Notes: a model not told the origin generated them from the letters alone. A stretch of 64,000 bases of DNA from Halanaerobium saccharolyticum subsp. saccharolyticum DSM 6643 (GCF_000350165.1 NZ_CAUI01000005.1:434001-498000), one strand, 5' to 3'. Shown: positions 1 through 64,000, counted from the first letter of the stretch. Translations and numbers: made by a program.

Positions 1-381
1 AAAAAAGAAAAGATTGCAAAATATCTGCTGGAAGCGGGTCTCTTAAATAATCAAACAGAGCCAATTTTAGACAACCAAAAAATACTGGAATTAACACCAG
101 ATATTTTCAAGAATGATGCTTTAGTCTTTAAAAATTTAAAATCCGAACAAATCACTTTAAAAAGCAGTAAATCCGAAAGAAAAATTAGAATTAAATTTAA
201 AAAATTTCCTTATTTAGGAATCTGGTCACAATCAGCTGAGGCACCTTTTATTTGTATTGAACCTTGGCATGGAATTGCAGATTCAGTTGACAGCAGTGGT
301 AAAATAATAGAAAAAGAAGGCATTAAAGATTTAAAAGCTGGAGATCATTTTGACTCAAGTTATACTATTATAATAGATTAG
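1..381 (+). CDS. Aldose 1-epimerase family protein, C-terminal part (cut by window edge)
   Basis: Frame 1 is open from the first base to a TAG at 379-381, giving the last 126 residues of a protein whose start lies outside the window. The end resembles LacX/GalM-type aldose 1-epimerases (COG2017): a stretch PFICIEPWHGIADS, then a Lys/Gly-rich segment, then SYTIIID at the terminus. These enzymes interconvert alpha and beta anomers of aldoses in the cytoplasm. The same family appears whole at 24235-25167 (EPTDGYYDS and FTIEISI at the matching places), so this is a paralogue. The active-site His/Glu region is mostly outside, so substrate cannot be judged. Confidence 0.7.
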   Translation, partial: KKEKIAKYLLEAGLLNNQTEPILDNQKILELTPDIFKNDALVFKNLKSEQITLKSSKSERKIRIKFKKFPYLGIWSQSAEAPFICIEPWHGIADSVDSSGKIIEKEGIKDLKAGDHFDSSYTIIID

Positions 382-431
382 AGTTGGGTTTGTTTTTTGT
401 GATGCATATCATATAAACTTTTTTTTAAAGA

Positions 432-440
432 TGCTATAAT
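432..440 (+). promoter_or_regulatory. Extended -10 promoter element
   Basis: TGCTATAAT is a TGn extended -10 with a consensus TATAAT at 435-440, about 50 bases upstream of the chosen ATG at 489. No good -35 is present, as is usual for extended -10 promoters. It would make the gene at 489 the first of its transcript. Confidence 0.5.
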
Positions 441-488
441 TACTTGAGAAGAATAATCAAGTATATTTATAAAAAAGGAGATATGATA

Positions 489-1142
489 ATGAGTGCATTT
501 TTAGGTCCAATTCATATGTGGTTATATAATCAAATTCAGATAGTTGAAAAAAGAGAAGAAGAAATTATTGAAAGATTTAGCGATGAATATTCAGCCTCGG
601 AGGTTGATGCTCTAATTTCTCCTTATCGTAAGCAGTATGGAGAATTAAAAGAGGATAAAGCTCTGGCTGAATTAATTGCCGGCAGTGATATTCACCCCTG
701 GCTGGAAGCAGCTGTAGCGGATGCCCAGAGTAGAGAGGCAGCTGTTGTAGCTGCGTTAATGAAGAAATATGAAGACAGGGAATTACTTTTTGATATTTAT
801 TCTGCTCAGGCAGAAGAACTTGCAGATAAAGCTAAAAAAAGAGATAGTGTAGAAGAATTTAATTTAGAAGATGCTTTTGAAATTATTAATGAGCATTTTG
901 TAGAAAGAATGCCTTGTGATCGCTTATCAGGAGTAGTTAAAGAAAAAAATAGAATAATTTGGAAACATAAAGGGCAGCTGCATCAGGAGTTTTGGCAGCA
1001 GACAGATGTTGACTTAGATTTAATGCATAATCTATATGCAAAATGGCTTTCAGTTTTTATAAAAAATTTAAATAATTCTATTTCACATAAAAGAGAGATA
1101 AAAACCGATAATTATAATGATATCTTCGTTTTTGACATTTAA
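489..1142 (+). CDS. Hypothetical protein, mostly helical, unknown function
   Basis: 217 residues from the ATG at 489, chosen because the SD AAAGGAG at 474-480 is 8 bases away; an in-frame ATG at 483 is too close and a 444 start has no SD. The protein begins MSAFLGPIHMWLYNQI and is charged and helix-rich, with no signal peptide or membrane segment. His, Cys and Trp residues are scattered (IHPW, MPCDR, IWKHKGQLHQ), which could suit a ligand- or metal-binding helical bundle, but that is only a guess. I recall similar unannotated clostridial proteins with the same N-terminal motif but know no function. It has its own promoter element and is followed by a small membrane protein. Confidence 0.6.
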   Translation: MSAFLGPIHMWLYNQIQIVEKREEEIIERFSDEYSASEVDALISPYRKQYGELKEDKALAELIAGSDIHPWLEAAVADAQSREAAVVAALMKKYEDRELLFDIYSAQAEELADKAKKRDSVEEFNLEDAFEIINEHFVERMPCDRLSGVVKEKNRIIWKHKGQLHQEFWQQTDVDLDLMHNLYAKWLSVFIKNLNNSISHKREIKTDNYNDIFVFDI

Positions 1143-1235
1143 AATAAACACTGATATTATTTACTTAGTCAGAAAAGAAAAAGGAGAAGTGATATTATCA
1201 GTAAGAAATTAGAAGTTTTAAAGGATCTTCTCTCA

Positions 1236-1523
1236 ATGTTTATTACCCAGCATCGGAATCAATTATCATATATAATTGGTTTCATTTCTGCTTTAAGTTT
1301 TGCCTTGGTTTATAGTAGATTTGGACTTGAGTTAGCATTAGCTGCTCTCTTAGCTGGTATTTTACTATTTGAGATCTTTAATCATTTCTTTGGAGGTAGT
1401 CCAGATATAATTGTGATGGGCGTTGATAGTGAAGAAGATATTATGAAAACTTTAAAGAAAACAATGTCTAAAGCTATAAAAGAAAAAAATAAGCAAAATT
1501 CAAACAATAAAAAGAATGATTAA
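1236..1523 (+). CDS. Small membrane protein, unknown
   Basis: 95 residues from ATG 1236. Two hydrophobic segments (about residues 10-28 and 30-48) form a helical hairpin, followed by a short loop and a Lys/Asn-rich tail that should be cytoplasmic. No family recognised. The start is unclear: the best SD in the region, AAGGAG at 1181-1186, lies about 50 bases upstream, and the frame is open from an ATT at 1194 that sits 7 bases from it. That reading would add 14 residues (ISKKLEVLKDLLS). An AAAGGA at 1220-1225 could alternatively serve ATG 1236. A terminator follows at 1541. Confidence 0.55.
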   Translation: MFITQHRNQLSYIIGFISALSFALVYSRFGLELALAALLAGILLFEIFNHFFGGSPDIIVMGVDSEEDIMKTLKKTMSKAIKEKNKQNSNNKKND

Positions 1524-1540
1524 TTTAAATTTAATTCAAA

Positions 1541-1573
1541 GCCCTTTCTTGTAAAATGGAAAGGGGTTTTTTT
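1541..1573 (+). terminator. Intrinsic terminator
   Basis: CCCTTTC at 1542-1548 pairs with GAAAGGG at 1559-1565, followed by a run of seven T. It ends the transcript of the small membrane protein gene. Confidence 0.85.
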
Positions 1574-1581
1574 ACAAACAT

Positions 1582-1610
1582 TTGACATAATATTTTGAAT
1601 TTAATAAAAT
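1582..1610 (+). promoter_or_regulatory. Sigma-A promoter for the 5'-nucleotidase gene
   Basis: TTGACA at 1582-1587 and TAAAAT at 1605-1610 are separated by 17 bases. The pair lies between the upstream terminator and the gene start at 1640, so the nucleotidase is an independent unit closed by the terminator at 3557. Confidence 0.75.
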
Positions 1611-1639
1611 TAACTTAGAATTTAAAAGGGGTGGTTAAA

Positions 1640-3523
1640 TTGTTAACTAGAAAAAATTTATATTTAACATTATTTTTAGCTTTAATCTTAATCTTTAGTT
1701 TTTCATTTTCGATGATGGCAGCCGAAACTCTAAGTATAATGGCGACTTCGGATGTTCATCAATATCTAATGCCATATGATTATATGGAAGACAATGTTGA
1801 TGAAACTATTGGTTTCTCTAAAATTTATTCTTTAATCGAAGATGAGAGAGCTAAAAATGAAAATACTCTTCTGCTTGATAATGGTGATTTAATTCAGGGA
1901 AGTTTAATTGGGCTTTATGAATATCAAATTGAGCCTATTACTGAAGATGAAACTCAGACCATAATTAAAGCTTATAATCATGCAGGCTATGAGGCAGCAA
2001 CAATCGGAAATCACGAGCTGCAGGATTATAGTATGGACTATTTGGAAAAGGCAATTGCTGGAGCAGATTTTCCTTTTGTATCTGCTAATATAAAGCTTGC
2101 AAATAATGAAGATGAGTATTACACTAATCCTTATACAATTATAACTAAGAACATAAATGGTAAGGATCTAAGAATTGGTGTTGTTGGTTTTGTACCACCA
2201 CAATCAATGTTATGGGGTAAAGATCATCTTGAAGGCAATATAATAATTGAAGATATTTTAGAATCCGCTAAAAAAGTAATTCCAGAATTGGCTCAAAAGA
2301 CTGACTTGGTTGTAGTTTTATCTCATTCTGGAATCAGTGATTCACCGGTAGATTCTTATGATGCCCGTGAAAATGCTTCTTACTATATAGCACAAATGGA
2401 TGAAGTGGATGCTTTAATTACAGGACATCATCATGGGGTCTTTCCTGATGATTATGCTGATTTAGAGGGGGTTGATGCAGAAGCAGGAACAATATTTGGT
2501 GTACCAACAGTTATGCCAGGCTCTTGGGGATCTGCTCTAGGCATTATTGATTTAGAAGTTGAAGAAAATAAAGGTAGTTGGGAAGTTTTAGATCATCAGG
2601 TTCGTCATAGAGTAGTTGATGAAAATGTAAAATCTCATCCTGAAATTGAAGAAATTGCAAATGATGTTCACGAAAAGGTAATTGAGTATGTGAGGACACC
2701 AATTGGAGATACAGAAAGAGACATCACTTCTTATCTATCTAGAGTAATGGATTCTCCTGTAACTCAAGTAATTAATGATGCTCAGCTTTGGTGGGCAGAG
2801 CAAGAATTTGCAGAAGGCGAATATTCTGATTTACCAATACTTTCTGCAGCTGCACCATTTAGAGCTGGCAGAGAAGATGCTGATTACTTCACTGAAGTTA
2901 TGGAAGGTGGAGTAACAATTGGAGATGTAACTGACATTTATATTTATGATAATCAGATCAGGGTAATGCAGATGAATGGAGAGCAAATAATTGAATGGTT
3001 AGAAAGAAGTGCTGAGAACTTTAATAGAATAGATCCTAATCTAGAATCAACACAGGAATTACTTAATCCTGAATTTTCAGCTTATAACTTTGATGTGATT
3101 GATGGAATTGAATATGAGTTAGATGTAACCAAGGAAATAGGAGATAGAGTTGTTAATGCAAGCTACCAGGGAGAGCCCTTAACTGAAGATATGGAATTCC
3201 TGATTGTGACCAATGACTATCGTGCCGGTGGAGGTGGAGATTTTCCACCAGCTGTAGAAGAAGATCCAGTTTATGCTCCTAGTGGTGTGGTTAACAGAGA
3301 GATTATAATGAATTATATTGAAGAAAATGGCACAATTAACCCAGAACCAGATTATAACTGGAGTATTAGTTCATTTGATACTGCTGGTGATGTAACTTTC
3401 CGTTCTCATCCTGAAGCAATGGATTATATTGAAAAATATGAGATTCCTAATATATCCTTTGTTGAGACTGATGAAAATGGTATGGGAGTGTATAAACTTG
3501 ATGTTTCAAATTTAAATAACTAA
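1640..3523 (+). CDS. Secreted 5'-nucleotidase / 2',3'-cyclic phosphodiesterase family protein
   Basis: 627 residues from TTG 1640 (SD AAAAGGGGTGG directly before it; the GTG at 1631 overlaps that SD). An N-terminal signal peptide (Lys/Arg, about 18 hydrophobic residues, then MAAE) implies export. The metallophosphoesterase domain shows the family motifs in order: TSDVH, DNGD, GNHE, a SHSG and GHHHG. A C-terminal 5'-nucleotidase domain follows (about residues 350-560), with the typical AAPFR and TNDYRAGGGGDF. UshA/CpdB-type enzymes hydrolyse nucleotides outside the membrane, releasing nucleoside and phosphate. Length is normal. It is monocistronic. The exact nucleotide substrate cannot be told from sequence. 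Confidence 0.88.
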   Translation: MLTRKNLYLTLFLALILIFSFSFSMMAAETLSIMATSDVHQYLMPYDYMEDNVDETIGFSKIYSLIEDERAKNENTLLLDNGDLIQGSLIGLYEYQIEPITEDETQTIIKAYNHAGYEAATIGNHELQDYSMDYLEKAIAGADFPFVSANIKLANNEDEYYTNPYTIITKNINGKDLRIGVVGFVPPQSMLWGKDHLEGNIIIEDILESAKKVIPELAQKTDLVVVLSHSGISDSPVDSYDARENASYYIAQMDEVDALITGHHHGVFPDDYADLEGVDAEAGTIFGVPTVMPGSWGSALGIIDLEVEENKGSWEVLDHQVRHRVVDENVKSHPEIEEIANDVHEKVIEYVRTPIGDTERDITSYLSRVMDSPVTQVINDAQLWWAEQEFAEGEYSDLPILSAAAPFRAGREDADYFTEVMEGGVTIGDVTDIYIYDNQIRVMQMNGEQIIEWLERSAENFNRIDPNLESTQELLNPEFSAYNFDVIDGIEYELDVTKEIGDRVVNASYQGEPLTEDMEFLIVTNDYRAGGGGDFPPAVEEDPVYAPSGVVNREIIMNYIEENGTINPEPDYNWSISSFDTAGDVTFRSHPEAMDYIEKYEIPNISFVETDENGMGVYKLDVSNLNN

Positions 3524-3556
3524 GTATTGACAAAAGATAAATAATAATTTATTCAA

Positions 3557-3592
3557 GCCCCTTTCTGATAATAATTGGAGAGGGGTTTTTTT
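3557..3592 (+). terminator. Intrinsic terminator after the nucleotidase gene
   Basis: CCCCTTTC at 3558-3565 pairs with GAGAGGGG at 3578-3585 (one G-U pair), followed by seven T. Confidence 0.85.
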
Positions 3593-3696
3593 AGTTTTAT
3601 ATTTTATAAAATTATTCTTTTCTGATATAATCATTTTATATAAAATCATTTCTAATATAATAAATAATTTAAATTTGAAACTTATAGGAGATAAAT

Positions 3697-5820
3697 ATGA
3701 ATTTAATCAAAAATCTTTCAATAAAAAATAAAATTTTGCTCGGAATTGGGGTCAGTTTTATAATAGCTATGATTTTTCTGTTGGCAATAGTTATTTATCA
3801 ATTCAATTATCTGTCTGCAGAAAACCAATCTCTAGTTGAAAAAGAATTATTAGAAAGAGAATATGATAAATATGAGACTCTTGTCAAATCAAGAGCTGAA
3901 ATTTTATCTGAAATTTATAATTTTTATTCAACCGGAAAAAACATAATTGGGAGAAATGTTACAGAATCAGAGCTTAGAAATTTAATAGCTGACTTTAATA
4001 AAAATTCTGATTTAGTTAATAATTATTATTATATATATGATTTAGAGGGAACTACAATTTCTCTGCCACCTAATCCCGGTTTAGAAGGCCATAATAGAAT
4101 GGATTTAGAAATTCAGGATAGAAAATTAATGGTTGAAATAATAAATATCGTAAAAAATAATGATGGAGGTAGGATTAGTTATCCCTATATTAATCCGAAC
4201 ACTGATGAAATAGAAACTAAATATGGGTATATTCAAAGAATAGAAGGTACTGATATGTTTATTGGAGCTGGTGGTTATCAAAGTAGTTATTATAGTATTG
4301 TGGATCAGTTAATAAATAAAATTTTTAATATAAGAAATAAAACTATTTACCTTCTTTTAATAACATTTTTGATCATTATTTCAATTATATTTTTGATAAT
4401 ATTTGATATTTCAAAATATATAAATTCAAATTTCAAAAAAATACTGGCTGCTTTTAAAAGAGTAGAAAAAGGACAGCTTCAATTTAAATTAGATACCAGC
4501 AGTAAAGATGAATTTGGGAGTTTAGCTTCAGGTTTTAATAAAATGATTAGCAGAATAGAAAAATTAACCTATAATGATCCACTTACTGGCCTCCCCAATT
4601 TGTGTTTTTTAGAAAATCATCTGTCCGAAAGTTTAAATAAAATCCGAAATAAATCAGAAAATATTTATCTTTTTACTTTAATCACAGACAATTTAAACTT
4701 AATAAATAGCAACTATGGCTATCAAAAAGGAAATGAAATATTAGAGGAACTTTTTCAACGTTTAAATAAAAATTTATTTAAAAAAACTACTATAGCACGT
4801 AAAAATGATGAATTTATATTCTATTTTAAATCAAATAAAACACAGGCAGAAATCAAAGAATATGCCAGAAAAATTTTGAATAGTCTTTCAAAACCATATG
4901 AAATTCAGGGTAATTTAATATATTTAAATTTCGAATTGGGTATTGCTGTCAATAAAGAACAGGAAAGCTGTTCTGAATTAATCAGGAAATCAAGATTAGC
5001 CCTTCATTTTGTGGATACCAAAAACAAGATAAAGTTTTTTAATAATTCAATGTTAGGACAGTTATCTGGCAAACTAAATTTAGAAAGCAAATTGAGAAAA
5101 GCAATTTCAAACAAAGAATTCAAACTCCATTATCAACCACAATTAGAATGTAAAACAAATAAAGTGGTGGGAGTTGAAGCCTTAATAAGATGTCAAAAAT
5201 TTAGAGAATGTGGAATTTCACCTGAGGAATTTATTTCATTAGCAGAAGAAACTGGTATGATCTTAGAACTCGGGGAATGGATCATAGATGCGGCTTTAAA
5301 ACAGCTTAAAATTTGGCATAATAAAGGCTATAACAATTTATTGATATCTATTAATATAGCGCCACAGCAATTTCAACAAGATGATTTTGCTTTAAAAATA
5401 GAACAACTTTTGCAGAAACATCAAATTGAAGCGAAATATTTGGAGCTTGAGATAACTGAAAGAACTGTAATTAAAGATGTCAACTATACAGTAGAGGTTT
5501 TAAATGAATTAAAAAAATTAGGCGTTTTAGTTTCAATAGATGATTTTGGGACAGGTTATTCGTCTTTAGAGTATTTAAATCGTTTTGCACTTGATAAATT
5601 AAAAATTGATAAATCTTTTGTACATAATAATAATAATTTAAAAATTGTCAAAACTATTATTGTAATGGGTAAAAATTTGGGCTTGGAAGTAGTAGCTGAA
5701 GGAGTAGAAACACAGCAAGAACTTGAGTTTCTTATTAATAATAACTGTAATTATTATCAGGGATATTATTTTTCCAAACCCAAAAAAGCAGTTGAAGTAG
5801 AAAAATATTTTGAGAAATGA
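3697..5820 (+). CDS. Membrane Cache-HAMP-GGDEF-EAL protein, probable c-di-GMP phosphodiesterase
   Basis: 707 residues. Order: N-terminal membrane helix (about 12-35), an extracytoplasmic Cache-like sensor (about 40-205, ending AGGYQSS), a second membrane helix (about 215-240), HAMP, GGDEF domain (about 290-450) and EAL domain (about 460-705). The GGDEF domain keeps NDPLTGLPN, but the signature loop reads RKNDEF, so cyclase activity is probably lost. The EAL domain keeps EALIR, DDFGTGYSSL, KIDKSF and EGVET, so it should cleave c-di-GMP to pGpG. The degenerate GGDEF may bind GTP as a regulator, as in other tandem proteins. No adjacent regulated target is evident. Confidence 0.88.
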   Translation: MNLIKNLSIKNKILLGIGVSFIIAMIFLLAIVIYQFNYLSAENQSLVEKELLEREYDKYETLVKSRAEILSEIYNFYSTGKNIIGRNVTESELRNLIADFNKNSDLVNNYYYIYDLEGTTISLPPNPGLEGHNRMDLEIQDRKLMVEIINIVKNNDGGRISYPYINPNTDEIETKYGYIQRIEGTDMFIGAGGYQSSYYSIVDQLINKIFNIRNKTIYLLLITFLIIISIIFLIIFDISKYINSNFKKILAAFKRVEKGQLQFKLDTSSKDEFGSLASGFNKMISRIEKLTYNDPLTGLPNLCFLENHLSESLNKIRNKSENIYLFTLITDNLNLINSNYGYQKGNEILEELFQRLNKNLFKKTTIARKNDEFIFYFKSNKTQAEIKEYARKILNSLSKPYEIQGNLIYLNFELGIAVNKEQESCSELIRKSRLALHFVDTKNKIKFFNNSMLGQLSGKLNLESKLRKAISNKEFKLHYQPQLECKTNKVVGVEALIRCQKFRECGISPEEFISLAEETGMILELGEWIIDAALKQLKIWHNKGYNNLLISINIAPQQFQQDDFALKIEQLLQKHQIEAKYLELEITERTVIKDVNYTVEVLNELKKLGVLVSIDDFGTGYSSLEYLNRFALDKLKIDKSFVHNNNNLKIVKTIIVMGKNLGLEVVAEGVETQQELEFLINNNCNYYQGYYFSKPKKAVEVEKYFEK

Positions 5821-5854
5821 AAAGTTAATTAATAAGTTTAAGAAGGAGTTAATT

Positions 5855-6298
5855 ATGAAACTAAAGATTAAGAAATTTTTTGAGCTAAGCAATTTAGAAC
5901 TATATAAAATAATTGAAGCTAGAGTTGATGTTTTTGTTGTTGAACAAAAATGTCCATATAAAGAGTGTGACAATAAAGATCAAGATTCTTATCATTTATT
6001 TTACCAGGATCAGGATGAAATTGCTGCTTATTTAAGAATAATCCCTGCAGGAATAGCGCATCCAGAAATTTCTATTGGCAGAGTACTGGTAAATTATAAA
6101 TATCGGAGAAATGGTCTAGCTAAAAAAATAATGAAAAAAGCTATATCTTTTATTAAAGAAAATTTTGATTCACAAAATATTAAATTATCTGCCCAAGAAT
6201 ATATACTCGCAATGTATCAGGATCTTGGTTTTGAAATTGTTTCAGATAGATATTTAGAAGATGGTATCCCTCATTATGAGATGATTTATAAATTGTAA
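5855..6298 (+). CDS. GNAT acetyltransferase, ElaA-like
   Basis: 147 residues from ATG 5855, set by the SD AAGGAG at 5842-5847; an earlier frame start at 5810 has no SD and overlaps the upstream gene. The N-terminus (LYKIIEARVDVFVVEQKCPY, then a DNKDQDSYHL segment) is the ElaA signature. The acetyl-CoA loop is GRVLVNYKYRRNGLAKKIM, where family members have a basic Q/RxxGxG/A motif. Near the C-terminus are SAQEY, MYQDLGF and DGIPHYEM. ElaA proteins are N-acetyltransferases with unknown physiological acceptors. It stands 35 bases after the EAL gene and may share its transcript. Confidence 0.8.
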   Translation: MKLKIKKFFELSNLELYKIIEARVDVFVVEQKCPYKECDNKDQDSYHLFYQDQDEIAAYLRIIPAGIAHPEISIGRVLVNYKYRRNGLAKKIMKKAISFIKENFDSQNIKLSAQEYILAMYQDLGFEIVSDRYLEDGIPHYEMIYKL

Positions 6299-6361
6299 TT
6301 AAAGAGAGTTTTTGATAGAATTAAGTTGAGTTTAAATTATAGTTGGGGGTGTAATATTAAT

Positions 6362-7144
6362 ATGATAAATTTAGCAGATACAGTGGTTCTTGCAAAAAAA
6401 ATGGCTATCAACGTCGGTAAAATGCAAAAACAGAAATTAAGAAAAAATAATTTTAAAATTAATACTAAAAGTACAATGAGTGATTTAGTTACAGAAATTG
6501 ATTTATTAAGTGAAGATATGATAAGAGCCAAAATAAGAAATAATTATCCTGAACATAATATTATGGGCGAAGAAAATAAGTTCGAAGATAAAAAAAGTGA
6601 CTATACCTGGGTTATTGATCCTTTAGATGGAAGTAATAATTATGCGAGTTCTTATCCGATTTATTGTATTTCTATTGCTTTAAAATATAAGAATGAAGTT
6701 GTAATGGGAGTTATTTATATACCCGAATTTGATGAAATATATTCAGCAATTAAAGGTAAAGGAGCTTATAAATCTGGGAAAGCAATTAACATTTCTCATA
6801 AAACTGCATTAAGACATTCATTAATTGCAACTGGGTTTCCTTATGATAAAAATAAATCAAAAATTGATAATTTGGCTCCTTTTAATAAAATATTAAAAGA
6901 AATTAGAGGACTTAGACGTTCAGGGAGTGCAGCTTTTGATCTTGTTTCTGTAGCTAGTGGTCGGATAGATGCTTTCTGGGAGTTTAAGTTAAAAGAATGG
7001 GATTATGCCGCAGGTGAATTATTAGTGAGAGAAGCAGGAGGTAAAGTTTATCAATCCGAGATAGAAGGAGCGCCACTTTTAATAGCTGGCAGTAAAGAAT
7101 TAGTTTCTGAGCTCAGAAAAATTATAGAAGATATATATTTATAA
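6362..7144 (+). CDS. Inositol monophosphatase family phosphatase (SuhB/CysQ-like)
   Basis: 260 residues; ATG 6362 follows TTGGGGGTGT, while the frame is also open upstream without an SD. Metal-site motifs are present: GEEN (family GEE), WVIDPLDGSNNYA (family DPLDGTxNF, here Ser and Tyr variants), and EWDYAAGELLVREAGG near the C-terminus. These Mg2+/Li+-sensitive enzymes hydrolyse inositol-1-phosphate, but bacterial members also take fructose-1,6-bisphosphate, NADP or 3'-phosphoadenosine phosphate. Nothing nearby fixes the substrate. The FAH-family gene follows 24 bases later, probably on the same transcript. Confidence 0.85.
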   Translation: MINLADTVVLAKKMAINVGKMQKQKLRKNNFKINTKSTMSDLVTEIDLLSEDMIRAKIRNNYPEHNIMGEENKFEDKKSDYTWVIDPLDGSNNYASSYPIYCISIALKYKNEVVMGVIYIPEFDEIYSAIKGKGAYKSGKAINISHKTALRHSLIATGFPYDKNKSKIDNLAPFNKILKEIRGLRRSGSAAFDLVSVASGRIDAFWEFKLKEWDYAAGELLVREAGGKVYQSEIEGAPLLIAGSKELVSELRKIIEDIYL

Positions 7145-7168
7145 AAATTATAAGTAGGTGAGCAGTAG

Positions 7169-7957
7169 ATGAGAATTATTAAATATCAGAAAGATAATGA
7201 GGTTAAAAGAGGAATCTTAAAAGGGAATAAAATATTTAAGCTGCAGGGAGATCTTTTCTCGGATTTTTCTGTTGGGAAAGAAACAGCAAAATTGGAAGAA
7301 GTTCAACTTTTAGCCCCAATTAAAGCTCCAAATATTATTGCAATAGGTTTAAATTACAGACAGCATGCATTAGAAACTGGGGCTGAAATACCTGAGAGAC
7401 CTCTTGTTTTTTTAAAAGCAACAAGTAGTTTAACTGGCCCAGATTCGGAGATAATTTTACCTAAATTAGCTCCAAATGAGGTCGATTACGAAGCAGAGCT
7501 TGCAGTTATTATTTCTAAAAAAGCTAAAAATATTGAAACTGTGGAAGTTGATGATTATATTTTGGGATATAGTTGTGCTAATGATATTAGTGCTCGTGAT
7601 TGTCAGAAAAAATTAGATAAACAGTGGGCTAGAGCAAAATCATTTGATACATTCTGTCCGCTGGGCCCCTGGATTGAAACTGATTTAAATCCTGATAATT
7701 TAAACATCAAATCAATTTTAAATGGTAAAGAAATGCAGCAGTCAAATACAGCAGATATGATATTTAATGTCGCTCAGATTGTAAGCTATTTGTCACATAA
7801 TATGACTCTCTTACCAGGCACAGTAATTTTAACTGGGACTCCAGAAGGAGTTGGCTTTGCCAGAGAAGAAAAAATATTTTTAAGAGAAGGAGATCAAATA
7901 AATATAGAAATTGAAGGTATAGGAAGCTTAAAAAATATAGTTAAAAAAGAAATTTAA
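7169..7957 (+). CDS. Fumarylacetoacetate hydrolase family protein
   Basis: 262 residues, the usual size for COG0179. The N-terminal 50 residues form the small lid domain; from about residue 55 the catalytic fold shows IAIGLNYRQHA, EVDYEAELAVII (metal-binding Glu residues), NDISARDCQ and GTPEGVGFA. Members hydrolyse C-C bonds of acylpyruvates, decarboxylate oxaloacetate or isomerise hydroxyheptadienedioate; the conserved Mg2+ site is seen, but substrate cannot be assigned. SD AGGTGAG precedes the ATG by 7 bases. It follows the inositol-phosphatase-like gene. Confidence 0.85.
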   Translation: MRIIKYQKDNEVKRGILKGNKIFKLQGDLFSDFSVGKETAKLEEVQLLAPIKAPNIIAIGLNYRQHALETGAEIPERPLVFLKATSSLTGPDSEIILPKLAPNEVDYEAELAVIISKKAKNIETVEVDDYILGYSCANDISARDCQKKLDKQWARAKSFDTFCPLGPWIETDLNPDNLNIKSILNGKEMQQSNTADMIFNVAQIVSYLSHNMTLLPGTVILTGTPEGVGFAREEKIFLREGDQINIEIEGIGSLKNIVKKEI

Positions 7958-8053
7958 TAATGTCTAAAATAGTAAAAAAACTCCATTCAAGCTACTTTAT
8001 TGACGAGAGAGGTTAACTTATAGATTTTAAAAAGCTCTTTAGGGAGGTAATTT

Positions 8054-8518
8054 ATGCAGTTTTTCAATCAGAAAACATTTATTTTGTTAATCCCTATTCT
8101 CTTAGCAGTCCTTTTTTATACTATTCATAAGCTTATTGCTTATGTTAAAAGAAAAAGGGCAGAAGAACTATTTGCAAATTATCATAAGGATAGAATTATA
8201 TATTTTAGTAAAAAAGTTAATTTTTTTGGGCAAAAATCTGCAGGTAGATCTCAGATTAGAGGTAATGGTTCTTTGCTTTTGACAGCAGACGAGTTACATT
8301 TTTCTAGATGGATACCTAAAAAGAGTCTAGTTATTTCTTTAGATGATATTGAAAATATTGAAAGAGTAGATTCATTTTTAGGAAAAAGAAAAAAAAGAAA
8401 ATTATTAAAAGTTGATTTTAATAATAATCAAGGACAAAAAGATTCTGCTGCTTGGTATTTAGATAATATGCAGGTTTGGGAAAAAGTAATTAAAGATAAT
8501 TTAGATTCACAAGAATAA
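8054..8518 (+). CDS. Single-span membrane protein with a PH-like domain, unknown
   Basis: 154 residues with SD AGGGAGG 8 bases upstream of ATG. Residues 6-26 form one membrane helix, followed by a basic stretch (VKRKRAEE). The rest looks like a compact beta domain: GNGSLLLTADELHFSRWIPKKSL then a SLDDIENIE strand, the pattern of GRAM/PH-like cytosolic domains. I do not recognise a specific family. A terminator follows at 8538. The 96 bases before it hold no clear promoter. Confidence 0.6.
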   Translation: MQFFNQKTFILLIPILLAVLFYTIHKLIAYVKRKRAEELFANYHKDRIIYFSKKVNFFGQKSAGRSQIRGNGSLLLTADELHFSRWIPKKSLVISLDDIENIERVDSFLGKRKKRKLLKVDFNNNQGQKDSAAWYLDNMQVWEKVIKDNLDSQE

Positions 8519-8537
8519 AACAATTAAATATGAAATT

Positions 8538-8606
8538 AAACCGTTTTTGCTAATTCTTTTGTAAATTTTTTTTTGCATAGAGAATACAAGAACGGTTTTT
8601 TTATTT
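8538..8606 (+). terminator. Long-loop terminator
   Basis: AAACCGTT at 8538-8545 pairs with AACGGTTT at 8591-8598, with TTG/CAA extension one base further in, and seven T follow. The loop is unusually long (about 40 bases) and T-rich. Confidence 0.6.
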
Positions 8607-8736
8607 TTAAAATAATTTACCTTTTATTAACAGTTAGTTACAATTATTTAACATCTTAGAAATACTCCTGTAACTTTGATATGTCATTATAGTATTTGCA
8701 AGCGGAAAACAAAAAAATATTTGGAGGTAATAATTT

Positions 8737-9693
8737 ATGAGTAAATATGGAGCGATTTTTGCTATTTTAATTCTTTCAGTCTTATTATTGAGTGGATTTG
8801 TAATGGCATCGGACTTAAACCATGGTGATTTAGCGGCAGAATTTGTTGACTATGATGGTGACTTAGTTGCTGACTTACCTGCGGATGAATCTGAATGGAT
8901 TAATCCTGATACAATTATTTTTTCTTATACACCTGTAGAAGAGCCCTCAGTCTATAAGACTGCTTGGTCAGACTTTTTAGATCATTTAGCTGAAGTAACA
9001 GGAAAAAAAGTTATGTTTTACGCAGTAGAAAATTATGCGTCTCAGTTAGAAGCTTTAAGAGCAGGTAGAATTCATATTGCAGGTATCAATACGGGGAGTG
9101 TTCCTTTTGCTGTAAATACTGCAGGAGTTGTCCCATTTGCAATGATGGCAGCGGAAGATGGTAGCTTTGGTTATGAGATGGAAATTATTACTCAAAAAGA
9201 TAGTGAACTTAGTGGATTGGAAGATTTAGAAGGAGAAACAGTTGCTTTCGTATCTCAAACATCTAATTCTGGTTTTAAAGCACCATCTGCAATTTTAAAA
9301 TCTGAGATGGGATATGTAGCTGGTGAAGATTATGAAACTACATTTAGTGGGCGTCATGATAACTCAATTATGGGTGTCTATAATGGAGATTACGAAGTTG
9401 CTGCAATTGCAAATTCTGTAATGAAAAGAATGGATGCCAGTGGAGCAATTGATATGTCAGAGATTAAGACAATTTATAAGTCTCAAACTTTTCCTACAAC
9501 TGCATACTCTTATGTGAATAATTTACATCCTGGTCTTGCTCAAAAGATTAAAAAAGCATTTTTTACTTTTGATTGGGCTGGAACAAGCTTAGAGGAAGAG
9601 TTTGAAGACGATAAGTTTATTCCAATTGACTATAAAACATATTGGGAAGTTATTAGAACTATTGATAAAGCAAACGGAGTAGAATACAAGTAA
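8737..9693 (+). CDS. phnD: Phosphonate/phosphite-type ABC transporter substrate-binding protein
   Basis: 318 residues with an N-terminal signal peptide (hydrophobic residues 5-22, no lipobox Cys seen). The PhnD pattern is clear: an ordered start at FSYTPVEEPSVYKTAW, then DFLDHLAEVTGKKVMFYAVENYASQLEALRAGR split over the first lobe, NTGSVPFAVN, then DLEGETVAFVSQTSNSGFKAP. These proteins bind phosphonates, phosphite or hypophosphite for uptake. It is the first gene of a phnD-phnC-phnE-phnE set. Two hairpins between it and phnC (9755 and 9790) should give excess binding-protein mRNA. No C-P lyase or phosphite dehydrogenase is in the window, so the ligand is open. Confidence 0.88.
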   Translation: MSKYGAIFAILILSVLLLSGFVMASDLNHGDLAAEFVDYDGDLVADLPADESEWINPDTIIFSYTPVEEPSVYKTAWSDFLDHLAEVTGKKVMFYAVENYASQLEALRAGRIHIAGINTGSVPFAVNTAGVVPFAMMAAEDGSFGYEMEIITQKDSELSGLEDLEGETVAFVSQTSNSGFKAPSAILKSEMGYVAGEDYETTFSGRHDNSIMGVYNGDYEVAAIANSVMKRMDASGAIDMSEIKTIYKSQTFPTTAYSYVNNLHPGLAQKIKKAFFTFDWAGTSLEEEFEDDKFIPIDYKTYWEVIRTIDKANGVEYK

Positions 9694-9754
9694 TAAATGA
9701 TAAATTAATATAGATAATTATTGATAAAATTGTTTTAAAGTTGGGGTGGCAGAG

Positions 9755-9783
9755 GCAGCTATCACTTAGCTGTTTTTGCTTTT
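9755..9783 (+). terminator. Terminator or attenuator after phnD
   Basis: CAGCTA at 9756-9761 pairs with TAGCTG at 9767-9772 around a 5-base loop, followed by TTTTTGCTTTTT. It probably stops part of the phnD transcript before the transporter genes. Confidence 0.7.
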
Positions 9784-9789
9784 TAATAG

Positions 9790-9823
9790 TACCGGGTATC
9801 TGAATATTTTCAGGTACCCGGTA
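9790..9823 (+). other. Strong intercistronic hairpin between phnD and phnC
   Basis: A 14-bp stem (9790-9803 with 9810-9823, a single G-T pair) around a 6-base loop, GC-rich in a very AT-rich setting. It is not followed by a T-run. It may protect the 3' end of phnD RNA or slow transcription into phnC. Confidence 0.65.
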
Positions 9824-9855
9824 TTTATATAAATATAAATAGAGAGGTGAAAAAT

Positions 9856-10713
9856 TTGCTTAAAATAAGTAATTTGCATAAAGAATATCCCGGAGGAGAT
9901 CTGGCACTTCGAGGTGTTAATTTAGAGTTAAAAAAAGGTGAGATTACAGCTGTAATTGGTCCCTCTGGTGCTGGCAAATCGACTTTAATTCGCTGTGTTA
10001 ACCGTCTTGTTGAAGCGACAGAAGGAGAAATAATTTTACAAGATCAAGATATTAATAAATTGAATAAAAAAGAATTAAAAAATAAAAGAAGAAAAATGGG
10101 TATGATATTTCAGGAATATGCCTTAGTTGAAAGATTAACAGTTATGGAAAATGTTTTATCAGGAAGATTAGGTTATGTATCTTTTTGGAGAGCCTGGCTG
10201 CGCAAATTTCCACAAAAAGATATTAATCAGGCTTATCAGCTTTTAGAAAGGCTGGGGCTTCAAGAACATATTAATAAAAGATCTGATCATTTATCTGGTG
10301 GGCAGCGGCAGCGGGTGGGAATCGCTCGAGCACTAATTCAGGATCCTGATTTACTTTTAGTTGATGAACCAACAGCGAGTCTTGATCCTAAAACAGCAAG
10401 ACAGATAATGAGACTAATAACAGAGATGGCGAAAGAAAGAAATCTGGCCGCTTTAATTAATATTCACGATGTATTGCTTGCAAGAGAATATGTCAGTAGA
10501 ATTATTGGAATGAGAAATGGTGAGATAGTTTTTGACGGCAGTCCTTTAGAGTTAAATAAAGACACTTTAACTACAATTTATGGAGAAGAAGATTGGGACA
10601 ATTTAAATAAAGAAAATAATATAAAAGAGAATAATACTTCTCTTAAAGGGGGTAATGATTTTGCTGACAGAGAACAAAGTGAAATACAGCTGGCAGCGTC
10701 CGCATCTAATTAA
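9856..10713 (+). CDS. phnC: Phosphonate/phosphite ABC transporter ATP-binding protein
   Basis: 285 residues from TTG 9856, chosen because the SD AGAGAGGTG sits before it and overlaps the alternative GTG at 9847. Walker [11 protein letters not shown]-loop [14 protein letters not shown], signature LSGGQRQR, Walker [13 protein letters not shown] and a His switch (NIHD) are all intact. The YVSFWRAW-type insert after the Q-loop is typical of PhnC. The C-terminal tail is Asn/Lys-rich and runs about 50 bases into the phnE start. It drives ATP-powered import with the two permeases downstream. Confidence 0.9.
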
Positions 10714-11467
10714 AAGTAAAAACAAAAGAATTATAATTTTTTTATTAATTGCTGCCTATTTAATTTTTACTTTTATTTCTCTTAGAATAGATCCCCAGAG
10801 AATTTTACTCGGTTTAAGCAGAAGTCAGAAATATTTTGGAGATTTTTTAAAACCAGATTTTATTTCTCGGTGGGATTCAATTGTTGATGGGATTGTCGAG
10901 AGTTTGACAATGACTTATATAGCAACTGTATTTGGAATTATAATTTCGCTTCCTTTTGCTTTTGGAGCAGCAGAAAATATATCTCCTAAGCCTGTTTATT
11001 ATTTATCTCGGGCGGTGATAGTTATTTCCAGAAGTTTTCAAGAAGTAGTTATTGCAATTTTTTTCGTGGTTATTATTGGTTTTGGACCAATGGCAGGGGT
11101 TTTAACATTAACCTTCAGCAGCATTGGATTTTTAGCAAAATTACTGGCAGAAGAAATTGAAGATATAGACTGGAGCCAGGTGGAAGCGGTTAAAGCTACA
11201 GGAGCTTCCTGGCCTCAATTAATGACTTATGCTATATTTCCACAAATTTTACCCCGTTTTATTGGTTTAGCAGTTTATAGACTTGATATTAATTTTAGAG
11301 CTTCAGCAGTAATTGGAGTTGTTGGAGCTGGAGGGATAGGTACAACTTTAAATGCAGCTTTTGACCGTTATGAGTTTGATTCAGCTTCTGCTATTTTAAT
11401 TGTAATGATCGGGATAGTACTTTTGGGAGAAATATTTTCCTCTTTTATTAGAAAAAAAATGAAATAA
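10661..11467 (+). CDS. phnE: Phosphonate/phosphite ABC transporter permease 1
   Basis: About 268 residues. Start TTG 10661 has the best spacing to the SD AAAGGGGG (10645-10652); ATG 10655 is possible. Six or so hydrophobic segments and the EAA-loop region [14 protein letters not shown], preceded by [18 protein letters not shown], mark a PhnE-type permease. [17 protein letters not shown] is the conserved C-terminal part. The start overlaps the end of phnC, so translation is coupled. It probably pairs with the second permease downstream as a heterodimer. Confidence 0.87.
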
Positions 11468-11493
11468 AATTAAATATAGAAAGGAGTTTTGCA

Positions 11494-12294
11494 ATGAAAA
11501 CAAATAATTATAACTGGCAGTTAAAAGGTATTCTTAGAATTATTAAAGAGATGATCTTTTGGGCAGCTGGTATCTGGCTTTTTATTTACTGTTGGAATAT
11601 TATTTCAGCTCGTACAATGTGGCCCTTTGTTTATGATGGAGCCGAACAGGCTATAAAGTTATTAGCTAGAATGTTCCCACCAAATTGGCCTTATTTTATA
11701 GATCTTTTACGACCTATCTGGGATACAATTACAATTGCTACTTTAGGAACAATTGCAGCTATAATCTTTTCTTTATTTGTAGCTTTTCTAGCTGCAGAAA
11801 ACACGAGTCCTCATCCGCTTTTGAGGCAGTTAGCTCTATTGATAATTGTAACATCTCGTTCAGTTAGTTCTCTAATCTGGGCAATAATTTTAGTAATTAT
11901 ATTGGGGCCAGGTGTACTGGCTGGTATCATAGCAATTTCTTTAAGATCAATTGGTTTTGTCTCAAAATTACTTTATGAAAGTATAGAAGAAATAGATAAA
12001 GACCAGGTAGAGGCAGTTAAAGCTACTGGTGCTTCGAAATTTTCTACTTTAATTTATTCAGTAGTGCCCCAGGTTTTTCCTTCTTTTGTTGGTACAGCAG
12101 TTTATCGTTGGGATATTAATATTCGAGAATCTACAGTTGTGGGGCTTGTAGGAGCTGGTGGAATCGGCTTACAGTTAAATGAAGCAATTTTAGGGCTTAA
12201 GTGGCCTGATGCAGTAATAATTTTTATGATGATTTTATCACTGGTACTTGTTTCTGAATTATTTTCAGCTAAAATCAGAAAAAATATTATTTAA
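11494..12294 (+). CDS. phnE: Phosphonate/phosphite ABC transporter permease 2
   Basis: 266 residues, ATG preceded by AAAGGAG. It is a paralogue of the preceding permease: [28 protein letters not shown] and ESTVVGLVGAGGIGLQ occupy the same positions. Multiple hydrophobic helices span the protein. Two different PhnE permeases after PhnC are common in Firmicutes and suggest a heterodimeric channel. The unit ends at the terminator at 12420. Confidence 0.87.
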   Translation: MKTNNYNWQLKGILRIIKEMIFWAAGIWLFIYCWNIISARTMWPFVYDGAEQAIKLLARMFPPNWPYFIDLLRPIWDTITIATLGTIAAIIFSLFVAFLAAENTSPHPLLRQLALLIIVTSRSVSSLIWAIILVIILGPGVLAGIIAISLRSIGFVSKLLYESIEEIDKDQVEAVKATGASKFSTLIYSVVPQVFPSFVGTAVYRWDINIRESTVVGLVGAGGIGLQLNEAILGLKWPDAVIIFMMILSLVLVSELFSAKIRKNII

Positions 12295-12419
12295 ATAAGT
12301 TGTTTTTAAATATAATACTGAAGTTAATTGCAAATAAAAAGTAACTTACTGGGATTTTTAAATTATATATTTTTAATTAGCAGTGAAAATAGATTTTATT
12401 AATTTAATATAAATTCGTA

Positions 12420-12466
12420 AAAGACCTTACAATATTTATAGTTGTAGGGTCTTTAACTTTTTAATT
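12420..12466 (+). terminator. Terminator of the phn operon
   Basis: A 13-bp stem (12420-12432 with 12442-12454, one G-U pair) followed by a T-rich tail. The rest of the 12295-12584 gap is AT-rich; I see no gene in it. Confidence 0.75.
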
Positions 12467-12584
12467 TTTAAAATTCAGATATAATTAATAATAGAAATTA
12501 AAACAATTTTTTCGATAAATAGAATATTATTAGTTTTTATAAATATTATATTTTGTTTGGATTAAATAAGATAGGAGTGATTAT

Positions 12585-13163
12585 ATGACAGGTAAAAGAT
12601 TTCATTCATCAAAAAAGAAAAAACTATTTACAGAAAAAAGGCTTAAAAGTTTAAAACCTGCTGAACTTTTATCAGAATTAGATTTAAAAGAAGGAAATAT
12701 TTTTATAGATGTTGGAGCCGGCAATGGTTTTTTTTCTCTACCCGGAGCTGAAATTGTTGGTGATTCAGGTAAAGTATATTCTGTAGATGTTCAAATTGAT
12801 ATGCTTTTAGATCTGAAATATCGGGCCCAACAGGTTGGTTTAACTGACAGAATAGAGATTGTAAAAAGTGAGGATAATGATGCAAACTTAAATCAAAAAG
12901 CTGATTTTATGCTTTTTGCTTATTTGTTCCATGAAGTAGAAGAAAAAGAAAAGTTTTTAAATAATTATTTTAGTTTTTTAAAGAAAGGCTCCAAAGTAGT
13001 ATTTATAGAATGGGATCCAGCTAAGAGAGAAGAAGGTCCTCCACTTCATCATCGTGTAAAAAGTGAGCATCTAAAATCAATGTTAGAGCAGAGAAATATA
13101 AAAAACATTGAAATCGAAAATATAGATTATAACTCATATTTAATTAGTGGTCGAAAAATATAA
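12585..13163 (+). CDS. SAM-dependent methyltransferase, class I
   Basis: 192 residues. The SAM-binding motif I reads IDVGAGNGFFSLP, followed by the acidic YSVDVQ at the end of strand 2 and a FAYLFHEVEE segment at motif IV; WDPAKREEGPPLHHR lies toward the end. It looks like the UbiE/COG2226-type small methyltransferases common in Firmicutes. The N-terminus is basic (GKRFHSSKKKK), which may point to a nucleic-acid or metalloid substrate, but nothing in the context decides it. It is monocistronic, ending at the terminator at 13202. Confidence 0.8.
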   Translation: MTGKRFHSSKKKKLFTEKRLKSLKPAELLSELDLKEGNIFIDVGAGNGFFSLPGAEIVGDSGKVYSVDVQIDMLLDLKYRAQQVGLTDRIEIVKSEDNDANLNQKADFMLFAYLFHEVEEKEKFLNNYFSFLKKGSKVVFIEWDPAKREEGPPLHHRVKSEHLKSMLEQRNIKNIEIENIDYNSYLISGRKI

Positions 13164-13201
13164 TAAGTATAGAAAAAATTTAATATATATTTATTTAAAA
13201 G

Positions 13202-13231
13202 ACCTTTCTTTTGATTAAGAGAGGTTTTTTT
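13202..13231 (+). terminator. Intrinsic terminator
   Basis: ACCTTTCTT at 13202-13210 pairs with AAGAGAGGT at 13217-13225 (one G-U pair), followed by seven T. Confidence 0.8.
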
Positions 13232-13313
13232 GTTGACCTTCTAATTATTTTGTGGGATGATTTAATATAAGAAAAACAAAACATCCTAAATATATAAACT
13301 AAGGTGGATAAAG

Positions 13314-14474
13314 ATGATAAAAAACAAACAACGTTTAATGATATTAGCTTTTACAATAATGATGATGAACGGAATAGTTAATAATTTAAGAGCTCAGGTT
13401 GGGCCCTATATAATAGAAGATTATGGTCTTAATTACAGTCGACTTGGTATCTTATTATCATTTATTTCTATGGGAGCAATGTTTCTTTATTTTATAAGTG
13501 GGAAATTAATAGAAAAATTTGGATTAATAAAATTGCTTTTTTACGGTATGATTTATAATAGCTTAGCACTGCTTGCTATTTATTTTTCAATAAATTACTA
13601 TACATTGACAGCGGCCTTTTTTATACTTGGATCAGGTTTAACTCTTTTAAATATTGTTTCAGTAAATCTTATTTCAATATCTTATAGTAAAAATAGGGGT
13701 AAGATGATTAATCTGCTGCATTTATTTTATGGTCTTGGCGGTATTGTGGCTCCTTACTTTGTAACTTTAGTTATAAAAATTGGTTTTAGCTGGGCTCATT
13801 CTTTTTTATTTTCTATTATTTTATTAGTTATTATTTTTATTGAATTTAAAACTGCAGTTATCCCTGAAATTGAAGCCAGTAAAAATAAAACAATGAAAAG
13901 CACCAAAGAACTTCTTAAAGATATAAGGGTTATTTTATTTTCTTTAATAGTATTTTTACAAATAGGTGTTGAATTTTCTATAGTCACCTGGTTAGCACCT
14001 TTTTTAAAAGATGTAGAAGGCAGAACAGATTTAGAAATTAGTTTTTACATAGCATTATTTTTTATTACATTTACTATCGGCAGGCTTTTAGCAAGTTTTA
14101 TGGTAGAAAAAGTAGGCTATTTTAATTTTATTATATATACAGCTGGAGCTGCAGCACTGCTAATCACCCTTGCTTTAATAGGAGGAAGAAGTTTTACTAT
14201 TTTAATTTCTATTTCAGGTATTTTCCTTGCAGCACAAGTTCCTACTGCTCAGGCAGCAATTTTAGATAGCTTTGGTAGTAGTGGAATTAAAGTAGTTGGC
14301 TTTGCTCAAACTGCTGGGATGATTGGTTCTACAGTTCTTGCTAGCTGGGTCATAGGGTTCATTAATGATTTTATTGGTCTTAAAGCTGGATTTTTCATTT
14401 TAATAATTTCACTCATAGCAGATTTGGTTATTACATTTTATTTAAAGCAGATAACTAATAAAACAGTTAATTAA
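13314..14474 (+). CDS. Major facilitator superfamily transporter
   Basis: 386 residues with about 12 hydrophobic segments in two six-helix halves separated by a charged loop near residues 185-205 (EIEASKNKTMKSTKE). The loop between helices 2 and 3 (SGKLIEKFGLIK) is the MFS motif A position, and its repeat in the second half reads ASFMVEKVGY. Substrate is not evident; general resemblance is to the sugar or FucP/YnfM-like branch. The ROK regulator and galactose genes follow 95 bases downstream, so a sugar is plausible. Confidence 0.8.
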   Translation: MIKNKQRLMILAFTIMMMNGIVNNLRAQVGPYIIEDYGLNYSRLGILLSFISMGAMFLYFISGKLIEKFGLIKLLFYGMIYNSLALLAIYFSINYYTLTAAFFILGSGLTLLNIVSVNLISISYSKNRGKMINLLHLFYGLGGIVAPYFVTLVIKIGFSWAHSFLFSIILLVIIFIEFKTAVIPEIEASKNKTMKSTKELLKDIRVILFSLIVFLQIGVEFSIVTWLAPFLKDVEGRTDLEISFYIALFFITFTIGRLLASFMVEKVGYFNFIIYTAGAAALLITLALIGGRSFTILISISGIFLAAQVPTAQAAILDSFGSSGIKVVGFAQTAGMIGSTVLASWVIGFINDFIGLKAGFFILIISLIADLVITFYLKQITNKTVN

Positions 14475-14521
14475 TATTATATTTCAAAAATTCTTTCTTT
14501 ACTAGATAAATAAATAATGTT

Positions 14522-14552
14522 ATAATAAACTTAGTTAATTTAATTAATTAAC
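14522..14552 (+). promoter_or_regulatory. -10 box and palindromic operator candidate ahead of the ROK regulator
   Basis: TATAAT at 14522-14527 is followed by an AT-only palindrome-like stretch (GTTAATTTAATTAATTAAC, about 14534-14552) in the position where NagC/XylR-type ROK repressors often bind. The -35 (TTTACT near 14499) is weak. Autoregulation of the regulator and gal genes is an inference. Confidence 0.4.
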
Positions 14553-14569
14553 AAAGAAATGGGTGACTG

Positions 14570-15718
14570 ATGATGGAAAAAGGTAGTTTTAAAAATATGA
14601 AAAAACAAAATCAGAAAAATATACTTTCATTGATTAAAAATGAAGATGGTATTTCACGATCCCAAATCGCGGATAAGTTAAAAATTTCTAGGGCTACAGT
14701 AACTAACATAGTCCGGGAATTAATTAGTTATGAACTAGTTCAAGAAGCAGCTGTTGGAAAATCCAGAGGTGGCCGCAGACCAATGCTTTTAAATTTAAAG
14801 TCTAAGGGTGCCTTTGTAATTGGAATTGAATGGGGAATTGATTCCGTTAAAGCAGTTTTGTTAAATTTAAAAGCAAAAATTATAGCAGATGATCAGATCG
14901 AAGTTCAAAGTCATGATTTTGAAGAATATAAAAAAATTAGTTTTAATTTAATAGAAAAATATCAAAATCAGCTTGAAGACTCAACTAAAATTATTGGTAT
15001 AGGTCTTGGTATACATGGTTTAGTAGATCCGGAAAAAGGACTTTCTATTTTTACTCCTCATTTTAATTGGGATAAGATAAATATAAAAAAAGTTATAGCA
15101 AAAAAATTTAATTATCCAATTTTTATAGATAATGATGTTAGAATGATGGCTGCCGGAGAAATTTGGCAGGGGAGAGATGATTTTGTTTTTATTAATACTG
15201 GCTCAGGAATCGGATCTGCTCTAGTTTTCAAATCTAAACTTCATTATGGTAATAATTATGCAGCTGGAGAATTAGGTCACATGAAAGTAAAAGATGGGGG
15301 ACCTAAATGTCATTGTGGCAAAAATGGTTGTTTAGAATCATTGGCATCTAAAGAAAGTATAATTTTGAGATATAAAAAGCTAAACAATATTAAAGATATT
15401 ACTTTTAAAGAAATAATTAATCGTTATCAAGCTGGGGAAAAAGAAGCATTATTAGTTGTTAATGATGCTCTAAAATATTTTTCAAGGGCTATTTCAAATA
15501 TTTTGAATATTTTAAATCCGGAAGCTGTTATAATAGGAGGCTTATTTGCTGAATATGATCAGCTGTTATTAAAAAAACTACATAAAATAATCACAGAAGA
15601 TACATTAAATCAGATAGCAGATGATTTAAAAATAACAACAGCTTTTTATAAAGATTTTGCTGGTGCTGTAGGTGCAGCTGAAAAAGTATTAAATAATTTT
15701 TTTGAAATGATAAATTAA
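14570..15718 (+). CDS. ROK family transcriptional regulator (NagC/XylR type)
   Basis: 382 residues. An N-terminal winged helix (about residues 10-70: SRSQIADKLKISRATVTNIV) precedes a ROK domain with the phosphate-binding-like GIGLGIHG, DNDVRMMAAGE and GSGIGSALV. The ROK zinc site is present: GELGHMKV, then CHCGKNGCLES. ROK regulators with an HTH are sugar-responsive repressors. It is immediately upstream of galE and galK (31-base gap), so it probably controls galactose use, sensing a sugar or sugar phosphate. Two possible ATGs, at 14570 and 14573. Confidence 0.88.
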   Translation: MMEKGSFKNMKKQNQKNILSLIKNEDGISRSQIADKLKISRATVTNIVRELISYELVQEAAVGKSRGGRRPMLLNLKSKGAFVIGIEWGIDSVKAVLLNLKAKIIADDQIEVQSHDFEEYKKISFNLIEKYQNQLEDSTKIIGIGLGIHGLVDPEKGLSIFTPHFNWDKINIKKVIAKKFNYPIFIDNDVRMMAAGEIWQGRDDFVFINTGSGIGSALVFKSKLHYGNNYAAGELGHMKVKDGGPKCHCGKNGCLESLASKESIILRYKKLNNIKDITFKEIINRYQAGEKEALLVVNDALKYFSRAISNILNILNPEAVIIGGLFAEYDQLLLKKLHKIITEDTLNQIADDLKITTAFYKDFAGAVGAAEKVLNNFFEMIN

Positions 15719-15749
15719 ATATTTTTATTAAATTTAAAGGAGGCAAAGC

Positions 15750-16745
15750 ATGAATATTTTAGTCACAGGTGGAGCGGGTTATATTGGAAGTCATGTTTTA
15801 AAAGCCCTGCTTAAAGAAGGGCATCAAGTTATTACTCTGGATAATCTGCAAAAAGGTTACAAAGAAGCTGTTACTGGAGGAAAGTTTATAGAAGGTGATT
15901 TAGCAGATAAAAAATTATTAAATAAAATAATGAAGGAAGATGAAATAGAAGGAGTAATTCATCTGGCAGCTGACAGCTTAGTTGGGGAGTCTATGGAAAA
16001 ACCGGGTAAATATTATATGAATAACTTTGCAAATGGTATTAATCTTTTGGAAGCAATGATTAATAATGATGTAAAAAACATTGTTTTTTCTTCTACAGCA
16101 GCTGTTTACGGTGAACCAGATGAAATTCCAATTAAGGAAAATAATAAAACTGAACCCACAAGCACTTATGGAGAAAGTAAATTATTTTTTGAGAAGGCTT
16201 TAAAAAGATATGATGATACTTATGGTCTTAAATATGCTTCACTTCGTTATTTTAATGCAGCAGGAGCCGATCCAGAAGGTGAAATTGGAGAAGCACATGA
16301 TCCTGAAACCCATTTGATTCCAATTGTACTGCAGACAGCTTTAGGAATTAGAGATAAAATCTATATCTTTGGTGATGATTATCCAACTAATGATGGCAGC
16401 TGTATTAGAGATTATATTCATGTCAATGATTTAGCAGCAGCCCACCTGCTGGCATTAGAAGCTCTGGCTGAAGGAAAAGAAAGTTCAATTTATAATCTTG
16501 GGAGTGGAGAAGGATATTCTGTTAAAGAAGTTATTGATACAGTAAAAGAAGTTACTGGTCGTGATTTTGAGGTTGAAATATCTGAGAGAAGAGCTGGAGA
16601 TCCAGCAGTATTAATTGCAAGTTCTGATAAAATTCAAAAAGAATTAGACTGGCAGCCTAAGTATACTGAATTAGAAAAAATAATTTCTACAGCCTGGCAG
16701 TGGCATAAATCAGGCGGATTTGAAAGGAGAACTAATGATGAATAA
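15750..16745 (+). CDS. galE: UDP-glucose 4-epimerase
   Basis: 331 residues of the extended SDR type. The NAD-binding motif GGAGYIGSH is at residues 7-15. The catalytic set is SSTAAVYGEP (Ser) and STYGESK (Tyr-x3-Lys), and RYFNAAGADP is typical of GalE. It interconverts UDP-galactose and UDP-glucose in the Leloir pathway. SD AAAGGAGG precedes the ATG. It overlaps galK by a few bases; no galT is in the window, so galactose-1-phosphate uridylylation must be encoded elsewhere or done by another enzyme. Confidence 0.93.
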   Translation: MNILVTGGAGYIGSHVLKALLKEGHQVITLDNLQKGYKEAVTGGKFIEGDLADKKLLNKIMKEDEIEGVIHLAADSLVGESMEKPGKYYMNNFANGINLLEAMINNDVKNIVFSSTAAVYGEPDEIPIKENNKTEPTSTYGESKLFFEKALKRYDDTYGLKYASLRYFNAAGADPEGEIGEAHDPETHLIPIVLQTALGIRDKIYIFGDDYPTNDGSCIRDYIHVNDLAAAHLLALEALAEGKESSIYNLGSGEGYSVKEVIDTVKEVTGRDFEVEISERRAGDPAVLIASSDKIQKELDWQPKYTELEKIISTAWQWHKSGGFERRTNDE

Positions 16746-17898
16746 GCAAGAATTATGGGATAAGTTTGGAATAACTTTTAAAGATATTGATTTAGAAAGT
16801 GGAGCTTATGCTGCTCCAGGAAGAGTAAATTTAATAGGTGAACATACAGACTACAATGATGGTTTTGTGATGCCAATGGCGATAGAAAAAGAAATTACTA
16901 TGCTGATTCAGTTAAGACCTGATAGAAAAGTTAAATTCTATTCTTTAGATTATGATCAAATGGTAGAATATAGTTTAGATGACTTAAAATATGATGAAGA
17001 AAATGTCTGGGCCAATTATTTGCTGGGTGTTATTGATGAGATTCAGAAATCAGGAGAAAAGCTGCAGGGCTTTAATCTGATGTTTACTGGTAATATTCCA
17101 CAGGGATCGGGCTTAAGTTCTTCTGCAGCTTTAGAAGTAGTGACTGCCTTAGCAATTACTGATCTTCATAAAATTAAAATGGATGGAGTGGAGATGGCCC
17201 TGCTGGCTCAACGAGCTGAAAATAATTTTGTTGGAGTTCAGTGTGGAATCATGGATCAGTATATTTCTCGTCTCGGTCAAAAAGATCATGCCCTTCTAAT
17301 TGATTGTCGTACAAATGATTATCAGCTGGTACCATTTAAAAATGATAATTATCAAATAGTTATTTGTAATTCTAAAGTGGAAAGAGGTTTAGTAGATTCT
17401 GAGTATAATCAACGCCGTAATGAGTGTAATCAGGCAGTAGATTATTTTGCTAAAAAAGAAAATTCTGAGATTACCGCTTTAAGAGATCTTGATTTAGAAA
17501 CTGTTGAAAAACATAAGGATCAGCTTGCAGTAAATGTTTATAAAAGAGCACATCATGTTGTCAGTGAAAATGAAAGAGTATTAGAGAGCCAAAAAGCATT
17601 GCAAGCTGATGATATGTCTAAATTTGGTAAGCTAATGTATGCTTCTCATCGAAGTTTAAGTGAAGACTATGAAGTTAGCTGTAAGGAATTAGATATTTTA
17701 GTTGATCTAGCAGCTGCTGAAAATATAACAGGAGCCAGAATGACAGGAGCTGGTTTTGGTGGTTGTACTGTTAATTTAGTCAAAAAAGATAAGCTTGAAG
17801 ACTTTGTAAATACTATTAAAGTGAAATATAAAGAAAAAACAGGTATTGAACCTGAAGTTTATGTTAGTAACCCTGGAAATGGAGCCAGAAAACTATAA
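16738..17898 (+). CDS. galK: Galactokinase
   Basis: 387 residues. ATG 16738 (or 16735) lies 5-8 bases after the SD AAAGGAG at 16723-16729, overlapping the galE stop. GHMP-kinase motifs are complete: the galactokinase signature GRVNLIGEHTDYNDGF, the ATP loop GSGLSSSAALEV, catalytic Asp in CGIMDQY, and motif III GARMTGAGFGGC. It phosphorylates galactose to galactose-1-phosphate with ATP. Together with galE, the ROK regulator and the downstream AraFGH-type transporter it indicates a galactose uptake and use region. Confidence 0.94.
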   Translation: MNKQELWDKFGITFKDIDLESGAYAAPGRVNLIGEHTDYNDGFVMPMAIEKEITMLIQLRPDRKVKFYSLDYDQMVEYSLDDLKYDEENVWANYLLGVIDEIQKSGEKLQGFNLMFTGNIPQGSGLSSSAALEVVTALAITDLHKIKMDGVEMALLAQRAENNFVGVQCGIMDQYISRLGQKDHALLIDCRTNDYQLVPFKNDNYQIVICNSKVERGLVDSEYNQRRNECNQAVDYFAKKENSEITALRDLDLETVEKHKDQLAVNVYKRAHHVVSENERVLESQKALQADDMSKFGKLMYASHRSLSEDYEVSCKELDILVDLAAAENITGARMTGAGFGGCTVNLVKKDKLEDFVNTIKVKYKEKTGIEPEVYVSNPGNGARKL

Positions 17899-17960
17899 AT
17901 ATATTATTATTTTTCCTAAGCAAACAATATAGTATAATTAAATTTTAGTGAGGTGAAATT

Positions 17961-19805
17961 ATGTCAGAACCATTTTTTGAAATTATCAATCTTAATACTC
18001 CAAAAGAAAAAAACTCTAAACTAAATAATTTTAATTTTAAATTAAAAAAAGGAGAAGTTCATGCGGTTATTGGTCTTGAAGGTTCTGGCAAAAAGAATTT
18101 AACAAAAGCTTTAGCAGGGTTAATCAACGTCAAGGGAAGTTTTTATTTAGAGAACAAATTACTTGAGAATAAAATAGCTGTTTTAAGAGAAAATGGAATA
18201 GATTTTCTCTTTAATAGTTCTTCATTAGTAGAACAATTATCTATAGAAGAGAATATTTGTTTAAATAACTATCCTAAATTTAGATTTCTGCCATTTATTA
18301 ATAAAATTAAATCTAAAAATAGAGCGGAAAAAATATTGGGATTTATGGATTTAGATTTAAAACTTAAAAAAAATGTTTCAAATCTTTCTAAAGATGAAAA
18401 AAAGCAGCTTTCCATAGCTAAAATTCTTTATAACAAACCTAAAATCGTTATAATGCATGAACCAACTGATGGTTTAAGTGTTGACTCTATTAAAAAATTC
18501 TATAATAAAATTTATGAATATAAATCTGAAGGTGGCTCAATTATATATATCACTAAGCAGTGGAAAGATGCTTTAAAGATTGCAGATAGGATATCAGTAA
18601 TTTATATGGGCTCAATTATTGGAACTATCTCTAAATCAGAAGCAAATTTAAATCAAAATAAAATTTTGAATTTAATGCTTGGAAATTATGATAACCAAAA
18701 AACTAATTCATTTTTAGAAAATGAAACCCAAAAAATATTAAATACTGTTTTTAAAGCAACAGAATTTCTAACCTCAAATTATGAGCTTAAAGATGTTTTA
18801 AAGCTTCTTGCTGAATACAGCAGTGATTTTACAAAAGCAGATAACTGTGTAATAAAGTTAATTGATGAAAATACAAAATCTTTTATAGATACATTTAACT
18901 ATGAGTCAAATATAAAAATTATTAGTGAAATTAAAAAGGAAAAATTATTTGAAATTACTAAAAACGAAAAAATATTCTTTATGACAGAAGCTGATAGAGG
19001 TTTTGATGATATATTTTTAAATAAAAGCAGCAATGTAAAATCAGTAATTGTAATCCCTGTTTTAATAAGATCACATGTTAGTGGGATTATTCAATTATCT
19101 TTTAGCTATAGAAAGTCCTATAGTTATTCTCAAGAGGAAAATATATATTTAACAACTCTTGCTAAACAAGCTGCTATTGCAATTGAAGATACAAGGTTGA
19201 TGGGGAGATCTACTCTTTTACAAGAAAGTCATCATAGAATAAAAAATAATCTGCAGTATATAATTAGCTTGATAACTTTACAAAAAGATTTTATTAATAA
19301 GAACCCTAAAAACACTGATGAAATTTTAACTAATATTATCTGTAGAATAAAAAGTATTGCAGCTGTACATGATCTTTTGTCTAAAGATAGTTTAGGCAGA
19401 AGTATAATTAATTTACATGATATTTTTGAGGTCATTATTGAATTTTTAAATAATAATAAAATAGAATTTAAAGTTGAGATTGATGATATATTTATTTCTT
19501 ATGCCAAAGCATCGGCTACTGCTTTAGTCTTTAATGAGATTTTGAGTAATTGTATTGAACATGCCTTTAAAGATCAGGAAGCAGGAATGATTGAGATTTC
19601 ATCATTTAAATATAATAATCAAATAAAGCTTATTGTTAAAGATAATGGAAAAGGCATAACTGATGATTTTAAAATTGAAGAGCAGGAAAGTCTTGGCTTA
19701 TCAATTGTATATTCAATTATTAAACAGCAGTTTAAAGGTGATATAACACTTAAACCAAATCAGGATGGTCCAGGTACTAAAGTAGAAATAACAATACCTG
19801 AATAA
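17961..19805 (+). CDS. Sensor histidine kinase: degenerate sugar-ABC ATPase domain + GAF + HisKA_2 + HATPase
   Basis: 614 residues. Residues about 5-235 align with the N-terminal half of RbsA/AraG sugar ATPases, but the catalytic residues have decayed: Walker A is GLEGSGKKN (Ser/Thr replaced by Lys), the signature is LSKDEKKQ, and Walker B ends MHEP. Residues about 265-415 are a GAF domain. HisKA_2 follows with HHRIKNNLQ (His 424/425), then HATPase motifs NEILSNCIEHAF, DNGKGI and GLSIVYSII. No membrane helices. Its partner is the REC-ANTAR gene 18 bases downstream, an arrangement like EutW/EutV. The pseudo-ATPase domain could dock on the sugar permease and report transport; that is inference. 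Confidence 0.87.
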   Translation: MSEPFFEIINLNTPKEKNSKLNNFNFKLKKGEVHAVIGLEGSGKKNLTKALAGLINVKGSFYLENKLLENKIAVLRENGIDFLFNSSSLVEQLSIEENICLNNYPKFRFLPFINKIKSKNRAEKILGFMDLDLKLKKNVSNLSKDEKKQLSIAKILYNKPKIVIMHEPTDGLSVDSIKKFYNKIYEYKSEGGSIIYITKQWKDALKIADRISVIYMGSIIGTISKSEANLNQNKILNLMLGNYDNQKTNSFLENETQKILNTVFKATEFLTSNYELKDVLKLLAEYSSDFTKADNCVIKLIDENTKSFIDTFNYESNIKIISEIKKEKLFEITKNEKIFFMTEADRGFDDIFLNKSSNVKSVIVIPVLIRSHVSGIIQLSFSYRKSYSYSQEENIYLTTLAKQAAIAIEDTRLMGRSTLLQESHHRIKNNLQYIISLITLQKDFINKNPKNTDEILTNIICRIKSIAAVHDLLSKDSLGRSIINLHDIFEVIIEFLNNNKIEFKVEIDDIFISYAKASATALVFNEILSNCIEHAFKDQEAGMIEISSFKYNNQIKLIVKDNGKGITDDFKIEEQESLGLSIVYSIIKQQFKGDITLKPNQDGPGTKVEITIPE

Positions 19806-19823
19806 AGGAGCTGATTGATCTAA

Positions 19824-20408
19824 ATGCAGAAATCATTAAAAATACTTTTAGCTGAAGATGAGTCAATTATTTTAATGGGTTTAAAATCAAATATTGAGAA
19901 ACTTGGACATCAAGTTATTGGACAAGCATTCGATGGTGTTGAGGCAGTTAAATTAGCCTTAGAAAAAGAACCTGATTTAATAATAATAGATATTAATATG
20001 CCCAAGATGGATGGAATAGAAGCCATTAAAAGAATTAATAATGAAAAATTTATACCTGCAATAATTGTAACAGGTTATAATGATGAGAAACTAATTAATA
20101 GGGCTTCTAAAGCCGGAGCATTTGCATATTTAATTAAACCAGTTGACAGAAATGACATTAAACCTGCAATAAATATTGCAAGCGCTCGATTTGAAGAGTT
20201 CAAAAAACTTTTATCAGAATTAGACGACAGCAAAAAAGCTTTAGAAGCACGAAAAATAATTGAGAGAGCCAAAGGTATTGTTATGGATAGAAAGGATATT
20301 AAAGAGAAAGAAGCAATGAAATTTTTGCAAAAAAAGAGTAATGATCAAAACAAAAAAATGATAATAGTTGCTAAAGAGATAATTGAAGCTGACCAGAAAT
20401 TTAAATAA
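19824..20408 (+). CDS. Response regulator with ANTAR RNA-binding domain (antiterminator)
   Basis: 194 residues. The receiver domain (1-120) has the acidic pair LAEDE, phospho-acceptor Asp in IIDINMPKMDG, Thr in IVTGY and Lys in LIKPVD. A coiled linker (ARFEEFKKLLSEL) leads to an ANTAR domain (about 140-190: ALEARKIIERAKGIVM, then EAMKFLQKKSND and IVAKEII). ANTAR proteins of the AmiR/NasR/EutV type bind tandem hairpins in nascent RNA and block terminators when phosphorylated. The next operon has such a leader and terminator at 20533-20612, an obvious target. Confidence 0.92.
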   Translation: MQKSLKILLAEDESIILMGLKSNIEKLGHQVIGQAFDGVEAVKLALEKEPDLIIIDINMPKMDGIEAIKRINNEKFIPAIIVTGYNDEKLINRASKAGAFAYLIKPVDRNDIKPAINIASARFEEFKKLLSELDDSKKALEARKIIERAKGIVMDRKDIKEKEAMKFLQKKSNDQNKKMIIVAKEIIEADQKFK

Positions 20409-20486
20409 TTAAAGTATTGATGCGTTAAATTTCTGAGATTGATTTTAGCTTTAAATTTAAAAATATTAAAAATATTGTTAAAAAAT

Positions 20487-20515
20487 TTGATTTTTCAAAA
20501 TATTAATGTTATACT
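20487..20515 (+). promoter_or_regulatory. Sigma-A promoter of the sugar ABC operon
   Basis: TTGATT at 20487-20492 and TATACT at 20510-20515 have 17-base spacing. Transcription would begin near 20522, just ahead of the first leader hairpin at 20533, leaving a leader of about 185 bases before the coding start. Confidence 0.7.
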
Positions 20516-20532
20516 ATAAAAAAATATACAAT

Positions 20533-20575
20533 ATTCTGTTAATGATTGGCAGAATAGTATGAGGTCATGAAGGCC
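20533..20575 (+). promoter_or_regulatory. Candidate ANTAR target: two leader hairpins
   Basis: Hairpin 1: ATTCTGTT (20533-20540) pairs with GGCAGAAT (20548-20555) with loop AATGATT, whose first six bases carry A at position 1 and G at position 4, as in ANTAR hexaloops. Hairpin 2: GGTC (20563-20566) with GGCC (20572-20575) and loop ATGAA; its 3' arm uses the first bases of the terminator stem, so the two structures exclude each other. The second loop is five, not six, bases in my folding, which lowers confidence. Confidence 0.5.
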
Positions 20576-20612
20576 CCCTAAAACAGCTGTTTGTACTGTT
20601 TGAGGGGGTTTT
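20574..20612 (+). terminator. Leader terminator ahead of the sugar ABC operon
   Basis: CCCCCT plus AAACAG (20574-20586) pairs with CTGTTT plus AGGGGG (20596-20608), one A-G mismatch, followed by TTTT and soon TTTTTT. It lies between the promoter and the first gene, so it must be regulated, presumably by the ANTAR protein encoded just upstream. Confidence 0.85.
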
Positions 20613-20707
20613 ATGTCGTTTTTTAAGAAAATAATTTTTAAGGGAGGTGAATTTTAAACTTTTAGTTTTAAATTTTAATTAAAATAAAACAATAGGAGGA
20701 GAATATT

Positions 20708-21673
20708 TTGCAGAAAAAACTTATTTTATTATTAACTTTAATTATGGTGTTGGGTGCAATTTCAGTAACGGCCGCTCAGGATGTAAAGATTGGATTTTTA
20801 GTAAAGCAGCCTGAAGAAGCATGGTTTCAAGATGAGTGGAGATTTGCAGAAGAAGCAGCAGATGATTATGGTTTTGAATTAGTTAAAATTGGTGGAACAG
20901 ATGGAGAAAAAGTACTTTCTGCTATTGATAATTTAGCATCACAGGGAGCACAAGGTTTTATTATTTGTACACCTGATGTTAAATTAGGACCAGCTATTAA
21001 AGCTAAAGCTGATATGAATGGCCTAAAAGTAATGTCTGTTGATGACAGATTTGTAGGTTCTGATGGTGAACCAATGGAAGAAGTTCCACATATGGGAATC
21101 TCAGCTTATGATATTGGTCAGTTAGTTGGAGAAACTTTAGTAGAGCAGATGAATAAAAGAGATTGGGACTATGAAGAAGTAGGTTATTTAGTAATGACTT
21201 TTGATCAACTTCCAACTATTACTGAAAGAACTCAAGGTGCAACTGATGTTTTAATGGAAAATGGCTTCCCTGAGGATCAAGTATTTGAAAGTCCAATGCA
21301 AACACTTGACACTGAAGGTTCATTTAATGCTGCTAACTTTGCTTTAACCAAGCATGCAGATTTCGATAAATGGATAGTTGCTGGTGGAAATGATTCTTCA
21401 GTAATTGGAGCAATTAGAGCTCTTGAAGGTCAGGGTTTTGGAGCTGAAAATGTAATAGGTATTGGAATTAATGGTTCTAACTTTGTTGTTAATGAATTTG
21501 AAAAAGAAGAAGAAACAGGATTTTATGCTTCTGTGAAATTAAGTGCTCGCAGACATGGATATGAAACTGCTGAATTAATGTATAAATGGATTAAAAATGG
21601 CGAAGAGCCTCCAAAAGTTACCTGGACTACAGGTCAAATAATGACAAGAGATAATTACAAAGAATTAGAATAA
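20708..21673 (+). CDS. araF: AraF-type sugar-binding protein (L-arabinose/D-galactose)
   Basis: 321 residues from TTG 20708 (SD AGGAGGAG). A signal peptide (residues 1-22, ending TAAQ) is followed by IGFLVKQPEEAWFQDEW, closely matching the start of E. coli AraF; GTDGEKVLSAIDNLASQGAQGF, split over the first lobe, and ICTPDVKLGPAI also match. NDSSVIGAIRALEGQGF and IGIGINGSN are the conserved second-lobe parts. AraF binds arabinose and galactose; the neighbouring galE/galK favour galactose as a physiological ligand. It heads the transporter operon, behind an attenuated leader. Confidence 0.88.
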   Translation: MQKKLILLLTLIMVLGAISVTAAQDVKIGFLVKQPEEAWFQDEWRFAEEAADDYGFELVKIGGTDGEKVLSAIDNLASQGAQGFIICTPDVKLGPAIKAKADMNGLKVMSVDDRFVGSDGEPMEEVPHMGISAYDIGQLVGETLVEQMNKRDWDYEEVGYLVMTFDQLPTITERTQGATDVLMENGFPEDQVFESPMQTLDTEGSFNAANFALTKHADFDKWIVAGGNDSSVIGAIRALEGQGFGAENVIGIGINGSNFVVNEFEKEEETGFYASVKLSARRHGYETAELMYKWIKNGEEPPKVTWTTGQIMTRDNYKELE

Positions 21674-21685
21674 TATAATTATAAA

Positions 21686-21707
21686 TAGAGGGGTTTAACC
21701 CCCTCTA
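21686..21707 (+). other. Intercistronic hairpin after araF
   Basis: TAGAGGGG (21686-21693) pairs with CCCCTCTA (21700-21707). No T-run follows, so it is more likely an RNA-stabilising element that raises binding-protein mRNA relative to the ATPase and permease. Confidence 0.6.
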
Positions 21708-21738
21708 TTACTCTTGACTATTAGAGAGGAGTAAATTT

Positions 21739-23229
21739 ATGGCTTATCATTTAGAATTTAAAAATATAACAAAAACCTTTCCAGGAGTAAAAGCACTTGA
21801 TAAAATTTCGTTTGGGGTTAATACTGGAAGTATTCATGGACTTGTAGGCGAGAATGGAGCAGGTAAATCTACACTTTTGCATACATTGAGTGGTGCTTTA
21901 ACTCCTAATCAAGGAGAAATATTAATTGAAAATAAAACTATGAAATTTTCTAATACTAAAGATGCTTTAAATGCTGGAATAGCTGTAATATATCAAGAAT
22001 TAAATTTAGTTCCAGAAATGACAGTTGCCGAAAATTTAATGATTGGCAATTATCCTAACAAAAATGGCTTTGTAGACAAAAAGAAGTTAAAAGAAAAAGC
22101 TCTTAAACAAATCAAGATGTTAATGGAGAACTTTAATCCTAAAACTAAAGTTAAAGATCTATCAATTGCTCAAAAGCAAATGATAGAAATCGGAAAAGCT
22201 TTAATGCAGGATGCTAAAATTATTGCTTTTGATGAACCAACAAGTTCACTTTCGGATAGAGAAATAAAACATTTATTTGAAATTATCGAAAAGTTGAAAG
22301 AAGATGGAAAAGCTATAATTTATGTTTCACATAGGATGGAAGAAATATTTCAAATTTGTGATAGCTGTACAGTTTTTAGAGATGGTAAACATATCGAAAC
22401 ATTTAGAGATATGGAGAAAGTTACTCATGATTTAATTGTTAAAAAAATGGTTGGTAGAGAACTTAATGATATCTATGGCTATGAAGAAAGAGATAAAGGG
22501 GAAGAAATATTTCATATTGAAAACATAAGAGGCAAAGGCGTTAAAAGAAATATTGATTTAACAGTACACGAAGGAGAAGTTGTAGGGATTTTTGGTCTTG
22601 TTGGAGCAGGCCGTACAGAATTATTTAAATTAATCTATGGTCTAGAAAAAATTGAGGCAGGTCGAGTTGAAGTTAGAGGAGAAGAAGTTTCGCTTGAAAA
22701 CCCAAAGGAATCTATTAGAAATAAAGTTTGTTTGCTGCCTGAAGATAGAAAAGATGAAGGCATTATTGGGATTCGCTCGGTAAGTGAAAATATTAATATC
22801 AGCAGTAGAAGACATCATTTGAGATATAATTTTTTCTTAAATAAACAGGCGGAAAAAGAAACTACAGATGAATTCATTGAGAATTTAGATATTAAAACTC
22901 CTTCTCGTGACCAATTAGCTGTCAATCTGTCAGGTGGAAATCAGCAAAAAGTGATTTTGTCTAGGTGGTTAAGTGAAGACATTGATGTATTTTTAATGGA
23001 TGAGCCGACTAGAGGTATTGATGTTGGCGCAAAATATGAAATTTATAAAATAATGTATAATTTAGCTGCAGACGGTAAGGGTATACTTTTTGTTTCCAGT
23101 GATTTACCAGAAGTAATGGGAGTATCAGATAGAGTAGTTGTAATGAGATCTGGAGAAATTATAGGATCTTTAAATCGAGAAGAATTTACAGAAGAAAAAA
23201 TATTATCTATGGCACTGCCAGTTTCTTAA
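21739..23229 (+). CDS. araG: AraG-type sugar ABC transporter ATP-binding protein
   Basis: 496 residues made of two fused ABC ATPase domains, as in AraG/RbsA/MglA. Domain 1 is intact: GENGAGKST, YQELNLVPEMTV, DEPTSSLSD. Domain 2 has the usual altered Walker A (GLVGAGRTEL) but a good LSGGNQQK and MDEPTRGIDVGAKYE. It powers import with AraH. The first half is the template for the decayed domain in the sensor kinase at 17961. SD AGAGGAG precedes the ATG. Confidence 0.92.
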   Translation: MAYHLEFKNITKTFPGVKALDKISFGVNTGSIHGLVGENGAGKSTLLHTLSGALTPNQGEILIENKTMKFSNTKDALNAGIAVIYQELNLVPEMTVAENLMIGNYPNKNGFVDKKKLKEKALKQIKMLMENFNPKTKVKDLSIAQKQMIEIGKALMQDAKIIAFDEPTSSLSDREIKHLFEIIEKLKEDGKAIIYVSHRMEEIFQICDSCTVFRDGKHIETFRDMEKVTHDLIVKKMVGRELNDIYGYEERDKGEEIFHIENIRGKGVKRNIDLTVHEGEVVGIFGLVGAGRTELFKLIYGLEKIEAGRVEVRGEEVSLENPKESIRNKVCLLPEDRKDEGIIGIRSVSENINISSRRHHLRYNFFLNKQAEKETTDEFIENLDIKTPSRDQLAVNLSGGNQQKVILSRWLSEDIDVFLMDEPTRGIDVGAKYEIYKIMYNLAADGKGILFVSSDLPEVMGVSDRVVVMRSGEIIGSLNREEFTEEKILSMALPVS

Positions 23230-23253
23230 TTATGAATAGGAGGATCTAATATT

Positions 23254-24204
23254 ATGACAGAAACTACTAAAAGTAGAATTAAAAACTTATATAACAATTA
23301 TACGATAATTTTAATATTTATAACAATGTTTGTCTTGCTTTCGATTTTTGTTCCTTATTTTTTCACATGGCGCAATATGGTTGGGCTTGCACTCTCGGTA
23401 GTTACTATTGGTTTAATTGCTAATACAATGATGTTTGCTTTAGCAAGTGGTGATTTTGACCTTTCTGTTAGTTCAACAGTAGCTTTTTCTGGAATTACTA
23501 CAGCTGTTGTTATTAATAGTACTGGGAGCGTATGGATCGGTATTATAACAGGGCTTCTTGCCGGAGTTTTAGTTGGAGTGATAAATGGCTTTTCTATTGC
23601 TAAATTGGGATTAAATGCATTAATTACAACCCTGGCTACTCAAATGATTTTTAGAGGTATGGCCTTTATTTTATCAAATGGACGTGCAGTTGGTATTTCT
23701 ACAGCCGGGTTTTTTAAATTAGGCAACAGTATGATTTTAGGAATTCCCACACCAATAATTATTATGGTTATTTCATTTATTATCTTTGGTATTTTATTAA
23801 ATAATACAGTTTTTGGTAAAAACACACTTGCAATTGGTGGAAATACAAAAGCAGCTGAACTGGCAGGTATTAATGTTGATTTAACTAAAATAATAATATT
23901 TTCTGCTCAGGGATTTATGGCAGGTTTTGCCGGTGTAATCTTAGCTTCAAGAATGACAAGTGGTCAACCAAATGCTGCTCAGGGTCTGGAACTTGATGTA
24001 ATTTCGGCCTGTGTTTTGGGTGGAGTATCTTTAAATGGTGGTATAGCAACAATAAGTGGAGTAGTTGTTGGTGTTTTAATCATGGGAATGATTTCTAATG
24101 CACTGAATTTACTTAATGTAGCAACTTTTTATCAATATGTTGTTAGAGGGTCAGTTTTATTAATCGCAATCTATTTAGATATTCTAAAACAGCGCAGTAA
24201 ATAA
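23254..24204 (+). CDS. araH: AraH-type sugar ABC transporter permease
   Basis: 316 residues with 8-10 hydrophobic segments. Family motifs include SGDFDLSVSS near residue 70, GLNALITTLATQMIFRG, GGNTKAAELAGINV at the ATPase-contact loop, and GGVSLNGGIATISG. BPD_transp_2 superfamily, like AraH/RbsC. It forms the membrane channel with AraG. Length and context agree with an AraFGH system. The epimerase follows 30 bases downstream. Confidence 0.9.
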   Translation: MTETTKSRIKNLYNNYTIILIFITMFVLLSIFVPYFFTWRNMVGLALSVVTIGLIANTMMFALASGDFDLSVSSTVAFSGITTAVVINSTGSVWIGIITGLLAGVLVGVINGFSIAKLGLNALITTLATQMIFRGMAFILSNGRAVGISTAGFFKLGNSMILGIPTPIIIMVISFIIFGILLNNTVFGKNTLAIGGNTKAAELAGINVDLTKIIIFSAQGFMAGFAGVILASRMTSGQPNAAQGLELDVISACVLGGVSLNGGIATISGVVVGVLIMGMISNALNLLNVATFYQYVVRGSVLLIAIYLDILKQRSK

Positions 24205-24234
24205 TTTTCTGAATGAGTTTAAGGAGCTTATATA

Positions 24235-25167
24235 ATGAGAATTAAGGAGATTAAATTTAAGCAATCAAAAGCTATTAAAATGGAAAATGAGTGCATTTCA
24301 ATTTTAATATTACCAGAAATTGGTTCTAAAATAGCTTCAATCTATAGCAAAGAAAAAGATTTTGAATTTTTATTTCAAAATAAAGATAATAGTTATAAAA
24401 AAGCAGAATTTGATAGTAATTTTGAGGACTATGATTGTTCGGGTTTTGATGACTGTTTTCCTAATATTGATAGATCAAAATTATTTATTAATAATCAGCT
24501 TTATACTTATCCAGATCATGGGGAAATATGGTCAGCAAATTTTGATTATAAACTAAAGAGTGACAGCTTAGTCTTAGATTACAAAAGTAAATATTTTAAA
24601 TATCATTACAGAAAGATTATTACAATAACTGAAAATAAAATTATCATTGATTATAAAATAAAAAATAATTTAAAAACTGCTTTTCCAGCTATCTGGACAA
24701 TGCACTGTTTATTAAAATATTCGAAAGAAATTGAGCTTAATTTTCCGAAAGAAATGACCAAAATAGTTAATGTACAGCAGAGTAAATACCTGGGGGAAAA
24801 AAATAAAGAACATAGTTTTCCCATTACAGCTGATATGTTTGGTCAGCAATATAGGCTTGATAAAGTAAATAATCGAAAAGAGATTCTAAGTGAAAAGTAT
24901 TATAATTATGATAAATTAAACTATGGAAAGGTATCAGCTTTTTATCCTGAACAAAAATCCGAGTTTATAATTAAATTTGATTCAGAAAAATTTCCTTATC
25001 TTGGATTTTGGTTAACGGAAGGTTCATTTAAAGGAGATTATAATTTTGCTTTTGAGCCAACTGATGGTTATTATGATTCGATTAACCTTGCTCTAAAAAA
25101 CAAAAAAGTGAATATTATTGATCCTCAGCAGGAATATTCTTTTACCATAGAAATATCTATAAAATAA
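24235..25167 (+). CDS. Aldose 1-epimerase family protein
   Basis: 310 residues. The LacX/GalM-like fold shows ISILILPEIGSKIASIYS at the start, a GFDDCFPNI and YPDHGEIWS segment (active-site His), a central TMHCLLKY and EPTDGYYDSI near the end. It should equilibrate anomers of the imported sugar so the kinase can act. Placement directly after araH supports a role in galactose or arabinose catabolism. The fragment at 1-381 is its paralogue. Confidence 0.82.
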   Translation: MRIKEIKFKQSKAIKMENECISILILPEIGSKIASIYSKEKDFEFLFQNKDNSYKKAEFDSNFEDYDCSGFDDCFPNIDRSKLFINNQLYTYPDHGEIWSANFDYKLKSDSLVLDYKSKYFKYHYRKIITITENKIIIDYKIKNNLKTAFPAIWTMHCLLKYSKEIELNFPKEMTKIVNVQQSKYLGEKNKEHSFPITADMFGQQYRLDKVNNRKEILSEKYYNYDKLNYGKVSAFYPEQKSEFIIKFDSEKFPYLGFWLTEGSFKGDYNFAFEPTDGYYDSINLALKNKKVNIIDPQQEYSFTIEISIK

Positions 25168-25209
25168 TACTCAGTAGATGCTATTTAAATGTTAGAAAGG
25201 ATGATAAAA

Positions 25210-28200
25210 TTGTCTCAAAAAGATAAAGTTAAAGTTTGGGAGGATACTGTTAAAATTGAAAGTTATCCTGTCGGTGAGGCTGATAAAAACCCGATGTTTC
25301 TGGATAAAAGAGTTTATCAGGGCAGTTCAGGTAAAGTATATCCTCTACCAGTTGTAGAAAAAATCTATAATAAAAAAATTAATAAAGAATATAAAATGAT
25401 ATATTTAGAAAATGAATACCTTAGAATAGAAATAATGCCTGAATTAGGGGGGCGGATTCAAAGGGCTTATGATAAAACAAATAATTATGATTTTGTATAT
25501 TATAATCCTGTAATAAAACCAGCCTTAGTTGGTTTGGCTGGCCCCTGGATAGCTGGAGGCATAGAATTTAATTGGCCTCAGCATCATAGGCCATCAACCT
25601 TTAGTCCAGTTGAATATAGTTTTGAAGAAAACGAGGATGGAAGTGCTGTAGTTTGGGTCAGTGAAATTGATAGGATGTACGGTACAAAAGGAATGGCTGG
25701 CTTTAAAATTTATCCAGATAAAGCATATTTAGAAATAATTGGACAGCTTTATAATAGAACTGAACTTCCTCAAACATTTTTGTGGTGGGCCAATCCTGCA
25801 GTAGCTGTCAATGAATCTTATAAATCAATTTTTCCACCAGATGTAAATGCTGTATTTGATCATGGAAAACGAGATGTTTCAAAATTTCCCATTGCAACTG
25901 GAGAATATTATAAAGTTGATTATTCAGCTGGGGTAGATATATCTAAATATAAAAACATACCCGTACCAACTTCATATATGGCATATCATTCTGATTATAA
26001 TTTTGTTGGCGGTTATGATTATTCAAAAGAAGCTGGCATACTGCATGTTGCAAATCATCATATCTCACCTGGTAAAAAACAGTGGACCTGGGGAACAGGT
26101 GATTTTGGACAAAGATGGTATCAAAACTTAACAGATTATGGCAGCGGAGAATATATAGAATTAATGACAGGAGTTTATACAGATAACCAACCAGATTTTA
26201 CCTGGATGCAGCCACATGAAGAAAAAACTTTTAAACAGTATTTTATGCCATATAAGGGCTTAGGTGAAGTGAAAAATGCCTCAAAAGATTTTTTGTTAAA
26301 TTTAGAAATTGATAAAAAAGAGGCAGAGATATCAATTTATTCAACTTCTAAAAAAAATAATTTAAAAATAATTTTATCTGAAAACAAAAATATTTTATTC
26401 AGTGAAAAAATAAATTTAGATCCTAAATTTTCGTATAATAAAAAAGTAGAAATAAATAAATTAGCCAAAAAATCAGATTATATTTTGGAATTATTAGATA
26501 GCGATCATAATATTTTAATATCTTATTCACCGGCAGAAAAAAAATTATTAAAAACACCTGATCCTGCAGAAGCTGCAAAAAAGCCAGCTGAAATTCAAAC
26601 AAATGAAGAGTTATATTTAACTGCTGTTCATTTAGAACAATATAGACATGCAACTTATGAGCCAGACCCTTATTATCTGGAAGGATTAAAAAGAGATCCT
26701 AATGATATTCGAATCAATAATGCTTATGGAAGATTATTATTGAGAAGAGGTTTATTTAGTGAAAGCGAAAAATATTTTAGGAGTGCCATTGAAAGATTAA
26801 CTGAAAAAAACCCTAATCCATATGATAGTGAAGCCTATTATAATTTAGGCTTGTCTTTAAAGTATCAGCAAAAATATCAACTTTCTTTTGAAGCTTTTCA
26901 TAAAGCTATTTGGTCTGGGGACTGGCATGACAGTGGTTATTATGAGTTAGCAGCTTTATCGTATAAAAATAAAGAAATTTTAAATGCGCTCGAATATATT
27001 GAGAAATCAATAATCAAAAACTATCATAATCCCAAATCTAGAAATCTTAAAACTTCATTACTTAGAAAATTGAACAGGTTTAATGAAGCGGAATCTTTCT
27101 TAAAAGAAACTATAGAAATTGACAAATTAGACTTTGCTGCTAGAAGTGAATTATACTTTATTAATAAAAGAAAAGGTGAAATTGAAGCAGCAGAAAAGAG
27201 CAGAGATGATATTATAGATATCTTGAGGAATGATCCTCATAATTTCTTAGAACTTGCAATTGACTATGGAAATACATTTTTTTATCAAGAAGCAATCGAT
27301 ATTTTAGAAATTTATTTATCTAATAATATAAAAGAAGAATTAAGTATATATCCAATGATATATTATTATTTAGCTTATTATAATTTAGAATTGGCTAATC
27401 AAAATGAAGCTAAAAAATATTATGAAAAAGCTGCAGCTGCAAACTCTGATTATTGTTTTCCAAATAAGCTGACTTCTATTAATGTTTTAAAATCAGCTAT
27501 TAAAAATAATTTTCAAGATGAAAAAGCACCTTATTATCTTGGTAATTTATATTATGATAAAAAACAATATAAAAAAGCTATTAAATTATGGGAAAAATCT
27601 AGAGAAATAGATAATAATAATGCAGTGGTTCATAGAAATTTAGCTTTAGCTTATTATAATAAAATGTCTGAAAAAGAGAAAAGCAAAAAATCATTAGAGA
27701 AAGCATTTGCAATAAATAATAATGACAGCAGAATATTATATGAATTAGACCAGTTATATAAAAAGTTAGGATATTCAAATCAAAAAAGAAAAGACTTTTT
27801 AGATAAATATATTAAGCTGGTTAAAGAAAGAGATGATTTATATACAGAATATATTACCTTAGAAAATAATCTTGCTCATTATAAAAGAGCTTTAGAATTG
27901 TTATTAGAGAGACATTTTCATCCCTGGGAGGGGGGAGAAGGCAAAGTTACTTCTCAGTATAAATTTGCAAATATAGAACTTGCTAAAGAAAATATAGAGA
28001 AGGGAAATTTAAGCAAAGCAAAACAGTTTTTAAAGGCAGCAAGAAGCTATCCTGAAAATTTAGGGGAAGGAAAATTACCTATAGCAAAAGATAATGACAT
28101 TGATTATTATACAGCTTTAATTTATAAAAAAAATAATGAGATTGAAAAAGCAAAAATCTATTTTGAAAAAGCTGCAGTAGGATCAGATGATTTATCAGAT

Positions 28201-28548
28201 ATGCTTTATTATAATGATCAACCAGCACATATGATTTTTTATCAGGGGCTGGCATTAGAAAAATTGGGAAGAAAAGAAGAAGCGCTTTCTAAGTTTAATA
28301 GTCTTTATGATTATGGAGAAAAACATTTTTTTGATGAGGTAGAGATTGATTATTTTGCAGTTTCCTTACCTGACTTTTTAGTATTTGATGCAGATTTGGA
28401 CGAAAAAAATAAAATTCACTGCAAATATCTAATGGGATTATCATTAATTGCTAAAAATAAAATTGAAGAAGCAAAACAATTATTTAGCTATATTAAAAAG
28501 CGAGCTCCCTATCATCAAGGTATAAAAAGGAATTACTTAATAGATTGA
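25210..28548 (+). CDS. DUF5107 domain protein with tetratricopeptide repeats
   Basis: About 1112 residues from TTG 25210 (SD AAAGGATG 8 bases before; the ATG at 25189 has none). Residues about 1-360 resemble DUF5107, a galactose-mutarotase-like beta domain (LGGRIQRAYDKTNNYDF, PWIAGGIEFNWPQHHRPS, WWANPAVAVN). A linker at about 360-470 is followed by many TPR units to about 1110 (YYNLGLSLKYQQKY, YYLGNLYYDKKQYKKAI and similar). No signal peptide. Such proteins accompany sugar ABC operons in Firmicutes; the catalytic role is unknown. Last gene before the tandem terminators. Confidence 0.8.
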   Translation: MSQKDKVKVWEDTVKIESYPVGEADKNPMFLDKRVYQGSSGKVYPLPVVEKIYNKKINKEYKMIYLENEYLRIEIMPELGGRIQRAYDKTNNYDFVYYNPVIKPALVGLAGPWIAGGIEFNWPQHHRPSTFSPVEYSFEENEDGSAVVWVSEIDRMYGTKGMAGFKIYPDKAYLEIIGQLYNRTELPQTFLWWANPAVAVNESYKSIFPPDVNAVFDHGKRDVSKFPIATGEYYKVDYSAGVDISKYKNIPVPTSYMAYHSDYNFVGGYDYSKEAGILHVANHHISPGKKQWTWGTGDFGQRWYQNLTDYGSGEYIELMTGVYTDNQPDFTWMQPHEEKTFKQYFMPYKGLGEVKNASKDFLLNLEIDKKEAEISIYSTSKKNNLKIILSENKNILFSEKINLDPKFSYNKKVEINKLAKKSDYILELLDSDHNILISYSPAEKKLLKTPDPAEAAKKPAEIQTNEELYLTAVHLEQYRHATYEPDPYYLEGLKRDPNDIRINNAYGRLLLRRGLFSESEKYFRSAIERLTEKNPNPYDSEAYYNLGLSLKYQQKYQLSFEAFHKAIWSGDWHDSGYYELAALSYKNKEILNALEYIEKSIIKNYHNPKSRNLKTSLLRKLNRFNEAESFLKETIEIDKLDFAARSELYFINKRKGEIEAAEKSRDDIIDILRNDPHNFLELAIDYGNTFFYQEAIDILEIYLSNNIKEELSIYPMIYYYLAYYNLELANQNEAKKYYEKAAAANSDYCFPNKLTSINVLKSAIKNNFQDEKAPYYLGNLYYDKKQYKKAIKLWEKSREIDNNNAVVHRNLALAYYNKMSEKEKSKKSLEKAFAINNNDSRILYELDQLYKKLGYSNQKRKDFLDKYIKLVKERDDLYTEYITLENNLAHYKRALELLLERHFHPWEGGEGKVTSQYKFANIELAKENIEKGNLSKAKQFLKAARSYPENLGEGKLPIAKDNDIDYYTALIYKKNNEIEKAKIYFEKAAVGSDDLSDMLYYNDQPAHMIFYQGLALEKLGRKEEALSKFNSLYDYGEKHFFDEVEIDYFAVSLPDFLVFDADLDEKNKIHCKYLMGLSLIAKNKIEEAKQLFSYIKKRAPYHQGIKRNYLID

Positions 28549-28622
28549 AATATTTAAGCTCCACAGAAAAAATAAAATACCCTCCTCAAATATAAATTAA
28601 AAATGATATAAAATAATGTAAG

Positions 28623-28667
28623 CGGCTAAGGTGCTGGATTTTAAAGTGCCTCAGCCGTTTATTTTTT
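28623..28667 (+). terminator. First of two tandem terminators
   Basis: A 12-position stem (28623-28634 with 28646-28657, one mismatch) followed by TTTATTTTTT. It closes the araFGH-DUF5107 unit, or ends a small RNA; the sequence between 28549 and 28622 has no gene. Confidence 0.75.
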
Positions 28668-28709
28668 AGGCCTTCTTTTTATTATAAATTTAAAAAGAGG
28701 GCCTTTTTT
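28668..28709 (+). terminator. Second tandem terminator
   Basis: A 13-bp uninterrupted stem (28668-28680 with 28692-28704) followed by six T, immediately after the first terminator. It insulates the muropeptide operon from upstream transcription. Confidence 0.85.
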
Positions 28710-28718
28710 ATATTTTAT

Positions 28719-28805
28719 TGAAAAATATTTTCATAAAAATAAATAATACTTGAAATAATATTTCATTAATGTTAAGATATTATTAAGAAATTAAATAATA
28801 TTTCG
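28719..28805 (+). promoter_or_regulatory. Tandem MurR/RpiR-type operators
   Basis: TGAAAAATATTTTCA at 28719-28733 and TGAAATAATATTTCA at 28751-28765 are near-perfect 15-base palindromes 32 bases apart (about three helical turns). A looser copy with GAAAT and ATTTC arms lies near 28786-28804. RpiR-family repressors typically bind such TGAAA/TTTCA dyads, and an RpiR gene is in the same operon (32295). Confidence 0.7.
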
Positions 28806-28820
28806 AATGGAGGCTAAAAT

Positions 28821-29722
28821 ATGAATAGTAAGTTAAAAAATTTAATTACAGAATCAGTCAATGAGAATTCAAAAAATATTGATCGAGTCAGTACTAAAAA
28901 AATGATAGAAATAATTAACAGTGAAGATAAAAAAGTAGCTTTTGCAGTAGAAAAAGAAAAGGAAAATATTGCTAAAGCTGTTGATTTGATTACAAAATCT
29001 TTAAAAAATGGTGGAAGATTGATTTATATGGGAGCGGGAACAAGTGGTCGTTTGGGGATTTTAGATGCTTCAGAATGTCCACCAACTTATGGTGTTAGTA
29101 GTGAATTGGTGCAGGGTTTAATAGCAGGTGGAGAGGAAGCAATTAGAAACTCAATAGAAAATGCAGAAGATAGTAAGGAAGAAGCAGTAAATCACCTTAG
29201 TGATATTAATTTCAATAAAAAAGATTTTTTAGTTGGTATTGCAGCCAGTGGAAGTACACCATATGTAATAGGTGGTTTAGAATATGCAAAATCTTTAGGC
29301 GCTAAAACAGCGGCATTAAGCTGTAATCCTGATTCTAAAATTGCTGATATAGCAGAGGTTTCAATAGCTCCAGTTGTAGGACCAGAAGTTGTAACAGGAT
29401 CTACCCGGATGAAAGCAGGAACTGCTCAAAAAATGGTCTTAAATATGTTAAGTACAGCAGTAATGATCAAATTAGGCAAAGTTTATAAAAATTATATGGT
29501 TGATTTGCAGGTTAAAAATAATAAATTAGCTGAACGAGCTAAAAATATGATTATGGAAGTAAGTGAGGTGAGTTATAAAAAAGCGGAAAAATATTTAGAA
29601 AAACAGATTATAATGTTAAACTTGCAATTATGATGCTTAATACTGGATTAGATAAAATAAAAGCAAGTAAAGAATTAGAAAAACATGAAGGTCGATTAGC
29701 TGATGCTATAAAAAATAACTAA
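28821..29722 (+). pseudogene. murQ: N-acetylmuramic acid 6-phosphate etherase, frameshifted near the C-terminus
   Basis: The first 264 residues are a good MurQ (SIS fold: [49 protein letters not shown]). At about 29610 the frame breaks: the open frame ends MLNLQL at 29633, while a -1 reading continues [27 protein letters not shown] to a stop at 29720-29722, which is the normal MurQ C-terminal helix. One base, probably a G in AAAAACAG, is missing relative to an intact gene. MurQ removes lactate from MurNAc-6-P to give GlcNAc-6-P. Sequencing error, a real inactivation, or slippage on the A-run are all possible. Confidence 0.8.
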
Positions 29723-29746
29723 TTATATTATATAAGGAGGAGTAGA

Positions 29747-31171
29747 ATGAATAATCAAGATCTGGTTAAGCAAATTGTAAAAAATTTAGGTGGAGAAGAT
29801 AACATACATGCAGCTTCAAACTGTATGACTAGACTAAGAATTGATTTAAAAGATGATTCTAAAGTTGAGATCAAAGCACTAAAAGCTGTTGAAGGAGTTA
29901 TGGGAGTAGTAGAAGATGAAACATTACAGATTGTTGTTGGACCAGGTAAAGCTAAAAAATGTTTGGATATACTAAAAAGTGATTATAATATTTCATCGGA
30001 TTTAGAAGTTGGAGGAGACTGGAAGAAAAATAAAGAAACTGTTAAAGGAGGACAAAATAGAAGCAGTTTCAAAAAAGCTTTAAAAACTATAGGAAAAATA
30101 TTTATTCCTTTAATACCTGCTATTATTGCAGCTGGTATATTTAATGGATTTGCTGGATTAATAACTAATCTTCAGAACACTGGAAGTTTAGCAACCAGTG
30201 ATTTTTGGAATAGTGCTCAACTAATATTATCACTGCTTGGAGGGTCATTTCTTGGTTATTTAGCAATTTTTACAGGTATTAATGCTGCTAAACAATTTGG
30301 AGCTACAGAAGGTCTAGGTGGGATGTTAGGAGCCCTAACAATTATGGGACAGATTACTGAAATTTCTCAAATATTTGGAATGTATGATGCCGAAGTACCT
30401 CTAAATTCAATTTTAACTACTGGAAAAGGTGGAATTATTGGAGTGATTATCGGGGTTTATTTATTATCACTGATTGAAAAAAGAGTGAGAAAAACAGTTC
30501 CAGATGTTTTAGATTTAATTGTCACACCAGTGGTTACAATGTTAATTATGGCTATGGCTATGATTTTTGTTATAATGCCTTTATCGGGTGTTATTTCTGA
30601 TTGGTTAGTTGGAGCTTTAACTTTACTAGTAGCTTCAGAAAATCCACTTGTTAGTGTTCTTTCAGGCTATGTACTTGCAGCTGTATTTTTACCAATGGTA
30701 TTGTTAGGATTACATCATGGTTTAATACCATTATATGCTATTCAATTAGAAAATATGGGTGGAGTTTCTTTGTTTCCAGTTTTAGCTATGGCAGGAGCTG
30801 GTCAGGTTGGGGCAGCGATTGCGATTTATCTCAAAGCTAAAAAGACAAATAATAAGAAGTTGAAACAAATAATTTCTGGTGCCTTACCTGCAGGTGTTTT
30901 AGGAATCGGGGAGCCCTTGATATATGGAGTTACTTTACCTTTGGGTAAACCATTTATAACTGCTGGTTTAGGTGCAGGATTTGGCGGTGCTTTTGTTATG
31001 CTGCAAAATGTTATGGCTGGTGCCTGGGGACCTTCCGGTATTACAGCTATCCCATTAATGAAGCCAGGGTCAATGCTAAGCTATTTTATAGGGCTTGTTA
31101 TTGCTTATATAGGTGGATTTGTTGTTACACATTTTTTCATAAAAGATGAAGAAGTTGCCCAATTAGAATAA
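29747..31171 (+). CDS. murP: N-acetylmuramic acid PTS, EIIBC component
   Basis: 474 residues. EIIB domain at 1-90 with the phospho-Cys motif AASNCMTRLRI; a linker; then the EIIC domain from about 115 with about ten membrane helices and the conserved LHHGLIPLYA and ALPAGVLGIGEPLIYGVTLPLGKP segments. It imports and phosphorylates MurNAc (or its disaccharide) and needs a shared EIIA. Context with murQ, mupG, murR and nagZ makes MurNAc far more likely than other glucose-family sugars. Confidence 0.88.
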   Translation: MNNQDLVKQIVKNLGGEDNIHAASNCMTRLRIDLKDDSKVEIKALKAVEGVMGVVEDETLQIVVGPGKAKKCLDILKSDYNISSDLEVGGDWKKNKETVKGGQNRSSFKKALKTIGKIFIPLIPAIIAAGIFNGFAGLITNLQNTGSLATSDFWNSAQLILSLLGGSFLGYLAIFTGINAAKQFGATEGLGGMLGALTIMGQITEISQIFGMYDAEVPLNSILTTGKGGIIGVIIGVYLLSLIEKRVRKTVPDVLDLIVTPVVTMLIMAMAMIFVIMPLSGVISDWLVGALTLLVASENPLVSVLSGYVLAAVFLPMVLLGLHHGLIPLYAIQLENMGGVSLFPVLAMAGAGQVGAAIAIYLKAKKTNNKKLKQIISGALPAGVLGIGEPLIYGVTLPLGKPFITAGLGAGFGGAFVMLQNVMAGAWGPSGITAIPLMKPGSMLSYFIGLVIAYIGGFVVTHFFIKDEEVAQLE

Positions 31172-31182
31172 ATAGTTTAAGT

Positions 31183-31212
31183 ATGGCTCCTCTGTATAAA
31201 AAGAGGAGCCAT
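31183..31212 (+). other. Hairpin between murP and mupG
   Basis: ATGGCTCCTCT (31183-31193) pairs with AGAGGAGCCAT (31202-31212), 11 bp, 8-base loop, without a T-run. A partial terminator or RNA-stabilising stem inside the operon. Confidence 0.6.
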
Positions 31213-31248
31213 TAAAATTTAATTATAACTTAAAAAGGAGTATATAAA

Positions 31249-32295
31249 ATGTTAGGTATTTCAGTTTATGCAGGTTTAGGGATAAGTTTAGAAGAAAATA
31301 TTAAATATCTAGAAGAAGCAAAAAAGTTAGGAATTGAAAATGTTTTTCTATCTCTTCACATTCCAGAGGTAAATAATAATTTTTTAGATGAAATAAGAGA
31401 ATTGCTTTTAGCAATTAAACGGCTTAATTTAAACTTGACAGCAGATATTTCTAAAAAATATTTTGAAAAAATAGAGTTAAATAAATTTAATTTTGATGCA
31501 CTTCGTTTGGACTTTGGATTTACTAATCAGGAAATTGCTGAATTAAGTCAAAATATCGATTATAAGATTAATCTTAATGCAAGCACCCTAAAAGAATCAG
31601 ATCTAAAATCAATAATTGCTGCCGCTGGCAATTTAGAAAATATTGAAGCATCTCATAATTATTATCCTAGAGAGGAAACTGGTTTATCTGAAAAATTATT
31701 GGTTAAAAAAAATAATATTTTTAAAAAATATGGTTTGGATATTGCTGCTTTTGTTCCAGCAAAATATAAAAAAAGGCCTCCAATAAAAGCAGGACTTCCA
31801 ACAATAGAAAAACATAGATTTTTAACTCCTTTAGTAGCAGCCCAAGATTTATTAAAACTAGGGATTGATAAAGTTTATATAGGTGATAGCAGAGCTTCCA
31901 AAGAAGAATTAATAGATTTTTCAGCAGTAACTAGAGATATATTTATAATCCCAATTAAAATCAATGAAGAAATTAGTCAAGAGGAAAAAAGATTATTAAG
32001 GTTAACTCACAAGAATCGACAGGATCCTGGAGAATATCTTATTCGTTCTGAAACTGCTAGAAAAAATATAAAAAAGCGAATAAAACCAGTTAATAACAAC
32101 AAAAGATTTAAATATTCTGTTACAATAGATAATCATAAATATCAAAGATATGAAGGTGACTTAAATATTTTAAAAAAAGAATATCCAGCTGATAAGAAAA
32201 TAAATATTGTAGCTGATGCAGGAAAAGCAGCAGTGATTATTGAAAAAATAAAAGAAGGAGATAAATTTAAATTTAAAATTAAAGGTGATGACTAA
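31249..32295 (+). CDS. mupG: 6-phospho-N-acetylmuramidase, MupG family
   Basis: 348 residues of the former DUF871 type: a TIM barrel starting LGISVYAGL with NVFLSLHIPE, EASHNYYPREETGLS and AFVPA segments, and a C-terminal beta domain (about 240-348: HKNRQDPGEYLIRSE). In Firmicutes MupG cleaves MurNAc-6P-GlcNAc brought in by MurP, giving MurNAc-6P for MurQ. Start ATG 31249 follows AAAAGGAG. Its stop overlaps the ATG of murR. Confidence 0.85.
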   Translation: MLGISVYAGLGISLEENIKYLEEAKKLGIENVFLSLHIPEVNNNFLDEIRELLLAIKRLNLNLTADISKKYFEKIELNKFNFDALRLDFGFTNQEIAELSQNIDYKINLNASTLKESDLKSIIAAAGNLENIEASHNYYPREETGLSEKLLVKKNNIFKKYGLDIAAFVPAKYKKRPPIKAGLPTIEKHRFLTPLVAAQDLLKLGIDKVYIGDSRASKEELIDFSAVTRDIFIIPIKINEEISQEEKRLLRLTHKNRQDPGEYLIRSETARKNIKKRIKPVNNNKRFKYSVTIDNHKYQRYEGDLNILKKEYPADKKINIVADAGKAAVIIEKIKEGDKFKFKIKGDD

Positions 32296-33149
32296 TGAAA
32301 GTTATATTAAAAATTAAAGAAATGTTCAATGATTTCACCAACACTGAAGAGAAAATAGCAAATTATATCCTGCAAAATAAAGAAGATGTTACTAAATTAT
32401 CAGTTAAAGAATTAGCTCAAGGTGCTGATAGCAGTCCTGCTTCAGTAGTTAGATTTTGTAAAAAATTAAATTATAAGGGCTATCATGATTTTAAAATATC
32501 TTTAATTAAAGATATACAGGATTTTGAAAATCAAAATAAAACTAAAATTTATGATGATATATCTGTTGATGATGAGATTGAGGAAATAATGGATAAATTA
32601 GCTCATGATAATATTAATGTAATAGAAAATACTATAAATCTATTATCGGTTGATCAATTAAAAAAAGCAGTGGCTGCTATTGAAAACGCCGATAATATTT
32701 ATATTTTTGGTATAGGTGCTTCAGGGCTGGTGGCAAAAGATTTAGAATATAAATTAATGCGGATAAAGAAGACGGTTATCTATTATTCAGATACCCATGC
32801 TCAATTATCTTCAGCTGCTAATATGGAAAGTACTGATTTAGCAATAGCAATTTCCTATAGTGGTCAGAGTTTGGAAGTTTATGAAGCTTTAAAAACTGCT
32901 AAAAAAAGAGGCGCCGAGACTATTTCTATTAGTAAGTATGGTAAAAATCCTCTAAATGAGATTGCTAATATTAAATTACAGGTTGCTGGAAGCGAAAAAA
33001 ATCTTAGACTTGGAGCCATTACTTCTAGAATAGCTCAGCTGACTGCAGTAGATATTTTATTTGTGGCTTTTGCTAAAAAAGATTTCAGTAAAATAAGTGA
33101 TTATTTAAAAAACACTAGAGAAAGTGTAGAAAACTTTAAAATTAATTAG
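32295..33149 (+). CDS. murR: MurR/RpiR family transcriptional regulator
   Basis: 284 residues. The N-terminal HTH_6 domain (about 1-75: VKELAQGADSSPASVVRFCKKLNYKGYHDFK) is followed by a SIS sugar-phosphate domain (about 125-260: IYIFGIGASGLVAKDLEYK, AISYSGQSLEV). It should repress the operon until MurNAc-6P is present, acting on the palindromes at 28719-28805. Start ATG overlaps the mupG stop. Confidence 0.88.
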   Translation: MKVILKIKEMFNDFTNTEEKIANYILQNKEDVTKLSVKELAQGADSSPASVVRFCKKLNYKGYHDFKISLIKDIQDFENQNKTKIYDDISVDDEIEEIMDKLAHDNINVIENTINLLSVDQLKKAVAAIENADNIYIFGIGASGLVAKDLEYKLMRIKKTVIYYSDTHAQLSSAANMESTDLAIAISYSGQSLEVYEALKTAKKRGAETISISKYGKNPLNEIANIKLQVAGSEKNLRLGAITSRIAQLTAVDILFVAFAKKDFSKISDYLKNTRESVENFKIN

Positions 33150-33166
33150 CAGAGGAAAGGGAACAG

Positions 33167-34330
33167 ATGAAAAAACAAATCTTTATAGTTTTAATATCTT
33201 TATTATTAGTGATTTCATATCCAATTACTACTACTGCAGCCAATAATCATCAATCAAATTTCAATCTTTATAAACTTTTAGAATCTGGAGGGGATTATTT
33301 AATAGATTATAAACTAAAAAATATGTCTCTTGCAGAAAAAGTAGGTCAATTATTTCAAGTAGGATTTCATTCAAAAACGATCGACAAAGAAATTGAAGAT
33401 CTTATAAAAAATTATCACATAGGTGGGGTAATATATTTCAGCAGAAACATCGAAAATTTAGAGCAGACATCAATTTTATCTAAAAATTTACAGGAATTAG
33501 CTTTAAATAATGGTGCTGGTATCCCACTTTTTATATCAGTTGATCAAGAAGGCGGAAAAGTTAGAAGGATTAAAGATTTAACATATTTTCCTGCAAATAT
33601 AGAAATTGGAGCCACGGGAGATAAAGAACTAAGCAGAAAAGCAGCTGCAGTTACAGCCAAAGAGTTAAAAGAGCTTGGAATTAATGTTAATTTAGCACCT
33701 GTACTGGATGTAAATAATAATCCATCTAATCCTGTTATCGGCAGTAGATCCTTTGGAGCTGACCCCGAATTAGTTGCAGAAATGGGAGTTGCATATATAG
33801 AAGGCTTACAAGAACAGGGTGTTGTTGCAACTGCCAAACATTTTCCAGGTCATGGAGATACAGCAGTAGATTCTCATTTTGAGCTTCCAGTTATTAATCA
33901 TGACAAGGAAAGACTTGATCAAATTGAATTATATCCTTTTAAAAAAGCCATAGAAGCTGGTGTTGATAGTATTATGGTTGCCCATATTTATTTTTCGGAT
34001 ATTGAACCGGAAGCAGGGATGCCCGCGACTTTATCAAAAGCAGTTTTAAATAATTTACTGCGAGAAGAGCTAAATTTTGAGGGCGTAATTATTACTGACG
34101 ATCTGGAAATGGGAGCAATTACAAATTTTTTTGGTACAGCTGCAGCAGCAGTTAAGACCATTGAAGCTGGAAGTGATATAGTTTTAATTTCGCACAGTTA
34201 TGATAAACAGAAAAAAGCAATAAAAGCAGTGATAGCAGCTGTAAAAAATGGAATAATCAGTGAAAAAAGGATTGAAGAATCTCTTAAAAGGATTATTAAA
34301 CTTAAAGGAAAAAGAATTAATATATTTTAA
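33167..34330 (+). CDS. nagZ: Exported beta-N-acetylglucosaminidase, NagZ-type GH3
   Basis: 387 residues with a signal peptide (residues 1-24, Ala-rich end). GH3 motifs: SVDQEGGKVRRI, LAPVLDVNNNPSNPVIGSRSFG, the NagZ loop KHFPGHGDTAVDSHFELP carrying the catalytic His/Asp dyad, and IITDDLEMGAI with the nucleophile Asp. It removes GlcNAc from the non-reducing end of muropeptides outside the membrane, yielding substrates for MurP. Length is close to other short Gram-positive NagZ proteins without a second domain. Terminator follows at 34384. Confidence 0.9.
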   Translation: MKKQIFIVLISLLLVISYPITTTAANNHQSNFNLYKLLESGGDYLIDYKLKNMSLAEKVGQLFQVGFHSKTIDKEIEDLIKNYHIGGVIYFSRNIENLEQTSILSKNLQELALNNGAGIPLFISVDQEGGKVRRIKDLTYFPANIEIGATGDKELSRKAAAVTAKELKELGINVNLAPVLDVNNNPSNPVIGSRSFGADPELVAEMGVAYIEGLQEQGVVATAKHFPGHGDTAVDSHFELPVINHDKERLDQIELYPFKKAIEAGVDSIMVAHIYFSDIEPEAGMPATLSKAVLNNLLREELNFEGVIITDDLEMGAITNFFGTAAAAVKTIEAGSDIVLISHSYDKQKKAIKAVIAAVKNGIISEKRIEESLKRIIKLKGKRINIF

Positions 34331-34383
34331 TCAACATTATATAATGCCAGGACATCTGTCCGGTCATCATATATATTAGATTT

Positions 34384-34416
34384 AAACTCCACTTATTTGT
34401 GGAGTTTTTTCTTTTT
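34384..34416 (+). terminator. Terminator of the mur operon
   Basis: AAACTCCAC (34384-34392) pairs with GTGGAGTTT (34399-34407), then a T-run. Just upstream, GGACATCTGTCC (about 34348-34359) is a 12-base palindrome-like site of unknown meaning. Confidence 0.85.
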
Positions 34417-34490
34417 AAGAAGGACAAAATTTATATTTAGAGAATTATATATATAGCATAATATAAATATAGTTAGGGAAGGAGTATTCG

Positions 34491-36086
34491 ATGCCAGTAG
34501 ATAATTCTGATTTTAAAAGTCTTTTGACAAATATTGATCGAAAATATACTCCTCTGAGAGAAGTGATCAAAGAATCATGGAATAGAAGCAGCAACTATGG
34601 TTTGATAACTGATAATTTTGTAAATAAAGTATTGTTAAATAGAAAAGAACTTGAAAAAAGGATAAATAAAAACCGAGATATAAAAGATAAGTTTGACTTG
34701 GTTTTTTCCGAATTTAGAAAAAATTTAATTGGAGTTTCTTCAGTATTTTTTATTACTGATAAAGAAGGTTATGTTCTTTCTGCAAAAAACCATTTAAATG
34801 ATTTTATTAATTTAAAAAAAGGCCAAAACTTTAGTGAATTTTATTTAGGAACCAACGCAGCAGGCTTAACGCTTTATTCTAAACAGCCAGCTACAGTCAA
34901 AACAAAAGAACATTATTTTAAATATCTAACAGCATATAATTCTACAGCCTATCCTATTTTAGACGAATATGATAATTTGAAGGGTTGTATTGCTGCCTTT
35001 TATACAGATCAATTTGATAATAATTTATTGGAAATGATAGTTAAGCTATTTGCTTTTGCTTTAACAGATAAAATACCGGCAGAAAAAATACTTAAAAATA
35101 AAAATGATAAAGCTGCTCCTAATACAGGTTCAAAAGCACGGTATTCTTTTGCTGATATTATAACTAATTCTGAAAATATGAAGAAAGCAATAGAAGTTTC
35201 ACAAATTGCTGCCAGAAATGATTCAACTGTAATGCTGGTTGGAGAAAGTGGTACTGGTAAAGAAATGTTTGCTCAGGCAATTCATAATTATAATCATCGC
35301 CAAAACAGTCCTTTTGTAGCAGTAAATGTTGGAGCAGTTCCAAAAGATCTGGTTGAAAGTGAATTTTTTGGTTATGAAGAAGGTGCATTTACTGGAGCTA
35401 GAAGAGGAGGGCGGCCAGGTAAATTTGAGTTGGCAAATGGAGGTACAATTTTTTTAGATGAAATAGAAGAAATGACACTTTCAGCTCAGCAAAATTTATT
35501 AAGAGTTATTCAGGAAAGAGAAGTTACAAGAATTGGTGGTACACATGCCCTGCCGATAGATGTCAGAATAATTACTGCATCAAAATCAAGATTAATTGAT
35601 AAAGTTAAAAAAGGAGAATTTAGAGAAGATTTATATTATCGGCTTAATGTTATTAGGATTCCAATTCCTAACTTAAAGGATAGACAGGATGACATTATGC
35701 TTTTGGTAAATAATTTTATAAAAATCCACTGTCAAAAATTTGGAATTCCTGTTAAAAAGGTTGCAGCAGAAAGTAAAAAATATTTTTTAGAATATGATTG
35801 GCCTGGTAATGTAAGAGAAATAGAAAATATGATCGAAGGAATTATTACGTTTGCTTTAGATGATGAAGTAATAAAACCTGAACACCTTCCTAAAGAATTA
35901 AAAAAATATCAAAATCCTGAGCAAGAAAAAGTAAAAATTATGAGTCTTGAAGCTGCAGAAAGAGCTGCTGTGTTAAATGCTTTAAAGAAAAGTAATAATA
36001 ATATTTCAAAAGCAGCAGAAATCTTAAATATCAGTCGTGCGACTTTATATAATAAACTTAATAAATATAATATAGAAAGGGAGTGA
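34491..36086 (+). CDS. Sigma-54-dependent transcriptional activator (sensor + AAA+ + Fis HTH)
   Basis: 531 residues. An N-terminal GAF/AcoR-like sensor (about 1-195) lies before an AAA+ domain (about 220-455) with Walker A GESGTGKE, the sigma-54 contact loop GAFTGA, Walker B FLDEIEE and the WPGNVREIENM motif. The C-terminal Fis HTH reads NNNISKAAEILNISRATLYNKLNKYNI over residues about 500-528. The receiver domain is absent, so it is controlled by a ligand, not phosphorylation. It ends overlapping the first C1 gene at 36092, and a -24/-12 promoter lies at 40420: it is the likely C1-module switch. Confidence 0.93.
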   Translation: MPVDNSDFKSLLTNIDRKYTPLREVIKESWNRSSNYGLITDNFVNKVLLNRKELEKRINKNRDIKDKFDLVFSEFRKNLIGVSSVFFITDKEGYVLSAKNHLNDFINLKKGQNFSEFYLGTNAAGLTLYSKQPATVKTKEHYFKYLTAYNSTAYPILDEYDNLKGCIAAFYTDQFDNNLLEMIVKLFAFALTDKIPAEKILKNKNDKAAPNTGSKARYSFADIITNSENMKKAIEVSQIAARNDSTVMLVGESGTGKEMFAQAIHNYNHRQNSPFVAVNVGAVPKDLVESEFFGYEEGAFTGARRGGRPGKFELANGGTIFLDEIEEMTLSAQQNLLRVIQEREVTRIGGTHALPIDVRIITASKSRLIDKVKKGEFREDLYYRLNVIRIPIPNLKDRQDDIMLLVNNFIKIHCQKFGIPVKKVAAESKKYFLEYDWPGNVREIENMIEGIITFALDDEVIKPEHLPKELKKYQNPEQEKVKIMSLEAAERAAVLNALKKSNNNISKAAEILNISRATLYNKLNKYNIERE

Positions 36087-36091
36087 AAAAT

Positions 36092-37369
36092 TTGGATGCA
36101 ATTGCAGTAATCGATATTAAAAATTCAATTGTGGTAAGGGCAGTGGCTGGCAAAAGAAATAAATATAAAGAGGTTGAAAGTAGAATTTTGGCTAAAGATG
36201 AGAAGAGCCCACTCGAAGTTGCTGCTGTTTTTTATAAGAAGTTGGGAATTAGAAAAATCTATATAGCTGATTTAGATGCAATTTTAGGTAATGGAAGTAA
36301 TTTAGAAGATGTCAAAGAAATTAAAGAGCAATATCCTGACTTAGAAATAATTCTGGATGCTGCTTTTGCTGAAAATAACTCTCCAATACCTTATTTAAAA
36401 GATTTTTTAGACTATGCAGTTATAGCTACGGAAACAGCTGCCAGTTTTTCTTTTTTAAAAGAGCTAGAAGAATTTAATTCTAGAATTATAATTAGTATAG
36501 ATTTAAAAGCAGGAAATTTAATTCATAATATTAAACAGTGGCAGGATAAAAATTTAGAAGATATTATAAGTGAGTTAACTAACTTTGGTATAGAAAACTT
36601 TATTATACTCGATTTAGCCACTGTTGGGACTGCTGCTGGCATTTCAAAATATATAAAAGAACTTAAATTAAATTTTCCTAAGCTGAATTTTATTACAGGT
36701 GGAGGAGTTAAAGATTATAGAGATATTAAAGAATTAAAAAGAATGAAATTTTCCGGAGTGTTAATTGCTTCAGCTTTTCATAATGGCTCAATTGGGAAAA
36801 GAGAAGTTGCTTTAATTGAAAATGATGATGTATTATATCAAGCTGCTTGGTGTATTACTGGGGCTGGTCATTTGCTTGAGGAAAGTATCAGCGAGATAGA
36901 AAAAATTTTGGCAGAACATAAAAAATTGAAAATTGATATCTACTTAAGTAAAGCCGCTTTTGAGGTTTTAAAAATCTATAAATATTACCATCGTTTAGAG
37001 AGTTTAAACTGTGAAATTCATAGAGATAACTCTGCAAGTTCTCCCGTTATTGGGAGAATTTATAAGGGATATTATGATTTATTAATATCTGCACCAACAA
37101 CTTCAAACACAGCTGCTAAATTTGTATTGGGAATTTCTGATACTTTGGTTAGCAACTTATTTGCTCATGCTGGTAAATCAAAGCTGCCAGTGGTAATTTT
37201 ACCAACTGACATAGACGAGAATCTTGTCTCAGCTGCTCCTGATAAAGAAGTTGATGTTTTTCCAAGAGAAATTGATTTAAAAAACACAGAAAAATTATCA
37301 CAAATGGCTGATACAATTGTAATTTCGAAGCCAGAAGAGGTGGAATCATGCTTAAAAGAATATTTATAA
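36092..37369 (+). CDS. HisA-like domain fused to dihydromethanopterin-reductase-like flavoprotein (DmrB type)
   Basis: 425 residues from TTG 36092 (SD AAAGGGAG 8 bases before). Residues about 1-235 form a HisA-like TIM barrel of the kind found in H4MPT gene clusters (IYIADLDAILG, IISIDLKAG, FITGGGVKDY). Residues about 245-425 are an FMN flavoprotein domain: AAWCITGAGHLLEES, SPVIGRIYKGYYDLLISAPTTSNTAAK, ILPTD; this matches DmrB and archaeoflavoproteins. DmrB reduces dihydromethanopterin to H4MPT. In methylotrophs I know the two parts as separate genes, so the fusion is notable. The HisA-like function in this pathway is unknown. Confidence 0.75.
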   Translation: MDAIAVIDIKNSIVVRAVAGKRNKYKEVESRILAKDEKSPLEVAAVFYKKLGIRKIYIADLDAILGNGSNLEDVKEIKEQYPDLEIILDAAFAENNSPIPYLKDFLDYAVIATETAASFSFLKELEEFNSRIIISIDLKAGNLIHNIKQWQDKNLEDIISELTNFGIENFIILDLATVGTAAGISKYIKELKLNFPKLNFITGGGVKDYRDIKELKRMKFSGVLIASAFHNGSIGKREVALIENDDVLYQAAWCITGAGHLLEESISEIEKILAEHKKLKIDIYLSKAAFEVLKIYKYYHRLESLNCEIHRDNSASSPVIGRIYKGYYDLLISAPTTSNTAAKFVLGISDTLVSNLFAHAGKSKLPVVILPTDIDENLVSAAPDKEVDVFPREIDLKNTEKLSQMADTIVISKPEEVESCLKEYL

Positions 37370-38745
37370 CAGGCAAGCTTGCTTATCCATCTTTAAAAAA
37401 AACATTATCCAGATTAAATTTAAATTTTGACTATCAAATTTTAAAAATGCCAATCACAGTGGCTGCGTTAATGGATAGTGAATTTATTATTAGAAATTTA
37501 AAAAAATCTGAAATCATTAATTTAGATAATAATTCTGAATTAGAAATAATTTTACCTGGTCGTTCTCAGGCTGAAATAGAAAAAGTAAAGACAGCAATTA
37601 AGAATAATAAACTAAAATTTACTAAAGGTCCGGAAGAAATTATTGATCTACCAGAGTTTTTTGGCAAAAAAGAGGCTAAAATAGATTTTAGTCAAGAAAA
37701 AAGAGGCCATAAAATTATTGCTGAAATTAATGAAGCCGCTTTATTGGATTTAAATGAAATAATAAAAATTGCCGACTATTATCATCAGAGTGGAGCGGAT
37801 ATAATTGATCTTGGATGTGTAAATGGGCGGGAGTTTCCTCATCTAGAAGAAGTAATTTATTCTCTAAAAACAAGAGATTATAAGCTTAGTATAGATACTT
37901 TTAATCAGGATGAAATAATTAGAGCTTCTAAAATGGGTATTGATTATTTATTAAGTATAAATAGTCATAATATTGAAGCTTTAGATTACGAAGTTAGTTA
38001 CTTACCGGTAATTATTCCAGATCCTGAGCAGGGAAATTTAAATTCTTTATTTAAAAATATTAAAGAAGTAGAAAAAAGGGGATTAAATAATTATATAGTA
38101 GATCCGATACTTGACCCGGTAAATTTCGGCTTCAGTCAATCTCTTTTTAGATATTTAAAATTAGCTGAAGATAAAAATAATAAGCAAGATATGATGATGG
38201 GGGTTGGTAACTTAATTGAGTTAAGTGATTGTGATAGCACTGGCTTAAATTTTTTAGCTGCAGCTTTGGCAGTAGAGTTAGATATTAAATATCTTTTAAC
38301 AACTGAAGCCTCTTTTAAAACTCGAGGTGCAGTTAAAGAATTAGATCTGGCCCTTAAGATTATTTCTTATGCTGATCAGGAAAATAGTCTTCCTAATAAT
38401 TTATCTAATCTACTGCTTAGTCTCAAAGATAGAAAAGATAGAAATTACAGTAGAGAAGAGGTTAAAGAAATTAAAGAATCAATTACAGACAGCAATTATA
38501 GAATTTTAAATGATGGAGAAGCAATTAATATTTTTAATGCTCATGAAAATTATAGAGGTAAAAATATTGGAGAACTATTTTCTAAGCTAAAAAATGCTGA
38601 AGATGCATCTCATGCTTTTTATCTTGGTAAAGAACTTCAGAAAGCATACACTGCTTTAAATTTATCTAAAAATTACCGACAGGAAGATGAACTTAACTGG
38701 GGTTATTTAAATTCTAATTTTAAGGAGCAAAATAATGATAATTGA
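37348..38745 (+). CDS. Dihydropteroate-synthase-like protein of H4MPT clusters (DUF6513 + DHPS-like)
   Basis: 465 residues. The N-terminal 110 residues (IFITGKLAYPSLKKTL, ILPGR) match the DUF6513 region, followed by a DHPS-like barrel (about 115-400: GHKIIAEINEAALLD, GADIIDLGC, LSIDTFNQDEI, ILDPVNFGF, MMGVGNLIELSDCD). Archaeal relatives (TIGR00284 type) are candidates for condensing the pterin with the aryl-ribose phosphate of methanopterin. A bona fide folP is also present at 56879, so this one is probably not for folate. Overlaps neighbours at both ends. Confidence 0.82.
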   Translation: MLKRIFITGKLAYPSLKKTLSRLNLNFDYQILKMPITVAALMDSEFIIRNLKKSEIINLDNNSELEIILPGRSQAEIEKVKTAIKNNKLKFTKGPEEIIDLPEFFGKKEAKIDFSQEKRGHKIIAEINEAALLDLNEIIKIADYYHQSGADIIDLGCVNGREFPHLEEVIYSLKTRDYKLSIDTFNQDEIIRASKMGIDYLLSINSHNIEALDYEVSYLPVIIPDPEQGNLNSLFKNIKEVEKRGLNNYIVDPILDPVNFGFSQSLFRYLKLAEDKNNKQDMMMGVGNLIELSDCDSTGLNFLAAALAVELDIKYLLTTEASFKTRGAVKELDLALKIISYADQENSLPNNLSNLLLSLKDRKDRNYSREEVKEIKESITDSNYRILNDGEAINIFNAHENYRGKNIGELFSKLKNAEDASHAFYLGKELQKAYTALNLSKNYRQEDELNWGYLNSNFKEQNNDN

Positions 38746-39313
38746 AACAGTAATAACAACAGTTAACTCAAATGGTAAGATTAATTTTTCAGCAGTTGGA
38801 GTTGAATTTTCTAAAAGCAGAGCGATATTTAATCTTTATAAAAAAAGCAATACTGTTTTAAACTTAGAAATAAAAGATTATGGAATAATCAATATAGTTG
38901 ATAAAGCCGAATATTTGATCAAAGCTGCTTTAAGTTCAGAAAAAATGGATATTTCTAAACTTAAAGAAAATGACTTATATTATTTAAGTGACTGCTGCAG
39001 CTATTATCAGTTTAAAGTATTAGAAATTAAAGATTGTGGAGAAAAATATCAAGTTGAAGTAAAAATATTAACAAAAAAAGAAAATAGAAAATATATAGGA
39101 TTTAATCGAGCTAACAATTTGCTGCTGGAAGCCGCAGTTATTGGATCTAGAATAGGGATCACAAAAGATAAAAGTGATTTAATTAATTTTTTAAATGATA
39201 ATAAAAGAGTAATTATTAAAACAGGAAACACAAACACAGAAAAAACATTAGCTTTTCTAGAAAAGCAATTAGAAAATAATAATTTCAATAATAGGAGTGA
39301 TAATCTTGATTGA
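38735..39313 (+). CDS. DUF447 family protein
   Basis: 192 residues with SD AAGGAG 6 bases before ATG. The start IIETVITTVNSNGKINFSAVGVEF is typical of DUF447, a family recurring in archaeal genomes and methylotroph H4MPT clusters. The fold is expected to be a split-barrel FMN-binding type; no cofactor residues can be shown here. Exact reaction unknown. It overlaps both neighbours (DHPS-like protein and mptG), supporting a role in methanopterin formation. Confidence 0.75.
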   Translation: MIIETVITTVNSNGKINFSAVGVEFSKSRAIFNLYKKSNTVLNLEIKDYGIINIVDKAEYLIKAALSSEKMDISKLKENDLYYLSDCCSYYQFKVLEIKDCGEKYQVEVKILTKKENRKYIGFNRANNLLLEAAVIGSRIGITKDKSDLINFLNDNKRVIIKTGNTNTEKTLAFLEKQLENNNFNNRSDNLD

Positions 39314-40289
39314 AGTTAAAACTCCAGCTAGAATACATTTTGGACAGTTAGATCTTAATGGAGCTTTGGGAAGAGTGTATGGAGGTACAGGAGCAGCAAT
39401 TAAAAAACCATATACATTAATTAAACTGGAAAAAAGCGATGAAATTAAAGTTGAAGGTTTTAAAAGTGAGAAAAATAAAATTATAATAGTAAAATTTTTA
39501 AATAAGCTGAAGCAGAGAAAATTAATAGCTAAAGATTATGGAGTTAAGATAAAAATCGAAAAACTTCTTCCTGCACATAATGGACTTGGTTCAGGAACTC
39601 AATTTGGCTTGGCAGTAGCTGAAGGAATAAATAGGCTCTATAATTTAAATATGGAGCCAAAAGAACTTGCTGAGATAGTAGATCGCAAACACAGCCGTTC
39701 AGCAATTGGCTTTGGTGCTTTTTATCAAGGTGGATTTATAGTTGATGCAGGTAGACCAATTTCAGAAAAAAATAATGATGATTATTTACCTCCTATAGTT
39801 TATCGTAAAACTATACCTTCTGATTGGACATTTTTAATAGTGATTCCAGTTACTCAAAAAGATAAAATGGCCGGTAAAAAGGAAATAAAGACTTTTAATA
39901 AAATTGAGCGAATGTCAGTAGAAAAATGTGCTGAAAATTCTCATCATTTAATTATGGGGATGCTGCCTGCTATAGAAGAAAAGAATATAAATGAGTTTAG
40001 CAGTCATTTAAATATAATTGAAGATAATGCTGCAGATTATTTTTCTAAAAGTCAAGGAGGGAAATATAGCTCAATCTATGCTCAAGAAATTATAGATTTC
40101 ATGGTTGAGAATGGGGTATTAGCTAGAGGTCAGAGTTCCTGGGGACCTGCATTATATGGATTGGTAAAAAATGATTATAAAGCGCTTCAAATAAAAGAAA
40201 AATTAGTGGATGAATTTTCAAATAAAATTGAAAAAATATATTTAACTAAAGCTGCAAACAAAGGTGCTGAAATAAATAATATTGTATAA
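39306..40289 (+). CDS. mptG: Beta-ribofuranosylaminobenzene 5'-phosphate synthase
   Basis: 327 residues from TTG 39306 (SD AGGAG 8 bases before). It belongs to the GHMP superfamily: KTPARIHFGQLDLNG at the N-terminus, the glycine loop AHNGLGSGTQFGLA, and RSAIGFGAFYQGGFIVDAGRP; all are hallmarks of RFAP synthase. It condenses PRPP with p-aminobenzoate (releasing CO2 and PPi), the first committed step to methanopterin. This gene is a specific marker that H4MPT or a close relative is made. Last gene before the 426-base gap holding the sigma-54 promoter. Confidence 0.9.
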   Translation: MIEVKTPARIHFGQLDLNGALGRVYGGTGAAIKKPYTLIKLEKSDEIKVEGFKSEKNKIIIVKFLNKLKQRKLIAKDYGVKIKIEKLLPAHNGLGSGTQFGLAVAEGINRLYNLNMEPKELAEIVDRKHSRSAIGFGAFYQGGFIVDAGRPISEKNNDDYLPPIVYRKTIPSDWTFLIVIPVTQKDKMAGKKEIKTFNKIERMSVEKCAENSHHLIMGMLPAIEEKNINEFSSHLNIIEDNAADYFSKSQGGKYSSIYAQEIIDFMVENGVLARGQSSWGPALYGLVKNDYKALQIKEKLVDEFSNKIEKIYLTKAANKGAEINNIV

Positions 40290-40377
40290 AATCTAAACAC
40301 TGTATTAAAATTAAACATAATTTTTAAAAGTTATTTTAATAATAAAAATATTCACAATATATAACGCTAAATATCAT

Positions 40378-40387
40378 TGTTATAACA
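40378..40387 (+). promoter_or_regulatory. Palindrome TGTTATAACA, candidate activator site
   Basis: A perfect 10-base palindrome with a second TATAAC half-site at 40360-40365, about 35 bases upstream of the -24 element. This is closer than a usual sigma-54 enhancer site, so assignment to the activator at 34491 is tentative. Confidence 0.3.
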
Positions 40388-40419
40388 GGCTTGAATAAAT
40401 TTTAAGCATAAGTTGTTTT

Positions 40420-40435
40420 TGGTATGGTTTATGCA
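40420..40435 (+). promoter_or_regulatory. Sigma-54 (-24/-12) promoter
   Basis: TGGTATG-GTTT-ATGCA: GG at 40421-40422 and GC at 40433-40434 are 10 bases apart, the invariant spacing of the TGGCAC-N5-TTGC consensus. Expected start near 40446. It is the only large intergenic gap in the C1 block and precedes the catalytic genes; an activator gene and rpoN flank the block. Confidence 0.75.
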
Positions 40436-40485
40436 TTCTATATAGATGGAGATAAAGCATATCTTAATTTTTGCAGTAAAAATAT

Positions 40486-40512
40486 ACAGCTTTATTAATT
40501 AAGGCTGTTTTT
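40486..40512 (+). terminator. Terminator-like hairpin in the DUF2193 leader
   Basis: ACAGCTTT (40486-40493) pairs with AAGGCTGT (40501-40508) with one G-U pair, 7-base loop, then five T. It lies about 40 bases after the predicted sigma-54 start, so it could attenuate the catalytic operon, or stop read-through from mptG. The remaining leader to 40715 is about 200 bases with no gene and no riboswitch class I recognise. Confidence 0.6.
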
Positions 40513-40715
40513 AAAATGTTTATTTAATAAAATTTTTAAAAATTTATGGATTAGAATTATGTTTATGTCTCCATTTTTTCTTGTTTTCTTATTTAATAAT
40601 ATTCAAAGAAAGGGGGAGTGGTTTCTTAGAGTATTAAATTTTGGGCTTTGTAAAATCAGAATTAAGAGAAAATTTAAACAATTAATTATTTTATAATCTA
40701 AAAGGAGGATGTTTT

Positions 40716-42203
40716 ATGGCAGCTAATAAAAAAATTGCTAAGAAAATGATTGATGAGGCAGTAGCGGCTCAAATGGCTGATGTTGGTGTATTTAAAGAAA
40801 AAAGAGGTAAAAAGTTTAAGATTAGTGATGCTAAGCCTTATGTAGATGCAGTTAAAAACATGAAAGCTATTGAAGGCCAGTCAAAAGAAGTTATAGACCT
40901 CCATGTTGAGTCTGTGAAAGCTCATTATGAAATACTTAAAGACCTGACAGATACAATTGCTCCTAAAGATGATCCTTTTGTAGAGCATTATCAAACACCT
41001 CCAATTCTAGAAATTTTATATGAAGAAGATCCAGAATTCCGCAAAGCAGCAGAAAAGTTCATGGAGCAGTTAAAGAATGATGAAGCATTAATTGCTAGAG
41101 AATCAATGCGCAGATATGGCGGAATGTATGGACCAACTTGTGTAGTAGACTTTGCTTTCAGTCCTGGCTCAGTTAGTAATGTTGTTAATGAAGTACTTAA
41201 AAATACTGATATTGATGGCGACTATAAGAAGACTTTACTTGCAGCTAAATCCTGGGGAATGAATACCTCTTATGGTATTGGTGGAGCCTTTACCGAAGCT
41301 GTTGAAGCAGGTAAAACTGCAGCAGAAGCAGCAGAAGCAGAAGTAAAAACTATGCAGATGCTTTATGATACTCCTGTAGATGCACAGGTTAAATTAATGG
41401 AAGATGCTGGTATGGACTCATTTGATTGTAGAGAGTACATGAAGCGTTATAAAGAATGGATGAAACCATTTGTTCTGGCTGCAAAAGAAGCTGGAGTTCA
41501 TCCTGGAAATATAGTTGTAGTTCCTGCTTACTGTGTTGGTGATGTTGGACACCACATCGCTCAGTCAACATTTAACATGCTTAAAGATGATGTTAACATG
41601 GAAATTGTAGAAGTTGTTTCTCATGTTATGAAAAACACATTAGAAAGAGGACTAGATAAAGGTTATGACAGTCTCTATGATATTTTAAGTGTTGCAACAG
41701 GCTCTACTGCAGCAGCAGTTAGTTCAATGTTGTGGGACGAAGGATTTACAGCGCCAATGATTATAGATCTTCTAACTAAGAGATTCCATAACTATGTTAA
41801 CTTAAATCCTGCTAGAGGCCAGGCAGCAGAACTGCATAACGTTGATTTTATGGATATGATACACCGTGGTGATAAGATAATTGATGATGAGCCAATAGGT
41901 GCTGGCTGTAAAGTTAAGGGTATAGATGTTGATTTTGGTCCTATCAAAAATAGTTATGTACTGCAGAATACACAGGATTATGCTTATCCTGCTTGTTCAA
42001 TTTCTGTTAAGTTCTCATCCTTAATGCGTCTTGCTGACTTCCCATGTCTATTGACAAGTGAACCAGTTACTGCTACTTTAATGACTAACATTATTGCTCT
42101 AGACCCTGGTTCAGTAGTGGCACCAGCACGTTACTGTAAAGACTGTGCAGTATGTATGTATGTTAAAAAGCATAAGCACTGTAACTGGAAAGACACTGTT
42201 TAG
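40716..42203 (+). CDS. DUF2193 family protein, first gene of the catalytic C1 operon
   Basis: 495 residues with a strong SD (AAAGGAGG). I recognise it as DUF2193, known to me mainly from methanogens, with no assigned function. No signal peptide or membrane helix. Conserved-looking elements: RESMRRYGGMYGPTCVVDFAFSPGS split over the first half, AKSWGMNTSYGIGGAFTEA, VVVPAYCVGDVGHH, and a cysteine-rich end ARYCKDCAVCMYVKKHKHC that could bind a metal or Fe-S cluster. Codon use and Ala/Gly content suggest high expression. It follows the sigma-54 promoter and precedes mtdB, so an enzyme that supplies or uses the C1 unit is a reasonable hypothesis. Confidence 0.65.
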   Translation: MAANKKIAKKMIDEAVAAQMADVGVFKEKRGKKFKISDAKPYVDAVKNMKAIEGQSKEVIDLHVESVKAHYEILKDLTDTIAPKDDPFVEHYQTPPILEILYEEDPEFRKAAEKFMEQLKNDEALIARESMRRYGGMYGPTCVVDFAFSPGSVSNVVNEVLKNTDIDGDYKKTLLAAKSWGMNTSYGIGGAFTEAVEAGKTAAEAAEAEVKTMQMLYDTPVDAQVKLMEDAGMDSFDCREYMKRYKEWMKPFVLAAKEAGVHPGNIVVVPAYCVGDVGHHIAQSTFNMLKDDVNMEIVEVVSHVMKNTLERGLDKGYDSLYDILSVATGSTAAAVSSMLWDEGFTAPMIIDLLTKRFHNYVNLNPARGQAAELHNVDFMDMIHRGDKIIDDEPIGAGCKVKGIDVDFGPIKNSYVLQNTQDYAYPACSISVKFSSLMRLADFPCLLTSEPVTATLMTNIIALDPGSVVAPARYCKDCAVCMYVKKHKHCNWKDTV

Positions 42204-42242
42204 TTAAACAGAAATAAGGATCTAATTAAATAAATGTTTGTT

Positions 42243-42270
42243 GAAGACAGTGGTTTTTTCCACTGTCTTC
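42243..42270 (+). other. Perfect hairpin with T6 loop between DUF2193 gene and mtdB
   Basis: GAAGACAGTGG pairs exactly with CCACTGTCTTC (11 bp) around TTTTTT. No T-run follows. It sits 24 bases before the mtdB ATG, most likely as an mRNA processing or stabilising element that sets the ratio of the two products. Confidence 0.75.
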
Positions 42271-42293
42271 ACAAATTATATAGGGGTGTAAAA

Positions 42294-43151
42294 ATGAAAA
42301 AATTATTAATTCAGTTAGATACTGATAAAAGAGCCAGCACCTTTGATCAGGTAGTTGCTTATGATGCTGGAGCAGATAAATTAATAATTCATTCGGGAAT
42401 TACAAAAGAAGAAGTAGAAGATATAATTTATGGAGCTATTTTTACCCGCTCACCTAAGAAAATGAAAAACACAGCAGTTTTCGTTGGGGGGTCTGATGTT
42501 GAAAAAGGTGAAGAAATTTTGAAAGCAGTAGAAGATGTTTTTTTCGCTAATTTTAGAGTTTCTGTACTTTTAGATTCTAACGGCTCAAATACTACTGCTG
42601 CAGCTTCAGTTCTAAAAGTGAAAAGAGAAATTAGTTTAGAAGGGACTGAGGTTTTAATTTTAGCAGGTACTGGTCCGGTTGGTGTTAGAGCAGCAGCACT
42701 TTTTGCAATGGAAGGAGCTTCAGTAACTATCACTTCCCGCAGCCAGGAAAAAGCTGATAGAAAAGCTGAAATGATTATGGAAGAATATGCTCTTGAAAAT
42801 ATTAAAGGAGTGGAAGCAAACACTGATCAAGATTTTATAAAAGCTATGAAAAATAAAGAAGTTATTTTATCTGCAGGACCTCCAGGGATTAATTTTATCA
42901 GTAAAGATATGTGGGAAAATGAAGAAAACATAAAAGTTATGGCTGATATCAATGCAGTTAGCCCTGCTGGAATAGAAGGAATAGAGCCTAATGCTGATGG
43001 CGAAACACTAGATGGAGTAAAGATTTTTGGTGCCTTAGGTATTGGGGGCTTAAAAATGAAACTGCATAAAAAAGCTGTTGCTGAATTATTTAAGAGTAAT
43101 GATAAAATTTTAAATGCTGTGGAAGTCTATAAATTAAATGAAAAACTGTAA
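42294..43151 (+). CDS. mtdB: NAD(P)-dependent methylene-tetrahydromethanopterin dehydrogenase
   Basis: 285 residues from ATG 42294 (SD TAGGGGTG; an upstream ATG at 42234 would read through the hairpin). N-terminus KKLLIQLDTDKRASTFDQVVAYDAG, split here, matches MtdA/MtdB; the Rossmann motif is ILAGTGPVGVRAAALFA, followed by TSRSQEKA (a possible NADP-selecting Ser/Arg). ADINAVSPAGIEGI and GALGIGGLKMKLHK are typical of the C-terminal part. It interconverts methylene-H4MPT and methenyl-H4MPT. Bacterial-type, not the F420-dependent archaeal enzyme. Its end overlaps the ATP-grasp gene. Confidence 0.9.
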   Translation: MKKLLIQLDTDKRASTFDQVVAYDAGADKLIIHSGITKEEVEDIIYGAIFTRSPKKMKNTAVFVGGSDVEKGEEILKAVEDVFFANFRVSVLLDSNGSNTTAAASVLKVKREISLEGTEVLILAGTGPVGVRAAALFAMEGASVTITSRSQEKADRKAEMIMEEYALENIKGVEANTDQDFIKAMKNKEVILSAGPPGINFISKDMWENEENIKVMADINAVSPAGIEGIEPNADGETLDGVKIFGALGIGGLKMKLHKKAVAELFKSNDKILNAVEVYKLNEKL

Positions 43152-44406
43152 AAACACAAATTTAATTATAACATCTTTTTCCAGCAGAGCAGCAGCAGAA
43201 TGTTTTTCAACTTTTAAAAATCTAAATATATATTGCTTTGATTTTTTTGGAGACCTTGATTTAAAAGAAATTGTTGACTATTCATTTTCTTTAAAAGAAA
43301 AAAAGCTGGTTTTTAAAACAGAAGAATTATATAAAGCAATAAAAAAATTTTTGGTTCAAAATAAAAATCAAAATTATTATTTGATTTATGGTTCTGACTG
43401 GGATAATCATCCAGAACTGCTTTATAAATTAGAACAATTTGAAAATCTAAAACTCAGGGGTAATTCAGCAGCAGTTATTTCTAAATTAAATAAAAAAGAA
43501 AGTCTGAAAAATTTATTTCAAATAGCTGAAAATTTTGGCTTTAAGACCCCTGAGTTGTTTTTAAGTCACAAAAAAATAATTAATTTTCAGAGGCAAGCAA
43601 AAAATGATTTTTTGATCAAGCCTTATCATAGTGGTGGCGGCTTAGAGATAAAAACAATTAAAGAACTGAAAAATAAAGAAAAAAAATTTAAAGATATTTT
43701 CACTAAGAAAAAAGATGATTTTTATCTGGAAGAATTTATTGAAGGAGAAAATAGGTCCTGTCAATTTGCAGCTGATGGCGAAAATGCTGAAATAATGGCT
43801 TTTACAAGAGAACTAAAAGCAGCTGAAGTTAATCCATATTTGAAAAAAAGTTTTAAATATGCAGGTAATATTTTAATAAAAGAAGAAAAAAAAGAAATAG
43901 AAATTATAGAAAAATTTATTAAAAATATCACCAGCAGATATTCACTGCAGGGGATTAATGGAATTGATTATATAAAAAATAATCAGGGAATATTTTTTAT
44001 AGAGTTAAACCCTCGGTTTACAGCAGCAGTAGAACTTTTAATTCCATTTTTTCAAGAAGATTTTCTTAAAATATATTTAAAAAATGAAGTAGCCAATGAT
44101 TATTTGATAAAATATTTACAAAAAGATTTTGCTTTTTCTACAAAATTAATTTATTATGCTGAGCAAAATTTTAAACTAAAGCATGATCTTAGAAAAATAT
44201 TTCAAAGAATTAAAAATAACAAAATAGCTAATAATTTTATTGATTCTAAGATTGAAATTAAGGATTTACCGATAAAAGGAGAAAAATTTGATAAAGGCGA
44301 TCCTGTTTTTACTCTAATTATTAAAACTAAAAATAAAAATTGCTATCTGGAAATAAAGAATTTGCTTTTTTCTGAGTTTGGAAAATATTTTAAAGAACAA
44401 AGTTAA
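43138..44406 (+). CDS. ATP-grasp ligase of the H4MPT/methanofuran cluster
   Basis: 422 residues; ATG 43138 overlaps the mtdB stop. ATP-grasp signatures: KLNKKESLKNLFQIAENFGFKTPE for the pre-grasp part, DFLIKPYHSGGGLEIK (ATP Lys), YLEEFIEGENRSCQF, GINGIDYI and FIELNPRFTAAVELL (Mg2+ Glu/Asn). Similar uncharacterised ATP-grasp proteins occur in methylotroph H4MPT clusters. It would join a carboxylate to an amine, for example adding glutamate to a cofactor side chain. The weak SD suggests translation coupled to mtdB. Confidence 0.78.
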   Translation: MKNCKNTNLIITSFSSRAAAECFSTFKNLNIYCFDFFGDLDLKEIVDYSFSLKEKKLVFKTEELYKAIKKFLVQNKNQNYYLIYGSDWDNHPELLYKLEQFENLKLRGNSAAVISKLNKKESLKNLFQIAENFGFKTPELFLSHKKIINFQRQAKNDFLIKPYHSGGGLEIKTIKELKNKEKKFKDIFTKKKDDFYLEEFIEGENRSCQFAADGENAEIMAFTRELKAAEVNPYLKKSFKYAGNILIKEEKKEIEIIEKFIKNITSRYSLQGINGIDYIKNNQGIFFIELNPRFTAAVELLIPFFQEDFLKIYLKNEVANDYLIKYLQKDFAFSTKLIYYAEQNFKLKHDLRKIFQRIKNNKIANNFIDSKIEIKDLPIKGEKFDKGDPVFTLIIKTKNKNCYLEIKNLLFSEFGKYFKEQS

Positions 44407-44468
44407 ATAATAGTTATAGCACATATCAGCAGTTATAGGCGATTAAAATGAGAGGGGGAGGGTTGAAT

Positions 44469-44819
44469 TTGTCTGATAATACTTTTATTTTAATAACAGG
44501 TAGAACAATAAAACAGGGAATGGCTTCAGTCTCTGGTAAAAAAAGTGATAATTATAAAAAAGAAACTTCTTATGTAGAAGTCAGTCAAAACGTACTTGAT
44601 AGATTGAATATTGAAGAAGGAGAAGCTGTTATTTTAAAAAGTGAGGCTGGCAGTATCGAAGTAAAATGTAAAGCAGCTGATTTAGAAGAAGACATTGTTT
44701 TTATGCCATATGGTCCCACTGCTAATACTTTGATTGGAACTGATACAGGTGGTACCGGAATGCCTAACTCTAAAAGTAATGTGGTTAGATTAATTAGAAA
44801 GGAGGCGCAGACTAATTGA
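44469..44819 (+). CDS. fwdD: Formylmethanofuran dehydrogenase subunit D (molybdopterin-dinucleotide-binding)
   Basis: 116 residues from TTG 44469, which has the right distance to the SD GGGGGAGGG; the ATG at 44448 lies before the SD. ILITGRTIKQGMA is the FwdD/FmdD start, and MPYGPTANTLIGTDTGGTGMP is the part that binds the molybdopterin guanine dinucleotide. This subunit completes the Mo/W site in methanogen Fwd; as far as I know it is not encoded with the Fhc complex of aerobic methylotrophs. The stop overlaps the TTG start of fwdB. Confidence 0.85.
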   Translation: MSDNTFILITGRTIKQGMASVSGKKSDNYKKETSYVEVSQNVLDRLNIEEGEAVILKSEAGSIEVKCKAADLEEDIVFMPYGPTANTLIGTDTGGTGMPNSKSNVVRLIRKEAQTN

Positions 44820-46105
44820 CAGAATTAAAAACTTTTAAGAATATAACATGTACTTTTTGTGGCGCACTCTGTGATAATATTGAGGTCAAAGTAAAAGATA
44901 ATAAAATTGAAGAATTAAAAAATGCCTGTGCCATTTCCAGGAAAAAATATGAGCATGCTTTAAAAGATAGAACAGTACCAATGATTAATGGACAAGAAAG
45001 TACTTATCAAAAAGTAATAGAAAAAGCAGCTGAGATTTTAAAAAACAGTAAAAACCCATTAATTTATGGTTTAAGCAGTACTACAGCTGAGGCTCAAAAA
45101 AATGCAGTTAAGTTGGCCGAATTAACAGGGGCAAATATTGACAGCACTTCTTCAGTTTGTCATGGGCCGGGAACAATGGCCAAACAGCTTGTAGGTATGG
45201 TAACAGCAACTTTAGGTGAAATAAAAAATAGATCAGATTTAATGGTTTTCTGGGGAGCAAATCCTGTCGAAGCACACCCGAATCATTCTAAAAGATATAC
45301 GATGCTTGCTGAAGGTCTCTTTAAAAAATCTCGTTCTGATCGAGAGGTAATTGTTTTTGATGTTCGTAAAACTCCAACTGCCAAAATGGCTGATCAATTT
45401 ATTAGAGTTGAACCCGGTAAAGATTTCGAATTATTAATGGCTTTAAGACTGATTATCAATGGGAAAGAACCAGAAAGCAAAAATGGTAAAATAGCTGGTT
45501 TGGATCTAGCAGAAATAGAAGCAGCTGCCGAAAAATTAAAAAGTGCAAATTATGGGAGTATATTTTATGGTATGGGTTTAACAATGACAGGCGCTAAATA
45601 TATGAACACCTGGGCAGCAATGAGCTTGATTAGAGACTTAAACAATGATCAGCAGAGAAGATTTGTCATGATGCCGATGCGTGGTCACGGTAATGTAGCT
45701 GGTAGTGAAATAACTATGGCCTGGCAGACCGGATATCCTTTTGCAGTTAATTTCAGTAAAGCTTATCCTCGTTATAATCCTGGAGAATATACAGCAGTAG
45801 ACTTATTAGCAAATAAAGAAGTAGATGCTGCCTTTATTATTGCCTCAGATCCTGTGGGGAATTTACCCAAAAAAGCAGCTGCGCATTTAAAGGACATACC
45901 AACTATTATCCTTGATCCGCACTGGAATTTTACAAGTGATTTTGCAGATGTAGTTATACCCTCTGCTTTAAAAGGAATTACTGCTTCTGGAACAGTTTAT
46001 AGAATGGATCATGTTCCACTTCATTTAAGAGCATTTCTTGAAGATGAATGGCCTAATGATCAAGAAGCAGTGGCTGAAATAGGGGAGCTGATTGAAAATG
46101 CTTAG
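44816..46105 (+). CDS. fwdB: Formylmethanofuran dehydrogenase subunit B (Mo/W catalytic subunit)
   Basis: 429 residues from TTG 44816 (GGAGG upstream). N-terminal CTFCGALCDNI plus a later NACAI gives the four Cys ligands of a [4Fe-4S] cluster (C-x2-C-x3-C-xn-C). SVCHGPGTMAK contains the Cys that ligates Mo or W in FwdB. FWGANPVEAHPNH and RVEPGKDFELL are conserved further on. In methanogens FwdB reduces CO2 to formate, which FwdA couples to methanofuran. The retained metal-site cysteines contrast with the degenerate FhcB of methylotrophs. Overlaps fwdA. Confidence 0.88.
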   Translation: MTELKTFKNITCTFCGALCDNIEVKVKDNKIEELKNACAISRKKYEHALKDRTVPMINGQESTYQKVIEKAAEILKNSKNPLIYGLSSTTAEAQKNAVKLAELTGANIDSTSSVCHGPGTMAKQLVGMVTATLGEIKNRSDLMVFWGANPVEAHPNHSKRYTMLAEGLFKKSRSDREVIVFDVRKTPTAKMADQFIRVEPGKDFELLMALRLIINGKEPESKNGKIAGLDLAEIEAAAEKLKSANYGSIFYGMGLTMTGAKYMNTWAAMSLIRDLNNDQQRRFVMMPMRGHGNVAGSEITMAWQTGYPFAVNFSKAYPRYNPGEYTAVDLLANKEVDAAFIIASDPVGNLPKKAAAHLKDIPTIILDPHWNFTSDFADVVIPSALKGITASGTVYRMDHVPLHLRAFLEDEWPNDQEAVAEIGELIENA

Positions 46106-47774
46106 ACTTAAAAATGCTTTAATTTATGATCCAACTAATAATAAAGATGGGGTTAAAGAAGATATCTGGATTCAAGATGAGAAAATAGTTGCTGAACCTA
46201 AGAAATCAGTTTTAAAAGAATTAAAGGAAAATAATGACTTAGAAGAGATAGATTTAGACGGGAAAATTGTAATGGCTGGTGGAGTCGATATTCATTCTCA
46301 TATAGCAGGACCAAAAGTGAACTCCGGCCGTGTTTTAAGACCTGAAGACCACAGACGCGATAATGTTGCCCGCAAAGGCAAACTGCGTTCTGGAGTTGGT
46401 TCAACTGTTCCTTCTAGTTATGTAACTGGTTATCGCTACAGTCTAATGGGTTATACAACTGTAATGGAGGCTGCAGGACCGCCAATGAAAGCCAAACATA
46501 TCCATGAAGAATTTAATGATCTTCCCTATATTGATAAAGGGTTTTTAGTTCTAAGCGGCAATAACTATTTTGTTTTAAAATTTATCAGTGAAAATAATCA
46601 GCAGGCTTTAAAAGATTATCTTGGCTGGCTGATAAATGCTACAGGCGCTTTTGGATTAAAAGTTGTAAATCCGGGTGGAGTTGAAGCCTGGAAAGAAGGT
46701 AAGAGGATGAGAGGTATTGAAGAAAAAGGGACATATTTTGATTTAAGCCCTAAAGAAATATTGCTGGGTTTGGCCCAAGCAGCGGCAGATCTTAAATTAC
46801 CACATCCAATCCATCTTCATACAAATGATCTTGGCTCAGCTGGAAATTATCAAACGACAATAAACACTATGAGATTATTAGAAGACTATAGACTGCATAT
46901 AACCCATATTCAATTTAGCAGTTATGGAAAAAATGAAGAATCAAAAATAAAATTTGCAACTGCTACCGATGAAATCGCAGCAGAAATAAATAAACAATCA
47001 AAACTAACAGTTGATATTGGACAGCTGGTGTTTGGAGAAGCTACAACCATGACTGCAGATGGAATCTTGGAATATAATCTGCATAAATTATCCGGGAATA
47101 AATGGGTTAATACAGATGTTGAAATGGAAACTGGATCAGGTATTGTGCCGATGAATTATAAGAAGAAAAATTTAGTCAATGATATTCAATGGGCAACTGG
47201 AATGGAACTTTTCTTAAAAATTGATGATCCCTGGAAGGTGTTTTTAACAACAGACCATCCCAATGCTGGTCCATTTACTGCCTACCCCTGGATTATTAAG
47301 TTATTGATGAATAAAAGTTATAGAGCAGATTATATATCAGATTTACATGCTAAATTTGATGAATATACCGACCTATCTTCACTGGATAGAGAATATAGTT
47401 TGAGTGATATTGCAGTTATCAGTCGTTCTGGCCCTGCTAAAGCTTTGGGATTGAAAAACAAAGGTCATCTGGGGGTTGGGGCTGATGCCGATATAGCAGT
47501 ATATAATAATATTTCTGACAATGATATTGCCGAAGTTTTTGCTCATCCTGTTTATGTATTTAAGTCTGGAAGAATGATTGTTAAAGATGGAGAACTACTA
47601 AATAATCTCGAAATTGGAAGGACTTTAGTCACTAAACCAGATTATGATGAAAATATTATAGAATTAATTCGAGAAGATTTTCAGAAATATTATAGTATTT
47701 CAATAGATAATTATTCAGTAACAGATAATTATTATGATAAAGTTGAGGTGATTCCATGCACTACCAGGGAATAG
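46098..47774 (+). CDS. fwdA: Formylmethanofuran dehydrogenase subunit A (amidohydrolase)
   Basis: 558 residues from ATG 46098. Amidohydrolase fold with a binuclear metal site: VDIHSHIAG (HxH), FGLKVVNPGG (the carboxylated Lys), PIHLHTND, YRLHITHIQFSSYG and LTTDHPNAGPFTAYPW (catalytic Asp). These are specific to FwdA/FhcA, which forms or hydrolyses N-formylmethanofuran from formate and methanofuran. Length is standard. The end overlaps ftr by 19 bases, which couples expression. Confidence 0.92.
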   Translation: MLRLKNALIYDPTNNKDGVKEDIWIQDEKIVAEPKKSVLKELKENNDLEEIDLDGKIVMAGGVDIHSHIAGPKVNSGRVLRPEDHRRDNVARKGKLRSGVGSTVPSSYVTGYRYSLMGYTTVMEAAGPPMKAKHIHEEFNDLPYIDKGFLVLSGNNYFVLKFISENNQQALKDYLGWLINATGAFGLKVVNPGGVEAWKEGKRMRGIEEKGTYFDLSPKEILLGLAQAAADLKLPHPIHLHTNDLGSAGNYQTTINTMRLLEDYRLHITHIQFSSYGKNEESKIKFATATDEIAAEINKQSKLTVDIGQLVFGEATTMTADGILEYNLHKLSGNKWVNTDVEMETGSGIVPMNYKKKNLVNDIQWATGMELFLKIDDPWKVFLTTDHPNAGPFTAYPWIIKLLMNKSYRADYISDLHAKFDEYTDLSSLDREYSLSDIAVISRSGPAKALGLKNKGHLGVGADADIAVYNNISDNDIAEVFAHPVYVFKSGRMIVKDGELLNNLEIGRTLVTKPDYDENIIELIREDFQKYYSISIDNYSVTDNYYDKVEVIPCTTRE

Positions 47775-48655
47775 AAATCGAAGATACCTTTGCTGAAGCA
47801 TTTACCATGTATGGAACAAGGGTTATTGTGACAGCAGCAACCGAAAAATGGGCTGAAATTGCTGCTAGAGAAGCAGTAGGATTTGCAACTTCAATTATTG
47901 AATGTGGTATTGAAGCTGGAATTGAAAAAAAATTAAGTTCTGATCAAACATTAGATGGAAGACCTGGAGTTAGTTTGCTCTTTTTTACTATGAAAGAAAA
48001 ATCTTTGTTAAAAGAAATGCGCAAAAGAATAGGTCAGACAATAATGACTGCAGCGACTACAGCCTGTTTTAATGGTCTTGACTCAGATAAAAAGATTAAA
48101 GTTGGCGGAAACATACGTTATTTTGGGGATGGATTTCAGATTTCAAAATTATATGATGACCGCAGATTCTGGAGAATTCCAATAATGGGGGGAGAATTTT
48201 TAATAGAAGAAAGTTTTGGGATTCAAAAGGGTATTGGCGGAGGTAATATAATTATTGCTGGATCTAATTCAGAAACTGCTTTAAATGCTGCAGAAAAAGC
48301 CGTGGCAGCAATGCGAAAAATTGAAGGGGTTGTAATGCCTTTCCCAGGGGGAATTGTTAGTAGTGGTAGTAAGGTGACGTCCAAATATTCATTTTTAAAT
48401 GCTGCTACAAATACTAAATATTGTCCAACTATTAAAGCTCAGACAGAAACAAATTTAGCAGAAGAAGTCGGATCTGTCTTAGAAATCGTAATCGATGGTT
48501 TAAGTGTAGAAGCGACTGCAGAAGCAATGAAAGTGGGAATTAAAGCTGCTGCTGTTGATGGAGTTATTAAGATTACAGCAGGTAATTATGGTGGAGATCT
48601 TGGATCAGAAAACTTTTATCTCAAGGAAATTTTACGAGGTGATCTGGATGACTAA
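47756..48655 (+). CDS. ftr: Formylmethanofuran:H4MPT formyltransferase
   Basis: 299 residues, starting MHYQGIEIEDTFAEAF, with RVIVTAATEKWAEIAAREAVGFATS, CGIEAGIEKKL, DGRPGVSLLFF and GGNIRYFGDGFQ; all conserved in Ftr/FhcD. It transfers the formyl group between methanofuran and N5 of H4MPT. Ftr is cytosolic and in methylotrophs joins FhcABC in one complex. SD GAGGTG precedes the ATG. Overlaps fwdC by 8 bases. Confidence 0.93.
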   Translation: MHYQGIEIEDTFAEAFTMYGTRVIVTAATEKWAEIAAREAVGFATSIIECGIEAGIEKKLSSDQTLDGRPGVSLLFFTMKEKSLLKEMRKRIGQTIMTAATTACFNGLDSDKKIKVGGNIRYFGDGFQISKLYDDRRFWRIPIMGGEFLIEESFGIQKGIGGGNIIIAGSNSETALNAAEKAVAAMRKIEGVVMPFPGGIVSSGSKVTSKYSFLNAATNTKYCPTIKAQTETNLAEEVGSVLEIVIDGLSVEATAEAMKVGIKAAAVDGVIKITAGNYGGDLGSENFYLKEILRGDLDD

Positions 48656-49502
48656 ATTAAAGCTTAAATTAAAAAAAGAAAATCCAGCTTTAATAAAAAA
48701 AGGAAATGAAGTAATAGGAAAAATTCCAGTTGAAGTAGAAAATATAAGGCCAGACCTGATAAAAAATATGAGTTTTTCTGAATTAAAACAGCTTGAAATT
48801 AGAGCAGGAAAAGTAATTTATCAACTGCAGGACTTTTTTGAAATCAAAGGAGAACCAGCAGAAGAGATTAAAATTGCTGGTAACTTATCTAATTTTAAAT
48901 ATTTAGGTGCCGGAATGAATTCTGGTACTATTAGAGTTAAAGGTGATGTTGGCATGCATCTTGGTTCTGAAATGAGTGGTGGTCAAATAGAAGTTGAAGG
49001 TAATGCTGGTGACTGGCTGGGAGCAGAAATGACAGGTGGTATAATAACTGTATCTGGTGATGCTGGCAATTATATAGGAGCTGCTTTTAGAGGTGATAAA
49101 TTAGGAATGAATCGAGGTTTTATCCACATTGGAGGTAATGCAGGTAACTTTGTAGCTAATAAAATGCGTCGAGGTGAAATAGTAATCAATGGTAACTGTG
49201 GAGATTTACTTGGAGCCCAGATGATAGCGGGTTCTGTTTATGTTTTTGGTAAATGTGGAAAAAGGGTAGGGGCTGGTATGAAAAGAGGAACTATTGTATT
49301 ATTTAATGAATTAGAACTACTGCCTACCTTTAGTTATAATATAAGTTATTTCCCCAATTTTTTGAATATTGCTTTCAGGCATCTTAAAAATGATTATGGA
49401 ATTAAAATTCCTGATCAAGCTTTAAATTCAGAATACAAAAGATATACAGGTGATAATACTGAATTAGGGAAAGGGGAAATTTTAATATGGAAAAAAGACT
49501 AA
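48648..49502 (+). CDS. fwdC: Formylmethanofuran dehydrogenase subunit C
   Basis: 284 residues from ATG 48648 (SD CGAGGTG); earlier in-frame starts lie inside ftr. From about residue 75 it carries repeats of the form GxxxGxxMxxGxIxVxGxxG (LGAGMNSGTIRVKGDVG, LGSEMSGGQIEVEGNAG, LGAEMTGGIITVSGDAG, and three more), a right-handed beta-helix shared with the GltB C-terminal domain. FwdC scaffolds FwdA and FwdB. The end overlaps mch by 16 bases. Confidence 0.92.
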   Translation: MTKLKLKLKKENPALIKKGNEVIGKIPVEVENIRPDLIKNMSFSELKQLEIRAGKVIYQLQDFFEIKGEPAEEIKIAGNLSNFKYLGAGMNSGTIRVKGDVGMHLGSEMSGGQIEVEGNAGDWLGAEMTGGIITVSGDAGNYIGAAFRGDKLGMNRGFIHIGGNAGNFVANKMRRGEIVINGNCGDLLGAQMIAGSVYVFGKCGKRVGAGMKRGTIVLFNELELLPTFSYNISYFPNFLNIAFRHLKNDYGIKIPDQALNSEYKRYTGDNTELGKGEILIWKKD

Positions 49503-50446
49503 ATCTTAATAAAAATGCAGTTATGTTGGTTAAAGAAATGATCAATGAAAAGGAGTTCTTAAATATAGATGCTGTTCATTACAATGATGGGATAACTGTC
49601 ATTGATGGAGGAGTTGAATTTAAAGGGGGGTATAGAGCCGGGATTTTTTTCTCAGAGATATGTCTAGGTGGATTAGGAGAAGTTGATTTTATCGACTATG
49701 AAATCGGAGATTATATGATTCCAGCTGTAAAAGTAGAAATTGATCATCCTTTAGAAGCCTGTATGTTGTCCCAATATGCCGGTTGGAAAATTGAAAAAGA
49801 TGATTTTTTTGCTATGGCTTCTGGTCCGGGAAGAATCCTGGCTGCTAAAGAAAAATTATATAAAGAATATAGTGATTATCACGAAAGTAGAAATTCTCCA
49901 GCAGTAATTGTTTTAGAAAGTTCACAGCTTCCAGATGAAAAAACTGCAAAATACATTGCAGATGAAATGTGTACACCCTGCAGCAATAGTTATATTTTAA
50001 CAGCACCTACCGAATCACTTGTGGGATCGATCCAAATCAGCGCCAGAATTATAGAGACAGGAATGCATAAAATGCATGAATTAGATTTTGATTTAGAAAA
50101 AATAGAGTCTGCCTGGGGGATATGTCCGGTGTCACCAACTGCTGATGAGACTTTAAAAGCTATTGGAAGAACTAACGATGCAGTCTTATATGGTGGTACA
50201 GCATATTATCAGTTTTACTGCGAAGACAGTGAAATAGAAAAAATAATAGATGATATTCCAGCCTCAGCTTCGAAAGATTATGGAGAAAGTTTTTTAAAGC
50301 TTTATCAAAGGTATAACAATTTCTATGATATTGATCCAATGCTTTTTAGTCCTGCTCGTGTTATAATTAATAATAGAAAAAGCGGAAAAACTTTTAAAGC
50401 AGGTAAAATAAATTATGAAATACTAAAAAAATCTTTTTTTGAATAA
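49487..50446 (+). CDS. mch: Methenyl-H4MPT cyclohydrolase
   Basis: 319 residues, close to archaeal and methylotroph Mch. Motifs: LNLNKNAVMLV at the start, GGYRAGIFFSEICLGGLGEV, EIDHPLEACMLSQYAGW, FAMASGPGR, and ICPVSPTADETLKAIGRTNDAVLYGG. It interconverts methenyl-H4MPT and N5-formyl-H4MPT. Directly follows fwdC by overlap. With mtdB, ftr and fwd this makes an unbroken path from methylene-H4MPT to CO2. Confidence 0.94.
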   Translation: MEKRLNLNKNAVMLVKEMINEKEFLNIDAVHYNDGITVIDGGVEFKGGYRAGIFFSEICLGGLGEVDFIDYEIGDYMIPAVKVEIDHPLEACMLSQYAGWKIEKDDFFAMASGPGRILAAKEKLYKEYSDYHESRNSPAVIVLESSQLPDEKTAKYIADEMCTPCSNSYILTAPTESLVGSIQISARIIETGMHKMHELDFDLEKIESAWGICPVSPTADETLKAIGRTNDAVLYGGTAYYQFYCEDSEIEKIIDDIPASASKDYGESFLKLYQRYNNFYDIDPMLFSPARVIINNRKSGKTFKAGKINYEILKKSFFE

Positions 50447-50493
50447 TTTTTTAAGTAAAAAATAATAACTTGAAAAGCATAGGGGGTAATTTA

Positions 50494-51357
50494 TTGCAGG
50501 CAGTAATCCTTGCTTCAGATAATGGTTGGCATATTGAAGAATTAAAAAGAGCACTAAAAAGAAAAGATATTAAAGCAGAAAGAGTTCCAATAACAGAACT
50601 TGGAGCAGCAGTTTCATCTAATTTCCAGCTTAAAACAAGGGAGAAAATATTAGATGATTATGATTATATTTTTGTTAGAGTTATTCCAGGCGGTAGTCTT
50701 GAACAAATAATTTTAAGGATGGATATTTTAAATAGAATGGCTGCTCTGGGTAAGAAAATAATTAATAAACCTTCGGTCATCGAAAAAACAGTTGATAAAT
50801 ATTACACCCAATTTATTCTGGCTGATCATGGTCTCCCGACTCCGGAAACATTTGTCACTGAGGATTTTAGCCAGGCATTAGAATACTGCGAAAAATGGGA
50901 AGATGTGATATTAAAACCTATATTTGGTTCTTTAGGTAAAGGAATTGTCCGCTTGCAAGATGAAGATACAGCTTATAGAGTTTTAAGAGCCTGGGATGAA
51001 AATAATTTTGTTTTTTATCTCCAAAAATATATTGAGCACGGTCAAAGTGATATCAGAGTTTTTGTTTGTAAAGGAGAAATGATTGCTGCATCTCAAAGAT
51101 GTGGTTCCAACTGGAAAACTAATGTTGCCAGAGGTGCTGTTAGTAAAAAAATTGATATTCCTCAGCATATTAAAGATATGGCTTTAAAAACTGCAGAAAT
51201 CCTTGATTTAGATTATACAGGAATTGATATAGTTTTGGAGAATGGTAGTTATAAGAATGCTTATATAATTGAGGTAAATAGTATTCCAGGTTGGTACGGT
51301 TTGCAGCAGGTTACAGACTTTAATATAGCAGATAAAATTATTGAGTTAATGATCTAG
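50494..51357 (+). CDS. RimK-type ATP-grasp ligase (MptN-like)
   Basis: About 287 residues from TTG 50494 (SD AGGGGGT; the TTG at 50470 has none). Motifs of the RimK family: VIEKTVDKYYTQFILADHGLPTPET, ILKPIFGSLGKGIVRL, DIRVFVCKGEMIAASQR, NWKTNVARGA and AYIIEVNSIPGWYGLQ. RimK-like ligases add glutamate to a cofactor; MptN does so in tetrahydrosarcinapterin, and methylotroph clusters carry close relatives. A role in glutamylating H4MPT or methanofuran is likely but the acceptor is not shown. Confidence 0.83.
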   Translation: MQAVILASDNGWHIEELKRALKRKDIKAERVPITELGAAVSSNFQLKTREKILDDYDYIFVRVIPGGSLEQIILRMDILNRMAALGKKIINKPSVIEKTVDKYYTQFILADHGLPTPETFVTEDFSQALEYCEKWEDVILKPIFGSLGKGIVRLQDEDTAYRVLRAWDENNFVFYLQKYIEHGQSDIRVFVCKGEMIAASQRCGSNWKTNVARGAVSKKIDIPQHIKDMALKTAEILDLDYTGIDIVLENGSYKNAYIIEVNSIPGWYGLQQVTDFNIADKIIELMI

Positions 51358-51379
51358 ATATAATTGTGGAGGGAAGAAT

Positions 51380-52324
51380 ATGCCTTTAAGCGATATAGAA
51401 ATAGCACAGGCTGTTCAAATTGCATCTTTATTGGAAGCTAGTGCAGCAAAACCTGGTAATGTTTATCCAACTAAAAATTTTAAAGATTTAAATTATCATC
51501 ATTTTTTATACAGCTCAGCTGCTGTGTTTCCAGCATTTTTAAATCTGGAAAATAAATCAGTTGGAAAAATAATATTAGAGGGAGTTAAGCAAACCCATTC
51601 TTTTATCAAAACAAATACCAATTTAGGTATTCTACTTTTAATAGCTCCCTTGGCAGCAGCTTATGCTGGCCTACGAAAGAAAAATTTAGTAAAGACTGAT
51701 AATAAAGAGGAATTAAAACAGCTTCTGCAGCAGGAAATAAGTCTTATTTTAAATAACTTAACCAGAAAAGATGCAGAACTAGCCTATGAGGCAATTAATT
51801 ATTCTAAAGCAGGGAATCTGGCTGAAGTTGAAGATGGAGATATTAAGGATAGAGTTGAATTGACTCTCTATCAAGCAATGAAACTTGCTCAAAATCGAGA
51901 TCAGATTGCAGCAGAATATGTCAATGATTTTAGTTTTACTTTTAATTTTGCCTATCCAGTTTTCAAAAAAAATCAAAAAAAATTTTCTAAGCTTAATGAT
52001 GTAATAATCCAAAGTTATTTAGAAATTTTAGCTGAGCAGCCCGACACTTTAATAGCTAGGAAATGGGGTAATGATTTTGCTGTTGAAATTTCTGAGAAGA
52101 CAAAAAAACTTTTAAATAAATTAAAAAATATTACAGATTATAAAATTAGAAAACAAGAAATCCAAAAATTTGATAAATATTTAAGGTCAAAAGAAGAAAA
52201 AATTAATCCAGGAACTACAGCAGATTTTACAGCAGCAGTTATATTTTTAGAAATTTTAATTTCAGGCAAGGAAATTATAGCTAACTGGGCAAACTGGGGG
52301 GATGTTAATAATGGATCAATTTAA
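51380..52324 (+). CDS. Triphosphoribosyl-dephospho-CoA synthase-like (CitG/MdcB family) protein
   Basis: 314 residues. LLEASAAKPGNVYPTKNFKDL and GVKQTHSFIKTNTNLGILLLIAPL are CitG-family motifs (compare SxxxKPGxVxP and NTxxGxLL). CitG normally makes the prosthetic-group precursor of citrate lyase, but no citrate or malonate lyase gene is here; family members recur in methylotroph H4MPT clusters with unknown role. Ribosyl transfer chemistry in methanopterin synthesis is a plausible guess. Overlaps the MptA-like gene by 14 bases. Confidence 0.82.
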   Translation: MPLSDIEIAQAVQIASLLEASAAKPGNVYPTKNFKDLNYHHFLYSSAAVFPAFLNLENKSVGKIILEGVKQTHSFIKTNTNLGILLLIAPLAAAYAGLRKKNLVKTDNKEELKQLLQQEISLILNNLTRKDAELAYEAINYSKAGNLAEVEDGDIKDRVELTLYQAMKLAQNRDQIAAEYVNDFSFTFNFAYPVFKKNQKKFSKLNDVIIQSYLEILAEQPDTLIARKWGNDFAVEISEKTKKLLNKLKNITDYKIRKQEIQKFDKYLRSKEEKINPGTTADFTAAVIFLEILISGKEIIANWANWGDVNNGSI

Positions 52325-53312
52325 AAGAGATGTTCAAAAAGAGGAACCTCGACTTGTGGTAGGCTTAAATAGAGTTGGTGTAAAAAATATACAAAAAATA
52401 ATCAGAATAAAAAATAATAATAAAGAAAATTTATTTTATTCAACAATTGACATATTTGTAGATTTACTTCCCCAACAAAAAGGGGCGCATATGTCAAGAT
52501 TTGATGAGACTATTACTCAAATAATTGATGAAACAATTCAGAAGAAAGTAATGGTTATAGAAGATTTCGCAACTTATATGGCAGAAATGGCTAGAAAAAG
52601 ACAGAATGCTCATCGAGCAGAGGTCAGGATCAAAGCAAAATATCCTGTAGAAGAAATTGCACCAGCATCTGAGAAAAAAACCCAAAAAATAAATACAATA
52701 ATGGGGAGAGCAGTCAGTACTGAAAATGGCAGCCGACATCTAATTGGAGTAGAAACTAATGGAATGACAGTTTGTCCCTGTGCTCAACAGATGATTAAGG
52801 AATATGCAGAAGATAAATTGGAAAAAGAAGGTTTTACTAAAGAACAGTTGGAAAAAGTTTTTAAACATATTCCTATGCCGTCCCATAATCAGCGTGGAAC
52901 CGGTATTTTAATGATTGGCAGTGAGAAAAAAATTAAGGCTGAAAAATTAGTAAGAATAGTTGAAAATTCAATGAGTAGTAAAGTTTTAGATCTTTTAAAA
53001 AGGGTTGATGAGTTAGAAATTGTAAGAAATGCTCATTTGAATCCTCGATTTGTAGAAGATGTTGTTAGAGAAATGGTAGCACTGACACTTAAAGAATTTG
53101 ATTTTTTAAGTGATGATGACTATTTCTTAGCTAAACAAACAAATTACGAAGGGATTCATAGTTATGAAGTCTATGCGGAAAGAAGTGGAACAATTGGCGA
53201 AATAAAAGAAGAAATAAAAAAAGCTGAAAATGATTATCTAGATGAAGATTATATTATAAATTGTAATAATACCAGTTCAGATGAATGGTTGGAATCAAAT
53301 GGAGGCTGTTAA
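52311..53312 (+). CDS. mptA: GTP cyclohydrolase IB family, MptA-like
   Basis: 333 residues. ATG 52311 is favoured because GGGGGG ends right before the in-frame ATG at 52302. COG1469 family: RVGVKNIQK, KGAHMSRFDETI, MTVCPCAQQMIKEYA and PMPSHNQRGTG. The CPCAQ form and the archaeal-like second half favour MptA (GTP to 7,8-dihydroneopterin 2',3'-cyclic phosphate) over bacterial FolE2. No MptB phosphodiesterase is seen in the window. It may serve both the folate genes downstream and methanopterin. Confidence 0.8.
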   Translation: MDQFKRDVQKEEPRLVVGLNRVGVKNIQKIIRIKNNNKENLFYSTIDIFVDLLPQQKGAHMSRFDETITQIIDETIQKKVMVIEDFATYMAEMARKRQNAHRAEVRIKAKYPVEEIAPASEKKTQKINTIMGRAVSTENGSRHLIGVETNGMTVCPCAQQMIKEYAEDKLEKEGFTKEQLEKVFKHIPMPSHNQRGTGILMIGSEKKIKAEKLVRIVENSMSSKVLDLLKRVDELEIVRNAHLNPRFVEDVVREMVALTLKEFDFLSDDDYFLAKQTNYEGIHSYEVYAERSGTIGEIKEEIKKAENDYLDEDYIINCNNTSSDEWLESNGGC

Positions 53313-53313
53313 T

Positions 53314-54018
53314 TTGAAATTATTAATTAGTATCAAAAATACAGAAGAAGCTTCAATAGTAAAAGATAGCAAATTTGATATTTTAGACATCAAAAATCCT
53401 GCTGAGGGTTCACTTGGAGTTAACTTTCCCAGTGTGATTAAAGAAATTAAGGAAAAATCGCCAAATAGAATTATTAGTGCGGCTGGAGGTGATCTGCCAG
53501 GACTTCCAGGTTTAACTTCGCAGATTACCTTTGGGCTGGCCCATTTAAAGCCTGATTATATAAAATTAGGCTTTTATAATTTTAATGAACTTAAAACAGC
53601 TGTAAAAATTATTAATGAGGCAAAAAAGGCCATTAAATTAAGTGCTGCGCCAGTCAAGTTAATAGCAGCAGCTTATGGAGATTATAAAAAAACCGGCAGT
53701 TTTAATCCTTTTTTATTAAATGACTTGGCCTTTAATACTGAATTAGATGGCATAATGATCGATACAATTGATAAAAGCGGCAAAAACTTATTTGATTTTC
53801 TTAATCCAGGCGAGCTTAAAGATTTTTGTCTGCAGGCAAAAAAAGCGGAGGTTTTTAGCGCCCTGGCTGGTTCTTTAAAATTTGATCACATTGATCTTTT
53901 AAAAGAAATTAAGCCTGATATTATTGGGTTTAGAGGTGCAGTCTGTAAAAATAATGATAGAAGTTCTAAAATTAATGCAGATTTAATCAATAAGCTTTAT
54001 CAAAAAATCCAGTCTTAA
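53314..54018 (+). CDS. mfnB: Methanofuran biosynthesis (5-formylfuran-3-yl)methyl phosphate synthase
   Basis: 234 residues from TTG 53314 (SD GGAGG 8 bases upstream, 1 base after the mptA stop). The N-terminal LLISIKNTEEA, ILDIKNPAEGSLG and the central AAGGDLPGLPG are the MfnB/DUF556 signature; DYIKLGFYN and GIMIDTIDKSGK follow in a TIM barrel. MfnB condenses two glyceraldehyde-3-phosphates to the furan core of methanofuran. A clear marker that the methanofuran head group is made here. Confidence 0.9.
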   Translation: MKLLISIKNTEEASIVKDSKFDILDIKNPAEGSLGVNFPSVIKEIKEKSPNRIISAAGGDLPGLPGLTSQITFGLAHLKPDYIKLGFYNFNELKTAVKIINEAKKAIKLSAAPVKLIAAAYGDYKKTGSFNPFLLNDLAFNTELDGIMIDTIDKSGKNLFDFLNPGELKDFCLQAKKAEVFSALAGSLKFDHIDLLKEIKPDIIGFRGAVCKNNDRSSKINADLINKLYQKIQS

Positions 54019-54044
54019 ATAACTTAAATATGAGGTTGTTAGAA

Positions 54045-55133
54045 ATGGGAAAATATAAAATTATTGGTTGGGATATTGGTGGAGCCAATATCAAAGCTAC
54101 AAAAATAGTTTATAGTAAAAGACAAAATAAAATAGAATCAGTTTTATCAACCAGCAAATATTTTGCTATGTGGGATAAAAATCAAAATCCGTTAGAAGTT
54201 GTAGCAGAAATTTATCAAAATTTTAAGGAAGCAGATTATTTTGCTATTACAATGACTGCAGAATTAGCTGATAGATTTTCTACAAAAATTGAAGGAATCA
54301 ACTTTATAATTGATCTATTCAAAGATAATTTTGAGGATAAAAAAATTTATTTTTATAACAATCAAGCCGAATTTTTAAAAGCTGAAAAATTGAAAGATAA
54401 TATAGAAAAAAGTTTGAGTCTGGCTGCAGCAAATTGGACTGCCTCTGCGTCTTTTTTAGCAGAATTTAAAAAAGATTTTATTTTATTTGATATGGGCAGC
54501 AGTACTATTGACTTAATTCCAGTTATAAATAATAAAATTGCAGCTCTAGGTACAACTGATGTAGAAAGATTAAAACAGGGAGAGCTGATATACCATGGTT
54601 TTTTAAGAAGTAATTTAAGCAATTTAAGCAGCAAGCTACCGTATCAAGGTCAGATGATAGATGTTATTAATGAGTATTTTGCAGCTACTGCTGATCTACA
54701 TTTGCTTAAAGATATTATAACTTCAGCAGAATATACTATTAGACCAGCAGATGGTGGTCTAAAAAGTAAAATGGCAGCTGCTTCTAGGATTGCAAGAATG
54801 ATCAGTCTTGATCTTAACTCAATTACCGACAGTCAGCTTAATTTAATTATTGACTACATTTATAATCAAGAAATTTCATTAATCTATAATAAATTACTGC
54901 AGCTCTATTCAAGAGCATCTCTTAATTTGCAAATCCCCTTATTAATTAATAGTGAAGCTGCTCATTTTAAAAATGATTTAAAGATGAGAAGCAATTTTAA
55001 ATTTTTAGAACTGGCAAAGCTGATTCCAGTTCTTGATAATAATATTTTAACTACTACCTCAATCGCATCTTTATTATTAAAAAAGATTATTGGAAAAGAT
55101 TTAGTGAAGGTAGTGAGGTTAAATGATGAGTAA
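54045..55133 (+). CDS. mfnF: H4MPT-linked C1 pathway hydantoinase-like protein, MfnF candidate
   Basis: 362 residues from ATG 54045 (SD TGAGGT). Actin-like ATPase motifs at the start, IGWDIGGANIKATKI, then MTAELADRFSTK, FILFDMGSSTIDLIPV and GTTDVERLKQGEL, match the hydantoinase/oxoprolinase-like family annotated as H4MPT-linked C1 transfer protein (TIGR03123). I think it corresponds to the MfnF step that joins the furan moiety to gamma-glutamyl tyramine, but that link is from memory. It overlaps the MfnE-like kinase gene. Confidence 0.75.
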   Translation: MGKYKIIGWDIGGANIKATKIVYSKRQNKIESVLSTSKYFAMWDKNQNPLEVVAEIYQNFKEADYFAITMTAELADRFSTKIEGINFIIDLFKDNFEDKKIYFYNNQAEFLKAEKLKDNIEKSLSLAAANWTASASFLAEFKKDFILFDMGSSTIDLIPVINNKIAALGTTDVERLKQGELIYHGFLRSNLSNLSSKLPYQGQMIDVINEYFAATADLHLLKDIITSAEYTIRPADGGLKSKMAAASRIARMISLDLNSITDSQLNLIIDYIYNQEISLIYNKLLQLYSRASLNLQIPLLINSEAAHFKNDLKMRSNFKFLELAKLIPVLDNNILTTTSIASLLLKKIIGKDLVKVVRLNDE

Positions 55134-55788
55134 TTTAACAGTATTAAAAATTGGGGGTAGTTTTATTAATCAGCAAAATTTAAAGGAATTAAAAATAATT
55201 ATAAAGGCTATAAAAACCACTAACAAGCATAAATTAATAATTGTAACTGGTGGAGGTCAAGCTGCAGACTTTGTTCGAGGCTATGATAAAAAAGTACAAT
55301 TAAAGGCCAGCAGTTCACATTTTGCAGCAGTTGCAGCTATGGAATTAAATGCCTATATGATTTCAGATTTTTTTGATGATTTTTCTTTTTTTTCAACAGA
55401 ATTTGTTTTTAGCAAAAAAATAAATGTTTTTTTAGGTTTGGATTATTACAGAGAAATTGACCCACTTCCACATTCCTGGAATGTTAGCTCTGATAGTATT
55501 GCTTTAGAGCTAAGTCAGAGATTAAAAGCAGATAACTTATTTTTAATTAAACAGAGAACAATGAAAAATAATTTGGAAATAAAAAGTCAATCTGCAGCCG
55601 ATAATAAACTTATAGATAGCTATTTCCCAAAACTTTATCAAGAGTTAGATGGTAAACTAAAAACTCTTATTATCAATACTAAATCAATAAAAAATCTAAA
55701 GATATTAATCGAAAACACTGAAGCTGAAATCTTAAATAAAGCTTTAAATTTAAAAAGAGAAAATTTTGATTTAAATATCTTAGAATAA
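55126..55788 (+). CDS. mfnE: Amino-acid-kinase family protein, MfnE-like
   Basis: 220 residues; ATG 55126 (or 55123) just after GTGAGGT. Amino acid kinase motifs: VLKIGGSFI, LIIVTGGGQAADFVR, and HSWNVSSDSIALELSQRLKAD. MfnE phosphorylates aminomethylfuran methyl phosphate to the diphosphate, and family members sit in H4MPT clusters. UMP-kinase-like or isopentenyl-phosphate-kinase-like roles are less likely given the neighbours mfnB and mfnF. The reading is shorter than archaeal relatives by perhaps 20 residues. Confidence 0.78.
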   Translation: MSNLTVLKIGGSFINQQNLKELKIIIKAIKTTNKHKLIIVTGGGQAADFVRGYDKKVQLKASSSHFAAVAAMELNAYMISDFFDDFSFFSTEFVFSKKINVFLGLDYYREIDPLPHSWNVSSDSIALELSQRLKADNLFLIKQRTMKNNLEIKSQSAADNKLIDSYFPKLYQELDGKLKTLIINTKSIKNLKILIENTEAEILNKALNLKRENFDLNILE

Positions 55789-55850
55789 AAGCTAAAGCAT
55801 TTTTAAATAACTTAAATTTTAGTAAAAAAATTAATTACTGAGGTGTAAAT

Positions 55851-56864
55851 ATGGCGAACTATGATAAAATTGATGCCTTATTAATTGGTCTTGCTCTCGG
55901 GGATGCTCATGGAATGCCTTTTGAAATGTTAAACAGAGAAGATGTAAAAAAACATAAAGAAAACACTAATTTTAATTTGACTGAAAACTTTTTTGTGGAT
56001 ATTCCAGATTTTCATTTTTTAAAACGTGATTTAAAAAAAGCTGAAGTAACAGATGATACAATACTGGCTGTTCATTTGGGTGAATATTTGTTAGAAAACA
56101 AGGGTGAAATTAATAAAGAAGATTATTTCAGCCATTTAGCAGAATTTATTAATGATCAGAAATTAATTACAAAAGGAGTAATCGGGCCCAGTACTGGTAG
56201 AGCTGCTAGCAAAATCAGGCGTAATGAGAAATTTACAGTTTCAGAAAGAGCAGGCTTTTCAAATGGGTTGGCTGTTAAATCAGCAGTTTTAGCATATATT
56301 TTATCTTTAAAAGATAAAAAGTCAAATTTAGAAAAAATTAAAGAATTAGCTTATTATTCTCACTTTACAGATACAGCTATTGCAGCTGCAGCTGGTATTT
56401 ATGCTGCTCTTGCTGAAGCACTTGCAGGTAGTAATCTTGATCAAATATTTGCTTCAGTATTTAGCTATATGGAAGCTGGAGAAAAATATGGACTCCAGAC
56501 ATTTCAACCTTCGAGTTATAAAAGAACAAAATTTTTACTTGAATATATAGATACTTTAACTAAAAATGAATGTTTAGATTTTATTGCCGATGTGATGGGA
56601 ACTGGTATTAATAGTTACGAATCAGTACCAGCTGCATTTGCTATTTTCAAACTTTATCCAGAAGATGCTGCTAAAGCTTTTGCAGCAGCAGTTGATATTG
56701 GAGGAGATACAGATTCTACAGCAGCACTTGTTGGTGCTTTAGTTGGAGCTCATAATGGTCTAGCAATCTTTGAAGATAAATGGATTGAAGAACTTGAGCA
56801 AGTTAATTCAATGTCTTTAAAAGAATTAGGAAGATCTCTTGTTGCTTTAAGAGAAAATAAATAG
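55851..56864 (+). CDS. ADP-ribosylglycohydrolase family protein
   Basis: 337 residues. Family motifs with the di-Mg site are intact: GLALGDAHGMPFEM, EVTDDTILAVHLGEYL, HFTDTAIAAAAGIYAALAE and DIGGDTDSTAALVGALVGAHNG. Such enzymes remove ADP-ribose from proteins or small molecules (for example DraG). None of the known C1 pathway steps needs one. It is between mfnE and folP with its own SD (GAGGTG), so it may act on ribosylated intermediates or regulate an enzyme; both are guesses. Confidence 0.85.
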   Translation: MANYDKIDALLIGLALGDAHGMPFEMLNREDVKKHKENTNFNLTENFFVDIPDFHFLKRDLKKAEVTDDTILAVHLGEYLLENKGEINKEDYFSHLAEFINDQKLITKGVIGPSTGRAASKIRRNEKFTVSERAGFSNGLAVKSAVLAYILSLKDKKSNLEKIKELAYYSHFTDTAIAAAAGIYAALAEALAGSNLDQIFASVFSYMEAGEKYGLQTFQPSSYKRTKFLLEYIDTLTKNECLDFIADVMGTGINSYESVPAAFAIFKLYPEDAAKAFAAAVDIGGDTDSTAALVGALVGAHNGLAIFEDKWIEELEQVNSMSLKELGRSLVALRENK

Positions 56865-56878
56865 GTGAGGTGCTCAAG

Positions 56879-57742
56879 ATGACAGAAAATAATAAAATAA
56901 TTAAAACAAATCGTGGTAATTTAGATTACAGCAGTAAAACATTAATTATGGGGATTTTAAACATAACCCCGGACTCTTTTTCAGATGGTGGTAAATATAA
57001 TGATTTAGAATCGGCGCTTATCAGAGCAAAAAAAATGGAGAATGCTGGTGCTGACATTATAGATATTGGAGCAGAATCTAGCAGACCATATTCTGACAGA
57101 ATATCTGCTGAAGAAGAGAAAATGAGGCTGCTTCCGGTTTTAAAAGAAGTCTTAAAGGTGACAACTGTACCCATTTCTATTGATAGCTATAAAAGTTCAG
57201 TAGTTAGAGCAGCTCTTAAAGAAGGAGCATCTATAGTTAATGATATAAGTGGTCTTCGTTTTGATGCGAAAATGGCTGAAACAGCAGCTGAATTCTCGGC
57301 ACCAGTAATTATTATGCATATTCAGGGAAGACCAGAAACCATGCAGGATAATCCAAGTTATCAAAATTTAATTTTTGAAATTAAAGAATATCTTTGGGAT
57401 GGTATAAAAATAGCTAAGGAAGCGGGAATAGCAGATGATTCAATAATTATTGATCCAGGAATTGGATTTGGCAAAGAACAGCTCCATAATCTTCAAATTT
57501 TAAATAGACTTGAGAGCTTTAAAGAATTAAATTATCCAATTTTAATTGGAACTTCCCGTAAATCTTTAATTAACTATGTAAATAAGAATGAAGTTAATGA
57601 AAGATTGTTTGGTACTGCTGCAACTGTTTCTACTTCTATAATAAAGGGAGCAAATATTGTTCGTATTCACGATGTTGCTGAAATTAAAAAAGTGGCTGTT
57701 ATGACAGATGCCGTTAAGTGGGAGGGTAAACATGGAAAGTAG
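56879..57742 (+). CDS. folP: Dihydropteroate synthase
   Basis: 287 residues from ATG 56879 (SD AGGTGAGG). MGILNITPDSFSDGG, IDIGAESSRP, ISIDSYKSSV, IVNDISGL, IIMHIQGRPETMQ, IIDPGIGFGK, LIGTSRKS and RIHDV are all in place, so it is a standard bacterial DHPS (7,8-dihydropterin diphosphate plus pABA). It begins a folP-folB-folK group, so folate genes are embedded at the end of the H4MPT cluster. The end overlaps folB. Confidence 0.95.
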   Translation: MTENNKIIKTNRGNLDYSSKTLIMGILNITPDSFSDGGKYNDLESALIRAKKMENAGADIIDIGAESSRPYSDRISAEEEKMRLLPVLKEVLKVTTVPISIDSYKSSVVRAALKEGASIVNDISGLRFDAKMAETAAEFSAPVIIMHIQGRPETMQDNPSYQNLIFEIKEYLWDGIKIAKEAGIADDSIIIDPGIGFGKEQLHNLQILNRLESFKELNYPILIGTSRKSLINYVNKNEVNERLFGTAATVSTSIIKGANIVRIHDVAEIKKVAVMTDAVKWEGKHGK

Positions 57743-58112
57743 AGATCTTATTGCCTTAAATCAAATGGTTTTTTATGCCTATCACGGGGTATATGATTCC
57801 GAAAAAGAGTTGGGACAAAGATTCATTATAAATTTTAAGGCAGAACTTGATTATGAGCAAGCTGCAGTAAATGATGATCTAGAGCAGACTGTTAATTATG
57901 GTGAAGTATATATAAAAATTGAAGAGATTTTTAAAGCTAAAAAATATAATCTTTTAGAAAGCGCTGCTTATAATATTATAAAAGGATTATTTATTAATTT
58001 CCCCAGCTTAGAATTTATAGAAATAGAGATAAAAAAACCAGCGGTGCCAATTGAAGGAGTTTTAGCTGATGCAGCTATCAAAATGAGCAGAAAAAGAACT
58101 GAGGTAATATAA
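57732..58112 (+). CDS. folB: Dihydroneopterin aldolase
   Basis: 126 residues from ATG 57732 (SD GGAGGG; the earlier start at 57708 lies in folP). FYAYHGVYDSEKELGQRF carries the catalytic Tyr/Glu context, NYGEVYIKIEEIF and the KPAVPIEG segment follow. FolB cleaves dihydroneopterin to 6-hydroxymethyl-dihydropterin for folate, and could equally provide the pterin for methanopterin. FolK starts immediately after the stop. Confidence 0.92.
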   Translation: MESRDLIALNQMVFYAYHGVYDSEKELGQRFIINFKAELDYEQAAVNDDLEQTVNYGEVYIKIEEIFKAKKYNLLESAAYNIIKGLFINFPSLEFIEIEIKKPAVPIEGVLADAAIKMSRKRTEVI

Positions 58113-58628
58113 ATGAAATCTGTATACTTAGGTCTTGGTTCAAATATAGAGCCTAAAGTAGAATATTTAAAAAAAGCAGTTGAAAAGTTAGCTGCAGAGC
58201 CTGAAATAATTCTCGAAAAAACTTCATCTTTATATTTAACAAAGGCTTATGGTTATCAAGATCAGGCTGATTTCATTAATGCTGTAGTTTATCTTAAAAC
58301 CTCATTAACTCCAGAAAAACTTTTAAAAACTGTGTTAAAAATTGAAAGTGATTTAGGGCGGGTTAGAAACCAAAAATGGGGGCCAAGAACTATTGATATA
58401 GATATTTTATTTTACAATAAATTAGAATATCAGAGTCAAGATTTAATAATCCCTCATCCGGAAATAAAGAAAAGAGCTTTTGTTCTGATACCGTTAATAG
58501 AAGTAGCAGCAGACAAACTTTTTATTGAAGATGTTAGTATTAAAAAATGGCTGCAGAAATTAGATTACGATCAAGATGAAATTAAATTTTACGATGAATT
58601 TCCAAATATTAATTCAAATAAAAAGTAA
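58113..58628 (+). CDS. folK: 2-amino-4-hydroxy-6-hydroxymethyldihydropteridine pyrophosphokinase
   Basis: 171 residues. LGLGSNIEPKVEYLKKAVEKL, FINAVVYLKT, LGRVRNQKWGPRTIDIDILFYN and IPHPEIKKRAFVLIPL are the HPPK signatures. It activates hydroxymethyl-dihydropterin with ATP for FolP. The gene directly abuts folB. Its 3' end overlaps the convergent minus-strand gene by 20 bases, so the two transcripts run into each other. Confidence 0.94.
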   Translation: MKSVYLGLGSNIEPKVEYLKKAVEKLAAEPEIILEKTSSLYLTKAYGYQDQADFINAVVYLKTSLTPEKLLKTVLKIESDLGRVRNQKWGPRTIDIDILFYNKLEYQSQDLIIPHPEIKKRAFVLIPLIEVAADKLFIEDVSIKKWLQKLDYDQDEIKFYDEFPNINSNKK

Positions 58629-59604
58629 ATTTCATTTTAGAGAGAGCCTCAGGATCTAGCTGCTTTTTATTTTTGGCTAAATCTAGAATTATTTTTGCAG
58701 GATTAGATATTTTTGCTAGTCCAATATAAGAAGAGGTTATCCTGGGGTTAATTTCAAGCAGATAAACTCCTTTTTCATTATATATAAAGTCTATTCCAAA
58801 ATAGCCAGTTAAATTGGGATATTTTTGTTTTATTAATTTTGCAAGCTGATTTAATTTATTTTTCTCTGAAAATTTATAATTTATAGTAGAGCCTAAATAA
58901 GAAAAATTATCTGGATTTATTAGTTGTTTATTAAAACTTAGAATCTGTAATTTTTTTGAATTAGCTGCAATCGATAAACTCCCAGAAACTCCATTTATTA
59001 TTTTCTGGATGATCTGACCTTTATAATCTTCAATACTTAAATTTTTAAATTCTTTTTTTGACTTAATAATTTCAAGTTCAGAGCCGGCACTATATTTGGC
59101 TTTAATAACTGCTGGAAAAAAGTCTCTATCTAAATTAAGATCATTTCTCCCAATTAAATAGCTTTCAGCTAACTTGATAGAAGTGTTTTTGAAATTATTA
59201 TAAAGCAGCCATTTGTCGGCTGCTTTTTTTATGCATTCTGAACTACAGCCTAAATTATTAAGATTTTTAGTTTCCATAATTTTAGTTATTTGATAGAGAA
59301 GATTATTTGTTTCTGGGGCAATGATTAAAAAATAATCACAATTATTTAGATCTAGATTTATAAGTTTTTCAAAGTATGAACTCTGACTCTTGTTACTTGA
59401 AACAATAAAATCAACATTCTTAAAATTATTATCAACTAAACTTATATTATTCTGGTTAACATAAATAGACAGCTTAAGATTTTCAATTTTGGCAAAGGAT
59501 TTAATTAGAGAAGTAAGTATTTGCTTTCCTTCTTTATAAAAAGATTCCTTAAAATTCCTATCTTTTTTTTGACTTAAAAAATATTCTAAAATAAAAATAC
59601 GCAT
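58609..59604 (-). CDS. mfnD: ATP-grasp ligase, tyramine-glutamate ligase (MfnD)-like
   Basis: 331 residues, the only minus-strand gene of the window. MRIFILEYFLSQ opening, FKESFYKEGKQILTSL, NNLLYQITKIMETKNLNNLGCS, ECIKKAADKWLLY, AVIKAKYSAGSELE, GYFGIDFIYNEKGVYLLEINPRITSSYIGLAK (split here) fit archaeal-type ATP-grasp MfnD, which ligates tyramine and glutamate for methanofuran. It converges with folK. MfnA (tyrosine decarboxylase) and MfnC (aminotransferase) are not in the window. Confidence 0.72.
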   Translation of the reverse strand: MRIFILEYFLSQKKDRNFKESFYKEGKQILTSLIKSFAKIENLKLSIYVNQNNISLVDNNFKNVDFIVSSNKSQSSYFEKLINLDLNNCDYFLIIAPETNNLLYQITKIMETKNLNNLGCSSECIKKAADKWLLYNNFKNTSIKLAESYLIGRNDLNLDRDFFPAVIKAKYSAGSELEIIKSKKEFKNLSIEDYKGQIIQKIINGVSGSLSIAANSKKLQILSFNKQLINPDNFSYLGSTINYKFSEKNKLNQLAKLIKQKYPNLTGYFGIDFIYNEKGVYLLEINPRITSSYIGLAKISNPAKIILDLAKNKKQLDPEALSKMKFTFYLN

Positions 59605-59813
59605 TATTTTAATTCACCACTTTTTAATTGTTGAAAAAAATATTATAATAATAGTAGGCTCTAATAATAGAGGATTCTAAAAGTTAATTGTTTAATAATC
59701 CTAAATTAATTTTATCATAGTTCTTTATTACAAAAAACCAAAAATCACAATAATTCAAAAAAATATTTTTTTAGTATTTTTCAAAATAATTTTACTATTA
59801 ATTTTATTATAAA

Positions 59814-59862
59814 AAAAGGTTTTAGCCAATAATTATTTAATATATAATATATAAAGCCTTTT
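59814..59862 (+). promoter_or_regulatory. Inverted repeat around a -10-like box before rpoN
   Basis: AAAAGGTTTTA (59814-59824) and TAAAGCCTTTT (59852-59862) are inverted copies (one G-T pair) enclosing TATAAT at 59843-59848. It may be the rpoN promoter with an operator. The -35 is weak. The rest of 59605-59889 is AT-rich without a gene. Confidence 0.35.
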
Positions 59863-59889
59863 ATCTAGGCGATTAAAGGAGAGTATTTT

Positions 59890-60987
59890 ATGAAGTTAGA
59901 TCTTAATTTAAATATCGAGCAAAAGCAAGAGTTGGTAATGACTACTCAACTGCAGATGTCTATAGAAATTCTTCAATATAGCAGTCTGGAATTAAAAGAT
60001 TATATAGAAGAAGAAATGAAAGAAAATCCTTTACTCGACATGCTGGAGTCACAAAGGGATATGAATTATAGAGAATCAACTTTTAATTCTGTTAGAAAAA
60101 ACGATATAGAATATGAGAACTTTGTTGCTTATCAGCCTGACTTTTGTGAACACTTAGAAAATCAACTTTTTGAAGTGTTGAGCAATGAAGAAATTGAACT
60201 AGGAAAATTTATTGTAGGTAGTTTAAATGAAAGTGGAGAATTAACTACAGATATAGAAACAATTACTGATATTTTTAGTCAACAGGGTTTTAATCAATCC
60301 GAAATAGAAGCTGTATATCAAAAAATAAAAAAATTAGATATTAATTATGATAGTAGTTTTGCATCCTGTAAAGCAGAATATATTGATCCTGATTTAATAG
60401 TTAAAAAAGAAGATGGAGAATTTTATATAGAAGAAAAAAATACTGCTTATCCTACTGTTACTATAAGTTCATATTATTATAATTTACTCAAAAACCAGGA
60501 TGACGATAAAATTAGTGATTATTTAAAAGAAAAATATCAATCTGCTATCTGGCTAATTAAAAGCATTGAACAGCGAAAGAATACTATCAGAAAAATTGCT
60601 AAAGCTATTTTAAAAAAACAAATTGATTTTTTTGAAAATGGTTTAAAAGATTTAAAAATATTAACAATGGAAGAAGTTGCTGAGGAAATTGAAATGCATG
60701 AATCAACAGTTAGTCGGGCAACAACTGCTAAATATATACAGACTCCTCATGGAGTTTTTAGTTTGAAATTCTTCTTTAATAGTGGAATTGATGGAGTTTC
60801 TTCTGTAAGTATTAAAGCAATGTTGAGTGAAGAAATTGAAGCTGAAGACAAATCTCATCCGCTTAGCGATAGTAAACTTGCACAATTATTTGTTGACAAA
60901 TATGGCTTAGATATTTCGCGAAGAACAGTTGCTAAATACAGAAAATCTTTAGGTATTAAAAGTTCACGGCAGCGAAAAAAGAAATAA
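59890..60987 (+). CDS. rpoN: RNA polymerase sigma-54 factor, short form
   Basis: 365 residues. Region I (about 1-50) is typical: ELVMTTQLQMSIEILQYSSLELKDYIEEEMKENPLLDML, split here. The C-terminal DNA-binding half is good: TMEEVAEEIEMHESTVSRA, TPHGVFSLKFFF and the RpoN box ISRRTVAKYRKSLGI. The central core-binding region is shortened: after KKLDINYDSS (about residue 150) the usual LDPxGVGARDLxECLxxQL and following helices are missing, and the sequence jumps to AEYIDPDLIV (about 166). It is 70-100 residues shorter than usual. Adjacent to the C1 block. Confidence 0.9.
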   Translation: MKLDLNLNIEQKQELVMTTQLQMSIEILQYSSLELKDYIEEEMKENPLLDMLESQRDMNYRESTFNSVRKNDIEYENFVAYQPDFCEHLENQLFEVLSNEEIELGKFIVGSLNESGELTTDIETITDIFSQQGFNQSEIEAVYQKIKKLDINYDSSFASCKAEYIDPDLIVKKEDGEFYIEEKNTAYPTVTISSYYYNLLKNQDDDKISDYLKEKYQSAIWLIKSIEQRKNTIRKIAKAILKKQIDFFENGLKDLKILTMEEVAEEIEMHESTVSRATTAKYIQTPHGVFSLKFFFNSGIDGVSSVSIKAMLSEEIEAEDKSHPLSDSKLAQLFVDKYGLDISRRTVAKYRKSLGIKSSRQRKKK

Positions 60988-61017
60988 AAACGGGAAGATT
61001 TAATTTATATTTCTTTC

Positions 61018-61046
61018 TTGACAAGATTATAAATTTATGTTAGAGT
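61018..61046 (+). promoter_or_regulatory. Sigma-A promoter of the met operon
   Basis: TTGACA at 61018-61023, 17-base spacer, TAGAGT at 61041-61046 preceded by TGT (extended -10). The SAM riboswitch starts about 18 bases after the -10. Confidence 0.7.
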
Positions 61047-61064
61047 TATAAAAAAATAATAAAA

Positions 61065-61164
61065 CTTATCCAGAGCGGTGGAGGGACTGGCCCTTTGAAG
61101 CCCAGCAACCAGCAGTTAAATCTGTCCGGTGCTAATTCCAGCAGGAAGATTCCTGATAGATAAG
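61065..61164 (+). promoter_or_regulatory. SAM-I (S-box) riboswitch
   Basis: All S-box elements appear in order: CTTATC, AGAGCGGTGGAGGGACTGG, CCCTTTGAAGCCCAGCAACC split here, GGTGCTAATTCC and closing GATAAG. The P1 arms CTTATC (61065-61070) and GATAAG (61159-61164) pair exactly. With SAM bound the following terminator should form and repress metY and metA. Confidence 0.97.
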
Positions 61165-61178
61165 GAGCAAATATATTA

Positions 61179-61215
61179 CCCACTCCTATATTTACTTAGG
61201 AAGTGGGATTTTTTT
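61179..61215 (+). terminator. Riboswitch expression-platform terminator
   Basis: CCCACTCCTA (61179-61188) pairs with TAGG and AGTGGG (61197-61207, one bulge), then A and seven T. The alternative antiterminator would use the P1 arm. Confidence 0.9.
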
Positions 61216-61337
61216 ATTTGTTATTAATTTTTATTTTATATTTAAAAGATTTTTTGACAATACGAAGAAGAGAAGCAGAGCAGAAATATTATTTTAAAAT
61301 TTAAATTTGAGTAGCGAAAATTTGAGGAGGAAATTTA

Positions 61338-62615
61338 ATGACATTAAAATTTGAGAGTTTAGCATTACATGCAGGTTATGATGCGAATAAAAACAGAAAA
61401 GCGGCAGCAGTTCCTATTTACCAAACAACATCTTATTTATTTGAGAGCACTAAACATGCAGCAGATTTATTTGCTTTAAAAGAAGAAGGCGATATCTATA
61501 GTAGAATTCAAAACCCAAGCAATACTGTTTTAGAAAAAAGGATTTCAGCCTTAGAAGGAGGAGTAGGAGCACTGGCAGTTTCTTCAGGTCAGGCTGCAGA
61601 AGTTATAGCACTTTTAACAATTTGTAAAAATGGAGACCACATTGTAAGCGGTAGTTCTATTTATGGGGGAACCCATAATCTATTTAAACATAGATTTAAA
61701 AATATGGGTATCGACGTAAGTTTTGTAGATTCTGAGGATCCAGACAGTTTTAAAAATGCAATTAATGAAAAAACAAAAGCATTGTATATTGAAACAATTG
61801 GTAACCCATCTTTAGTTGTACCTGATTTTGAGAAATTGGCTAAAATTGCTCATCAAGCAGGAATACCATTAATAGTTGATAATACATTTGCTTCTCCATA
61901 TCTTTGTAAACCTTTTGAATATGGTGCGGATATAGTAGTTCATTCAACGACGAAGTATATATCTGGACATGGCAATTCTATTGGAGGGATAATAGTAGAT
62001 AGTGGTAATTTTGATTGGGCTACAGGTAGATTTCCCGAACTTATAGAGCCAGATCCAAGTTATCATGGAGTTAAATTTAAAGAAGAATTTGGAAAAGCAG
62101 CCTTTATAACTAAGGCCAGAGTTCAGCTTTTAAGAGATTTAGGCAGCTCTCCTAGTCCTTTTAATTCATTTTTAACTATTAATGGTTTAGAAACCCTAGC
62201 TTTAAGAATGAAACAGCATTCGCAAAATGCACAGGCTGCAGCAGAATTTTTAGAAGCCGATGATCGAGTAGAATGGGTTAGTTATCCAGGTTTATCAAAT
62301 CATAAATCAGCTCAAAATGCTAAAAAGTACCTTAATAATGGCAGTGGGGGAATGATAGCTTTTGGGATCAAGGGAGGGAAAGCTGCAGCTGAGAAGTTTA
62401 TTAATCAGTTAGAATTATTCCTGCATCTTGCTAATGTTGGGGATACTAAATCTTTAGCTATTCATCCAGCAAGTACTACTCATCAGCAGTTAAATGAAGA
62501 AGATTTAAAGAAAACTGGAATTTCACCTGAATTAATAAGGCTCTCAATTGGAATAGAAGCCTTTGAAGATATTAAAAATGACTTAGATCAAGCATTAACA
62601 GCGGCTAATAAATAA
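61338..62615 (+). CDS. metY: O-acetylhomoserine sulfhydrylase (O-acetylhomoserine aminocarboxypropyltransferase)
   Basis: 425 residues, PLP enzyme of the Cys/Met metabolism family. The N-terminus ([27 protein letters not shown], split here) and [17 protein letters not shown] are MetY-like; [11 protein letters not shown] contains the PLP Lys; the length of about 425 (versus about 385 for MetB/MetC) favours MetY. It makes homocysteine from O-acetylhomoserine and sulfide. Controlled by the SAM riboswitch, and followed by metA. Confidence 0.94.
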
Positions 62616-62643
62616 TGAATATAACTAATAATGATATTTAGAA

Positions 62644-62674
62644 GGGAAAGCCTCATAGTTTTAGGGGTTTTCTC
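62644..62674 (+). other. Hairpin between metY and metA
   Basis: GGGAAAGCCTC (62644-62654) pairs with GGGGTTTTCTC (62664-62674), 11 bp with three G-T pairs. No long T-run; partial terminator or stabiliser. Confidence 0.55.
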
Positions 62675-62712
62675 TTAAAAAATATTTAAAGTAATATTAG
62701 GAGTGGTAGAAA

Positions 62713-63630
62713 ATGCCTATTAAAATACAAAATGATTTACCAGCAGTCGAAACATTGGAAAATGAAAATATATTTGTCATGAAAGAATCTAGAGCGACTC
62801 ATCAAGATATAAGATCTTTAAAAATATTAATTTTAAATTTAATGCCTACCAAAATTCAAACAGAAACACAAATTTTACGCTTAATTTCTAATACCCCACT
62901 GCAGGTAGATGTTGATTTGATTCATCCTGCTAGCCATAAGTCAAAAAATACGTCTGCAGAACATTTGATTAAATTTTATAATACATTCGAAGATATTAAA
63001 GACAACAAATATGATGGGATGATAATTACAGGTGCTCCAATTGAAACTTTAGAATTCGAAGAAGTTGATTATTGGGAAGAACTCAAACAGGTGATGGATT
63101 GGAGCCTGCATCATGTTTTTTCAACTTTTCATATTTGTTGGGGTAGTCAGGCAGCATTATACCATCATTATGGTATTGAAAAGTATCCTTTAAATAATAA
63201 AATGTTTGGAGTTTTTAAACATTATAAAAAAGAAAAACATATTAAATTAATGAGAGGATTTGATGATATATTTTATGTTCCTCATTCTCGTCATACTGAA
63301 ATAAGAAAAGAAGATGTAGAAAAAGTTGATGAAATTAATATTTTATCAGAATCTGAAGAAGCAGGAATATATTTGCTAGAGAGCAGAAATGGCAGACAGA
63401 TATTTGCAACAGGTCACTCAGAATATGATCGAGAAAGTTTGAGAAATGAGTATTTAAGAGATAAAGAAAAAGGTTTGAATATTAAAGTACCTAAAAATTA
63501 TTTTAGAAATGATAATCCGAATAATGAGATATTAATGCGCTGGCATAGTCATGCCAATCTTTTATTTTTTAACTGGTTAAATTATTATGTTTATCAAGAA
63601 ACTCCTTTTGATTTAAATAAACTGAAGTAA
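62713..63630 (+). CDS. metA: Homoserine O-acetyltransferase, MetA type
   Basis: 305 residues. The MetA fold shows [39 protein letters not shown], the catalytic Cys in [16 protein letters not shown], and the His in [10 protein letters not shown]. The Glu in GAPIE occupies the place of E. coli Gly111; Glu there is known to give acetyl-CoA specificity. That agrees with MetY needing O-acetylhomoserine. SD AGGAGTGG precedes the ATG. Confidence 0.92.
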
Positions 63631-63660
63631 AAATTAAAAATTAAAAAGATAACTTATTTA

Positions 63661-63692
63661 CCCCTCAAAATTTTGTTTTGAGGGGTTTTATA
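63661..63692 (+). terminator. Terminator of the met operon
   Basis: CCCCTCAAAA (63661-63670) pairs with TTTTGAGGGG (63676-63685) around TTTTG, followed by TTTTA. Confidence 0.85.
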
Positions 63693-63817
63693 AGTTAAAA
63701 TGATCAATTTATAAATTCCTATTAAGAATAAAAAAGATTTTTAAGAAAAATGCCACAATTATTTAACAGAAAAAATTAAATATTTTACAAATTTAATCAA
63801 AAAACATAAAAAACAGC

Positions 63818-63846
63818 TTGAATTGTCTGTAAATTTGCGCTATAAT
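63818..63846 (+). promoter_or_regulatory. Sigma-A promoter near the window end
   Basis: TTGAAT at 63818-63823 and consensus TATAAT at 63841-63846 with a 17-base spacer. It reads toward the window end with no gene visible before 64000. Confidence 0.7.
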
Positions 63847-63873
63847 TAATTTAAGAAATCGTTTTAGTAAACT

Positions 63874-63945
63874 TTAGTATTGATTTTTTGAGTCTTTAAT
63901 TATTAATTATTAACTTTAATTTAATTAAGATTTATTCAATACTAA
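63874..63945 (+). repeat. 10-bp inverted repeat in a leader region
   Basis: TTAGTATTGA (63874-63883) and TCAATACTAA (63936-63945) are exact inverted copies separated by 52 AT-rich bases, starting about 25 bases after the promoter at 63818. An RNA leader structure or small RNA stem is possible. Otherwise 63697-64000 shows no gene. Confidence 0.5.
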
Positions 63946-64000
63946 TGTTTTTCACTTTTACTTTTTATAAATTTATAAACCCTTAAGAAAAAAGAAGAGT

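Follow-up and report, generated by a model that had tools for sequence, protein, structure and literature searches.

Genes of the H4MPT/methanofuran (MF) C1 pathway have been described outside the archaea. Chistoserdova (2016) listed Firmicutes among the bacteria with H4MPT/MF genes, citing the genome of Halanaerobium hydrogeniformans, mentioned fwdD and Afp in Firmicutes, and termed the role of the pathway in non-methylotrophs enigmatic (PMC5020050). That account covers the same genus and pathway as the island analysed here, with FwdD and the Afp-type reductase, and holds no analysis of operons, promoters or DUF2193. Elsewhere, 149 bacterial FwdB sequences were reported and transfer from archaea to bacteria was argued (PMC10100899). 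The pathway is already known in this clade, and the "old unreported lineage" considered in a first-pass annotation of this DNA is in print; within the literature searched, the Fae-less, DUF2193-led, sigma-54-controlled variant with a redox-type Fwd appears undescribed.

Three groups of related systems serve for comparison. Those of proteobacteria (Azospirillum, Azoarcus, Thiodictyon; Methylobacterium type) share with Halanaerobium the order mptG-mtdB-ATPgrasp-mch-rimK-citG and a bacterial MtdB, and the Azoarcus island also has a neighbouring sigma-54 regulator; unlike Halanaerobium, they contain fae and lack DUF2193, and the Azospirillum fhc cluster has no FwdD and an FhcB without the catalytic Cys at the metal-ligand position. 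Methanogens share FwdABCD with a catalytic Cys (Sec in some), Ftr, Mch and, commonly, DUF2193, whereas Halanaerobium has no F420-dependent Mer or MfnA-type decarboxylase and its MtdB is bacterial. The islands of Formimonas warabiya, Desulfosporosinus lacus and Peptococcaceae (L049-L052) share the arrangement activator-DUF2193...mtdB-fwdDBA and a sigma-54-type promoter; they differ from Halanaerobium in an aquaporin gene after DUF2193, and in L049, L051 and L052 fwdB contains a TGA codon (probable selenocysteine).

Organization of the island

The window analysed is a stretch of 64,000 nucleotides (positions 434001-498000 of its contig) from Halanaerobium saccharolyticum subsp. saccharolyticum DSM 6643, whose genome assembly comprises 2.87 Mb in 23 contigs and is 100% complete. 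The host is an anaerobic low-GC member of the Bacillota, as the first-pass annotation had deduced, and a halophilic fermenter. An intact H4MPT/methanofuran island extends from 34,491 to 60,987 and contains mtdB, mch, ftr and fwdABCD together with cofactor synthesis genes (Table 1); the core genes of the C1 pathway (mtd, mch, ftr and fwd/fhc A-C) are all present and intact, with scores above, or consistent with, the curated cut-offs. Gene identities were checked with NCBIfam and Pfam profiles, and every gene that had been named before was verified in this way. The island had been taken to start at 36,092, whereas its true start is the sigma-54 activator gene at 34,491; this gene, DUF2193 (40,716), the ADP-ribosylglycohydrolase-like gene (55,851), folP-folB-folK and rpoN (59,890) had been missed or left unnamed. 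The description of the genes as all overlapping in one block holds insofar as neighbours overlap or are separated by at most 62 nt, with the sole exception of a 426-nt gap (40,290-40,715) upstream of DUF2193, because of which the island is regarded as two transcription units. An Rfam scan detected nothing significant in the DUF2193 leader, and its only passing match was an S-box at 61,063.

Table 1. Features of the H4MPT/methanofuran island, in positions of the window.
Feature	Position	Strand	Evidence
Sigma-54-dependent activator, PrdR/PrpR/DhaR-like AAA+ with Fis HTH, 531 aa	34491..36086	+	profile search
Fusion of HisA-like (TIGR00734) and AfpA/DmrB-like archaeoflavoprotein	36083..37369	+	profile search
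Dihydropteroate synthase-like H4MPT synthesis protein (TIGR00284, DUF6513)	37348..38745	+	profile search
DUF447, recurs in H4MPT islands	38735..39313	+	profile search, neighbourhood comparison
Beta-RFAP synthase (MptG)	39297..40289	+	201 bits, cut-off 113
Sigma-54 -24/-12 type promoter TGGTATGGTTTATGCA, ~300 nt upstream of DUF2193	40420..40435	+	motif scoring
DUF2193 (PF09959), heads the catalytic operon, proposed entry enzyme	40716..42203	+	829 bits
MtdB, bacterial-type NAD(P)-linked methylene-H4MPT dehydrogenase	42234..43151	+	Mpt_N 9e-33
ATP-grasp protein, adjoins mtdB in proteobacteria too	43138..44406	+	profile search, neighbourhood comparison
FwdD, molybdopterin dinucleotide-binding domain	44448..44819	+	profile search
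FwdB, C115 at Mo/W-ligand position and CxxCxxxC FeS motif	44816..46105	+	508 bits, cut-off 328
FwdA, formyl-MFR hydrolase subunit	46092..47774	+	710, cut-off 393
Ftr formyltransferase	47756..48655	+	405, cut-off 293
FwdC	48555..49502	+	254, cut-off 131
Mch cyclohydrolase	49487..50446	+	372, cut-off 229
MptN/RimK-like alpha-L-glutamate ligase	50470..51357	+	326, below cut-off 350
CitG-like protein, recurs in bacterial H4MPT islands	51380..52324	+	profile search, neighbourhood comparison
GTP cyclohydrolase, MptA/FolE2 type	52302..53312	+	MptA 301, cut-off 220
MfnB (4-HFC-P synthase)	53281..54018	+	profile search
MfnF-like (TIGR03123)	54030..55133	+	265, cut-off 244
MfnE-like kinase	55123..55788	+	profile search
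ADP-ribosylglycohydrolase-like protein	55851..56864	+	profile search
folP, folB, folK (pterin steps)	56870..58628	+	profile search
MfnD-like ATP-grasp ligase	58609..59604	-	profile search
rpoN (sigma-54)	59890..60987	+	profile search

A sigma-54-type promoter upstream of DUF2193

Among the Bacillota, an activator gene is located at the head of the island or in front of DUF2193. Candidate promoters were scored, out of 12, against the consensus TGGCACG-N4-TTGCA with a GG-N10-GC core. Of the bacterial loci tested, the 17 that include an adjacent activator gene all had a site scoring 8-12 ahead of DUF2193; scores of at least 9 were reached in 15 of these 17, as compared to 0.33 expected by shuffling, in none of six bacteria without the activator, and in 4 of 65 archaea. 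With both strands of the whole island scanned, TGGTATGGTTTATGCA at 40,420 is the only site to reach a score of at least 9. From sequence alone, the -24/-12 promoter, the activator and rpoN of a sigma-54 regulon are all present. The conserved promoter, together with the operon structure, points to a putative inducible C1-oxidation system.

Occurrence and predicted properties of DUF2193

DUF2193 occurs in many methanogens, Methanosarcina acetivorans among them, and also in Archaeoglobus, Methanoperedens, Bacillota, Synergistota, Chloroflexota and one actinomycete, and in its tree most bacteria stand apart from most archaea. It was detected in 8 of 10 genomes with an H4MPT island versus 11 of 398 Bacillota genomes overall (P about 5e-13, uncorrected for kinship). 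Its presence in every island was accordingly rejected on this wider sampling; the two island genomes without it (G203 and G277, of one genus) keep the activator, and G203 has no recognisable mtdB near mch. Mch is present in 16 of the 18 genomes behind the named DUF2193 loci, the remaining two being MAGs.

Fae was absent from 21 of 23 bacterial genomes tested, and none was found in this genome or its relatives. Because methanogens and two Anaerolineae hold DUF2193 along with Fae or other C1 routes, DUF2193 is not a strict substitute for Fae. Proteobacterial replicons with mch usually have fae and in no case DUF2193, and no plasmid with DUF2193 was found. An aquaporin gene follows DUF2193 at 56 loci in 31 genus-level groups of archaea and several bacteria; Halanaerobium itself has none. 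The candidate role of DUF2193 as half of a corrinoid methyltransferase pair was rejected, since the 250-aa neighbour is this aquaporin and not a corrinoid protein.

The AlphaFold2 model of DUF2193 is confident (pLDDT 90) and helical. A Foldseek search of the PDB gave no match with E < 0.1, and the best VIA-align match (Z 5.0 over 124 residues) may come from no more than a shared arrangement of helices; DUF2193 may still have a known fold. Numerous His, Asp, Glu and Cys residues are invariant, which suggests a possible metal site, and cysteines are found at the C-terminus. In view of its gene context, DUF2193 is likely to be the enzyme through which a C1 unit from a small uncharged donor enters the pathway. 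Against such a role stands Methanococcus voltae, in which DUF2193 was up on pyrite and iron-sulfur binding was suggested (PMC9431491). We put forward more tentatively the fuller proposal that it would be an all-helical metalloenzyme, common to methanogens and sigma-54-regulated anaerobes, that charges H4MPT with C1 from a small uncharged compound independently of Fae. The aquaporin encoded beside DUF2193 would, under this proposal, often admit the C1 compound, and such an entry to H4MPT metabolism would define a novel type of C1 use by anaerobes.

Predicted redox-type Fwd complex and furan cofactor

The first-pass annotation had called the pathway archaeal-type. This holds for FwdB, in which C115 occupies the position of C118 in the M. 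wolfeii protein and the CxxCxxxC motif is retained; with FwdD present and with this metal-ligand Cys and the N-terminal [4Fe-4S] cysteines, the Fwd complex is predicted to be redox-competent. No FwdF/FwdG electron-transfer (polyferredoxin) subunits are encoded within the island. In five relatives (G356, G288, Desulfosporosinus, a Peptococcaceae MAG and Formimonas) the metal-ligand codon of FwdB is an in-frame TGA, which is followed after 11 nt by a strong hairpin and whose read-through gives the full length; it is a probable selenocysteine codon. The archaeal label does not hold for the bacterial MtdB and gene order, nor for Mer and the MfnA-type decarboxylase, which are missing from the genomes searched. 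MfnA-type PLP decarboxylase (PF00282) was absent from nine Bacillota genomes including this one, which suggests that the cells probably make a bacterial, tyrosine-based furan cofactor, presumably a methylofuran as in Methylobacterium.

Proposed pathway and alternative functions

The reading preferred here, with a probability of roughly 0.55, is that the two-operon, sigma-54-controlled island, which about half of the sampled Halanaerobiaceae carry, serves inducible C1 oxidation from methylene-H4MPT to CO2. Operon 1 (34,491-40,289) would provide the activator and part of cofactor synthesis, and operon 2 (40,716-58,628) would be transcribed from the 40,420 promoter once the activator detects a substrate. 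Most likely, DUF2193 would pass a formaldehyde-level C1 unit to H4MPT, after which MtdB would oxidize methylene-H4MPT with NAD(P), Mch would open the ring and Ftr would pass the formyl group on to the furan cofactor. The formyl group would then be hydrolysed off by FwdA and the formate oxidized to CO2 by FwdBD, the electrons probably passing to ferredoxin, as the protein families suggest. Entry of C1 is placed at the methylene level because F420-dependent Mer was absent from 12 bacterial genomes, and folate C1 metabolism is considered separate because FTHFS is encoded as well. The retained catalytic residues support the interconversion of methylene-H4MPT and CO2 proposed in the first-pass annotation. 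Because the enzymes are reversible, their sequences leave the direction undecided; we infer it, as well as the inducer and the DUF2193 reaction.

Flow in the reductive direction, from CO2 to methylene-H4MPT for biosynthesis, with DUF2193 using methylene-H4MPT to form a hydroxymethyl product, seems unlikely. It would agree with the reversible CO2 reductase activity, in archaea, of Fwd with FwdD and a catalytic Cys, and with the wide occurrence of DUF2193 in methanogens, where flux is reductive. However, an activator of the substrate-sensing type and its promoter suggest catabolic induction, folate C1 supply through FTHFS is present anyway, and half of the Halanaerobiaceae genomes have no island. 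It is likewise doubtful that the island serves formaldehyde detoxification, with DUF2193 in an ancillary role such as metal, sulfide or FeS handling. Spontaneous condensation of formaldehyde with H4MPT would need no Fae, and both the link of DUF2193 to growth on FeS2 in M. voltae (PMC9431491) and its C-terminal cysteines would suit such a role; but DUF2193 is the first gene of the operon, is among its most conserved (63-67% identity across the Bacillota, compared to 41-49% for Mch), and nearly always accompanies H4MPT enzymes in the genomes tested.

Origin and distribution

Acquisition by transfer had been proposed on first inspection, and a phylogeny of Mch was suggested as a check. Halanaerobium branches first within a bacterial clade of the Mch tree (support 96/81), which gives no support to a recent archaeal donor; the test is weak, as a topology with Mch forced together with the archaea was not rejected (AU p=0.096). 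FwdA and FwdB have archaeal chains as best PDB matches, and their proteobacterial homologues are more distant than the archaeal ones; the island is patchy within the genus, and archaea-to-bacteria transfer of FwdB has been argued (PMC10100899). Recent acquisition of the island from a methanogen is nevertheless improbable, since Mch groups with bacteria, MtdB is bacterial and finds its best PDB match (4.8e-71) in MtdA of M. extorquens, Azospirillum, Azoarcus and Thiodictyon share the order mtdB-ATPgrasp-...-mch-mptN-citG, and the GC content and strand skew of the island are those of the remaining window.

A survey of related genomes, also suggested at first inspection, found the block in other Halanaerobiaceae. 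In tblastn searches with all island proteins, the same order was recovered in the relatives G006, G007, G010 and G013, and in G002 DUF2193 and mch, at the least, were found on the same small contig. Mch was present in 6 of 14 Halanaerobiaceae genomes sampled, and DUF2193 in exactly those six. The assumption that every Mch match in the phylum marks an H4MPT user was rejected, as at least 10 loci have an Mch paralogue next to an operon for 2-oxoacid dehydrogenase and lack fwd genes. Only in the window and in G006 does rpoN lie next to the island, and an empty-site comparison by means of rpoN was uninformative, because this gene is located elsewhere in island-free strains. An assembly artefact fusing two organisms, which had been named as a possible objection, can be dismissed, given the uniform GC across the window and the recurrence of the island in relatives, including one genome (G007) that is a single contig of 2,613,117 bp.

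For a decade, H4MPT genes have been on record in non-methylotrophic fermenting bacteria; the conserved sigma-54-type promoter and activator before DUF2193 make their enigmatic role directly testable, through the inducer and the DUF2193 reaction. If the reading proposed here is true, the DUF2193 family, conserved in many methanogens, would gain an assigned function.

Variation among island genes in other genomes

Analysis of Bacillota relatives revealed a conserved operon at ten loci (L043, L044, L045, L189, L195-L200), ordered GntR, SDR, Mch-like, E1alpha, E1beta, E2 and Mch-like, in which the cyclohydrolase (Mch) paralogues adjoin genes for a 2-oxoacid/acetoin dehydrogenase-like complex. No H4MPT genes were found near these operons. 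The L043 paralogue matched the TIGR03120 profile above cut-off (338 bits), and the paralogues formed their own clade in the Mch tree (support 98/96).

DUF2193, the proposed C1 entry enzyme, was absent from the H4MPT islands of G203 and G277, two Bacillota genomes of one genus (L190, L194). The L190 island retained the sigma-54 activator and gave two matches resembling ftr, but none that could be recognised as mtdB. In two Anaerolineae MAGs (L056, L057), the gene after DUF2193 encodes an SDR, and the next one resembles aldehyde ferredoxin oxidoreductase, judged from the start of its sequence; both genomes also encode Fae.

Other features located in the window
Feature	Position	Context
ADP-ribosylglycohydrolase-like gene	55851-56864	Within the Halanaerobium H4MPT operon
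SAM-I (S-box) riboswitch	61063-61166	Upstream of a Cys/Met-metabolism PLP enzyme gene

An ADP-ribosylglycohydrolase-like gene also lies close to the G376 island (L041, near 12.2 kb), and a homoserine O-succinyltransferase family gene follows the S-box-preceded gene.

The fwdB genes of L036, L038, L049, L051 and L052 carry an in-frame TGA where the catalytic Cys codon is expected, with a hairpin 11 nt 3' of this codon. On these sequence features, their products are probably bacterial selenocysteine formylmethanofuran dehydrogenases.
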